A stretch of DNA of 64,000 nt from Apostichopus japonicus (lineage: Eukaryota; Echinodermata; Holothuroidea; Aspidochirotida; Stichopodidae). The stretch lies in NCBI RefSeq assembly GCF_037975245.1, contig NC_092569.1, forward strand, positions 18,085,501 through 18,149,500. Direction: 5' to 3'. The notes below the pieces were generated by a model. That model did not search any database, was not told the DNA's origin, and saw nothing but the letters and a program-made list of their open reading frames with translations. This document shows positions 1 to 64,000 of the stretch, one piece after another. The stretch's first letter is position 1. Each line of letters opens with the position of its first letter. The position numbers and the translations under genes were made by a program.

Positions 1-1735
1 CAAGTATTCTAAGTTCAAGAGTTGACACCGTGAGCATTGACTTTTTTCAAGAAACTACAACGGTACGTTATCATGATTTTCCAATAAAGTAAATCAAAAA
101 GAATTTGGGTGACAGAATCAACCATTAAAATGGTTCTTCCATATCCACTGGGTGTTTGTAAGATAAATTTAAAGTTTTCAAGAAGGTAGATTTTTGTCAA
201 AGCTGAATATTCTCAGATACCTATTCAAAATTGCACCGACTGAATCTTCGATATCTCCAAACGACGGAAAGAAAATTCACTGTTGCTTCTTTTTTTTTTT
301 TTAAACTCGTTAGTATATGTTAGCAAACTAGATCTGCGTAGTCAAGATTTCTCTTTTGTTGAATATTTTGTAACATTTTCATAATGCGAAATAGCGGTAT
401 TTAAATATATTAACATTAACATATTAAAACAACGTGTTGGAAGTAGTGTCAAAAGTTGTTTCCTATAGTTAGCAGTGTTCTATGGAAAAGTCTAGACTGT
501 TCAAAGGAAATTCAGTTTATGGTTCGGATCGGGATTTTCAAGATTAAAGCATTTATTGACTAAAGCACTTAATCTAAACTGATGAAGAACCTGTTGTCAT
601 TTGCTTGATTTTGATTTGAAGAAGATATTAATCTAAGTGTAAAAATTACAACGTAGGCATTTGGTAAGATAACAATGTTTTTTGTGTAAAAAATGTCGTC
701 GAATAGTATTTATTAATTAACTCTCCAATTGCCATCAAATATAGACATTTAAACTTTCTGATGTAAACTTCAGAAAGGTAAAATAACTATTAGGCTATAT
801 GAATGTTACATTTTTATTTTATGTGGATAAGGGAAATTTAATTATTAAATGATAGATAGATCAACGTTATATTTAAACTGAAGAAGCCGTAAAGTAGAAA
901 GTCTCGTATTACCCGTGTAAATGTTAAATAATCAGTAAAGAATTAGAAAAAAAATATAGGGGTAGTGAAAGGGGTATATTATCGGTTGGAGCATACTAGA
1001 CAAACTTTAGTAAGTTAAAGTAGACACTGCTTTAACGTTATAAACCTCTCAATTCATTTTGCTGTGGTAGATTAGCCTATATTAGAGCAACGATTTTCTG
1101 TTTATGGTGTTTATAGGTATATTATTTTAATATTGAATTTCTCTTTCTATTTCCTTCGTGTCTGTCAAAAAATTACGTTTCTATAACAACGAAAAAGCGC
1201 AATAATTCAAAGTACATTAAGTATAAATCGCGGCTAAAGAAGATACTCCGCATTTCCTTATTTTCAACGACAATGTATTTTACAGTTCACAGTGTGTCTA
1301 TATTTCGTAGATTAAATTAATATGAATTGATTATATGTACTTTAATTGAAAGAATTCGTCTAATGGTTTCTTGAACAGAGTCATTATTATAGAAATTAAG
1401 ATTAAGATTATGTAAAATATACCCTTTGGTAAATGTGTTCTATACTACTATTTGATTAACTAATATGAAGCTTAAAACGCGAAACAATAAATTAACAACC
1501 AGTACGTGTGACTAAATCGAATTCGACTTCATTATTACTGTTAGTAAGCATTTTGAAGTAATATTTTTATCTCTTAGATAGATCAAGTGAAAGTAAATGA
1601 AGTAAATTACCAAAGGAGAGTGTAACAAGGTTTAACATTGCAGATCGAAAACAATCAATTGAGTTCTGCTTAAACATCGAAATGGTAACTTTACAGATGT
1701 TACACCTGAAATATAAAAGTAAAAGAAAAACTTAC
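1..1735 (-). other. Intron 1 of FREP-L (partial)
   Basis: This sequence is paralogous to about 18985-20478 (intron 1 of FREP-M), and its first 200 bases also match 63640-63940 upstream of FREP-R exon 2. FREP-L lacks about 75 bases that the other two copies have after position 120. No exon was recognised in it. Confidence 0.6.
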
Positions 1736-1825
1736 CCCTTCTTGAGAAGACACGCTGCTGGAAATAAAAATGATGAGAAACAGAGAGGTTAAACCTCCAC
1801 AATGTCTTCTAAACAAGTACAACAT
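1736..1825 (-). CDS. FREP-L exon 1: signal-peptide exon of a FREP gene running off the left edge
   Basis: Thirty codons start with ATG at 1825-1823 and encode a signal peptide: a basic stretch (FRRHC), a hydrophobic core (LTSLFLIIF) and a Ser-rich cleavage region (SSSVSSQEG). The exon ends at a consensus GTAAG donor (1735-1731). It is nearly identical to exon 1 of FREP-M (20479-20568); differences include Met2 to Leu, Arg9 to Cys and Arg30 to Gly. On the minus strand the remaining exons would lie left of base 1. In FREP-M intron 1 is about 3.2 kb long, so finding no exon 2 in the 1.7 kb available here is expected. The function is inferred only from the paralogs: secretion of a fibrinogen-related protein. 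Confidence 0.75.
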
Positions 1826-3996
<2,171 letters not shown>

Positions 3997-4628
3997 GTGT
4001 ATTCCATATACGTTTGAAATTTTCCATAACAGTTGCATATAAACACAAATAAGTTCATCGGCAAAGATAACAGAGGGGTTGCACCCCCCACTCCCTCTCT
4101 GTACAAACGACGAAGAAAGTTATCAACAATGAGGGGACAACAAGGTAGCACCACGTTTTGAGTATTCTTAATTGAAACTTTGGAGCGCTTTCATATACTT
4201 AAACGCTGGAAATTGGTCATTGAATCCATAGATACAAAGAAAACTGATGTTATTGACGATTAAATATAGTCATAGATTGGTATTTTCTAAATTAATAAGG
4301 GAAAACTGTGGTATATTTTTTTAAAGGTTTCCAAGAATAACAGACTCGGTATATAGAGAGGAACAACGTAATCGGAAGCTATCCACCCATATACTCCTGT
4401 TAACATGATAATTTATCTTTATCGCAATCTTCCATCAATCCAATGTATTTTAAGGATACTTTTGATTATTTTTCATTGAGGTACTTAAACTTTGACATTG
4501 TACCGTTAGATTTAACCAAACTTGGTTGCGTACAAAACCATGTTGGGATAACTTGAGCGATGATTTTGGCTTGGGAATTAAAACTGCATAATCTCAAAAC
4601 TATCCTATTTTGATTTTCTCCTATCCAG
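3997..4628. other. No gene recognised
   Basis: AT-rich sequence between the microsatellite and the first FREP-psi exon. I looked on the plus strand for a fibrinogen start exon (a GGW-type motif before a donor) and found none. Confidence 0.5.
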
Positions 4629-4891
4629 GTTTTTCAACGTCACAGTGGCACTACCAGTTTTCATCAAAATTGGGATGCGTACAAAAAAAGGATTTGATGA
4701 TCTGAACGATGATTTTTGGCTTGGAAATGAGAAACTCTATATTCTTACAAACCAAACAGGTTACACGTTGCGCTTCGACGTTATCACGTCAGGTGGAGAT
4801 CAGAAATATGCTTCATATACCGAGTTTCAGATTGAGTCTGAGAGTAATAAATACAGACTGAATAAACTAGGCAGCCATGGTGGAACAACAG
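4629..4891 (+). pseudogene. FREP-psi exon 'a' (FBG middle)
   Basis: The acceptor CTATCCAG precedes GTTTTTCAACGT (VFQR, as in exon 7 of FREP-M and FREP-R). The donor is G|GTTTGT at 4892. It is 263 nt long, one more than a length that keeps the family phase. The extra base fits the A7 run at 4683-4689: the frame before it reads NWDAY and the frame after it reads KKGFDDLNDDFWLGNEK. Confidence 0.75.
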
Positions 4892-5290
4892 GTTTGTATA
4901 CGTTTTAATTTGAAGTTATAATTTTAGGGGGAAAAAAAGCCGAATTACATGATATTTACTTCTCTCAAGAATTAAATAATTGAACATTGAGAATACCCCA
5001 GACTTGCAGTGGTATCGTCCATGGCTTTGTGTCCCGTCTCAGTTCCAGATATAGTTGAAAATACGTTTATGTATGCCACTAGTCAGATCGGTGGGTGATA
5101 CTTTAGGATGACATATTTTCAAAATTAATATGCTTGATTAATTATATGAACTGTCACTTACTATTCACTTGACGGTTTTGTTTACCTTACAATTCAGATA
5201 TTGTGCTCCGGGAAGCGGATTTATTTTATAGCACATTACAATAAAGGTGCGATGCCTTTTATTAAGTGTTCACGTGTTTTTATCTTAAAG

Positions 5291-5602
5291 GTTCGCGTAT
5301 ATATGACAACTGGGACAAAGCTTTCAGCACCTATGATCGAGACAACGTCGACTGTATGTGATGCTTTTAACTGCGCGAACCGTCACATAAGTGGTTGGTG
5401 GCACTCGGATCATTGGTGCGCAACTTGTGATAATAATAATGGTTATTGTGACCAATTTCATGTCAGCGGAAGCTGTCACTCCGTTTGTACCAGTGACAAC
5501 CTTAATGGAGACTACAACGGTGTCGGTGGAGAAAATGTATTTTCCAACCACAATGCTTACTGTAGCTTAAATTTCACTGAGATGAAAATTCGGCCATCCT
5601 AG
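5291..5602 (+). pseudogene. FREP-psi exon 'b' (FBG C-terminal third)
   Basis: The acceptor TTATCTTAAAG precedes the exon. The first frame encodes IYDNWDKAFSTYDRDNVDC and then hits TGA. The remaining FBG sequence continues in another frame (CDAFNCANRHISGWW onward) to a TAG at 5600-5602. Length 312 fits a one-base insertion relative to the family. Between the WW motif and the NLNG-type motif there are many extra Cys residues (several CxxC-like pairs), unlike the Tyr-rich equivalents in FREP-M and FREP-R. Confidence 0.7.
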
Positions 5603-5846
5603 TGAACATAATGAATTTCATATTTAGACAGTTTTACAATCTAATTTACTGCTTTTATCAAACTACCAAAAGAAAAATGTTGTAATTGTATGTGTTGTTG
5701 TGCTGCTTGTTGTTCTGCTTCCGAAAGCCAAAACAGTTAAATAACACCAAAAGAAAAAAAACGCAAAAATATGTTGGAATGATTAATGTGCGTGTATTGA
5801 CACAGCGTCTGAACGACAGTATGTTAGCTTGAGGTGGAATCATATG

Positions 5847-5849
<3 letters not shown>

Positions 5850-5935
<86 letters not shown>
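5850..5935. repeat. (TA)n microsatellite
   Basis: About 43 uninterrupted TA units, 250 bases downstream of the FREP-psi stop codon. Confidence 0.97.
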
Positions 5936-5940
<5 letters not shown>

Positions 5941-7779
5941 GTAGCTTGGTATGAATATTGAAATATTGAATTAAAACCGTTGCTGCCAATGTTTTATCAT
6001 ACATATTTCCCGTTGTTGTATTTAAAGATATTTATCATTCATGACTTATTCAAATACTGTGACATTCACGCTAACTTCGAACATGCGAGATATGAACCGT
6101 TTAGTATCGCATAAAAAGATTTCTTCCTGCACGTTAAATTAATGTGTTGTGTCTTATTTGGGTAAATTTTATGCTGTTTGTTCTCAGTACATATTTTTTT
6201 CTTCTGTTCTTGATGAAGTTTTAATACATTACGTTTTCACACATATTACGGAATATTACATGTAACGGTAGATTTGATAAAACGATACAGCGACCAGTAC
6301 AAGGTGATATGCAGTTATAAACAGTTTGTTAAAATCCTTAATTTTATTACATTATCAAATCTAGTGAACTGTTGATATTGATACTCTAATATTTGAACTG
6401 CTTGCGTTATTTCTTACACCAAAATAAATGTAATTATGATTGTTTTTTTAATTTACTAGATTAGTTGCTTGAATACTTTTATTGAGGTATTTTATTGCTG
6501 ACAAAACTTGGATATATACTTTCGAAAAAGTTTAGGTGTTTTTTTTTTAAATTTGTTCGGTGGCTACGAATGTAATTGAGGAGTAATGAGCTGGATAACC
6601 TGATGCCTCCTCTGCCTTACTTTAAGTAACGAAAAGACTCGCTGATATTTCTATTGATTCACACATCAGTCTCGCATATCAGCATCCTTTTAAGCTCCGT
6701 TCATTGTACTAATCGATCAATTTGATTGTATTTTTACATGCAAATCACGATAACAACAGCATCATGTATAGACTTTAGACATGTTTTATCATATCTCAGG
6801 TTTTTTCAACAGTTGGAGGACCAACTATATTGTAGCTGTTCTTATAGTCACAGTATCCCTTTAAACCAATGCATTATGCGATGAGCAAACACATTTCGTT
6901 GGGACGTCATCACTAGTTGCATTAATGAGGTTAAAGCTAGATATGTTTAATATTATGCAATGATAACATCATGTGAAATATAAATGGAAAATAGCTGTTT
7001 GAAATCAGAAGATTGAAACGGGATCATTTCTACTGGTTATTCGGATTGTAAATGTTTAAAGTTATATCCGATATTATTTCCTTTTATTTCCCTCTATTTT
7101 TCTCCTTTGTTCTATTTTGGTTGCTTGCATTTGCATTTTGGTGCAAAAAAACGTCCCAGAAAAAATTAAGTGAACACATAACTATACCAACGAAACTAAT
7201 TATCGTGAAAACGTTATGTGATTTTTTGCAGATATTAAGTTTTCTTTCTAGGAACGACAATACATGTTCATCGTCACTCACAGGTGCAGTTCAAAGTCGG
7301 TTATTATTTTCAATGCAGTCTGCATTTTCATTTCTGTCTTTTTGTAGCTACATGTGTATCAAAATTTAAATATCTATTTTACGCAGTCCATTTTGTTATG
7401 GATGAAAGTTTGTTACAGAATATTCCAATGGTAGAGAATTTGAGACTATATATGCTAACAAAAACAGTTCTATTTTTCAAATGTTAAATTTATAACGCAT
7501 TGCTTTGTTTACAAGTGACTTGTATTTTACGGATCTTCTATGCAAGTGTTATAAAAGGCTTTGCTTTTTGATTTAGACATTGCTGTTAATTGGATTTGTT
7601 TCTAATGTGATGTGATCACAGTGTTTGTTTAACTGGTAGCCAGAGTTGAGAATGTCATTAAACTGCAAATATTCCACTTTGTATATTTTTATCTAACAAT
7701 ATAGACAGAATTCAACGTTAATTTATTGTTTATATATAAAAAGTATTCCAAGTATTACATTACAATATAGTCCGTTTAT

Positions 7780-8060
7780 TAACACAAGTCCCTCGTAGTT
7801 CTATCAATCTTCAGCTTATGTAAATACAAAACCTTTCTGTGTCTTGTTTCTTTACTGATAGTTTATTGCTATCTGGATTCCTCTGACCAGCGTGGTTTCT
7901 CAAAGTCATGGAACGTATGCAATATTTGAGGATTGTGAATCATTACATTAGGGTAGACTTTAAGTACTCAATTATTTGCACAAGGGAATCACTGTTGAAT
8001 GAGTTATTTACAGCATAAGTGAAGACGTTTTCTGAAAGAAAGCTTGCCTTGGTGTATTTT
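7780..8060. repeat. Displaced paralog of the FREP 3' flank
   Basis: It aligns with about 56135-56390, immediately downstream of the last exon of FREP-R. Shared stretches include the segments around TGTAAATACAAAACCT, GATAGTTTATTG and ATATTTGAGGAT. Here it lies about 3 kb from the FREP-M stop codon instead of about 60 bases, so the two loci differ by an insertion or rearrangement at about 8.1-10.98 kb. Confidence 0.65.
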
Positions 8061-8934
8061 GTACATCTTTTGCATAACACTTTCATACTTGAAAGTACAA
8101 AATTTGGTTATCATCGTTATGATATGTTCTAGTGAAAGATTTCTAATAAATTACTGCGACAGGTGAAAATACCGTTTATAAAATCTAAGTCATTTCAGGG
8201 ATATAGCTCTTTCCTTGTTAAATGGAAAGTTTTCATAGAAGAACTAGAACCCGAAGTATAATGTAATTTAGATTATGATAGTTTGTCCATTCATTACGCA
8301 AATATATTCATCTAGTAAGCAATCACTGGTACTATCCACCAATATTAGCGTCGTGAGTTGTAGCCTTGGTAATGTAATGTAAATGTAGAGTAATTTGTTT
8401 TCATGCAAGGAACATTAATCTTTTATTGTATTGCTTCTTTGAACGCTCGAAATGATGTTACGTCTTTAAACATGTAGCTGCAAGGCACGCCATTTCCGTA
8501 GATATATAGGAGTACGTTTCATTGACTTGTAGGCGAATTATTTAACCGACAATACTCATTGCCCTAAACTGGTGTCATAGAACAGCCATTTTCGCAAATT
8601 CCAAGTTACATCTATATTTCAAATAAACCGTGTGTCGTTATGCTAATGAAGACGTTTAAGACATATATTTAATTTCTTGTGGTGACAAGTGTTATGTTGA
8701 AAATTAGAGTAAGTAATAACATTTCTGAATATCAAAATGCATGCTACAGGAAATTATTTGTAAAGTCCGATACATTGTAGAGTGTCTAGTAGCATCGTAA
8801 CATAATAGAACAATTACTCATATTTCCACATGTGCAAGACACATGATTGAAATAGAGAAAAGAATTTAAAGAAAGTAGATAATAAATTTAGTTACAGAAA
8901 CCATCCAAAAATTTGGTAGTATGACCTCATATGG

Positions 8935-9060
8935 CCATGGGCGTCTATCAAGGGGGGGGGGGGACCGGGCACATGCCCCCCACAGTTCGATCGGTGGAGG
9001 ACACACTATCAAATGTCCCCCACACATTTGGTAAAAGATAAAATTTGAAAATACACGCGC
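8935..9060. repeat. G/C-run-rich repeat patch
   Basis: It contains an interrupted poly-G run (about 8951-8962) followed by ACCGGGCACATGCCCCCCACA. It resembles the 2615-2945 segment in having GGGCAC and GCCCCC blocks. It is probably a fragment of a dispersed element; the family was not recognised. Confidence 0.35.
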
Positions 9061-11007
9061 ATGTGTGGGGTCCTGGAAATATAATTAAAGTGGTTTGTCT
9101 TGCCATCCTAGTTTCAAATTTCATAGAAATGTGTTCTCGTAGACCAAGCAAAACATTTAAACTGACACAGTCCCTTAGGAAGTGTGTCACGGGTGGCAAT
9201 ACAAAGCATTGTGGTTTAGCATGCTGATGTATGACGACTATTGGCCAAATTTGCGCTAAGCTCACTATACGAACTCTGATCTGGACTGTGCCTTATTAGT
9301 TAGTTATATAAATTAATAATAATGGCGTATGAGAAAGTGCACCATTTTGTAGTATGACTTTCAGGACGGCAAGTCGAGAAACTCACATGCAGTCGCGGTG
9401 GATAGCTTCCTTCTTCTATATGTCCGGGACATTTTGGGACATCGTTCCTATAGGCTTATATGAGGCCCTGGGGTCATTTCCTTGACCGACTTGGTGCAAT
9501 ATAATGTTCCCTTTTCGAAGTAAATTTATTCACAGATAGTTAGTTGTCATTGGCTTGAACAATTGAGGGGTATTCTGTTCTGAAACATAGGGAAAATGGG
9601 GCTGCGATCTCGTAGGTATTGGTATCTGAAATTTTCTTGGGACGCTGCGCGCCAACCGATGGTGGCGCTTCGCTTAGATAGTACTTACGGCCGGACTACT
9701 TCAATCAATTACGCCCCTCCCACGTTTCAAATCAGATTGACGCCCCGCATATGGCACATCGTCGTATACCCACCATATAAGAGATACATGAGCCATTACA
9801 CAATATTGAACCTTTGAGGTTCATTGAACACTTCTCTAACGTTAGTTACTACGATGTTAGTCCAATAGTCTAATATCCTACAAGTTACAAATATTGAAGG
9901 GGTGAGTTGTGGAATGATTTTAGCCGTTTCGTCGTGTGTATTATAGCCAAAAGATTCATGTTTTAATATGCCATTTGTCATTTGACCTCGACAATGTGTT
10001 CCTATGTGTTCCTTTATGTGGTTAATCACAATGTTTCAGCAGCTCACGTACATGTAGCAAAGCCATCGGGTAAAGTATTCATTGCATTTTATCACAATTT
10101 GTAATTTGACGTTATTCCCATCAAAATTTGAAGTCCGTCTGGCTTACAGTTTAAAAGAGTTAAAAATAAGGTTTTTGGACAAAATGTGGCCAAGTGTGAC
10201 CGCTGATCCAATCGACAACGTGATCTTTATAGTTTAAATTATATTTGACTTTGGCAGTCTAGTATCTTATATGGGCAAAATGGTTTTTCATCACGAATTA
10301 ATGTTATGTAAGGTACCCCACATACAAACACTAATGCACAGCTCTCAAAAGCAATCCTGCCTACCAAGGTAGAACTTGTAATAGTTAGGAACATAGTGGT
10401 AACTTACACGATCTCAAGTGAAAACATAAATATGACTTATCAGTTTCGGTCTGCATTTTATTCGGAACACCGTTACAGAGGGATGTGTCTTAATTTATCA
10501 TATTTACAAAGTGACTAAAAGAAACAGAATTCACAAAAAGCGTTGTTGTAACTATATGTAATGGTGATTGAACTTCTCATACGTTGATATGAATCAGTTG
10601 AATTACATTAGATGTTAGACATGTGGCAATATACTCCGAACTATCAAAAGGAAAAAGAAGAGACTAATGCAAAGTTTTTACATCCTTGTAAATGTCGTCA
10701 TGTACATTTCCATAGATAAGGTAGAGTGATTTGACATGGCTTTAACTCAATCACGTCCGTTATCCAGGCTTTTTTCTTTTCATGGTCCTTCACTCTTTCA
10801 TTGTTCTGTTACAGTTAACCTCACTGTCAAATGTATTCAGATAGTTTGTTGTTATCTCATTCCATGTTGTCTTTTAAGAAAAAATGTCATGCATAGAAAT
10901 TTCGAGTGCTCACAATAAGGGAGACGTTTTCAGATTTTGGTAACACTTTTTTGTTAAATTATCTTTCACAGTAAAAATGTAGACACAATATTCACTTTGT
11001 TGATAAC

Positions 11008-11013
11008 TTTATT
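11008..11013 (-). promoter_or_regulatory. Candidate poly(A) signal of FREP-M
   Basis: AATAAA on the minus strand, 15 bases past the stop codon. That is close but possible; other signals further on cannot be excluded. Confidence 0.4.
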
Positions 11014-11027
11014 TCTGAATCACGTCA

Positions 11028-11278
11028 TCAGGATCGAGGTCGTATCTTCATTTCCGTCGACTGTATGTTGTTATTCCCTCCAGGGAAATAATACCAATAA
11101 ATGGTATAAGATCCAGTGTATGGTCTATTGAGGTCACAATAAGAAGAACAATAATAATAACTGTACCACCATGCGGATTTATAATTAGCGGCATTATTAG
11201 AAGAACAATCATCGTTGTCACGGTCACGTGTAAAGAATGCTTCTCCATTGTGATAACTATGACCAAGTGCGTTGTAGC
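11028..11278 (-). CDS. FREP-M exon 8 (FBG C-terminal third)
   Basis: Acceptor TTGCTTATCTAG, phase 1. It encodes GYNALGHSYHNGEAFF, the calcium-loop motif RDRDNDD, then AWWYSYYYCSSYCDLN, and ends TEMKIRPRS before TGA. The canonical FBG Cys pair around the NCA...WW...C region is rearranged: the first Cys is replaced and extra Tyr and Cys residues fill the ligand-pocket segment. Confidence 0.88.
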
Positions 11279-12895
11279 CTAGATAAGCAAACAGAAAGAA
11301 AAGGGTCAATGAAAGCATTGTCGCAGATTGTATGTATGAAAACTGCAACAAATATAACTCAATGTTAATATATGACACGGAGACTGAATGGTTACGTCAT
11401 AGAGTAACTAAATGCATCATACAATCGAGTGTGTTTTATTTAAATATTAAGACACCCTTTTACAAACAATGGGCAAGTCGTTCACAGGAAATTAAAATTA
11501 TTTAGAAGAGCATTTATTTCTAGTCGTATTCATATGTAAAGATAGGCATCAGTTTGTGGGAGTTCAACATGGACCTCATTTACATATTAAAAGAGGGTAC
11601 ACACAGTGAAAGGTTCTTCAAAGTCCTTGTCACCTCATATATTTTACATGTTATAATATTTTAAAAAGAAGTAGTTACAATGTTTTGGATTTTCGTAAAT
11701 CGGAACTCATTCTTTTAACATGATTTGACTTGATTCAAATCGAAAGACCTCATTTTAATATCAACCAATTGTTTAATAATAGTTTATATAACTGTGATTC
11801 GATCCCTACAATTTTGAAAACTTCAGACTTTGACTGGAGTACTTATGTATCTATTTAAGGATTCCAAATATTAGCACAATGATTAAAGCTCCACTTGCGG
11901 AAAAATAACCGTTTTATATCTTACGAGGGAGACTTGTACGTAATATTTGGGCATTATAAATCTCTCCATTTTTCTTTGTTTTAGATTTGTCATAAAAATT
12001 GGAAAGGTATACTTGAAATAATAATGTTCAGTTACTTCGATATTCTCCCAACTATAACAGAAAAAACAGTGTCCCATTATTGTTTCATTATTGGTTGCAA
12101 CCAGTAATCGATTTAAAATTATCGCTACATTATTCTAAAAATAAACGTTCTGAAATGAACGACATATTAGTGTAGACATTTATATATTTCATGTTATAGC
12201 ATGTGATAATTGTTCAATACAATTGTTCATTCTCGAAGTAATAGACTGACTTTGGTACGAATTACTGTGACGATCGATCTTGTATAGCGTGGAACCTTAT
12301 TGCGAACCATTCGCAGCCATACATTAACTCGTAACAGTGAATTAGGTTTGCAATCAAATAAGTATATCGTCTTTCGACATGTAACTGTTTTCAACGGGTG
12401 CGAACTTAAAAGTTTCTGTTTTTCTTTCTTCGGTTTTTTCTTTACTCTGCCTACTGCTATATCTTGGTATATTTCCAAAGACCAGTTAAACACAGCTAAA
12501 GACCATAGTCTATGAATCTAACATGTAAACATTATCTATGTGATCTGCATGAGATGGGATATTTGGTTATAGTTGGGTTTCCTTTCTATGTCGAGGCAAA
12601 CGAATTGAAGAAAGTTTTCCAGATCATAGAATATGGCTACGTCTTATGTGTAGTTTCAGTATTTTCAAGATGTAATTGAACCCGAAAATGAGCACATGAT
12701 TTTAATATATCTGGACTATCAGTTCTTGATAGTCATGATAAGTCTATTATAAAATCTAAGTATTTGTAATCTCTAATATAGCACGTTGAAAAATTAGAAT
12801 TGCTCTGAATAGTTGCCAAGTGCATCCGTTATGATGATCATATGCACATCAGATTGTAGAATGTACTTGGAGAAAGAAGATAAAATGGAACTCAC
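11279..12895 (-). other. Intron 7 of FREP-M
   Basis: 1.6 kb, similar in length to the FREP-R equivalent (56680-58271) and alignable near the exon 7 donor. Overlapping short open frames at 11883-12515 on both strands show no known motif. No gene seen. Confidence 0.5.
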
Positions 12896-13163
12896 CTGCT
12901 GTACTTGAAGAGTCATAACCACTGATACTTAGTCTGAAATTAGTATCCACATTGCCCATGCTGAAGGAGCTATACTTAGCAAAGTGATATTGGCCAGATT
13001 TTGAAAAGAAATCAATCCTTAGCTCATATTGACCTTGGCTCGTCAATGCTGCAAGTTTATCGTTGCCAAGCCAGAAATTGCCGTCGGCAGTTCCAAAACC
13101 CTCTCTGTATTCATTCCAATCTCTGTGAAAACTCAAACTACTGTCAACACGTCGCTGGAAAAC
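12896..13163 (-). CDS. FREP-M exon 7 (second FBG middle)
   Basis: Acceptor ATTACAG, phase 0; VFQRRVDSS, WNEYREGFG, FWLGNDKLAALT and YELRIDF mark the FBG fold. It ends in phase 1 at GCAG|GTGAGT. It is open and intact, and its 268-nt length equals that in FREP-R. Its protein differs much more from FREP-R than exons 1-5 do. Confidence 0.88.
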
Positions 13164-13639
13164 CTGTAATTATAGTAACACAAACAAAAAGGTAGACGCA
13201 ACTATATATAAACTAATTTTATTACATTTTAAGATGGTTGCAATTATCCCAGTTGAGATACCCTCAAAAGTCCATTCAGTTTACATGATTGTGTTGTGTT
13301 GTGTATAACCCATGGATCTGAAAGGAGTATCATCATGCATAATACTTCTACTTTAAAAAAAAAAGCAGACCAACGTTCGCAAGCCAAAATAAATACACTT
13401 AAGACAGATGTTCTCTAGACATACTGGTGTCCATAAACCAAATTAGTATGCAAACAGTTTTAAATTATCCTATTTGTTAAGTTGGCTTTAATCGTTACAA
13501 ATTAATGATAACATAATATTAGTAATAAATATTTAAGAAATAATAACAGTAACAATTGTGTTTTCATCAGTGACAAAAGAGAAAGAATACAACTTCCTTT
13601 CCTTTGTTATCTTTAAAAATGACAATAACAGATACATAC

Positions 13640-13946
13640 CAACCAACCACCTCCATCTGAGACGTCACACATTACTTGAAATGGGTTGCCTGTCCACCCT
13701 GCTGGTTGTATAAGTCGAATGCTGTTGGAGTCCTCTGTACTATATGCTTGACAGTCTGATGCAGTAGCCCGATCACATTTGGACCCCGTCTCCAGTGTAT
13801 CCTACGTTACAGTAACACTGTGATAAGCCTTGTCGTTCCTCACAGTTACCATTGGGACTACACCGGTATGTGTCATCACAGCTCAACAGACCGCTGTTGC
13901 AGGAACATCGTTTGGTACAAGAAGGGTTCACATATACTTCACCTTC
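13640..13946 (-). pseudogene. FREP-M exon 6 (TILa/EGF plus second FBG start, frameshifted)
   Basis: Starts EGEVYVNPSCTKRCSC (TILa-like half), then an EGF-like module with CYCNVGYTGDG. The frame then runs into TGA. With one base fewer in the G4 run (plus-strand CCCC at 13784-13787) it would read on through a Cys and into ASDCQAYS, IQPAGWTGNPFQ and DGGGWL, a second FBG start. It is 307 nt against 306 in FREP-R, which confirms the single extra base. Real mutation or homopolymer error cannot be told apart here. Confidence 0.82.
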
Positions 13947-14206
13947 CTAACGAGATAAAACGGTACGCCTTGTCAAGTAGATGCAAAATAATAATATCCT
14001 TCAATGGGAATACTCAATGTTCCAAGTCGAGGTATAACGAGCAGTGCAATAGGTGACATTCCTTCATAAAATTAGAGCAGCTGCAGGGTAAAGATTTAAC
14101 GTTTTTAAAATGAATCATTTCAAGCACCATAATAACTGTTTTGTTCCGGCTTTTCTTCTCATTGTAAATTAGTTTGATACGTAAACATTTAGGAATGGTA
14201 TCTTAC

Positions 14207-14421
14207 CGCTAGGACTACTCCTTGACCGTTCTCTGCTTCCTCTATGAAACAACTACAATTCTCTCTAGGTACACAGTCTTCCCCGTCCATCAAGAACCCA
14301 TCGGGACAAACGCAAGTGGGTGTGCTAGAGCATGATTCGGTACATGTAGGATCGGCACATGAACCTTCTCATTTACACCTGTTGAGAACCTTGTTGGTGG
14401 GACACCACTCGATGCATGGGT
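14207..14421 (-). pseudogene. FREP-M exon 5 (TIL domain, contains TGA)
   Basis: Acceptor CTATTCCAG, phase 1. It encodes PCIEWCPTNKVLNRCK, then TGA at 14371-14369, then EGSCADPTCTESC, CVCPDGFLMDGEDC and ENCSCF. The Cys spacing is that of a trypsin-inhibitor-like (TIL) domain as found in FCGBP, zonadhesin and SCO-spondin. FREP-R has TGC (Cys) at the stop position, so a single base change creates the nonsense codon. It ends in phase 0 at GCG|GTAAGA. The length of 215 nt is the same in both genes. Confidence 0.82.
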
Positions 14422-15014
14422 CTGGAATAGGAATAACGATTAAGCCACGACATCAAAAAGGAAAGCTTGATGGAAAGTGTACGATGATCTATTATCTCAA
14501 TAACACATCATGTTCATAAATTATCATTTGATATTGTATAAAAATGCGAAACATGCTTCACAGCTAAAACGACATATCTAAATAAACCAATGAAATAAAT
14601 AGCAAACCGCTCTCTGCCCTTACTAGATGAACAAAATACATCGATTTATGAAGAAACTAAGTCTGAGCTAAGTGCTTGATAGCAGTGGCCAACAACGTGC
14701 TCATGAAAGTAAAGTTACATGCTGCAAAATGAATATTAAATATTACTACGAGCTCATTCATCTAAAGGTACCTTGGTTAATGGCATGGATGTAAGGTTGG
14801 TTCAGGTGGGAAGTATATCGTTAGTAAGCGAAACATTCCCGCTCTGTATCACACCGCAGGTCAAACATATTAATATCATCGAATTATTGAAACATGTGTG
14901 AACGGCAAAAATCGCAATATTTTAATTTCACTGTTTAACGGTTATCAAACATATTAAATGTCACTTCGGGCGAGTAACGTGTCCAGATAAGAAGTTCAAG
15001 GTTTAATAACCCAC

Positions 15015-15279
15015 CTGTTGTTCCGGTATACTCTCCGGTGCTAACCAGTTTGTAATGACTGAAGCTGTCACTGATGCGGAAAGTTTCATACGTCACGAAG
15101 AATGAACAACCGGATTCTGTAGTTATATCCATGCGTAGCTGATATTTCCTCTGATTGGTGATGTAGGATATCTTCTCATTGCCGAGCCAAAATTCACGAG
15201 CAAGGAAACCAAAACCGTTTTCATATTCGTCCCACGTACGGTTGAAGTTGATTGAATTATCCTCTCGTCTCTGTATGAC
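15015..15279 (-). CDS. FREP-M exon 4 (first FBG middle)
   Basis: Starts VIQRREDNS after CAACAG, completing the GGWTVIQRR signature across the junction with exon 3. It includes WDEYENGFG, FWLGNEKISYIT and YQLRMDI, all FBG hallmarks. It ends TGTT plus one G (phase 1) before GTGGGT. The next minus-strand exon is TIL, not an FBG C-terminal exon. Confidence 0.88.
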
Positions 15280-15851
15280 CTGTTGAAATAATTTGAGACA
15301 TAAAAATATCAAACTGATTGAATTGCAAGACCGTTAGTTATTACCTGTAAGACAAGTGTGAAACAAAAGAAAGGCAAAACTATACTGAAACATGGAACAA
15401 ACAACCTGCAGGAAGAGAAGAATGAGATAATATAAACAAATTGAAATCACTTACAAACCACACCAAATGTATATTGATGAGAATACTATATAAATATTAC
15501 CAATATATGAGTTGTGTCATCTTCGGCAATTTAGTATTCTTATTGAAGTCAGGAATATGTGGAAAGTATTAAAACGTATTGGAAAACCATGTAGGAATAT
15601 AAGTATGGTGCTTTTGACTGCTTTTGCGAAAGAGCATGACAGATGATTCGACCAACCTCTTTTTGTAAGACATAAATATGGTGTAAAGCTTGCCGAGCCC
15701 AATGTAACATCAAACTTATATTATTACATCATAATGATATGAAAAGTTCTGTAGTATGAGAAATGTATTATTTCAACAAGAATAATTTCAATTGTGGTGA
15801 CAAATCTTGCAATGTAAATACAATATTCACAGTATAAAATACAACACCTAC

Positions 15852-16021
15852 CGTCCATCCACCATCACCTAGACTGTTGTTACAAGATACTTCAAAAGGT
15901 TCAGGATAGCCGTCTGGTTTGATGACGTAAACACCATCGTTTCTAGACGATGGACATTGGCTAAGCACTTCATGGCAGTCTCGTGGATATTCAGCACGTT
16001 GGTAGAGGAAAAACGATGACG
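15852..16021 (-). CDS. FREP-M exon 3 (first FBG start)
   Basis: The acceptor CCTTTTCCTTTTAG precedes the exon, and two bases complete a Thr codon from exon 2. It encodes the typical FBG entry: PRDCHEVLSQ, a GVYVIKPDG segment, PFEVSCNN and GDGGWT, ending phase 0 before GTAGGT. The open frame also extends upstream of the acceptor to ATG at 16052 (MLMLCYLFLL), which itself looks like a signal peptide. An alternative first exon starting there is possible, but the phase fit with exons 1 and 2 favours splicing. Confidence 0.85.
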
Positions 16022-16475
16022 CTAAAAGGAAAAGGTAACACAACATAAGCATAACTTACATCAAGCTAAGAGGTTTCATAACTCCGGAGACACTTGTTTG
16101 ACAACAGAGATCATATAGCCTACCTTTATTGTTTACTTTGTCAATGTTCACAACCACTTGCGTCATTTCCTGATCACGATATAAAAGTTTTGGCATGGGC
16201 AATTACGAAGATGTGATTTTAAAATCTAGTTACTATTACTTACTGGTCTATACTATTTCAAACATTTTCCATTTTTTTTTGTAAATGAAGTCACTCGTTT
16301 TATCTTATATCCCTGAAAAATTTGGTAAGTTAAGCATTTGAATATTACATAGCAAATTAAAAACCTCATTTTAAAGGCGATCAATAGTTTTTTTGAGCGA
16401 ATTTCGTATCCTATACATCATAATTTTCATAAACAAAAAAGTACTAAAGTAAACAAACTTTCTTTAAAAAAAAAA

Positions 16476-17226
16476 TAAAAGTCTTTGAAGTTACAAAGTT
16501 CTTATTATACTCACAAATGTTATGTTAACAACATATGATATCTTTGAAGATACTTCCCAAACGATTTTTATATCGTATACGTTCATAATTGTTTGGCTAT
16601 TCTCCAAATTTTATGATATAGTTGTATCTTAAAGACGGACAATATTACTTTCACTCGTCTTTGGAAATTAGCTTGTGGTTGGGGCAATGGGGAAGGAGAA
16701 TGGAGAGGGGAGAGGATATACGGGTAAGAAAATGCTACAACGTTGTTAACGTTTTGAAGTTTTTAATATGATAGAAATTAACATGATAGAAATGCTACAA
16801 TGTTGCTATAACGTTGCTACAACGTTGTTAACGTTATGAAGTTTTTAATATGATAGAAGTTAACATGAAACATTCTTTAGAATTAACATTCTTTAGAAAT
16901 TAACATTCTTTGAAATTAAAAGTCTTTGAAGTTACATAGTGCTTATTATACTCACAATAGTTATGTTAACAACATATGATATCTTTGACGATACTTCCCA
17001 AACGATTTGTATATCATATACGTTCATAATTGTTTGGAAATTCTCAAAATGTTATGATATAGTTGTATCTTAAATAAAAACAATATTATTTTCACTCGTC
17101 TTTGGAGATTAGCTTGTGGTTGGGATAAAGGGGAGGGAGAGGGGAGGAGGGAGAAGGGAGAGCAGCTAAGGGTAAGAAAATGCTACAACGTTGTTAGAGT
17201 TTTGAAGTTTTCAATATGATAGAAAC
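16476..17226. repeat. Direct duplication inside intron 2 of FREP-M
   Basis: About 310 bases (16476-16786) recur at 16916-17226, including the segments around TATGTTAACAACATATGATA and TCACTCGTCTTTGGA and a purine-rich GGGGAGGG stretch. FREP-R has one copy only (about 62080-62390), so the duplication happened in FREP-M after the genes separated or was lost in FREP-R. Confidence 0.85.
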
Positions 17227-17232
17227 ACTTAC

Positions 17233-17278
17233 TTAACGTTTGGTCTCCGTAGTCACTAATGCTCCTTTGACGTTCCGG
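17233..17278 (-). CDS. FREP-M exon 2 (46-nt linker exon)
   Basis: Acceptor TTATTTTAG and donor GTAAGTG flank 46 bases that read PERQRSISDYGDQTL plus one base. It enters in phase 0 from exon 1 and leaves in phase 1 into exon 3. All 46 bases are identical in FREP-R (62396-62441), while the wider intron shows scattered differences. It encodes a polar linker with no recognised domain. Confidence 0.7.
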
Positions 17279-20200
17279 CTAAAATAAGGTCAAAAATATG
17301 TATTAACAATGATCGTCCAATAAGTACAGTGTGCAATTATATAGTAAAATATGTCAACGTTATATTTTTCTTATTTTCCATTGTCTTATGTTAGGTTAGT
17401 CCAACTTTTTATTTTATTTTCTCATGTATCAATTGCAACATTTCCCATAGCTGCTTGTTATTTTAGGACAAGTTAGAGTAGAGTTATTGACGCAGTCATG
17501 TATCTGTATTAGTACATAGCTGTCGTTTATTGAAGACAAAAAGAAAAACAATATAGATACGACAAAGTTTGGTTGAGTTGTAGAGGAGTATGACAATAAG
17601 TATGATACACAGTTTTAATTTTTACGTGAATTCAGTTGAATATTGAAGATTAAAAGTTATCCGATAAATATGGCATTTCTCTCAGTACAAAACACAAACG
17701 ATGAAAGTTAAGGTTTGAGTTTAGCATTGTCTTGAAAACATATTTTGTTTTGTTTTAATATCCCATATATTCAGAGTGTTTTTATGCCCATCAATTTGTT
17801 CTAGACAATGAACATTTACTATATGCCCAGTAGGTTATCACGTTCTTGATATGACTTTTATAGTTTAAAACATTTTTTTTAAGGAGACCTATTGGTTAAT
17901 AAAGATTTGGTTCTAATGTATAATAACGTAATAACATAATTATATAAAAGAACCGTTAGAATCTTCATAATAACATATTTTTCTTGTAAATTGTTTAATT
18001 TAATTAATTCACATGAAACAAGTTGATATAAATACTTTGCAAATTTCACATCTGCATTATGTATTCGCGAATTTGGATTAAATTGAAATTGTTCTTTGTA
18101 CTAGCAATGAAAAAAATATATAACCTTTACACACATTAAATGATCGGGGTTATTAATAGAGCAAATTCTCTTTTGATATCATGCAGCTGTTTGGGATAAA
18201 TCTGACAAAGATGAAAATTTGTGGCAACAATGAACTAACAACGACATCAGCGATTAAATCAATTGACAATTCTTACAACAGCAACGTTTAGATGAGTAAA
18301 GTTAGTATATCTTTTGATTTTCTTTATTGCCATTGTTCATTTACATTAATTGAGTATACAACCTAAATAAATTATACTAGTTAAGTAGTTAATTTAGTCG
18401 ACAGCGTATTTAATGTAACGGAATTAGAACAATTTTCTTTAATCGACTATGCATCTTTAGAACTTACGAAACATTCTTTGAAAAGGTAGATTTAAACATG
18501 TTTGCCAGCCACCGAGAACGCTTTTTGATATTACAAAGAACAAAATGTACACAATACGCTAATCGATTGACGTTTATTGCAGCGGTTCGTTAACCTTTAG
18601 TTTTTCATCGTTAACTTTAGAGAAGAAACTACCTCTAAGAAAATGCTATCACTATTTCGTAATTTGACTAAGTATTTTGTAGAATTGTTAGCTTAAACAT
18701 TGTCCTTTAAATTTTGAAAAACGTTGTCTGGGCATAGACGACAACAGGCATTTATCAATTATCCTGTAACTAAAGTAACTGTTCATGACATTAAGGTTGA
18801 CTTAATAATGAGATAACAAAATGTATTGTCTTATAACTAAGAGTTGACTTGAAAAAATGACTTGAACACTTATTCTAAGTTCAAAAGCAGGCATCCTGTG
18901 TAATGACTTTTTCAATAAAATTGTTCACAGAAAAATTAAAAAAAAAATCATTAACTACTTCGATACGCTATCATGATATTTCGACAAGTTTTCTAAGTTC
19001 AAGAGTTGGCATCCTGAGCAATGACTTTTTGCAAAAGACTACAACGGTACATTATCATGATTTTCCAATAAAGTAAATCAAGAAGAATTTGGGTGACAGA
19101 ATATTAAACTGCGTTCCCAGAGACAGAATGGACTATTGTTTTAGAAAGATTGTGTGTTTCACCAAATAAGTGAAACTCAAAGAAAATGGCTCTTTCATAT
19201 CCACTGGGTGTTTGTAAGATAAAGTTAAAGTTTTCAAGAAGGCATATGTTCGTCAAAGCTGAATATTCTCAGATATCTATTCAAAATCGCACCGCCTGAA
19301 TCTTCGATATCTCCAAATGACGGACAGAAAAAGTACTGTTGCTTTTTTTTTTGACTCGTTAGTAAATGTTAGCAAACCAAATCTGCGTTGTCAAGATTTC
19401 TCTTTTGTTGAATATTTTGTAACATTTTCATGATGCGAAATAGCGGAATTTAAATGTATGTACATCAACATATTAAAACAACGTGTCAGAAGTAAAGTCA
19501 AAAGTTGTTTCCTATAATTAGCAGGTGTCTACGAAAAAGTCTAGACTTTTCAAAGTAAATTCAGTTTATGGGTCGGATCGGGATTTTCAAGATTAAAGAA
19601 ATTTATTGATTAAAGCACTTAATCATAACTAATCTAAGTTTAAAAATTACAACGTAAGAATTTGGTAAGATAACAATGTTTGTTGTGTAAAGAAAATGTC
19701 GTTGAATAGTATTTATTAATTAGATTATCGGTTGGAGCATTACAGACATACTTTAGTAAGACAAGTAGACACATAGGTCATTGCTTTAACGTTCTAAACC
19801 TCTTCAATTCATTTTGCTGTTAGATTAGCCTATATAAAAGCAACGATTTTCTGTTTATGGTATTTATAGGTATATTATTTTAATATTGAATTTTTCCTTC
19901 TATTTCCTCCGTGTCTGTCAAAATATAACGTTTCTATAACAACGAAAAGCGCAATAATTCAAGTATATTAAGTACAAATTACGGCTAACGAAGATACTCC
20001 GCATTTGTTTTATTTTCAACAACAATATATTTTTCTGTTCACAGTTTATCTATATTTCGCAAATTAAATTTATATGAATTGATGATATGTACTTCAATTG
20101 AAAGAATCCGTTTGATGGTTTCTTGAACAGAGTCATTATTATAGAAATTAAGGGAATAATGTAAAATATACTCGTTTGGTAAATGTGTTCTATACTACTG

Positions 20201-20478
20201 TTTGATTAACTAATAGAAAACTCAAAACGCGAAACGATAAACTAACAACCAGTATGTGTGACTCAATCAAATTCGACTTTATAATTACTTTTAGTTAGCA
20301 TTTTTGAAGTAATATTTTTAACTCTTAGATAAATCAAGTGAAAGTAAATTACCAAAGGAGAGTGTAAGAAGGTTTAACATCGCAGATCGAAAACAATCAA
20401 TTGAGTTCTGCTTAAACATCGAAATGGTAACTTTGCAGATGTTACAACTGAAATATAAAAGTAAAGGAAAAAACTTAC
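17279..20478 (-). other. Intron 1 of FREP-M
   Basis: About 3.2 kb of AT-rich sequence. The part at about 18040-19290 matches 62680-63944 upstream of FREP-R exon 2, and 18985-20478 matches 1-1735. A block at about 17490-18035 is absent from the equivalent place in FREP-R. No exon recognised. Confidence 0.6.
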
Positions 20479-20568
20479 CCTTTCTTGAGAAGACACGCTG
20501 CTGGAAATAAAAATGATGAGAAACAGAGAGGTTAAACCTCCACGATGTCTTCTAAACAAGTACATCAT
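20479..20568 (-). CDS. FREP-M exon 1 (signal peptide)
   Basis: Thirty codons from ATG at 20568, with basic RRHR, hydrophobic LTSLFLIIFI and then SSSVSSQER. It ends phase 0 before a perfect GTAAGT donor. FREP-L exon 1 matches it closely. A second Met follows directly (MM), so the exact start could be one codon later. Confidence 0.8.
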
Positions 20569-21954
20569 TGTACAAAGTTACCTCTTGCAGTATAAGGTTG
20601 GAATGAATGTCAAATCCATAATGCTGCAATTAAGCCTGATACGAAATGACCCGGAATGATACAGTGGTGCTAGGCATCCATTCTCATACTGATTAGTCTA
20701 GGCATATTATTATATTAGTATTCCTGTCAGGGGCAGTCGATGTGGCTCGCGTGGTTATGTTCAGATGTCACGGCACCATTAGAGTACGGTACAAGTCAAT
20801 GCCTTAAAAGGTATTGAAATGATGCAAGACCATACGTCATGTTTAGTTTTCATTTCTTGGCATCGTTAAGCTAAACAATATGACATATAATGACAAATAA
20901 ATAAGTATAACGGTTTCGCAGAGTTGTCAGTATTGCTGTGACATAACCAACCAAGTTACCAATCAAATTGGTTTACAAAACCCTCAAAAAGGTCTCAGAA
21001 GAGTGGGATCAAGTCCCCTCCCCTTGCTCCTTGTAATCCCGCCAATACAGTGGAATGAGGTATAGTAAACTAGCCAAGGAATTTACAATCCATCTGACAA
21101 GATCTCAAAGATGTCAGATTTGAATTATTAGATCTCTTTTCTTAATTCGGAATCCATATTTGATCATTATATATGTGACGTATTAAAACCTAAATTAATA
21201 GCGATTCTCACGGTAATAATTCCCCCATCGATGATTCTTAACTTGATATTTTTCTTCTACTTGAAACAGGCACAAACGGTACTATAAATTACATAATTTC
21301 TTTTCGAAATAGGAACCTAATTATTTGTAGTTGCCATTTCTATCAACAAAAATAGCAATTTTGTTTACATAATTTATCAAAGCTTTAAATATTTCATTGT
21401 ATGTTTTTTTTTTCACTAACTGTTTTGTTTAGTCTTTTATTTCTGTTTACTTTTTGATTTGACAACTCTATCAAGCCGATGAAAAGAACTTTATATATCG
21501 GATATATTTCGGATTTGAAAATTCAATAGTTTACTTTAGTATCGTCCTTAGGATATCAGTGTTACCCGCTCAGTATTGAATCGCTATTTCCTCGTTCTTG
21601 GGATTTCCCAGGTACCTGTTAATAAGGTGCCTGGCAAATAAAAATCTACAGGTCAACTTTGTGAATAGCCTAGTGAAGAAAGGCAAATTAAACATCACCT
21701 ACGATAGATTGCAATTATTCATTTCAGTCATTGACAGAAACAATCTGAAATTTTTATATTTTAGTTAAAATTTAATTTTTGTAACTAGGACTACGTCAAC
21801 AACCAAAATAAAGACTTATAATGGTCAATAGTAGTATGAGTGGAGAGAACAGATATTCTATGTAAACCAATTACTTCGATAACTTCCATCGGGAGAATAA
21901 TACATAAATTTGATGTATCGAACAGAGAGAATGTGAGACACTCTGGGGTTCTGT
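20569..21954. other. 5' flank of FREP-M
   Basis: Paralogous in patches to 1826-3737 upstream of FREP-L. There is no convincing TATA box and no gene. Confidence 0.5.
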
Positions 21955-22098
<144 letters not shown>

Positions 22099-22103
22099 AA
22101 TCC

Positions 22104-22153
22104 GACCGTTAGGCAACACTTCATGTGAAAAAAATAGCACTTAGGGCACCATT
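22104..22153 (+). repeat. Left terminal inverted repeat
   Basis: Matches the complement of 51187-51231 over about 45-50 aligned bases, with the best blocks at both ends: GACCGTT(A/G)GGC and GCACTTAGGGCA. Confidence 0.6.
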
Positions 22154-22155
22154 TG

Positions 22156-22188
22156 ACTTAGGGCGACATATATACTGTCGCCCTAAGT
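22156..22188. repeat. Left subterminal hairpin palindrome
   Basis: Perfect 13-base arms ACTTAGGGCGACA and TGTCGCCCTAAGT flank a 7-base TA-rich loop. The same arm sequence forms the hairpin at 51021-51054 and, as single arms, occurs twice in most units of the 45-51 kb satellite. Confidence 0.9.
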
Positions 22189-22539
22189 TCTGCCTTTTAA
22201 ATTGGAACGATAGAGTTACATTCTGCAAATATTGTTGGAAGCAAGTCAAGGGGGGTTGAAAAATGTTCGTTTCTATTAAGATTTATAAAAATTAATTAAA
22301 AACTAGGTAAATTAGAAAGCATTGAAGATAGGCATTCTGATATTGGCTATATGTGCGTGTGTTAAAAACAGCACTTTCGGCAACATTTTGATTATGGCCT
22401 TTAAAATGAAAATCGATATGTATATCTTTATTATAAAATCACCCTTTTAAACATATTACCCAAAGGAAAAATATATTAGCCTCTTTTAAGCAATGAATAG
22501 CGAAAATGAAGATATATTGCCAATATTGTATTGCACGGT

Positions 22540-22706
22540 ATCTTATTGCACCGATGAGAAGCCGGCCCTCTATAACGTTACGCTCTTCGCGCAGTACGGC
22601 TATACGTACGCGAACCTCGATCGTGCCTAGCTAGCCTATCGAGTATATGCCTAGATACAGTCCATCCAAATGCAGATGTGCGAGTCACACGGCGCGGGAA
22701 GAACGG
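22540..22706 (+). CDS. Possible first exon near the left end of the element
   Basis: A local CpG-rich patch in an otherwise CpG-poor region, ending in a perfect donor (ACG|GTAAGT at 22705/22706). From ATG at 22647 it reads MPRYSPSKCRCASHTAREE plus two bases. No domain recognised. The CpG patch plus donor suggests a promoter-proximal exon of an element-borne gene transcribed rightwards. The continuation was not identified. Confidence 0.25.
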
Positions 22707-25700
22707 TAAGTTAACTATTTGCGTAGTTCATTTAATGGCATAAGCGGCCGTATTATATTTTCGAAGCACACTCTCCTTGGCTATTATTTATGGCTTTCTC
22801 CTAATTACGCCAGCTGGTTAGGTCTATAGGCTGTGCATAACGTTAGGCCTAATTTAGTTAAAACGTAACTAGCCCTATCATAGGCCTAATTGATATTATC
22901 GTGTATTTATTAGCCTAGTACTTAGTAGTACTAGGGCAATTCCAAACGTTTCGCATCAGGGCCATTCGGAAACTTAGAAGAGAGTTGTGTTGGAGTATGG
23001 ATAGGTTTTTTTCACATATGAATATATATCTGAGCTAGGTTGCGCTTCATTGATAAACAATGATTCATTATTTTACCGATTTTGGACTAGCCTAATTATA
23101 AAGGCCTAGTGCCTACTGCATTTTGTATGGAAAAAAGGTCATTTATTGCAACAAAACATTTATCTTGGGATTTCTCTGAAAGTACTTATTCAAATCACCT
23201 GTTAACAATACCACCAATACTAACTAGTGGCCTATGTGGCAAATACCACCTATAAGCTTGGAAAAATATGGCATTATCGCTGCCCGCGGGGGAAATTTAT
23301 TATAATGCGCCCACCCAAAAAGAAAATGATTAAAGAGTTCCATTGACAACACAAATCATTTTTTCTGTAATACAAAAGTTCAATAAAGTCCTTTGTAAAA
23401 TTACTTCAAGATACTGATGATAAACAATTCATTAAATCATACCCATAACAACCATTGCAGGCATATCAATTCCTTAGCGCCATTCCCTGTGTGGCACGCG
23501 AACTGAGTTCGACCGCCGCAGTTTTAGGCCTATGACTTTACCATATAGACCATTTTCCTACAGCCATAACGTGAACAGTTTATACCGAAAAAACTTAGTT
23601 CAAATGGCACTAAACAGAGAAATGTGTTGTCTCTCAAGTTCTGTTCTTTTCTTAACAATACAGTTTAAAATTCCACCGGACTTGGGTGATTTACGATGCA
23701 AGGTTAATAAATATCGAACTCAAAACCCTCATTGATTACACACAGTACATACTGAAGAAAATCACCATTTGATAGCCGTACTTTGTTTGCGTAACCCTCC
23801 TCTTGAATATTCATTGACAAATTTAGTTCAAACGGTTTTGGGAAGTATTTTTTCTTTATATATAATAACTTTAAATTGATGTTAAATTCATTTTCATTGG
23901 TCACTATCTTCAATCGGACCAAGTACAATCCAATCGAATATCTTCTAAGAAAAATACAAGTTACGCTTTCTTCGGTGGGCATGCCGTTACATAATATGTG
24001 TACTGTATCCTGTACTCTGCAATAGGGTACAGCCACAATGCACAGTGTTCACCTACAACGCCACAGCCGAGATTCGCTTTCAAAACGTCATATTTTATCG
24101 AACTTAATATTATTTCAAAGAAAATGACCGTAGAATATGCATCATTAAATGTTGAAACAAGTAATTACCAACTAATTTATCTAATGCAATCCTAATTATA
24201 GAAAAACTGTTTAAGACCCCCCCCCCTGATGAATGAAATAGTCCAACCAACTTGTCCGCACAGAGCCACAGGATTTTCGGTCAAGGTGATGAGTCATACG
24301 CGTTGGTCAGTAAGAGGGCTATTTTGAAGGATGTTTAGTGTGCATTTTAGAAAGAAAGGAATTGATGTCTGATTGATTCCGCTAACTTTCCAGAAATAAT
24401 AAATCCCAAGAAAAACAATCCGAAAGTTGTAAAAGCTTGGACAGACACATGATGTGCATCTCAACAGTGACTGGTTCAATATACCCTAATGTTGAACAGA
24501 AAGAACATTTACAAATTTATCACTGATGAATGATGTTGCGAGCAGTCGGGATTACTGCACGCTTCAGGTGGCATACTCCTATTAGAGTCTATATCAATCC
24601 GCTCGATTGTTCTCCTTCAGGAAAAGTGCCGAAAAGCAGCGGGAGAACATCTTTTGTGACCTGTTATCAATCATAATCTAGTTTTTTGTGGCTTGCATGT
24701 TGAAGAGCATGAATGGAAGTACATGTGGTGAGAAAATTGGGTCAATTGAGGCAATTTTAGACCCCTTTAGGCCTCCCGGGAGCAGCGTAGGAAATTTGTT
24801 TACCACTGAGTGAAGAGGTTTGTTTACAAGTGACGAAAACTTCCGGCTCGGATAGCAAAAAATCTTCATGGTCATGGTACGGAAAATTGATGGTGCCATG
24901 AAAGGCCAACTTGTCAGCTATCCGGTGATGGGTAGCGTTTAGCTAGTGAAAACTTCTATCTAGACTTAGAGACCACATTACTTTTGTGATTTAGTGTGTA
25001 AGTCAATGGGGCTTTTAATGGGCGTATGCTACCTTCAGTTCTATTTAACCTTTTCATTTATCATATTTTAGTACTTAATTTCCGGTCACGCTCAGGAAAC
25101 AATTACGACATTCCTACACGGTCGATTTGTTTACTGTAAGAACTATTAACCGTTTTTTCTCAGGAAAGCTTGATAGTCTGAAGTTATTATAGCTTGAAAT
25201 TTTAGTATACTGCCAAAGAAGTAAGTTGTTGTTTTTGTATTGATATTTTATGTAGAAGTAACGGGAAATTTAGTATGTTTAGTTTGGTTTAATTGCACGT
25301 CTTTTTCGATCTAATGTAGTGCAGGGTTCACTTGCGCGAATTCAAATTATTCTGTTTATGTACAGTATATGCATTGATTAGATGCATTGATTATGTTTTT
25401 TTATACTTTTATTTGTAATTCAAGCATATCTGTTTAGAAACAAAGTTTAAAGGCTATCATTAATTAGTTTTCTCTTATATTGTTTGACTCCCAGATTGAA
25501 TGAAACTCATTGACGTAAATAATAGATCAGATCATACAGTTTTAGGCAGTTGCTAAAACTCTGGGTATTCTCTAGTCTTCGCCGGTCCAAATATCACAAA
25601 GTGAGAATGAAAACAACTCTTTATCCTAATTTTTAGTTGATTTTCTTTTTCTGAACCTTCCTTACAGTACTGTATACATCTGGGAAATGGACAGAACAAT

Positions 25701-26162
25701 TTCTAAAGTATATCTATAATTTTGGGAACTGTAGTACCCTACCCTAGAAGGGGAAAGTTGAAGGTCAATAGTGCAAAGGAATAAATAATCTTGTTTGATA
25801 AGAACTTAAAGTACATGGGAGGGGGGTGTAAAATATCACTTCATAACATCCCTCTTGCCTTGAGAAAGTTTTGAACAAATTTCTCTTTAACTTGTGAAGT
25901 AGGTAAACTTCAAAGTTACATCAAACAAATTTCATGATAAAAAGATCTTACATCATGAATATAAAAAGGATATGATAAAAAAGAATACAAGTGAAAGATT
26001 TTTGGTCAATGAGAGGTTTGATGTAAATGAAAGGAAAAGGACTGTTCCAACCCTTAAATTTTTAAAATGTATTTTACACTTAAACAATAGCATATTTATG
26101 CATTCTACTTTCAAGACTCATGTTCTGTGAAACACACTAAAATATGTCACCATTGTCCATAG
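22707..26162. other. Left part of the element, no gene recognised
   Basis: Short open frames on both strands (for example 23704-24036 and 24678-24899, minus) have no motif I know. A C-run of about 12 lies near 24217. Confidence 0.4.
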
Positions 26163-26338
26163 GTAAGGCTACACATGAATACCAATGGTGCTCTCGGAAT
26201 ATAAGTCCTAGAAAAGTATCTGCAAAACTAGGTACAGTATGCTACCAAAGCAGACATGAGAATCATTACCTTGAAATTCAAGATTACTTTGTCAGAAAGA
26301 ACACTGATAACAGTATATTCATTTGCTGTCTCTGTAAA
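26163..26338 (+). CDS. Possible coding exon, unknown protein
   Basis: Acceptor TTGTCCATAG and donor AAA|GTGAGC flank 176 open bases. The encoded peptide includes EYQWCSRNISPRKVSAKLG and ends ICCLCK. The splice sites and lack of stops are the only support; no family recognised. Confidence 0.3.
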
Positions 26339-29235
26339 GTGAGCATTGATACTTGACCCATCAAGTCTTTGCATATAATCGACTACACATTAATCATTAA
26401 AGGCAAGTGTCATGGACCAAATCAAAGGTTAAAGTAAAAGCATATGTACATATCAACCTGCAGAAACCTACGTTGCTAATGTAGAGCGAACATTGTCGTT
26501 ACCCTTTCCCCTTCCCACCTTACACAGTATATGGCATAGAACGGCATACAGCTGTTAGTGAATATTAACACTAACTCGAACCACATAAAACTACTCCAAC
26601 TGGTAAGTATCTATTCCAGTTCCTGTTACACTGTGCTGCACTGTGCCACACAGTATACAGTGCCATTCTTACACAGATTCACTTTTATCTTTTATCTGTA
26701 ATCAATCCTAGGGCAATTTCTGTCTCTATTACTCTTCTGCCCAGCACTTAGAACTTGTTAAGATGAAACCAGTACACTAATTTACATAGCTGTTTTAGTC
26801 ACCGATGCTTTCACACAGAGGTAAAATAATTGTTATCTAAGATGTGGTTATTAGGATGCCAAATTTATGTCTAACGAGAAACAGAACTAAAGAGTCATCT
26901 GCTGAACCTGTTCTATAAAAAGTATTATGTTTATGGTCATGCATGTTGGAACAGGTGTTTACATTCATGGATATGTGAGTTGGTGCATTGGGACATTTAT
27001 ACATTTCATGGTGAGATCTTCCCTCACTGCCATGGTTTAGAGTAGGTGCACATATTGCCATGTCAAAGATTTGATGAATTTACTGTAACTTTAATGACTA
27101 GAAGTCTTGGGATTGGTCAATATATTATGGCATTCATGGTATTGAATTGAATGCAACAGATGTATAGTGGTTTGATGTAGTGACCTGTAATTGGTATGGC
27201 CTGAGGCTGTTTTCTTTCTTGAATGTGTAATCATGGAGCTATAAACAGAGGTGTAATAAACTGGTGACTGTCAACCAGTGTTCCAATTACAAAAAAAAAA
27301 TTGTACATGCACCTGTGCATGTAGGTTAAACAAAAATTACCTGCACAAACAAATCATTACCTGCACCCCAAGTGAAAAATACAAAAAGGGTGTTTTCAAA
27401 GTTACTCCTGGGTTTTGTTTATGTAGGCCATTTCGGGATATGATGATTACTGAATATTTTACTTGCATGCACATGCACACATAGCTTACATGTGTGCATG
27501 CACATGTGCGCACACACATGTAAGCTATTTAAGTAACATGCAGTCAAAAGTTACGTGCATTAATTTTGGTGCTGTCAACCCTTTGTATTCACATGTCACC
27601 ACTGGTTTGACAGATCTGCTTGCAACTCTCCAATCTTTTCGAGCAATCACTAGTAATTTCACTAATATCCACTATAAATTTAATCGCTGAATAAATTGTT
27701 GGCCAAATCCACAAGTTGCAAATTTTATGCTACATCACACCAAAATAAATCTACACATGTTTTTTAAAAGGTAAATACTGACCTATCAATATGAAACATT
27801 TGAGAGATGCAAAAACTCATCTGCACATCTCAAAAAAAAGTATTTCTTTCCTACAAAGTGAAACACATTTGCCAATGGTTGGTACTATTATGAAGAAAAG
27901 GCCTACAGTAGCTACAAAATGAAACTCCTATATTTTTGCATTAAAGGCATACATGTAAATAACATTTTTGGTAATGTACATACACAGTAACTCATAGAAA
28001 ATGACAGGCTAACCCTTTATTATAACCTATATACAAACTATGCCATTTAAACTGCTTCTGTACACATAATACACATGACTTTATCCACTATTTGGTTTTG
28101 GCATTCCTGAACAATCCATTACACAATAAATATCTTCTGCTTGTGAACAAATACTTCTGGCAGATATTGCATTACTGGGTGGAATATCATGATAGTCTTA
28201 TATTATAAATTAATAAAGAATGGACACGTCCCTTGCTGTAGCTGCAAATCTAAACATCCCATTTTGAGTTGAAAACCTTGATCAGTGCGTGCAACTGAGT
28301 GAATTTCATAGCTCTCAACTCTGCTTGTTAAAAAATGTGACTAGTTTTCATTTGAATCACTCTACTTGTCAATGGTTGAGGTTGAATATACAACTCTAAA
28401 GGGGGTTCACAATTTCCCTTTCTAGTTTCTAATCTACCAACCTTTTTTTGATGCAAAAGAGGAACTTCAAGTACAGGTACAGATGCAACAACTGGCATTT
28501 CTAGTGAATATTTCAAACCCATTGGGAAGCAATTCACAATGAAAATCAGACCAGTTGTGAAGCAATTCAACTAAAATTTTCAGAATATGCTTATTTGTGG
28601 TGAACCCTGCATAAAATAAATTTGGTAATTTTTAAAACAGGTTCCTGGGTAAATTACTGAACTTCCTGCATTGTCAAATTTAAAGGATTTTTTTAATGCA
28701 TATTTCGTAGAAAGTTATTGATATAGCCTATCCCTGGGTAACTGTAATTTTCGTGGAGCTGGTTGTTTACAGACACTGCAAAGAGCCCAGGGTAAATATT
28801 GGATCAGGTTTTGAGGCTTTGCGCATGTGTAGTTTAAACTCTCAAGTTCAAACAGGCGTACGATATGCACATACAAATAGTGAATAGTGAACTGTGGAAT
28901 TTAGCAAGAAAAATATAAACCTATGGAGTTGGCGACAGGGAAGTACAAATATAAGTGCTAATGAATGGGGGACTGGGCGGTGAAAATTGATTGAAGGGGC
29001 AGGACAGGCGAACAGAGGTAAAACAGTGAAGCTAGTAAGGTACTTGACCAGCTGCCCTATAGTGTAGAATATATTCGCACAGTATGGGATTGGGAAGTGA
29101 TACGATAGCAACTAGGGCCTAGTAAAAATAAATGCAATTGTTGTTCGATCGGGACCTAATTTTTCAGTAACATTACTGGGTAAGGATACACTTACCCTAC
29201 AATATTATTACAACACTTGCTTAAAATAATACTTT
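26339..29235. other. Unannotated element sequence
   Basis: No gene recognised. It holds a TG/CA-rich hairpin at 27482-27527. The minus-strand frames at 28328-28570 and 28848-29111 are open but without motif. Confidence 0.4.
27482..27527. repeat. TG/CA hairpin
   Basis: Perfect 15-base arms TAGCTTACATGTGTG and CACACATGTAAGCTA around a 16-base, partly self-complementary centre. It lies inside a CATGCACATG-rich stretch. Confidence 0.9.
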
Positions 29236-29482
29236 ATGGCACGGTTATACTTTGATCTCATTGGGGAGAGTACAAAAAAAATGGAGACAGCATGGTTTCA
29301 CTCACCCGTTAAATTGCTAATTGCACATCAAAAAGTTACACAAATATTAAAAACCACTGGTAAAAAAATAAACATCAGCTCTGGTCTGGTCTCTGATCCT
29401 CAGGGTTGTCATCTCTGGGAGTGGAAATATTCCTATGATTGTCTTTGCAAATCTAACTTCAAGCCTCAGGTGGCAACTAAAG
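29236..29482 (+). CDS. Possible coding exon upstream of the SET-like exon
   Basis: Open to a GTATGT donor (phase 1 end). The peptide includes SDPQGCHLWEWKYSYDC. No acceptor was chosen with confidence and no family recognised. Confidence 0.22.
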
Positions 29483-29573
29483 GTATGTCTTGAACTAAGT
29501 TAAGCCATCTTGATGCCAAGTTCAAACTTTTGTCTTCAGTATGTTGTCTTAAGTATGACGCCTTATCAAAGCG

Positions 29574-29780
29574 ATGAGCCAAACATTCGATCCGGGTGAT
29601 CCTCCTTTCGCTAGACCAAGCCCAGCAGTAGCCGAACGTCAGGCGATGCGTGCATGGTTGGGTCTATACCTCCAGAAAAAAAAAATAGTGCCTATGTGGA
29701 TGTTTCAGTGCTTTGAAAGTAGTTCTGCTGTTTTAAATCCGCTCTTGCACCATGAAATGTTTATTGCAAAAGCATTATAA
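29574..29780 (+). CDS. Possible short open frame with CpG-rich start
   Basis: An ATG-initiated 68-codon frame whose first 100 bases are clearly richer in C, G and CpG than the surroundings (MSQTFDPGDPPFARPSPAVA, then RQAMRAWLGLYLQ). It might be a first exon of the SET-like gene 1 kb downstream, or an inserted fragment. No homology recognised. Confidence 0.25.
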   Translation: MSQTFDPGDPPFARPSPAVAERQAMRAWLGLYLQKKKIVPMWMFQCFESSSAVLNPLLHHEMFIAKAL

Positions 29781-30798
29781 TTTTATGATATATTTCTAAC
29801 CGATGCAACTTAGATGTCGTGTAAAGAGAAGTTTGGGGCCATTAAAAGAGGCTTTTCACTACTGTACTAACAAAGTTGATAAATGGTTATTTTCAGTCCA
29901 GTTTATTGATGGCGTTATTGTTGAGTCTAAATTTGTCTCAAATACAACAGCACTGGTGTGTATGTTAGTTGAGCTTTTTGAATTATTCACAGTATTTGAC
30001 GAACAGTGTTGTGAATGGTAAAAGTATGTGCTTAAAACATGTTGCATTGCAGTAAATGTATACATGTTGGTCAGGGGTAGTAGATATGTGCATTGTGCAG
30101 CTGCTCCCTTGAATGTGGGGCTTAATGTAAACTTTCAATTTAATTTGGCATGATCCCATGCCAATGATCTGCATAATATTTGGTATGAAGCTATACTTTA
30201 ACAAGAATTTATATAGTACATGGCAAAATCTCATATTAGTGGTGCCACCAATTTAAAATCAGTCAGATAGCCTATGTACTACATGTGTGCTTATAAACAT
30301 GATAATACTGTGCATGAAGGGCACTATGTTAGCATCAGACTCAAATTTATGTTGGTCTTGAAATGTAAATGAGCCCTATCGTTAGGTCTTCCAATAGTTT
30401 ATCTTTCCAATATTTTGTAAGCATGATATATTACATAGATTACTTGGTACAAACTAGTAGTTGATAGTGTTAGGTAGGACAACACATTATGTCATTAGTT
30501 ATTTAACTGTTGTTGCACAAGATCATTTTAAATCAGCTACAGGTACAAAAAATAATTGAAAATGGGTCATTCATGTAGGTTTTGTCATATTGCATGGGTA
30601 CAAACTATATCGTAAACCTGGAGGTACAATAGATGATTCAAGAATGTCTCCAAATTATTAGGTTGACAGGGCTTTTACTTGTGAATGCCTAAATGTCAAT
30701 TACATGTTGTAATCAACTCTCATATTATTGTGAGTACTATGATGGCCAGAAAATGATATTAACTTGACCAACTGTAACTGCATATTTTGTGGTTACAG

Positions 30799-30921
30799 GT
30801 TATGGAGTATTGCACATAGGAAGTTCATCAAAGGGGAGTTCCTAGTAGAATATTGTGGAGAGCTAATTTCCCACAAGGAAGCTCTGAAGAGGGAAAAGGT
30901 TTACCATGAGGAAAAAGGATG
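30799..30921 (+). pseudogene. SET-domain exon (KMT5A-like), frameshifted
   Basis: Acceptor GGTTACAG, then GYGVL in one frame. One base appears to be missing at about 30812, after which the next frame gives HRKFIKGEFLVEYCGELIS and KREKVYHEEKG. This is the N-terminal part of a SET methyltransferase fold and resembles KMT5A/SETD8 (KGxFxVEYxGxLI). The catalytic NH(S/C) and GEELxxDY parts were not found. It is probably a degenerate copy of an element-borne or captured lysine methyltransferase. The 3' border is uncertain. Confidence 0.6.
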
Positions 30922-31306
30922 GGGTAGAGTAACTGAGGCCATAGACCCCATTTTGTAATACTGTATTTTAATCATATCTGAAACCTTTGAGGATTGATAC
31001 CATTGAGTATGGCATGATAAAAGTGAAGTGCTTATTATAATGAACTCAACCCCTAAGGCTTTTCCAACCAGTTTCAACTACTGTTTGCCCCTCTCCTTCT
31101 TCATAGCTTTTCAATGCAGTCCTGCTTTTCATCTAATTCCATTATCATAGTTAGCTGCTCTACCCTCTATTACTGTTTTCACCCATCATATTTACTCAAC
31201 TGTCTTGAAGGAACTTGAGCAAGTAGCATGCGTTATTCTGACTATCTTGTCAGTATATTGTTTTATAATGCTCTATACCAGCTCTGTCTTCTGCTTTGAA
31301 TTTTAG

Positions 31307-31390
31307 CTGTAACAAGTAATGAGGAGAGTCATGGAGATGAAGATCATGTCCCTGTTTGCAAACTTCACAACACTTCAAAGGGTCAACAAG
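31307..31390 (+). CDS. 84-nt acidic exon, copy 1
   Basis: Acceptor TTGAATTTTAG and donor CAAG|GTATGG; phase 1 at both ends. It encodes VTSNEESHGDEDHVPVC and then KLHNTSKGQQ. It is duplicated with its flanks at 33233-33316. Symmetric phase means the copies could be used in series without breaking the frame. Confidence 0.5.
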
Positions 31391-33232
31391 GTATGGATTG
31401 CAATCTCTGCCATTTGCATTGAAACCACAATTAATAGAACACATATACAGGAGAGAAGTAGATGAATATGTCTAACACCTTGTAACTTGCTTATTCTTAT
31501 TTCACACATATAGTAATTTTTAGAGCAACTATGTTTTTGAAGTGCTTCTTTCATTTTTTCATTTCATTTATATTGTTTTATATAACATAAGTATGATATA
31601 ACAACATAGGAGATAAGAACCAAAACCTGTGAAAGGAAGTGTACTAAAAACCCTATGGGGCTTGTTGAGTAGTGACACTCCCTGACAAAATACAGTTCAC
31701 TTAACAACTTTACTACTTATCAGAGGTATAAGCATGTAGTTTTATCCACCGACAACACCTAATGGGCAATTAGCATTGCTTTTTTTTTTATTAGGACTTT
31801 CACTTCCAACCTGCTTTACTTGTGCTCTGAAACTTCTATTTTTTGTTTAGACCTGTGTGAGGCTGTATGCGTGGTGGGATTCTGTGTTAAGGGGGAAAAC
31901 TGAACATAGGTTTTGATCTCATCTGTCAAAAGGAAACAAACAAATTGTTTGAGCTGTTGCATGGTGGTTTAGAGAGCTGTTTATCGATGGTACTTGTACC
32001 TGTGGTACAGTAGGTCCGTCTCAGTGTGGGGCTGTGAGATTTGTACAATAACTTTCGAGAGCTATATTCCTGCAGCAATGAGTGTTTTGTTGATTTGTAC
32101 AATGAACAGACCTATTCAAGACAGATTCATGCGCATGGTGTGAATAGTCAACTGGAGGCAGTCCGTCCTTTTTTTTTGGACATGTGAGAATAGGTTAAGT
32201 ACAAAGGAGATTCTTCCATATTCACGCAGCAACCTAGTATACATTGAATAGCTGAACAGATTTTAAACTTTCAACAGCTTCATATCAAGTACACTACACA
32301 CTTAAAAAGTTATTGATAATTGATTTGGAAAATTTGGACTTGTTCCAGTGGAACATTACACAGACCAGAGATGTGTGAGCAAGGGCCACAATAGATTTGA
32401 TAAAAACAAAAAGATGCACTTGCAGAAAAATCTTAGAGTGTAAAATTTCTTTTTGTATTTCTTAACGGGAAGCACAATTTTACAGGTATGAAATAATATT
32501 ATTAAAATGAGAGCATTTCAGGTCTATATTTATTATATGCTGTAGGCTGTCACTTGTCTGAAGCATTTTGCATGTGAATGTCTACATGCATCTATTACTG
32601 TGTACATGATACATACTGTAATGCTTTGTTGAATTTGTATTGAGCAATTGTACCATCATTATTCATTAAATTGGACCAGTGGAATCAATTGCCTTTACCT
32701 TTGACTTAAGCCAACATTCCACCATGAAGCTCCAATGTGAATTATCCACATTTTTAATATTCTTTTCATTAAAATATTTCAACTTGTGATATGATCATTG
32801 CATTTGGAATGTCTTTATTCATTTGGAAATTAATTGAATGAAGAATGTTATGTCATGGATATGGCTAACCCATGTTGGAAAAAATTGGGGGAGAGGTGGA
32901 GACAAATCAAGGTATTATGGGTGCTATTATAATTACACCATATATTCCACTCAATTGTTACAGCAAATTGAATGCATTGTTAAGGAAAGTAAGATTTACC
33001 TGTTTACACCTATGTGCAACAGCTGGTCTTGACATGGCATATCAATTGATAAACAATCACATGACAAAGTTCTGCTGTATTGGGCATATTTGCTAAATAT
33101 TGAAATGAAAACATAAAATTGATATTGATCATAAATATATGAGCAAATAACATGCATTATTCTGACTATCTTGCCAGTATATTGTTTTATATAATGCTGT
33201 AAACCAGCTCTGTCTTCTGCTTTGAATTTTAG

Positions 33233-33316
33233 CTGTAACAACTAATGAGGAGAGTGATGGAGATGAAGATCATATCCCTGTTTGCAACCGTCGCAACACT
33301 TCAAAGGGTCAAAAAG
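33233..33316 (+). CDS. 84-nt acidic exon, copy 2
   Basis: Same splice sites and phase as the copy at 31307. It encodes VTTNEESDGDEDHIPVC and then NRRNTSKGQK. The upstream flank from about 33150 is also duplicated (from about 31227). Confidence 0.5.
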
Positions 33317-34196
33317 GTATGGACTGCAATCTCTACCATTTGCATTAAAGCAAAAATTTATACTACAATATTTATAGGAGGGATAGAAGTATTTATGTTA
33401 ATTCCTTTTATGTTTACTCAATTATTTTTAGATCACACATCATTTCAGCACATGCAAAGTATATTTTAGCAGTGCTGCTCATTAGGTTTTAGTCTTCCAC
33501 TGCTAACAACTGATAGGCAATGACTGGTGGTTGTTTGTTGTATGGACATTCAATCCCAATCTGGTGCTCTGAAATTGTTATTTTGAAACACTGTGAACAT
33601 AGTTTACCATCATATGGTTCTCTACACATAGTGATATAAGGATAAAGATTTGGCCAAATCTCACTGGTTACCAGACTACCAGTTGTACTTCATTCTTACC
33701 CACCGATGCCAAAATTATTGTTTGTTTGGGCATCTTGACCAATCAACCCCAAAGTGGTTGTGGTACACAGTACCAGGGATGGTTTGTCAAGAGGAATTTT
33801 CCTACACATTCAATTCTAGCAAATAGATATTACTCTAGACTCCACCCCAACTCTAATTGTGGTCTGCTGAAGATCACTTAAATATGGGTCCGTGTCTGTT
33901 CAGTGTCTCTCTTTGTGGGGACAGATGAAGCACTTGTGCATTGTGATATCATAATATCAAAGCTGAATGCTTTTGCATGAATTTGGGCAATTATAGTAAG
34001 CATGACATTTTAGTTATAGAAAGTGCTTCCATGTGTAGAGATGCCTGTTCATGGAAGTGCAGGAGAGTATAGATTGTATCAAGGGTCACTTGTACGTCAG
34101 TTCAAAATAGTTTGTGTTTTTTGTAAGTTTTCACTGTGATTTACTAGTACTGAGTACCTTCTACTATTTGATGTGATATGATATTATTTCTTACAG

Positions 34197-34268
34197 TAAG
34201 GAAGTATACCATATGGAAAAAGAGCCACGAGAAGAAAATACATCACAGGAACCTCAAAGACGATGCAA
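34197..34268 (+). CDS. Possible basic exon of the SET-like gene
   Basis: Acceptor ATTTCTTACAG. It enters in phase 1, as required by the 84-nt exon, and leaves in phase 2 at GCAAG|GTAGAA. The peptide includes RKYTIWKKSHEKKIHHRNL. A second open frame exists in the same bases, so this assignment rests on the phase chain. Confidence 0.35.
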
Positions 34269-35593
34269 GGTAGAAAAATCTGCTTAACTCACAGGAAGTC
34301 TTGACAAACCTTCCATTAATTGTGGATCCATGTTTGACTTTAGTATTAGTTAATTATTTATTTATTTATTTGTTTGCCACAAAAGTACAAAGTGGAGGGA
34401 AGTCTTCCATAAAGCTTAAAAGCATAACAATGTGGAAGACTACTGTATATGGCACATAAAATGGCACATAAATGTCAGTAACTGGAACCTCAATTAATGG
34501 AATGGACCATTTACTTTTAATCATTCATTCCAGCATTCCACTTACTAAAACCATGAGTTTCAATTTGTAATCATGTGTATTAGGCATATTAGTCACAAGC
34601 TAGACAGTAAAAAGTTCAATAACAAGAACTTTGTTGACAACTGTGTCTACTATATATGTATACCATCCTATCATAATTATGGTTTAATAGCCAGGCACAA
34701 TACTGTTGACTACTGCATGTATCTGTATGTTAGAGTAAGCTAGTTTTCAGTAGCAACAATATTCCATGTGGGGTTCAGTGACATCACTGTATAGTTCATA
34801 CAGTATTTTTAATAATCTGTCAAAATTCTCAGAACAGGTCAGTGTTTCACCTTTTTTTTGGGGGGGGGGGGGGCTGGATATACATACTAAGAGCCTTTGC
34901 CAACATAGGCTAACTTCTCAAGCCCATTCCTTTTCAAAATTTAATCTCTCGCTCTCACTACAGAAGGAAACTTGCAAGAGAGATTTGTCAGATGAGTCTC
35001 AATCAGATATTTTAGCACCCATGTTGTTATTATTCTGGTAAACAAATGTGTCAAATTATCCCTATTTTACCCTGAAATGTGCATGATCAGATGATTTGTG
35101 GACATTTGTGTTGATATTAATTATTGGCATGTATTGAAACATAATGGTTAGCCTGTTATAATACTTAATTGAGCTATTTTACATGAATATTAGGTCAAAT
35201 GTCGTTTTTGCTTAAACTATTCTGCACCAAATGCTTCTTACCTAACATGGCCGATGAAGTAGTGGCTCTTCTACGATGTTAAAGAACGAGGTCATCTACG
35301 AGTCTTTTCTGATAACATATGTAAAAATTAAGTATAGTGTGGAAAACCACTTGAATTTAACTGTTAAATATTCATATGAATAATGATATACAATTGATCA
35401 TATGGGAAAGGACATTATGTCATCAATTATTCATGAGTTGTGCAGTGTTTTACTAGGATGTTAGAAATGGGGGATTGCCTCAGTCAGTTTTTTTTAATTT
35501 GACGGCTGGGGTAGGGGGTGATTTTCCCAATTTTTTTTTATTTGTATATTAAGAAGTCGCTAATACTTTGCTGATGTTTCTTTTTGCACCTAG

Positions 35594-35694
35594 ATCAAAA
35601 AAAGATAATGACTTCCTAAAGACACAGGGCGAAGATGTCCCATACAACTGGTTTATTGGCAAATGCCAGAAGCTGGCAGAGAAAAGAATGTTAA
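35594..35694 (+). CDS. Coding exon of the SET-like gene (unknown domain)
   Basis: Acceptor TTTTTGCACCTAG, phase 2 entry matching the preceding exon, donor GTATGT with phase 1 exit. It encodes SKKDNDFLKTQGEDVPYNWF and IGKCQKLAEKRML. Length 101 fits the phases exactly. No family recognised. Further exons to the right were not identified. Confidence 0.45.
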
Positions 35695-38080
35695 GTATGT
35701 TGGCAGATTAATTTAATCTTGTGTGTTGATCCTGTAAAATATTACAAAGATTTAAAGTTATAGTCTCAGAAAAACAACCAATTAGTGAGAGAAGAAATTA
35801 GTGAGATGATCTTCCTATTTTTTTTGGAAAACTGGAGAAGTATGTCATATTATCGACACCAATTCAAAATTACCAACCACTAACACAAAGTAATTAGGGT
35901 GAAACTGAACCACTGTATTCATGTACATTATTTGTTTTTTTCAAATTGATAAGCGTTATTCATGTTCTTTATAGTTTGGGAAAACTGTTCAATTGGTTCA
36001 GCCATGATTGAACAGGTCTCCTATTAAAACAGAATAGTAACACAAAATGATATTTGATTTGCTTAGGTTGTACATTTTCAATAGCATACAAATGGAATGT
36101 TGTTACAACTTCAAATTACAAATCAAGCAATCCCTGCATAGATCATGCTACCCCTGACTAGATGTCCCTTTTTGCAAATGAAAAAGAACTTACCTATACT
36201 ACAAACTAGTATTCCAAATTAAGTGTATGTTAATTGAACCTGAAGCCCTGTAATACCATGTGATTGCAGAGAAAAGAGAGTTACTGTACCTGGCTAAGGA
36301 GTATTAAGCCATGTCACATCATTATAAATTCTTGTTCCAAATTAATAAAATGTCAATATCCTGCACTTTTCCATTTATGGGGGACAGTATCATCTCAATA
36401 ATAATTTATGAACAGTTTGCACCAGAGAGAAATAAGCCAGATACAGCTAAATTGTAAACACAATGTCATATTTCATATTTGATCATATTAAGTTAATGAT
36501 CCTTATTGCCTTTTATCTACAAAACTTCATTATTAGGGCATTGGAACTCCCTTTTACACCAATTTGCATTCAGGTTTATATTACAAATTTGATGAGTTGT
36601 ATTGAATTTAAATAATTTTTTACTTCAATTTAAAAATGTATTGCATATTATAACTGAATTGATGCTCTTTTTCTGTTTTTATAATTTCAAAACCTTTACT
36701 ATACACTGAACCAAAAGCCCGAATTGGAATCTTCTACTAAAGCAGATAGATTTTCAAAGTAGTTTATAATTGACTTCTCTTAAAATATGTGTTACAACTG
36801 CCAGTAGTTAATCTCATATGTACAGTATAGTATTTGCATTTGCTTCTGATGTCAGTTAGACTGTTCTCGTACTTGGTGAGTAGATGGTTGAGTAGATGAA
36901 CCCACATTGCATTTGGCGCTCATTTCAAAAAGAATAATGAGGTTATGGAAAGTACAATAATACTGCAGCTGGAAGTTGATGTGTGAAGTTGTTGACTAGT
37001 GACTGGTTGATGTGTATTAAATTTGACATTACCCACAATACTGCATAGGGGCATGTACATGGTTGAGGGTAAGTAAGTAAAGGTAAAGTTATGCAGTTTA
37101 ATTTAGAACCCAAGTTTTTAGCTGGTTGTCATTTCCACATAATTGCACTAGAAACCTGATGATAAAGTGCTACATTTAGCAGGTTTTAGTCTGTTATTGT
37201 GTTGACACCAAAACAGAGCCCATAATAATGCATTCCTAACTGATATACTGCTAATGCTAAACACCTAGTTCTACAACACCTTTACAAATTATACATACAG
37301 AATATTGTTTTCACATGTTGTGAAGAGAGTATATAAATATGCATTGGAAATCAATGAAATTCTTCAATGTCTGCATCTAATGAAAAAAATATGCATTATT
37401 TTCTGTGGTTCATATTGCATCTTCTTTCAATAACAGTAATGCCAGTATGAGCGTTTAACAAGTGTTGCTTGTAAACCAGTTGTAGGCTGACAAGTATTCT
37501 CCTGTGCAATCATGATCTGTTCCACTGCACATGATCATGCAACATAAATGGTACAACAAACACATGTGTTTAGGATGCTGATGTATGAACCAATAATTAG
37601 AAACTAAACTAACACTTGACTGCATTTTGCCTTGAATTTCATGACATACCTTTAATATTAAAAAATGCCAGGATGATACTTCCGAAGCTCACAAAGTCAC
37701 ATACTTTTGTGGATGATAAGGATTGCAGTATTGGCTGATGCTGCACAATTGGAGAATTATTGGTTGGCAAAATTGAGACAAGTTGAATATTTCAGTAAGC
37801 GATATAAGAGCCCTGATTTCACAAATGTTGTATTGTACTGAAGGTCATTACTTTGTAAGCAAAGTTTATGTTGGTTTTGGACTTTTATTATTATTTAATA
37901 CCATAAATATGAATATATTGGCTAACAAACGTTCAAATATTGTATTGACTCTGTTATGAATTTAAAAATATATTTCCGAAAGTGCTGAAGCTGAACAAAA
38001 CTTTGTTATATCCTATCTTTAAGTATACCTTGCATGTATATATATATAATTATAGATATAACATTTTGGGTGAAAAGAAG
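35695..38080. other. Unannotated element sequence
   Basis: AT-rich, no gene or strong repeat recognised. Confidence 0.45.
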
Positions 38081-38089
38081 TTTGGGTGG

Positions 38090-41000
38090 AGATGACTGGG
38101 GATGGGCATTTTGGGGGTCTACTGGCAGGGGTACCCCACTAATATAAATTACTGGAATTGCCCATCCCTTACAAATAGAGTCCTGCCAATTATTTTCCGG
38201 TAGTTTTTAACTGGATACTTCATGAGCAGACCTAGGTCAATGAGGGGATGGGCTTTTTGGGGGTCTACTGGCACGTGTACCCCTCTAATAGAAATTTCTA
38301 GAAATGCCCAAACCTTACATATGAGTGATACCTATCATTTTTCAGTAGGTATCAACTGGTAACCTTATGAGCCGACCTAGGTCAATGAGGGGATGGGCTT
38401 TTTGGGGGTCTACTGGCAGGGGTATCCCACTAATATAAATTACTGGAATTGCCCATCCCTTACATATAGAGTCCTGCTAATTATTTTTCGGTAGTTTTTA
38501 ACTGGATACTTCATGAGCTGACCTAGGTCAATTAGGGGATTGGCTTTTTGGGGGTCTACTGGCACGTGTATCCCACTAATAGAAATTTCTGGAAATGCCC
38601 AAACTTTACATATGAAGTGATACCTATCATTTTCCAGTAGGTTTCAACTGGTTACATCCTGAGCTCACCTAGGTCAATGAGGGGATTGGCATTTTGGGGG
38701 TCTACTTGCAGGGGTACCCCACTAATAGAAATTTCTGGAAATGCCCATCCCTTACATATGAGTGATACCTATCATTTTCCAGTAGTTATCAACTGGTTAC
38801 CTTATGAGCCAACCTAGGTCAATGAGGGGATGGGCCTTTTGGGGGTCTACTGGCAGGGGTACCCCACTAATATAAATTACTGGAATTGCCCATTCCTTAC
38901 ATATAGAGTCCTGCTAATTATTTTTCGGTAGTTTTTAACTGGATACTTCATGAGCTGACCTAGGTCAATGAGGGGATGGGCTTTTTGGGGGTCTACTGGC
39001 ACGTGTATCCCACTAATAGAAATTTCTGGAAATGCCCAAACCTTACATATGAAGTGATACCTATCATTTTCCAGTAGGTTTCAACTGGTTACATCATGAG
39101 CACACCTAGGTCAATGAGGGGGATTGGCATTTTGGGGGTCTACTTGCAGGGGTACCCCACTAATACAAATTACTGGAATTGCCCATCCCTCACATATAGA
39201 GTCCTGCTAATTATTTTCCAGTAGTTTTCAACTGGTTACTTCATGAGCTCACCTAGGTCAATGAGGGGATGGGCATTTTGGGGGTCTACTTGCAGGGGTA
39301 CCCCACTAATACAAATTTCTGGAAATGCCCAAACTTTACATATGAGTGATACCTATCATTTTTCAGTAGGTATCAACTGGTAACCTTATGAGCCGACCTA
39401 GGTCAATGAGGGGATGGGCTTTTTGGGGGTCTACTGGCAGGGGTACCCCACTAATATAAATTACTGGAATTGCCCATCCCTTACATATAGAGTCCTGCTA
39501 ATTATTTTTCGGTAGTTATTTACTGGATACTTCATGAGCTGACCTAGGTCAATGAGGGGATGGGCTTTTTGGGGGTCTACTGGCATGTGTATCCCACTAA
39601 TAGAAATTTCTGGAAATGCCCAAACCTTACATATGAAGTGATACCTATCAGTTTCCAGTAGGTTTCAACTGGTTACATCATGAGCTCACCTAGGTCAATG
39701 AGAGGATTGGCATTTTGGGGGTCTACTTGCAGGGGTACCCCACTAATAGAAATTTCTGGAAATGCCCATCCCTTACATATGAGTGATACCTATCATTTTC
39801 CAGTAGGTATCAACTGGTTACCTTATGAGCCGACCTAGGTCAATGAGGGGATGGGCTTTTTGGGGGTCTACTGGCAGGGGTACCCCACTAATAGAAATTT
39901 CTGGAAATGCCCATCCCTTACATATGAGTGATACCTATCATTTTCCAGTAGGTATCAACTGGTTACCTTATGAGCCGACCTAGGTCAATGAGGGGATGGG
40001 CTTTTTGGGGGTCTACTGGCAGGGGTACCCCACTAATATAAATTACTGGAATTGCCCATCCCTTACATATAGAGTCCTGCTAATTATTTTTCGGTAGCTT
40101 TTAACTGGATACTTCATGAGCTGACCTAGATCAATGAGGGGATTGGCTTTTTGGGGGTCTACTGGCACGTGTATCCCACTAATAGAAATTTCTGGAAATG
40201 CCCAAACCTTACATATGAAGTGATACCTATCATTTTCCAGTAGGTTTCAACTGGTTACATCATGAGCACACCTAGGTCAATGAGGGGGATTGGCATTTTG
40301 GGGGTCTACTTGCAGGGGTACCCCACTAATACAAATTACTGGAATTGCCCATCCCTCACATATAGAGTCCTGCTAATTATTTTCCAGTAGGTATCAACTG
40401 GTTACCTTATGAGCCGACCTAGGTCAATGAGGGGATGGGCTTTTTGGGGGTCTACTGGCAGGGGTACCCCACTAATATAAATTACTGGAATTGCCCATCC
40501 CTTACATATAGAGTCCTGCTAATTATTTTTCGGTAGTTTTTAACTGGATACTTCATGAGCTGACCTAGGTCAATGAGGGGATTGGCTTTTTGGGGGTCTA
40601 CTGGCATGTGTATCCCACTAATAGAAATTTCTGGAAATGCCCAAACCTTACATATGAAGTGATACCTATCAGTTTCCAGTAGGTTTCAACTGGTTACATC
40701 ATGAGCTCACCTAGGTCAATGAGAGGATTGGCATTTTGGGGGTCTACTTGCAGGGGTACCCCACTAATACAAATTTCTGGAAATGCCCATCCTTTACATA
40801 TGAGTGATACCTATCATTTTCCAGTAGGTATCAACTGGTTACCTTATGAGCCGACCTAGGTCAATGAGGGGATGGGCTTTTTGGGGGTCTACTGGCAGGG
40901 GTACCCCACTAATATAAATTACTGGAATTGCCCATCCCTTACATATAGATTCCTGCTAATTATTTTTCGGTAGTTTTGAACTGGATACTTCATGAGCTGA

Positions 41001-41440
41001 CATAGGTCAATGAGGGGATGGGCTTTTTGGGGGTCTACTAGCACGTGTATCCCACTAATAGATATTTCTGGAAATGCCCAAACCTTACATATGAAGTGAT
41101 ACCTATCATTTTCCAGTAGGTTTCAACTGGTTACATCCTGAGCACACCTAGGTCAATGAGGGGGATTGGCATTTTGGGGGTCTACTTGCAGGGGTACCCC
41201 ACTAATACAAATTACTGGAATTGCCCATCCCTCACATATAGAGTCCTGCTAATCATTTTCCAGTAGTTTTCAACTGGTTACTTCATGAGCTCACCTAGGT
41301 CAATGAGGGGATGGGCATTTTGGGGGTCTACTGGCAGGGGTACCCACCAATAAAAATTACTGGAAATGCCCATCCCTTGTAACTGAAGTCCTCACCATCA
41401 TTTTCCAATAGGTTTCAAGTGGTTACCTCATGAGCTGACC
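38090..41440. repeat. Minisatellite array 1, about 146-bp unit, about 22 copies
   Basis: The CCTAGGTCAATGAGGGGAT block recurs every 145-147 bases (for example at 38231, 38376, 38522, 38668 and 38813). Two main unit types partly alternate. One has GGCAGGGGTACCCC and TAATTATTTTTCGGTAG. The other has GGCACGTGTATCCC and GATACCTATCATTTTCCAG. This gives a dimeric higher-order pattern. The last unit decays at about 41.4-41.5 kb. Confidence 0.95.
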
Positions 41441-41499
41441 TAGGTCATCCATGAGGCTGGCAAAGCTACCCCACCACCAATAATTACTGGCGATGGCCA

Positions 41500-44280
41500 T
41501 TTGTTGCTCATGGGGCCATACCTGACACATTGTATTTACTTTGATGTGGTTACCATGAAAGCTGATCTAGGTTAGCTTTTAGGTGACTTTAAAATTGCTT
41601 TCCCAGCCACATCCACCACAGCCGGTTTTCCAGTCTTCTGGTTTCATATACAGGAATGCACTGTGAACATTGTGATGTACAAGGCAGTTGATTACCTTCC
41701 CAGCTAACCAAACCCTATGGGCTCCTGGTCTATATTGATGCTCCATTGACACCCTTGCCTCCAGAATGTGACTGTGTGACGTCAGGTGTTAGAATCGCTT
41801 TAGAATTCATTGGACATTTGAGTGAATGTAGGGACCAAAACATGAACTTTTTATGCAATTCTTTGAGAAACATAACATAGCTCCACTAAAATATGCAAAA
41901 GTGATCTACTTCCACCCCACCAAAAAACCTTGTCTTGTGGATGGGGGTGGGGGGGGGTGGGTTAAGAAGACCAGTTCATACAACTTTATAAAGAACATAC
42001 CTGGAAATATTTTCGATATGAATTTCAACATTTTTTATCATTGAAATTTCTTTGGGCATGCACCCAAAGGTCACAGTTTACTTTTCTTACAAAGGGACCT
42101 TTGCAACATAATGTTTTAACAATAGTAATAGATAATGAATGTATCTATAAACTCAGTAATTTTTAGGTTGGTGCTCCCTCTTTTTATAATCTTTTTCAGT
42201 GAAAACATCTTGAGTGAAGGCATTCTTGCACTTTATACTCAAGCATGTGCTCAAGTTTTAGATTTTCAAAAAGCCTAACTAGTATCTTCTCTAACAATTG
42301 TGTTCTTTGAATATTGTTTAATGGGTATGACAGGAATTTGCATATTCGAGAAGTTTTTAAATATTTCTTGACATTGAGAAGAACTTGCCATTATTTTGGT
42401 TCTGTAAGTCCTTGTCACATCAACATAAAGACAGGTTTTTTCCTCATTTGTTATTATGATTTGGATTGAACCTCTTCAAAGCTTTTTATTCTCAGTATAT
42501 ACTTACACCAAATGTTCACATTATTATGGTCACTGGTATTTTTAAAAAGGTATCAAAAGATATTTTATGATTAACAAAGCAGACATCTTGGACTACCACT
42601 GCAGTGGTTTTTGAGTATGTGCCCCTGTCCTGTGGTCCATCATTGAAGAACTGTTCACATAAGTATGTACCTTTTTAGATAGGGAGCACTTAGAGTAGCC
42701 CTGTGACTGATGGGACATTTGCGGACCACCATTTTTAGGTACATTTAGTTAACTTGTAAGCGCTATCTCAGAATGAAAAGAATGAGTTGGGTATATACCC
42801 CTCCTGGTAGCTACTTAATGTAGCTATATCAGAGCACCACCATTGAGAGAATATTGGCATTAACTATTTCACACAGTGGCATTTCCCTTGTGACTGATGG
42901 GACAGAAGCTCTGTGACTGATGGGACGCTACAGTATCTCCTCCAAAATTATAGCAAATTTTGCTTTGCACTAACTTCAGTTTGCATCCACATATGGTGCC
43001 AACTAGCATTAAACTTGGGTCATCTGGGCTCTAGCCACCCATAGTCATCACAGGTAGGGCCCACTCGAGTTGGCCAATGGGGGTGTGGGTCCCACATTGG
43101 TTTGCCATATGAGCATCCCATAGAAGCAACTGGCATATGTAGAACAGACACAGGCCCATGGGAAAACCTGTTCCATTCCCACACTTGCTGTCTCATATTG
43201 CCCCATATGACTGAGTCATGGGTGTGTGATTTGTTGGGGCCTCACTGGGAAAGCTGTTTGGGCCCATATTTGGTGAGGTATGTTGCCCATGTATGGGACT
43301 CATGTCATCCCACTTCAGTGTATCAAGTAATTACATCTGGATAAATGAAACACAATCCGTATGCATTTGAAACTTGCATTTTATTTATTAACAACAACAG
43401 ATCGAGCTGAGCCTTGAAACATGCAAACATTGATAATGAACAGGATACTAATTAAACAACATTGATGAAGTCATTTAAGTCACATGAGCTTTTGACAATA
43501 TGCTGAGCTTAACCCTGGGCAGCAAAAGTACCGAGATACTCTCAACTGTGGATTTAAAGGGTCCAATCTGCCCATCATATAGTGAAAGTCTAATACAATT
43601 TGTTTGAGCCATGTTCTCCTTTCCCCCCAAAATACTAAAGTGGTCAACATCCCATGAGGAAAGAGCCAAAATTAATAGGCAAAGGGGCATACATATACTA
43701 TAAAAAGGATCCACCTGGCCTTACCAATGATTGGATTGGACCTTACATCATTTAAGTTACAGCCTAGTGGTTCTGTGAAAACTAATTCACTTGTGTGATG
43801 GGTACTCCTGTGGTGATACTGCCAACCAGGAGTGTGTTGTACAGTGCTTCAGGTTCTTTTTCCCCCTGATAGACCCACCAGTTCCTTCAACTGGGCCTCA
43901 TTGTTCTGTGATCCAAGAATATTGCATTCCTCAAATTTTGGACAGAAGGGCCTGTATGCAGTGATCCAGCCCTCTCTACAAACCTCTGTGCATGCCACTG
44001 CTGTAGATGATAATAGTTGTTATGTCATTTCTTTTTAGGAAATTAGGTATGAATGGAACGACACTATTCTTGTACTAATACTTTTAGGCATTGCAAACTG
44101 TCCAATATAGGCTATACTATCTGAACCATATACTGTGACTTATGGGACAGTAAAATCCAAAGATCTGACATGTATACCAATCTTGATTCAGGATAACCTT
44201 CACAGGTCAATGAACACTTCATCATGTCACCATCATGTCAGTGACACAAGCTGCTTTCAATAACATGGTCTAACAAATTA
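41500..44280. other. Unannotated element sequence with scattered 17-base motif
   Basis: No gene recognised. A poly-G patch lies near 41946, and a stretch at 43010-43330 is rich in CCCAT and ATGGG words. It contains four of the six copies of CTGTGACTGATGGGACA or close variants (42701, about 42887, 42911 and 44133). Confidence 0.4.
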
Positions 44281-44698
44281 ATTTGAAGAAATATACTGTA
44301 CCTGTATTCTGATTTGCGTTTTTGTTCACGTTCTCGACGCTTCTCTTGTGAAGACATCTCCCGCTTCTTCTTGTGGGTCCACTGTTTGCGATACGCTGAC
44401 TGTGTTTTTTTATATGCATCATATTTCCCCTCTGCTTTCAAACGTTCCCTCCTGTTTCGCTGTCTTTCAGCACTGGATTTCCCCATTTTGCATTGCACCA
44501 CACATGCAGCCTAATTCTGTGACTGATGGGACAGTTTCAGGTTGTCTTGCACATAACCCTATACACAATTGAAGAATCTCTGCTCATGCCAGATTAAGCC
44601 TTGAGTAGTACTAGATAGATGGACCCCCAACAGCAGCTAAAATCATTCTGTTGGCTTATGACTAAAACAAATGTTAAAAAACTGTGGCTGATGGGACA
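42701..44698 (+). repeat. Six dispersed copies of a 17-base motif
   Basis: CTGTGACTGATGGGACA or one-to-two-base variants occur, all in the same orientation, at 42701, 42887, 42911, 44133, 44517 and 44682. They are not spaced regularly and the sequence between them is not repeated. Confidence 0.8.
44302..44501 (-). CDS. Exon for a very basic N-terminal domain protein
   Basis: The minus-strand frame starts MVQCKMGKSSAERQRNRRER; an internal Met at 44486 is an equally good start. It continues with LKAEGKYDAYKKTQSAYRK and EMSSQEKRREREQKRKSEY, to a GTACAG donor at 44301. The regular Lys/Arg/Glu pattern predicts charged helices and resembles uncharacterised invertebrate proteins beginning with an SAERQR-type segment, possibly DNA-binding; that comparison is from memory. 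One copy of the 17-base motif (44517-44534) lies 16 bases upstream of the first ATG. Downstream exons were not found. Confidence 0.5.
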
Positions 44699-45040
44699 TG
44701 TCCACACTCATTATTTCAAGAAATCACACAAAGACTTCTATTCATATAGACACCTGTAACTTTGCAGAAGGTGAAAGGTCTCAAGGTGACTTTCATACTC
44801 AAAACAAAGTTGGTCATTTCTAGAATCATGCCAACTATTAAAGGGGCACTCTGAATTTTAGGAAATTTTGCTAATTTTTCGTTCCTGCAGCACTTGACGG
44901 TTAAATGCATGCTGCAGTGAGGAGAAACACGTTATAAGCCAGGTGAAACCTGTTTTTGGTAGTTTAACTGTCATGTATATCAAATATCTCCCTCAAATGG
45001 CTGCAACCTTACGTTGATTTTTAGTGAAAAATGCATCAAT
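44535..45040. other. No gene recognised
   Basis: Contains the sixth 17-base motif copy (44682-44698). The array begins at its right side. Confidence 0.5.
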
Positions 45041-48000
45041 TCAATGGAATGTGTAATTAATTACTTAGTTAATTAAATTATTTGCTATATTGATTTTACA
45101 AAGGGATTACTTTCAATAGTACCCATACTGGAGTCCTTACAGTGGTCCAGTGTGATGATATAACATTGAATTGCCAATGTCGCTCTAAGTGTTGTTTTTA
45201 TGCTATGTCACCCTAAGTGTTGTGGAAAGAGATAAATTCACATAGGACAACTCGTATATGTGTAATTATTTACTTAGTTAATTAAATTATTTGCTATATT
45301 TATTTTACAAAGGGATAACTTTCAACAGTACCCATACTGGAGTCCTAACAGTGGTCCAGTGTGATGATATAACATTAGATTGCCAATGTCTTTAAGTGTT
45401 GTTTTTATGGTATGTCGCCCTAAGTGTTGTTAAAAGAGATAAATTCACATAGGACAACTCGTATATGTGTAATTAATTACTTAGTTAATTAAATTATTTG
45501 CTATTTTTATTTTACAAAGGGATAACTTTCAATAGTACCCATACTGGAGTCCTTACAGTGGTCCAGTGTGATGATATAACATTAAATTGCCAATGTCGCC
45601 CTAAGTGTTGTTTTTATGGTATGTCGCCCTAAGTGTTGTTAAAAGAGATAAATTCACATAGGACAACTATGTGTAATTAATTACTTAGTTAATTAGATTA
45701 TTTTCTATATTTATTTTACAAATGGGTTACTATCAATAGTACCCATACTGGAGTCCTAACAGTGGTCCAGTGTGATGGAATAACATTAAATTGCCACTGT
45801 CGCCCTTAGTGCTGTTTTTCTTCTATGTTGCCCTAAGTGTTGTGAAAAGAGATAAATTTACATAGGACAACTTGTATATGTGCAATTAAATAATTAATTA
45901 GTTAAATTATTTGCTATATGTATTGTGCAAAGGGATACATATAAATAATACCCATACTGGAGTCCTAACAGTGGTCCAGTTTGATGAAATATTCATTAAA
46001 TTGCCACTGTCGCCCTAAGTGCTGTTTTTATGATATGTTGCCCAAGTGTTGTGAAAACAGCTAAATTCACATACGCCAACATGAATATGTGTTATTAATT
46101 AATTAATTAGTTAAACTACTTGGTTTATTGTCTTGCAAAGGGATTTCTATGAATAGTACCCACACTGGAGTCCTATACAGTGGTCCAGTGTGACAAAATA
46201 GTATTGCATTACATGTATATGTGTAATTAATTACTTAGTTAATTAGATGATTTTCTATATTTATTTTACAAAGGGATTACTATCAATAGTACCCATACTG
46301 GAGTCCTAACAGTGGTCCAGTGTGATGGAATAACATTCAATTGCCAATGTCGCCCGAAGTGCTGTTTTTATTCTATGTCGCCCTAAGTGTTGTGAAAAGA
46401 GATAAATTTACATAGGACAACTTGTATATGTGTAATTAATTACTTAGTTAATGAGATGATTTTCTATATTTATTTTACAAAGGGGTTACTATCAATAGTA
46501 CCAATACTGGAGTCCTAACAGTGGTCCAGTGTGATGGAATAACATTAAATTGCCACTGTCGCCCTAAGTGCTGTTTTTATGATATGTTGCCCAAGTGTTG
46601 TGAAAACAGCTAAATTCACATACGCCAACATGAATATGTGTTATTAATTAATTAATTAATTAGTTAAACTACTTGGTTTATTGTCTTGCAAAGGGATTTC
46701 TATGAATAGTACCCACACTGGAGTCCTATACAGTGGTCCAGTGTGACAAAATAGTATTGCATTACATGTATATGTGTAATTAATTACTTAGTTAAATACA
46801 ATATTTTCTTTATTTATTTTACAAAGGGATTACTATCAATAGTACCCATACTGGAGTCCTAACAGTGGTCCAGTGTGATGGAATAACATTAAATTGCCAA
46901 TGTCGCCCTTAGTGCTGTTTTTATTCTATGTCGCCCTAAGTGTTGTGAAAAAAGATAAATTTACATAGGACAACTTGTATATGTGTAATTAATTACTTAG
47001 TTAATTAGATGATTTTCTATATTTATTTTACAAAGGGGTTACTATCAATAGTACCAATACTGGAGTCCTAACAGTGGTCCAGTGTGATGGAATAACATTA
47101 AATTGCCAATGTTGCCCTAAGTGCTGTTTTTATTCTATGTCGCCCTAAGTGTTGTGAAAAGAGATAAATTTACATAGGACAACTTGTATATGTGTAATTA
47201 ATTACTTAGTTAATGAGATGATTTTCTATATTTATTTTACAAAGGGGTTGCTATCACTAGTACCCGTACTGGAGTCCTAACAGTGGTCCAGTGTGATGGA
47301 ATAACATTAAATTGCCAATGTCGCCCTAAGTGCTGTTTTTATTCTATGTCGCCCTAAGTGTTGTGAAAAGAGATAAATTCACAAAGGACAACTTGTATAT
47401 GTGTAATTAATTACTTAGTTAATTAAATTATTTTCTATATTTATTTTACAAAGAGGTTACTATGAATAGTACCCATACTGGAGTCCTAACAGTGGTCCAG
47501 TGTGATGGAATAACATTAAATTGCCAATGTCGCCCTTAGTGCTGTTTTTATTCTATGTCGCCCTAAGTGTTGTGAAAAAAGATATATTTACATAGGACAA
47601 CTTGTATATGTGTAATTAATTACTTAGTTAATTAGATGATTTTCTATATTTATTTTACAAAGGGGTTACTATCAATAGTACCAATACTGGAGTCCTAACA
47701 GTGGTCCAGTGTGATGGAATAACATTAATTTGCCACTGTCGCCCTAAGTGCTGTTTTTTTGATATGTTGCCCAAGTGTTGTGAAAACAGCTAAATTCACA
47801 TACGCCAACATGAATATGTGTTATTAATTAATTAATTAGTTAAACTACTTGGTTTATTGTCTTGCAAAGGGATTTCTATGAATAGTACCCACACTGGAGT
47901 CCTATACAGTGGTCCAGTGTGACAAAATAGTATTGCATTACATGTATATGTGTAATTAATTACTTAGTTAATTACAATATTTTCTTTATTTATTTTACAA

Positions 48001-51000
48001 AGGGATTACTATCAATAGTACCCATACTGGAGTCCTAACAGTGGTCCAGTGTGATGGAATAACATTAAATTGCCAATGTCGCCCTTAGTGCTGTTTTTAT
48101 TCTATGTCGCCCTAAGTGTTGTGAAAAAAGATAAATTTACATAGGACAACTTGTATATGTGTAATTAATTACTTAGTTAATTAGATGATTTTCTATATTT
48201 ATTTTACAAAGGGGTTACTATCAATAGTACCAATACTGGAGTCCTAACAGTGGTCCAGTGTGATGGAATAACATTAAATTGCCAATGTTGCCCTAAGTGC
48301 TGTTTTTATTCTATGTCGCCCTAAGTGTTGTGAAAAGAGATAAATTTACATAGGACAACTTGTATATGTGTAATTAATTACTTAGTTAATTAGATGATTT
48401 TCTATATTTATTTTACAAAGGGGTTACTATCAATAGTACCCATACTGGAGTCCTAACAGTGGTCCAGTGTGATGGAATAACATTAAATTGCCAATGTTGC
48501 CCTAAGTGCTGTTTTTATTCTATGTCGCCCTAAGTGTTGTGAAAAGAGATAAATTTACATAGGACAACTTGTATATGTGTAATTAAGTACTTAGTTAATG
48601 AGATGATTTTCTATATTTAGTTTACAATGGGGTTGCTATCACTAGTACCCGTATATTTATTTTACAAAGACGTTACTATGAATAGTACCCATACTGGAGT
48701 CCTAACAGTGGTCCAGTGTGATGGAATAACATTAAATTGCCAATGTCGCCCTTAGTGCTGTTTTTATTCTATGTCGCCCTAAGTGTTGTGAAAAAAGATA
48801 AATTTACATAGGACAACTTGTATATGTGTAGTTAATTACTTAGTTAATTAGATGATTTTCTATATTTATTTTACAAAGGGGTTACTATGAATAGTACCCA
48901 TACTGGAGTCCTAACAGTGGTCCAGTGTGATGGAATAACATTAAATTGCCAATGTTGCCCTAAGTGCTGTTTTTATTCTATGTCGCCCTAAGTGTTGTGA
49001 AAAGAGCTAAATTCACATAGGACAACTTGTATATGTGTAATTAATTACTTAGTAAATTACATTATTTTCTATATTTATTTTACAAAGGGATTACTATCAA
49101 TAGTACCCATACTGGAGTCCTAACAGTGGTCCAGTGTGATGGAATAACATTAAATTGCCAATGTTGCCCTAAGTGCTGTTTTTATTCTATGTCGCCCTAA
49201 GTGTTGTGAAAAAAGATAAATTTACATAGGACAACTTGTATATGTGTAATTAATTACTTAGTTAATGAGATGATTTTCTATATTTATTTTACAAAGGGGT
49301 TACTATCAATAGTACCAATACTGGAGTCCTAACAGTGGTCCAGTGTGATGGAATAACATTAAATTGCCAATGTCGCCCTAAGTGCTGTTTTTATTCTATG
49401 TCGCCCTAAGTGTTGTGAAAAAAGATAAATTTACATAGGACAACTTGTATATGTGTAATTAATTACTTAGTTAATGAGATAATTTTCTATATTTATTTTA
49501 CAAAGGGGTTACTATCAATAGTTCCAATACTGGAGTCCTAACAGTGGTCCAGTGTGATGGAATAACATGAAATTGCCAATGTCGCCCTAAGTGCTGTTTT
49601 TATTCTATGTCGCCCTAAGTGTTGTGAAAAGAGATAAATTCACATAGGACAACTTGTATATGTGTAATTAATTACTTAGTTAATTAAATTATTTTCTATA
49701 TTTATTTTACAAAGGGGTTACTATCAATAGTACCAATACTGGAGTCCTAACAGTGGTCCAGTGTGATGGAATAACATTAAATTGCCAATGTCGCCCTAAG
49801 TGCTGTTTTTATTCTATGTCGCCCTAAGTGTTGTGAAAAGAGATAAATTCACATAGGACAACTTGTATATGTGTAATTAATTACTTAGTTAATTAAATTA
49901 TTTTCTATATTTATTTTACAAAGAGGTATCTATGAATAGTACCCATACTGGAGTCCTAACAGTGGTCCAGTGTGATGGAATAACATTAAATTGCCAATGT
50001 TGCCCTAAGTGCTGTTTTTATTCTATGTCGCCCTAAGTGTTGTGAAAAGAGATAAATTTACATAGGACAACTTGTATATGTGTAATTAATTACTTAGTTA
50101 ATTAGATGATTTTCTATATTTATTTTACAATGGGGTTGCTATCAATAGTACCCATACTGGATTCCTAACAGTGGTCCAGTGTGATGGAATAACATTCAAT
50201 TGCCAATGTCGCCCTAAGTGCTGTTTTTATTCTGTGTCGCCCTAAGTGTTGTGAAAAGAGATAAATTCACATAGGACAACTATGTGTAATTAATTACTTA
50301 GTTAATTAGATTATTTTCTATATTAATTTTACAAAGGGGTTACTATCAATAGTACCCATACTGGAGTCCTAACAGTGGTCCAGTGTGATGGAATAACATT
50401 AAATTGCCAATGTCGCCCTTAGTGCTGTTTTTATTCTATGTCGCCCTAAGTGTTGTGAAAAGAGATATATTTACATAGGACAACTTGTATATGTGCAATT
50501 AAATAATTAATTAGTTAAATTATTTGCTATATGTATTGTGCAAAGGGATACATATAAATAATACCCATACTGGAGTCCTAACAGTGGTCCAGTTTGATGA
50601 AATATTCATTAAATTGCCACTGTCGCCCTAAGTGTTGTTTTTATGATATGTTGCCCAAGTGTTGTGAAAAGGGCTAAATTCGCATACGTCAACATGAATA
50701 TGTGTTATTAATTAATTAATTAGTTAAACTACTTGGTTTATTGTCTTGCAAATGGATTTCTATAAATAGTACCCACACTGGAGTCCTATACAGTGGTCCA
50801 GTGTGACAAAATAGTATTGTATTACATGTATATGTGTAATTAATTAATTAATTACTTAGTTAATTCCTTGCTAAATATATATTTCAAAGGGATTACTATA
50901 AATAGTACCCATACTGGACTTCAATGTGATGAAATTACATTAAAATGCCAATGTCGCCCTAAGTGTTATTTGATGCGATGTCGCCCAAAGTGCTGTTTCA

Positions 51001-51020
51001 CAGTTAAATTCACTGAGATG

Positions 51021-51054
51021 CACTTAGGGCGACATCTATATGTCGCCCTAAGTG
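51021..51054. repeat. Right subterminal hairpin palindrome
   Basis: Perfect 15-base arms CACTTAGGGCGACAT and ATGTCGCCCTAAGTG around a 4-base loop, about 180 bases from the right end. The arm core is that of the left hairpin at 22156-22188. Confidence 0.92.
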
Positions 51055-51186
51055 TGTTTGTGTACAATTAATTGATTATTTAATTAAAATCCTTGGTATT
51101 TGTATTTTGCAAAAGGATTATATTTAAAAGCACTCAAACTGGAGTCTTTACAATGGTCCAGTGTGAAACAATAACATTAAATTGCC

Positions 51187-51231
51187 AATGTTGCCCTAAG
51201 TGCTCTTTTTATCCTATGTCGCCCAACGGTC
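51187..51231 (-). repeat. Right terminal inverted repeat
   Basis: Ends GCCCAACGGTC, the inverse of the left end at 22104, and is followed within about 10 bases by (TA)n. Confidence 0.6.
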
Positions 51232-51241
51232 TAATTTAGAG

Positions 51242-51282
<41 letters not shown>
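51242..51282. repeat. (TA)n at the right border of the giant element
   Basis: About 20 TA units directly after the right inverted repeat. Confidence 0.96.
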
Positions 51283-51284
<2 letters not shown>

Positions 51285-51447
51285 AATCACAAATGATTTT
51301 CGAGTTGGTTAGCATCATGTTTGATCTCTGGAGTAAGGCAAAATATGTCACCGAAAACAGAACTAGTATTGTTCGATACAGGTGACAAACGCCTACAGTG
51401 GAATTACGACCTTCCTTACCGGTTTAGAACCTCTGGACATACAATCA

Positions 51448-51566
51448 GCGTCCATGGCCTAGTTGGTTAGGGTGTCCGCGTACAAAGCGGGAGGCCCGGG
51501 TTCGAATCCCGGTGGAGGCTGGAAGTTTTTACACTGTTCTTGATTTTCCAACTCATTACGATTTTC

Positions 51567-51571
<5 letters not shown>
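51448..51571 (+). mobile_element. tRNA-derived SINE-like unit
   Basis: A tRNA-like head (51448-51520) has a perfect A box (TGGCCTAGTTGG, 51455-51466) and B box (GGTTCGAATCC, 51499-51509), a five-pair anticodon stem and a good T arm. A short unrelated body follows, then a (TA)n tail. The acceptor stem has a G-G mismatch, the loop reads GTACAAA with a purine at position 32, and the predicted anticodon ACA is not a usual one. This favours a SINE or tRNA pseudogene over a working tRNA. Confidence 0.65.

Positions 51572-51632
<61 letters not shown>
51570..51632. repeat. (TA)n microsatellite, tail of the SINE-like unit
   Basis: About 31 TA units directly after the SINE-like body. Confidence 0.96.
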
Positions 51633-51635
<3 letters not shown>

Positions 51636-53572
51636 AGATTCTGAAAGCAACAACTATATAATGAATCAACTGGGCAGCCCTAGTCGAAACACAGGTCTGT
51701 TTGCGCCTTCTATTTCCTTTTCTTTTTCTTCTTTCCGTGTTTGTCATCATATTTGGAGGCTGTCTATATGTTTATAGTGTTGAAGGTACAACGTGAAATG
51801 TTTATCTTAAGTAGCACCGACACTTCAATATACAAGAACCACTACATGATGAAACTTGGGATTGAGTTCTCATAATTCCTTTTCCGTTGCAAAAGCGCTT
51901 CTAGGACAGCATTCTTGAACAGATTTCGTCGAACTGTATGTCCATACTACCCGTTTATAAGATCCCATATAGGAAGCTCACGGTTTGCCGACTTAAAGAA
52001 TCATGTTTTCTCAAAAGAATTAGGATAGTCTCCTCCCCCCCCCCAATCCCCTCCCACAACCCAGCACCTAACAAACAATTACATTCTGCATACGTTTAAT
52101 AAGTGGACCGATGAAAAAGTGACAGGGCGCCATTTCTTGAACATGAAAGGAGCTTTGAATGACCTCGGCAATAACTTCTGTCACGTGGAACAGTCTACGC
52201 AATTCCCGAATATGTTTTTGCCTCTTTTAGTAAGGTCTTGCTTTTTTATGATCATTGAGCAAAATTAAAAACAAGAACAATTAAAAGGGAAAAGAAAGCA
52301 GAAATATTAAATTTTGCTTCTAACAATGAGTACGTACATCTGTATATTTATTACAATACATAAAAATTAATGATATATGTAATTTTATTTTAATAAAACA
52401 TGGGGTAAATGTTCAAGCACCTTAGTTAAGTTGTGTGTACCTCCCTGCTTGTTGCTTAATCGCAGTTTTCGTTAAGTGTGAAATCAAGGACGTCATTCAA
52501 CCGTAACCTATTAATTCAGTTTTAAATCTTTTCCAGGAAATATCGTAGAAAATCCATAAATTCGTTCGCCAAGAACCTTGAAGACACTGTACATATATTT
52601 TCCATATCGAGCTGCATTTTTTTATACCCTGTTGCAAACCAGACACTTCTCAAGTCCTCTTTTCTCTAAGTGTCCATTCCCGTTACTTCCATTTCCAGTT
52701 TATTATCTTTATAAGAGCAGAGGTAAATCTTTCCGCACCCATGACAGAGATACTGACGGATTTAACGCAAATTGCGTCGTTCAAGTCTCAATGTGTGTTT
52801 GTCAAATTTATATTTCGACCTTTCCAGTTTACTGCCTTAAAAAGCGCAGTGAAAATGACACCGTCCTTTGCAAGTTTAATATTAATATTCATTATTTTTA
52901 TCGAGTTATCTGTCGTTAAACATTTTTAGCTGAATAAAATTCGCCAGATTTTTTAACGAGCCCGTAGATTCTACAAACTTTAATCAACATTTTCAAACCC
53001 CACCCAACAGATCATGCGCCAATTTAAATCCCTCTCTTTGTTTACGAACGTAAGGTTCGGGACTTACTTTCACTTTCGTGGCTATCCAGTGTTGAATAGT
53101 GTATTTCTTTCGGTCTTACCGATGTAGCTTGTACAATTATATCATTTCCTTCCATACAATGAATGAACAGGTATTTTCAGACTTTTCCACCGTGTAATTG
53201 GGTAAAAAAAAGTGGACGATACGAGTATATATAGGTTACATTTGTGTAATGGACATGCTAATATGGGCGGTCACAGAGAACTTACGGTAAATCGATCGCG
53301 CCATAAGGGCAACAGAAAATAATTTCTTTCTTTCGATTGCAACAGCTTTGCTCCATTAAACCACCTAGTCAGAGTGCATTTAGAATAAGAAATATTGAGT
53401 ATGCTGCGGAAGTTTGTTTTCCGAAATTCATCTGCAAACACGTATCGTATTGAGACTTTAAGCACCGAAGCGGCTGGTGGCACTTGATACACAATGTACA
53501 CATTGTTATGGGACACGATTTAACCATTTTCGGTACAGCAGTAGCTGTAACGCAGTGTTCCCAAATAATAAC

Positions 53573-53620
53573 CTAAATGGATACTGCCTAAATGGATACT
53601 GCCTAAATACTACCTAAATG
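53573..53620. repeat. Short tandem repeat, about 15-base unit
   Basis: About three imperfect copies of CTAAATGGATACTGC. Confidence 0.8.
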
Positions 53621-54367
53621 GAGGCAAAATAGGAAAATAACTAAATACAAAAAAAAGAACCCGGTTCGCTGAATTATCCCGGTACCGACTCCTGGCATTT
53701 CGTATCAGCATGATGCAGCATGTTACTTTAAAGGTTTGCTACGCTAATTGCTGTTATGCACGTCTTACATGGTTATATATTATTATGCTAATTTTTAAAC
53801 GTAGCGCACAATCAGTGCAGTTCCAAGATATGGTCGAGTAACCTTACAGAATGTTATATAACTTAGTTTGCAAGGAGTGGCTCGCTCTCTTCTCCAAGTG
53901 GCACCAGCCTGTACGTCACGTCTTGTCGAAACAACCATTAAGTCTGCCTAGCACTAACAAAAACCCACCTTAAGGTTCCGGCCTTTCTTCACCTTGTCAA
54001 CCAATCTGTGTGTAACTCTGTCTTAATTCTCTTTTGTATACCACCATGTTCCTGTTTTCTCCTGGTACTGTTATTTACCTGACATGGTCCTGTTCTCTTC
54101 CGGAACTGTTATTTTCATAAAGCGCCTTCCTGAAGCTTCCAGACCGCCCCCCCCATGTTACTTGAGCGAACACCGACTTCCCTGGGATGTGACACCCCGA
54201 CGAAGAGCCCAGCGGTAGCCGAGGTACCTTCACGCGTTAAGCTAACTTTAAGTATACCGGTACTAAATGGAGACTATAATGGAGGAAAAATAGGAAAATA
54301 GCTAAATACTACAAAAAGGACCCGGTTCGCTGAATTATCCCGGTGCCGACTCCTGGCATTTCATATC
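53614..54367. repeat. Direct-repeat pair of about 95-105 bases, 650 bases apart
   Basis: 53614-53706 and 54261-54367 share TAGGAAAATA, CCCGGTTCGCTGAATTATCC and CGACTCCTGGCATTTC. The unique sequence between them has no coding capacity that I recognise. It could be a small element with terminal direct repeats or a plain duplication; no primer-binding site or TG...CA ends were clear. Confidence 0.7.
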
Positions 54368-56344
54368 GGTAAACCTGTTACTTGGAATATATTGACAGAA
54401 TATACTTAATCCACGTGATTGAATAAACAAAGATATTCTTCGTTTTAGATATCTCTTACACCCATAGATATACTCCCGTCAGTTGGTACATCGGATCTAT
54501 GAAAATCCAAATACACACGTCGGTAGTCGAATGTGTGCAGGTTTCAATCGATTGTCCTCTTCTAGATATGCAAAATTATTACTACTTACAAATTTCGATG
54601 TAATTTCAATACTTTTGTCCGCAATAAACGAATAAAGTGTCACACAAAAGAATGTAAATTATGATATAAAGAGCTCGCTATGTGCATGGTTGGTATTATG
54701 TTAACGAAAGCGTTCTCAACTTGATGCCTGCATCAAATGTCCTTTGCTATCCTCTGTTTCCAAAGATAGCAGAAAATGAATGCGCCGTGCTCCTTTCACA
54801 AAGTTTCACATTTCTTTGTGTCTTTTCAAGGTCAATTTATGAAGCTACCTTCATTGATGTCTGACTTCATGATAAAATCTTCCTGCTTTATTCGAGAGAA
54901 AGATTAGTAATCTATGGTTGTAGTATCCATTTCAAGTGTAAAAATAAATCAAAGCACTACAATACAGTTCCAAAACTTTAGATTATTTCTCATCCTTCAT
55001 TGCATGCTATTATTACCTGAATGTTTTTCATCGCATTGATTTGTGTTTGTTTATGCAGAACAAGGCACTACGGCTATTGGTTTTATTAACTAGTATATTT
55101 CGAAATATTCCTCAAAATACAACTTTTTAACTCTGAAACTCTTCTATCAGCGGTTGCTCTCTACCACCCGATAAATCATAAGGCCAGTGTAAAATACCAA
55201 ATCGTTAATGATCAAAATCTGCACATTTTGAAAGACTACCATTCTTTTGAGAAAAAGCCAGTGTATCGAACGTTTTCGAAGGATTTGCAAACTTGATTAC
55301 GAGTATCTGATTTTAAGTGTTTAAAACTGACTAAAATCCGAGTCGGAAATCTACTGCATTATTAGAACAGGTGTGTCATGGTTATATTTGTGTGCACACA
55401 AGTAAGCAATAAGACATATCTCCCGAAAAATAAAAATATAAGGTTGTCTCGTTCTGTGTTCACTTGCAATGCCCCTTATGGTTTAAAAATACAGTAAAGA
55501 ATCAAATTCACACCATTTATGAAAACCGCATAGTAGGTATCGGCTACACGAGTCACTCCAAAGACATTTTACCAAATCTAATATGTTAGAATCATAACTC
55601 GGAGGCTTCAAGATGTTAGCCTACCAATAAAAAGAGGGTCTACCATATAGTCGGGAAAATAATCGTCAATAAAAACGACATTATGGTGTCGACTTAAATG
55701 GCAATAATATGTTTTGGTCTTTTCTTTTCTAAATCAGAGGCTCTATAAAACAGGTAGATGAATTTATCAACATATTCACACAACCAGGCACATACCTCAT
55801 CAAAGTAGAAATCATTCTTCGGGTAATTGTTTGTTAAGTTAAGAGATAGCACATTGATATGAGTCAATAAATAGTTGTTGGTGTTAATCATTTGACAAAA
55901 AGTAGGATGAAGCTATAGAAAGAAAAAGAGAACAACTATAATGTATTTCTGTATTTGTTCATTCTAATTTATTTTAACAGATTCGTTATAATTCAGTATT
56001 GTCAAATCTTTACCCCACTATTTTAGCGTTTTTACATCGTAATCCACAGTGATTAACAAATTGCCAACACGCAAAATTTCCCAATGAAATAAAAAATGTA
56101 TCTAAATTCTAAAATATAGTCAGAGTACTACTACAATTACTCTTCAAACGCTTCTGTAAATACAAAACCTCGCTAAGTCTTCTTTTTTGTCCTGATAGTT
56201 TATTGTTATCTGGAATACTCTGACCGGCGAGAATTATCGAAAGTAATGCATCGAACGAATGGAATATTTGAGGATCTTGAATCCTTGCAGTAGGATAGAC
56301 GTTTAGTCCTAAATTATTTGCATTAGGGAATTACTGTTGAATTA

Positions 56345-56350
56345 TTTATT
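56345..56350 (-). promoter_or_regulatory. Candidate poly(A) signal of FREP-R
   Basis: AATAAA on the minus strand, about 88 bases past the stop codon. Confidence 0.5.
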
Positions 56351-56437
56351 CTTAGTATAAGTGAGGACGGTTTTTGGCAAAAACATCCATAAAATGTCTT
56401 TTGTACTTCTTGTTCGCTTGGTTTCTTCAACACTTCA

Positions 56438-56679
56438 TCAGGTTCGAGGCCGTATTTTCATTTCTGTTGACCTTATGTTGGTATAACCACCCGGGAATCT
56501 ATACCAATAAATGGTATACGATCCAGTGTAAGGTGCATTGAGGTCACAATAATAATAATAATAATAGTGCCACCATCCGCTACTATAGTATTCGGCTAGG
56601 TCTAAACTAGAATAGTCGTCGTTGTCCTCGTCGCGTGTAGAGAATTCTTCACCGTTGTTATAATACATAGCGTCGTAAC
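56438..56679 (-). CDS. FREP-R exon 8 (FBG C-terminal third, Tyr-rich)
   Basis: Acceptor CTCTTACCTAG, phase 1. It encodes GYDAMYYNNGEEFSTRDEDN, then SSGWWHYYYYYYCDLNAPY, and ends TEMKIRPRT before the stop. The six consecutive Tyr are encoded by a TAT/TAC trinucleotide run. The segment is three codons shorter than in FREP-M. Confidence 0.88.
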
Positions 56680-59600
56680 CTAGGTAAGAGGAGGAAAAGA
56701 GAGTAAAAAATCACGAACAGTACAGAACGAATTGAAGGCAATAACTATTACAATTCTGATAGTATATTAAAATATTGACTGGTCATTTCATGATTTCATG
56801 GAGCTATTAAATATTAAAATTTGACAGTTTTGCTCTTCTTATTATCTTTCTATATTTTGTTGTTATCACAAGCTGTACTTTGTATAAGTTACTGTGTGAT
56901 GTTTTGACAGGCCTAAACATGTACTCGTGCATCCATTTAAGCATTTTTGTATGGGTATTGCTAATAAGAACAAAATACGGTGTGTGTACATATTGACTGT
57001 TATTTTGCTCCAATGTTTGTCATTGGACTAATGTTTTGTGTTACGAAAAAACGCAACCTTGTTTGTAAATGTGATCATGTATTCGGGATAGCTATCGGCA
57101 TGAGCCACTGAGGGTACTTAACACTAAATTTGTCGAGCAAGTGCTTGTATTTTGTTTATTATATCAAATTAACTGAAATTATTAACTTTTGTATAATAAT
57201 GTTCTGCATGACTATGACGGTACGACATTACGCCGGTTTTTATTTACTTATTTTCGGTTTAAGTTTTAGGTTATACCACTCTTGTTATATTTACACAATG
57301 AATCACCTGTCTGGTTCTTTCCCTCTCTTGATAAATCATGATGCTATATTTAACCATTGTGATTCCAAAGTTATTGTATTTCGGAATATTATATCGTTAG
57401 ACTATTGGTCTATTGTTTTCTTTCTGAAAATTGGAAAGCTAAATTCAAAATGACAAGTTGCAGCCGATACCAATTCAAATTAAAATGTTCTCCCAATCAT
57501 GTAAAGAATAATACATATCAAAATTGTATGTATACATTTATTTCCCTTATATACTTTTTGTTGGGTGTGAATGGGGGGGGGGGGCGGGAAGAGGCTGCAC
57601 TGCATAAACATGTTAAAAATCTGATAGCATCATCTGTATCGCTTTTGCCATTTGTGATTGTGGAGCTCCATGTATTTTACTTCACACTTAAAGCTGGTAT
57701 TCCATGTCATAAACACTGGGACGTTACGGCATTCTTAAATCATATTACATTTGTCCAGCCTGGTCGATTGAATGTGGTGAGAAGAGATGACGAACAGTCA
57801 CTTTAAAGATGAATATCTACGAGGTTAATCTATCATTCGTCCGATCTTGGATGCATCAAGTCATCTTGTTGCAGTTAATTAATGTTTAATTGGCGTTGTT
57901 ATGTACAATGAAATGTAAATATCATCTCCTAGTTTAATATACGGCACATATAGCTGCTATCGTAGGTATGGTAATAACGTCTTAATGTAAAGTTAATAGT
58001 GGATTCTCATGAGATATTTTGTTTTCTCTGTCTATCTTGAAAGCATTTAGCTTGTGGTAACTTCCCAAAAATAGTTTTAGTCGCATATGCCACAACTACA
58101 TACATTATATGGCTAATCACATTGCTTTTAATATCGATATTACATATTTGTCACATTTCATAAACGCTGAAAGAAGTCCGTTCAATCATAGGTCATTTAG
58201 CTATTATATTATTTGACTACCAGACACATCAGATTATATAATGTAGTTGGGAAAGAAGAAGAAGAACTCACCTACTGTACTGGAAGAGTCATAACCACTG
58301 ACGCTGAGCAAGTAATTAGTTCCCTCATTGCCTACGCTGAAGGAACTGTACTTTGCATAATAATGTTCTCCAGATTTGGAGACAAAGTCTATTCTTAGTT
58401 CATATTGGGTTTGGCTCGTCAAGGCTGCAAGTTTGTCATTGCCAAGCCAGAAACTTCCATTGATGTCGCCGAAACCATTTTTGTAATCGTTCCAGTATAG
58501 GTAAAAGTCGACACTACTATCAACACGGCGTTGAAAAACCTGTCAGTTCAGTAATTAAAAGAAGAAGGACTTAATCAATAAAAAAGCTGGTTATCGATCT
58601 CGAATGAACGGTAACTACTTTGCTACAAGGGTTATCATACATTTTCAAAACTTGGTATTAATTCAGATGCAAAAGTCAAAATATTTCATTGCTTCTCCAA
58701 CGGTAGAAGTGGAGCTTGTATTTTCATGCATATGATGAAATGAATTTAGGATCGAATTTCGATTTGAAAATGCAATGCAGTTTCTTTCAAATAACCACGA
58801 ACAAGACATGTCAAAAGCAACATGTCCAGGCAACTACAATTGTACATTATAAATAGAACTCCATTAATCAATCGCTATAATGATTGTCTATATAGGACGA
58901 AATATACATGACTCTCTAATTTGATAAAATATAATTTAGACTTACTTATAAGAAATATTCATACCAGAAAAGTTCTCCACGATACAGGAAACAAAATCAA
59001 TCAACTTGATAGACCTTCAACTCCACTATCCCAGTTCCCTTACATTAAGACAGAAACCGCTTTAGACTAAGTTTCAAAGTTAACAATATTTTTGGTGAGA
59101 TTTAATATCTTACAGCGTCCAGATGGACCACTGCATTTCCTTCTATAATCAGTTGTGAACCTGATAAGAAGTACAACAATGGCTACGAAATTTAAATGAA
59201 TGGAACGTTACCAATATTTAACCTTGAAATAACTAACACATGAATGGACAATCAGTTACATACCAACCAGCCTCCTCCATCTGTGACATCGCACGTGACC
59301 TGAAATGGCACATCTGTCCACCCAGCTGGTTGTATACTTTGCTTGCTATTCGATATTTCTCCTCTAAATCCACCACAGTCTGGGGAAGTGTCTTGAGTAC
59401 ACCGGACTCCGTCGCCCGTGTACCCTGTGTTACAGTAACACTTTAATATACCTCGTCGTTCCTCACAGTTAGCATTGGGACTGCACCGGTATGTATCGTC
59501 ACAGCTTAACAGACCGCCGTTGCAAGAACATCGTTTGGTACAAGTAGGGTTCACATATACTTCACCTTCCTAACAAGATGAAACGGTGAGCGTTTCAAGT

Positions 59601-62441
59601 AGATACATGATACGAAAATCCTTCAATGGGAATACTCAATGTTTCATGTCAAGGCATAATGAGCAGAGCAATAGGTGACATTCCTTCATAAAATTAGAGC
59701 AGCTACAGGGTAAATGTATTACGTTTTTAAAATTAATCATTTCACGCACTATAATAACTGTTTTGTTCCGGCATTTCTTCTCATTGTAAATTAGTTTGAT
59801 ACGTAAACATTTAGGAAATGGTATCTTACCGCTAGGACTACTCCTTGGCCTTTCTCCGCTTCCTCTATGAAGCAACCACAGTCCTCTCTAGGTATACAGT
59901 CTTCCCCGTCCATCAAGAACCCATTGGGACAAACGCAAGTGGGTGTACTAGAGCATGATTCAGTGCATGTAGGATTGGCGCATGAACCTTCGCATTTACA
60001 CCTGTTGAGAACCTTGTTGGTGGGACACCACTCGATGCATGGGTCTGGAATAGGAATAACGATCAAGTTACGACATCAAAAAGGAAAGCTTCATGCAAAG
60101 TGTACGATGATCTATTATCTCAATAACACATCATGTTCATAAATTATCATTTGATATTGTATAAAAATGCGAAACATGCTTCACAGCTAAAATGACATAT
60201 CTAAATAAACCAATGAAATAAATAGCAAACCGCTCTCTGTCCTTACTAGATGAACAAAATACATCGATTTATGGAGAAACTAAGTCTGAGCTAAGTGCTT
60301 GATAGCAGTGGCCCACAACGTACTCATGAAAGTAAATTTACATGCTGCAAAATGAATATTAAATATTACTACGAGCTCATTCATCTAAAGATATTTTGGT
60401 TAATGGCATGGATGTAAGGTTGGTTCAGGTGGGAAGTATATCGTTAGTAAGCGAAACATTGACGCTCTGTATCACACCGCAGGTCAAACATATTACTATC
60501 ATCGAATTATTGAAACATGTGTGAACAACAAAAATCGCAATATTTTAATTTCACTGTTTAACAGTTAGCAAACATATTAAATGTCACTTCGGGCGAGAAA
60601 CGTGTCCAGTTTAGAAGTGTATCAGTTTAATAACACACCTGCTGCTCCAGTATACTCTCCAGTGCTACCCAGTTTGTAATGACTGAAGCCGTCACTGATG
60701 CGGAAAGTTTCATACGTCACGAAGAATGAACAACCGGATTCTGTAGTTATATCCATGCGGAGCTGATATTTCCTCTGATTGGTGATGTAGGATATCTTCT
60801 CATTGCCGAGCCAAAATTCATGAGAAAGGAAACCAAAACCGTTTTCATATTCGTCCCACGTACGATTGAAGTTGATTGAACTATCCTTTCGTCTCTGTAT
60901 GACCTGTTGAAATAATTTGAGACATAAAACTGATTGAATTGCGAGACCGTTAGTTATTACCTGTAAGACTAGTGTGAAACAAAAGATATGCAAAACTATA
61001 CTGAAACATGGAACAAACAACCTGCAGGAAGAGAAGAATGAGATAATATAAACAAATTAAAATCACTTACAAACCACACCAAATGTATATTGATGCGAAT
61101 ACTATATAAATATTACCAATGCATGAGTTGTGTCATCTTCGCCAATTTAGTATTCTTATTGAAGTCAGGAATATGTGGAAAGTATTACAACGTATTGGAA
61201 AACCATGTAGGAATATAAGTATGGTGCAGACTGCTTTTGTGAAAGAGCATGACAGATGATTCGACCAACCTCTTTTCATAAGACATAAATATTGTGTAAA
61301 GCTTGCCGAGCCCAATGTAATATCAAACTATATATTATTACATCATAATAATATGAAAAGTTCTGTATTATGAGAAATGTATTATTTCAACAAGAATAAT
61401 TTCAATTGTGGTGACAAATCTTGCAATGTAAATACAATATTCACAGTATAAAATACAACACCTACCGTCCATCCACCATCACCTAGACTGTTGTTACAAG
61501 ATACTTCAAAAGGTTCAGGATAGCCGTCTGGTTTGATGACGTAAACACCATCGTTTCTAGACGATGGACATTGGCTTAGCAGTTCATGGCAGTCTCGTGG
61601 ATACTCAGCACGTTGGTAGAGGAAAAACGATGACGCTAAAAGGAAAAGGTAACACAACATAAGCATAACTTACATCAAGCTAAGAGGTTTAACTCCGGAG
61701 ACACTTGTGTCACAACAGAGATCATATAGCCTACCTTTAGTGTTTACTTTGTCAATGTTCACAACCACTTGCGTCATTTCCTGATCACGTTATAAAAGTT
61801 TGGCATGGGCAATTACGTAGATGTGATTTTAAAATCTAGTTACTATTACTTACTGGTCTGTACTGTTTCAAACATTTTCCATTTTTTTTAAATGAAGTCA
61901 CTCGTTTTATCTTATATTCCTGAAAAATTTGGTATGTTAAGCATTTGAATAATACATAGCAATTAAAAACCTCATTTTAAAGACGATCAATATTTTTTTT
62001 AACGAATTTCGTTTCCTATACATCATAATTATCATACACAAAAAAGTACTAAAGTAAACAAATTATCTTTAAAAAATTAAAATTCTTTGAAGTTACATAG
62101 TGCTTATTATACTCACAAATGTTATGTTAACAACATATGATATCTTTGAAGATACTTCCCAAACGATTTGTATATCTTATACGTTCATAATTGTTTGGAA
62201 ATTCTCCAAATGTTATGATATAGTTGTATCTTAAAGACAAACAATATTATTTTCACTCGTCTTTGAAGGTTAGCTTGTGGTTGGGATAAAGGGGAAGGAG
62301 AATGGAGAAGGGAGAAGGGAGAAGGGAGATAAGGTTAAGAAAATGCTAAAACGTTGTTAACGTTTTGAAGTTTTTAATATGATAGAAACACTTACTTAAC
62401 GTTTGGTCTCCGTAGTCACTAATGCTCCTTTGACGTTCCGG
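56438..62441 (-). CDS. FREP-R: secreted protein with partial FBG, TIL, TILa/EGF and full FBG domains (5' end off window)
   Basis: Seven intact minus-strand exons: 62441-62396, 61635-61466, 60903-60639, 60044-59830, 59569-59264, 58539-58272 and 56679-56438. They total 1512 nt. With a 90-nt signal exon like those of FREP-L and FREP-M the frame would be 1602 nt, a 533-residue protein, with every phase closing. The first FBG has the start and middle thirds but no C-terminal third. The Cys-rich TIL, TILa and EGF modules follow, then a complete FBG with a DxDND calcium motif. FBG proteins of invertebrates often act as secreted recognition lectins; that is family knowledge, and the ligand here is unknown. 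The signal exon should lie right of 64000. Exon 4 to exon 8 splicing is also in phase. Confidence 0.82.
56680..58271 (-). other. Intron 7 of FREP-R
   Basis: 1.6 kb. Plus-strand open frames at 57130-57453 and 57405-57806 overlap and lack known motifs. A poly-G run lies at about 57574. No gene assigned. Confidence 0.45.
58272..58539 (-). CDS. FREP-R exon 7 (second FBG middle)
   Basis: VFQRRVDSS, WNDYKNGFG, FWLGNDKLAALT, YELRIDFVSKSG; phase 1 end at GTAG|GTGAGT; 268 nt. Confidence 0.88.
58540..59263 (-). other. Intron 6 of FREP-R
   Basis: Longer than the 476-base equivalent in FREP-M and mostly not alignable to it by eye. No gene seen. Confidence 0.5.
59264..59569 (-). CDS. FREP-R exon 6 (TILa/EGF plus second FBG start)
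   Basis: 306 nt, phase 0 to 0. EGEVYVNPTCTKRCSC completes a TILa-like module begun by GCF in exon 5. YRCSPNANCEERRGILKCYC and GYTGDGVRC are EGF-like. SPDCGGF, IQPAGWTDVPFQ and DGGGWL open the second FBG, before GTATGT. Confidence 0.87.
59830..60044 (-). CDS. FREP-R exon 5 (TIL domain)
   Basis: PCIEWCPTNKVLNRCKCEGS, CANPTCTESC, CVCPNGFLMDGEDC and EDCGCF give the TIL Cys pattern, complete here. Phase 1 in, phase 0 out (GCG|GTAAGA). In proteins such as FCGBP and zonadhesin this module accompanies VWD domains; here it is next to FBG. Confidence 0.87.
60639..60903 (-). CDS. FREP-R exon 4 (first FBG middle)
   Basis: VIQRRKDSS at the start, WDEYENGFG, FWLGNEK, and TGAA plus G at a GTGTGT donor (phase 1). 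It is 265 nt as in FREP-M and closely similar in protein. Confidence 0.88.
61466..61635 (-). CDS. FREP-R exon 3 (first FBG start)
   Basis: Same borders and length (170) as FREP-M exon 3; encodes PRDCHELLSQ onward to GDGGWT. The upstream intronic frame with ATG at 61666 (MLMLCYLFLL) is also conserved, leaving an alternative start open. Confidence 0.86.
62396..62441 (-). CDS. FREP-R exon 2 (46-nt linker exon)
   Basis: Identical at all 46 bases to FREP-M exon 2, with the same splice sites; reads PERQRSISDYGDQTL plus one base. Confidence 0.7.
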
Positions 62442-64000
62442 CTAAAATAAGGTCAAAAATATGTATTAACAATGATCGTCCAATAAGGACAGGGTACAAT
62501 TATATAGTAAAACATGTCAACGTTACATTTTTCTTATTTTCCATTGTCCTATATTTAGGTTAGTTCAACTTTTATTTTATTTTTTCATATATCAATTGCA
62601 ACATTTCACATAGCTGCTTGTTATTTTAGGACAAGTTAGAGAAGAGTTATTGACGCAGTCATGTATCTTTGCAAATACTTTGCAAATTTCACATCTGCAT
62701 TATGTTAACACGAATTTGGAGTAAATGGAAATTGTTCTTTGTACTGGCAATGAAAAAATATATAACCTTTACACACATTAAATGATCGGGATTATTAATA
62801 TAGCAAGTTCTTTATTGATATCATGCAGCTGTTTGGGATAAATCTGATAAATCTGAAAATTTGTGGCGACAACGAACTGACAACGACATCAGCGATTAAA
62901 TCAATTGACAATTCTTACAACAGCAACGTTTGGATGAGTAAAATTAGTATATCTTTTGATTTTCTTTATTGCCATTGTTCATTTACATTAATTTAGTATA
63001 CAACCTAAATATATTACACTAGTTAAGTAGTTAATTAAGTCGACAGCGTATTTAATGTAACGGAATTAGAACAATTTTCTTTAATCGATTATGCATCTTT
63101 AGAGCTTACGAAACATCTATGAAAAGCTAGATTAAACATGTTTGACAGCCACCGAGAACGCTTTTTGATATTACAAAGAACAAAATGTACACAATACGCT
63201 AATTGTTTGACGTTTATTGCAGCGGTTTGTTAACCTTTAGTTTTCATCGTTAACTTTAGAGAAGAAACTACCTCTTAGAAAATGCTATCATTATTTCGTA
63301 ATTTGACTAAGTATTTTGTAGAATTGTTAACTTAAACATTGTCCTTTAAATTTGAAAAAAAAAACGTTGTCTGGGCATAGACGACAAATGAAATTGACAG
63401 GCATTTATCAATTATCATGTAACTAAAGTAACTGTTCATGACCTTAAGGTTGACTTAATAATGAGATAACAAAATGTATTGTCTTATAACTTAGAGTTGA
63501 CTTGAAAAAAATGACTTGAACACTTATTCTAAGTTCAAAAGCAGGCATCCTGCGTAATGACTTTTTCAATAAAAGTGTTCACACTATAATTAAAAAAAAA
63601 TCATTAACTACTTCGATACGTTATCATGATATTTCGACAAGTTTTCTAAGTTCAAGAGTTGGCATCCTGAGCAAATAACTTTTTGCAAAAGACTACAACG
63701 GTACATTATCATGATTTTCCAATAAAGTAAATCAAGAAGAATTTGGGTGACAGAATATTAAACTGCGTTCCCAGAGACAGAAAGGACTATTGTTTTAGAA
63801 AGATTGAGTGTTTTACCAAATAAGTGAAACTCAAAGAAAATGGCTCTTTCATATCCACTGGGTGTTTTGAAGATAAAGTTAAAGTTTTCAAGAAGACATA
63901 TGTTCGTCAAAGCTGAATATTCTCAGATATCTATTCAAAATTGTCATATCTGTATTAGTAGATTGCTGCCGTTTATTGAAGACAAAAAAGAAAACAATAT
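62442..64000 (-). other. Intron 1 of FREP-R (partial)
   Basis: Matches FREP-M intron 1 closely, except that the block equivalent to 17500-18035 is missing at about 62676 and its beginning appears instead at about 63945. No exon in it; the signal exon is expected right of the window. Confidence 0.65.

Follow-up and report, generated by a model that had tools for sequence, protein, structure and literature searches.

What is the tract of about 29 kb, bordered on both sides by (TA)n microsatellites, that splits a tandem array of FREP-type genes in the 64,000-nucleotide stretch of DNA analysed here (the window, G000:C9:18085501-18149500, from a genome of 671.6 Mb in 35 contigs)? A first-pass annotation, based on the letters of the window, had proposed a giant DNA element with inverted ends, satellites and host-like genes. 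The giant TIR-like (TA)n element with satellites stands, and the host-like content holds for one exon, which resembles the SET domain of KMT5A. Our comparisons show that window positions 22099-51242 (29,144 bp) hold one member of a dispersed family of giant elements. A fair reading of its surroundings is that they are FREP-type genes of an animal, because six of the ten flank ORFs tested match Fibrinogen_C, on both sides of the element; one other matches EGF_3 and TILa, one gave a weak match short of the cut-off and two gave none. The same FREP-type array also holds a 3.2-kb duplication (92% identity) whose two parts, 13621-16777 and 59247-62388, lie on either side of the element.

The delimitation of the element comes from its other copies. 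A genome search with 601 bp of the left end gave 40 matches (40 scored of 52 candidates), from which we used the 26 with at least 90% identity, partial ones included, and excluded 14 at 71-83%. The 601-bp right-end query gave at least 431 matches, because it contains satellite (23 scored of 152 candidates); here the 23 matches with at least 87% identity were used and satellite-internal ones excluded. Among the matches listed, a convergent right end lies no more than 60 kb from at least 19 of the 26 left ends, where random placement would yield 0.03 left/right pairs. The co-occurrence of both ends at a similar distance, on which the proposal of a single element turned, is thus seen at 18 further loci, 22-57 kb apart among the matches listed. 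The paired ends enclose 22.3-36.5 kb in 18 of the 19 cases and 56.6 kb in the other, whose match to the interior query is interrupted by ~10 kb. Seven left and four right ends are unpaired among these matches, with the interior query near two of the former (C2, C7) and near two of the latter, which lie on C16. Contig C16 carries seven of the 19 pairs, versus 1.3 expected (binomial P=1.7e-4, for a contig picked after looking); the excess might reflect local hopping or something special about this chromosome.

Six copies could be assembled from contiguous stretches: the window copy (29,144 bp), C9b (26,529 bp), C12a (30,354 bp), C16a (23,594 bp), C17 (31,748 bp) and C12b (30,623 bp). All of them, 23.6-31.7 kb long, run from AATCCGACCGTTAGGC to GCCCAACGGTCTAATTTAGAGT. 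The limits 22099 and 51242 derive from comparing the window copy with the five others, the outermost A/T letters being unassignable within (TA)n. Flanks of up to 2 kb have in common only one 47-bp match and a ~310-bp repeat that lies beside the window copy and C17 and also within the C12a flank. The features of the window copy are as follows, with the strand where one applies.

21971..22098, (TA)n target, left (A/T run of 128 bp)
22099..51242, giant element, one copy of 29,144 bp; two borders identical in six fully read copies, 19 paired loci
22099..38097, left block of near-constant length, 15.91-15.97 kb (six-copy comparison)
22104..22114, plus strand, left tip GACCGTTAGGC, imperfect TIR (sequence match, copy comparison)
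22156..22188, left subterminal palindrome ACTTAGGGCGACA...TGTCGCCCTAAGT, putative binding site (folding, end-to-end alignment)
24568..25026, nested small transposon with GGTRGCATAC ends, missing from C16a
30799..30923, plus strand, SET-domain (KMT5A-like) exon with AG/GT borders, probable host-like gene fragment (Pfam SET E=0.018, short of cut-off; PDB KMT5A E=1.6e-4)
31307..31390, plus strand, 84-bp exon-like stretch, its phase apparently compatible with the SET exon
33233..33316, plus strand, 84-bp exon-like stretch in a duplicate of the region around 31307-31390 (duplication, borders)
38098..41447, 146-bp tandem array of 23 units, size differing between copies (repeat and copy comparison)
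42633..45050, 2.4-kb block common to a repeat locus on C20, with dispersed TGTGACTGATGGGACA words (94.8% over 2428 columns)
44241..44510, minus strand, basic ORF P0001, not intact in every copy (copy and genome comparison)
45049..51200, tandem array of 209-bp units containing GCCCTAAGTG words (this copy has 39 in this orientation), irregular in its end part, putative transposase-loading array
51020..51055, right subterminal palindrome with arms as in the left one, putative binding site (folding, end-to-end alignment)
51221..51231, minus strand, right tip, near inverse GCCCAACGGTC (inverse of GACCGTTGGGC), imperfect TIR (sequence match, copy comparison)
51243..51282, (TA)n target, right (A/T run of 40 bp)

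Besides transposition, such a set of loci could stem from faulty assembly, from segmental duplication or from (TA)n tracts recombining with one another. (TA)n tracts are hard to assemble, and two of the copies lie ~64 kb apart on C9 in opposite orientation. However, among the matches listed the borders are alike at no fewer than 19 paired loci spread over eight contigs, the flanks are unduplicated in all six copies read, and the C9 pair is no closer in sequence than other young pairs, which makes all three highly improbable. In the 16-kb left block, pairwise differences are 0.30-0.38% among the window copy, C9b, C12a, C17 and C12b, while C16a stands 1.20-1.25% away from each of these five; the middle block, 3.46-3.50 kb long in all six copies, diverges by 0.46-0.81% among the same five and by 1.10-1.33% for C16a. 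Because the distances among the five copies are nearly equal, they suggest a recent burst of copying.

The ends themselves are TIR-like. Inverse end words beside (TA)n, which had been noticed at the outset, are indeed present at 22104-22114 and 51221-51231 with (TA)n adjoining both; these tips are short, imperfect versions of GACCGTTRGGC, with GCACTTAGGGCA-like words inward of each, and together with the common palindrome they provide the inverted repeats. Outside the GACCGTT word, the outermost letters of the two ends are unlike (5 versus 11 letters), which counts against the TIR reading. The hairpins with the same arms described near both ends were likewise recovered: the left (22156-22188) and right (51020-51055) palindromes align with 31 matches in 33 columns and a score of 54, whereas the two 300-bp ends, when shuffled 500 times by single letters, never scored above 35. 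The left one has a 13-bp stem (fold z -3.9, with 1 of 200 shuffles as good), and the right one, 187-222 bp inside the right end, has a 16-bp stem (fold z -8.8, 0 of 200).

Where does the element insert? At 8 of 8 left and 8 of 8 right ends, belonging to nine elements, the adjoining DNA is an A/T run with a (TA)n reading, 24-161 bp long; these 16 ends are the best eight loci of each end search and were not picked at random. Outside the element, perfect (TA)12 or longer occupies 0.6% of the window, and in six other loci 0.3%. TATATATATATA also precedes the start of an old relative on C10 (72.9% over 505 columns), whereas a relic on C22 is now without a long TA run, which counts against a strict target. 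At all 16 ends (TA)n would hide a target duplication of any even length, and assignment to Tc1/mariner or Mirage is unproven because a 2-bp TA duplication is unreadable within (TA)n. The data at hand contain no clean empty site, and one weak collinear match to a FREP paralog. The FREP paralogy of the left flank stops at 21644 (which pairs with 3705, 65% identity). Because 51634-51700, to the right of the element, matches 4831-4897 (67 bp, 74.6%, E=7e-6), the insertion site may have a collinear counterpart in a diverged FREP paralog, which has a (TA)n tract at 3738-3995; the match is too weak for us to call this paralog an empty site. Between two (TA)n tracts beside the window copy lies the ~310-bp repeat (51283-51590); with an ARAGORN tRNA-Cys call inside, it looks like a tRNA-derived SINE, and the TA tails of this SINE-like repeat may supply target sites.

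Insertion between (TA)n tracts would also suit a circular form integrated by a tyrosine-type recombinase or through recombination at (TA)n, as in Cryptons or the fungal Starships, since (TA)n on both sides is what a crossover at a short common sequence would produce, and giant size combined with gene fragments is reminiscent of Starships. We nevertheless consider this very unlikely: the ORFs scanned contain no recombinase family, and inverted tips with palindromes at both ends better suit a TIR transposase.

The length differences of the six copies lie mainly in the 146-bp array and the right 209-bp array. The latter holds 15-56 copies of GCCCTAAGTG per element, a word that also forms the palindromes near both ends, with many spacings of 28 and 181 bp. 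Each element has CACTTAGGGC two times in one orientation and 15-56 times in the opposite one, and the word is found nowhere else in the window, for an end word total of 17-58 per element and 0 in the rest of the window. By analogy with Galileo, we read the GCCCTAAGTG words as putative transposase sites, although the long array is present at the right end only, which counts against a loading function. The remaining structural differences are smaller. The left block of C16a has 312-bp and 64-bp stretches of its own; the nested transposon at 24568-25026 shows an apparent 5-6 bp duplication (TTCAG/CTTCAG), with C16a displaying the empty site. An Rfam search at E up to 1 returned five miRNA models, all far below gathering scores and some on simple repeats.

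A transposase, to be sought by profile search according to the first-pass annotation, did not appear in the ORFs scanned. Outside the arrays the element has 165 ORFs of at least 43 aa, of which 156 were scanned with Pfam (10 + 148, two shared). No transposase, recombinase, polymerase or capsid family was found in these 156 of 165 ORFs, and a motif search for a DDE family gave nothing convincing. At E up to 0.05, the 148-ORF scan returned six weak families (best E 0.0061), only SET being plausible. The SET exon and the two 84-bp stretches might form one exon chain, judging from phase and borders; no further SET parts were recognised in the element ORFs scanned, and SNPs in the six copies give no clear signal of coding constraint. 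P0001 has 53 matches in the genome (all 59 candidates scored) and is doubtful as a conserved gene of the element, with stops in 28 of them, though part of it lies past a likely splice donor, and a start codon deleted in C12b (one of six copies). It has no PDB match at E up to 1 and no relative in viral contigs, in which the left palindrome likewise has no exact match. The C22 relative contains sulfotransferase-like exons (L043 8759 to L044 5150; Sulfotransfer_1 E=1.6e-4, just short of cut-off), which we could not establish as cargo: the left end there is an old relic, and no right end follows through the end of L047.

The C20 locus that has the 2.4-kb block, L046, encodes at 3228-3797 a 190-aa ORF resembling P-element transposase (PDB 6p5a, E=8e-4). 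It matches no Pfam family at E up to 10 and has no credible match in the window element (best tblastn E=4.9) or in the other copies, so that we take it as a possible lead to the P superfamily, not as membership. This ORF also bears on whether the element might be autonomous, through a divergent, intron-split transposase in the 16-kb left or 3.5-kb middle block that single-ORF domain scans missed. Short derivatives are common for elements moved in trans; among the matches listed none of the 19 pairs is short, all being large, and autonomy with an unrecognised gene is for this reason a strong rival. Further in its favour are the large interior kept in all 19 paired copies (among the matches listed), the nearly constant lengths of the left and middle blocks, the exon-like stretches with AG/GT borders and the P-like ORF just described. 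The failure of 156 ORFs to match any transposase family and the lost start and the stops of P0001 noted above argue against it, and autonomy appears possible but rather unlikely.

The reading we prefer is transposition by an enzyme from outside the element, although no partner acting in trans came to light. From the observed ends, copies and target we infer the enzyme, its binding and its reaction as follows. The CACTTAGGGCGACAT word, palindromic near both ends and present in many further copies through the right 209-bp array, would be bound by a cut-and-paste transposase. As no transposase was recognised within the element, this enzyme would most likely act in trans. This array would load many transposase copies and thereby offset the handicap of length. 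The interior would be mostly passenger: a second array, a nested transposon, the block common to another repeat locus and the KMT5A-like SET gene fragment. Taken as a whole, the family probably consists of young giant (about 22-36 kb) TIR-type DNA transposons integrating into (TA)n microsatellites, with the transposase most likely acting in trans and loaded by the right array. A bolder interpretation, that these are a new class of giant self-mobile animal transposon with an undescribed recombinase aimed at alternating TA, satellite-loaded and carrying captured chromatin-gene pieces, the animal counterpart of fungal Starships, seems to us quite unlikely.

TIR elements of animals mostly measure a few kb, and longer elements are generally believed to transpose less well. 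With copies of 22-36 kb, several of them ~0.3% apart, this family shows that giant TIR-like elements can spread recently in an animal genome. Whether a satellite array at one end serves as a transposase-loading platform that pays for size becomes a testable question. The family also ties satellite growth to transposons, and its choice of target, a microsatellite and in this case one within an array of FREP-type genes, is strict.

How does this family compare with known systems? The ORFs scanned with Pfam include no Tc1/mariner or Mirage transposase. Members of the P superfamily make an 8-bp target duplication, which (TA)n would likewise hide here; a P-type (THAP9-like) transposase was not found in the element, the P-like ORF being situated in the C20 locus. 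Helitrons and Helentrons have Rep/helicase, a 3' hairpin close to the end and no inverted ends, whereas the giant element has inverted tips, its right hairpin well inside the end and no Rep/helicase in the ORFs scanned. Nor do these ORFs contain the PolB, integrase or capsid families of Polinton/Maverick or virus-like elements, or the tyrosine recombinase of Starships and Cryptons. The literature covered, mostly outside subscription journals and in part as excerpts, yielded no animal TIR element that is giant and targets (TA)n.

The closest precedents each have part of its features. MuTAnT, a Mutator-like element of Medicago, inserts into (TA)n, where its duplication is unreadable for most copies; in the portions of the source consulted, copies measure 0.2-1.6 kb and a putative autonomous element of 4.9 kb has a mudrA-like ORF and 9-bp duplications (PMC4486113). 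The target is alike, but the giant element is an animal one of 22-36 kb in which no mudrA-like ORF was found. Tetris, from Drosophila virilis, is described in the accessible part of its report as having no known transposase and internal tandem repeats of ~220 bp (PMC4079207); it is a foldback element whose two TIRs both contain repeats and whose target duplications can be read, whereas ours is not foldback. Among giant mobile DNAs, excerpts of the literature list the tyrosine recombinase of Starship, the piggyBac-herpesvirus fusion of Teratorn and the PolB and integrase of Polinton, none matched in the ORFs scanned; these elements carry sequences unneeded for transposition, as the present one probably does (PMC6431247). 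Galileo, of the P superfamily in Drosophila, is flanked by two long TIRs and encodes a THAP/P-type transposase, in contrast to the giant element, which has a long array at its right end only and no such transposase in the ORFs scanned. In the sections of the source available, the long TIRs of Galileo contain tandem repeats with additional binding sites, of which the first lies ~70 bp from the end; its authors propose that many sites offset length (PMC3688188). The giant element likewise has further copies of its subterminal site in tandem repeats near an end.
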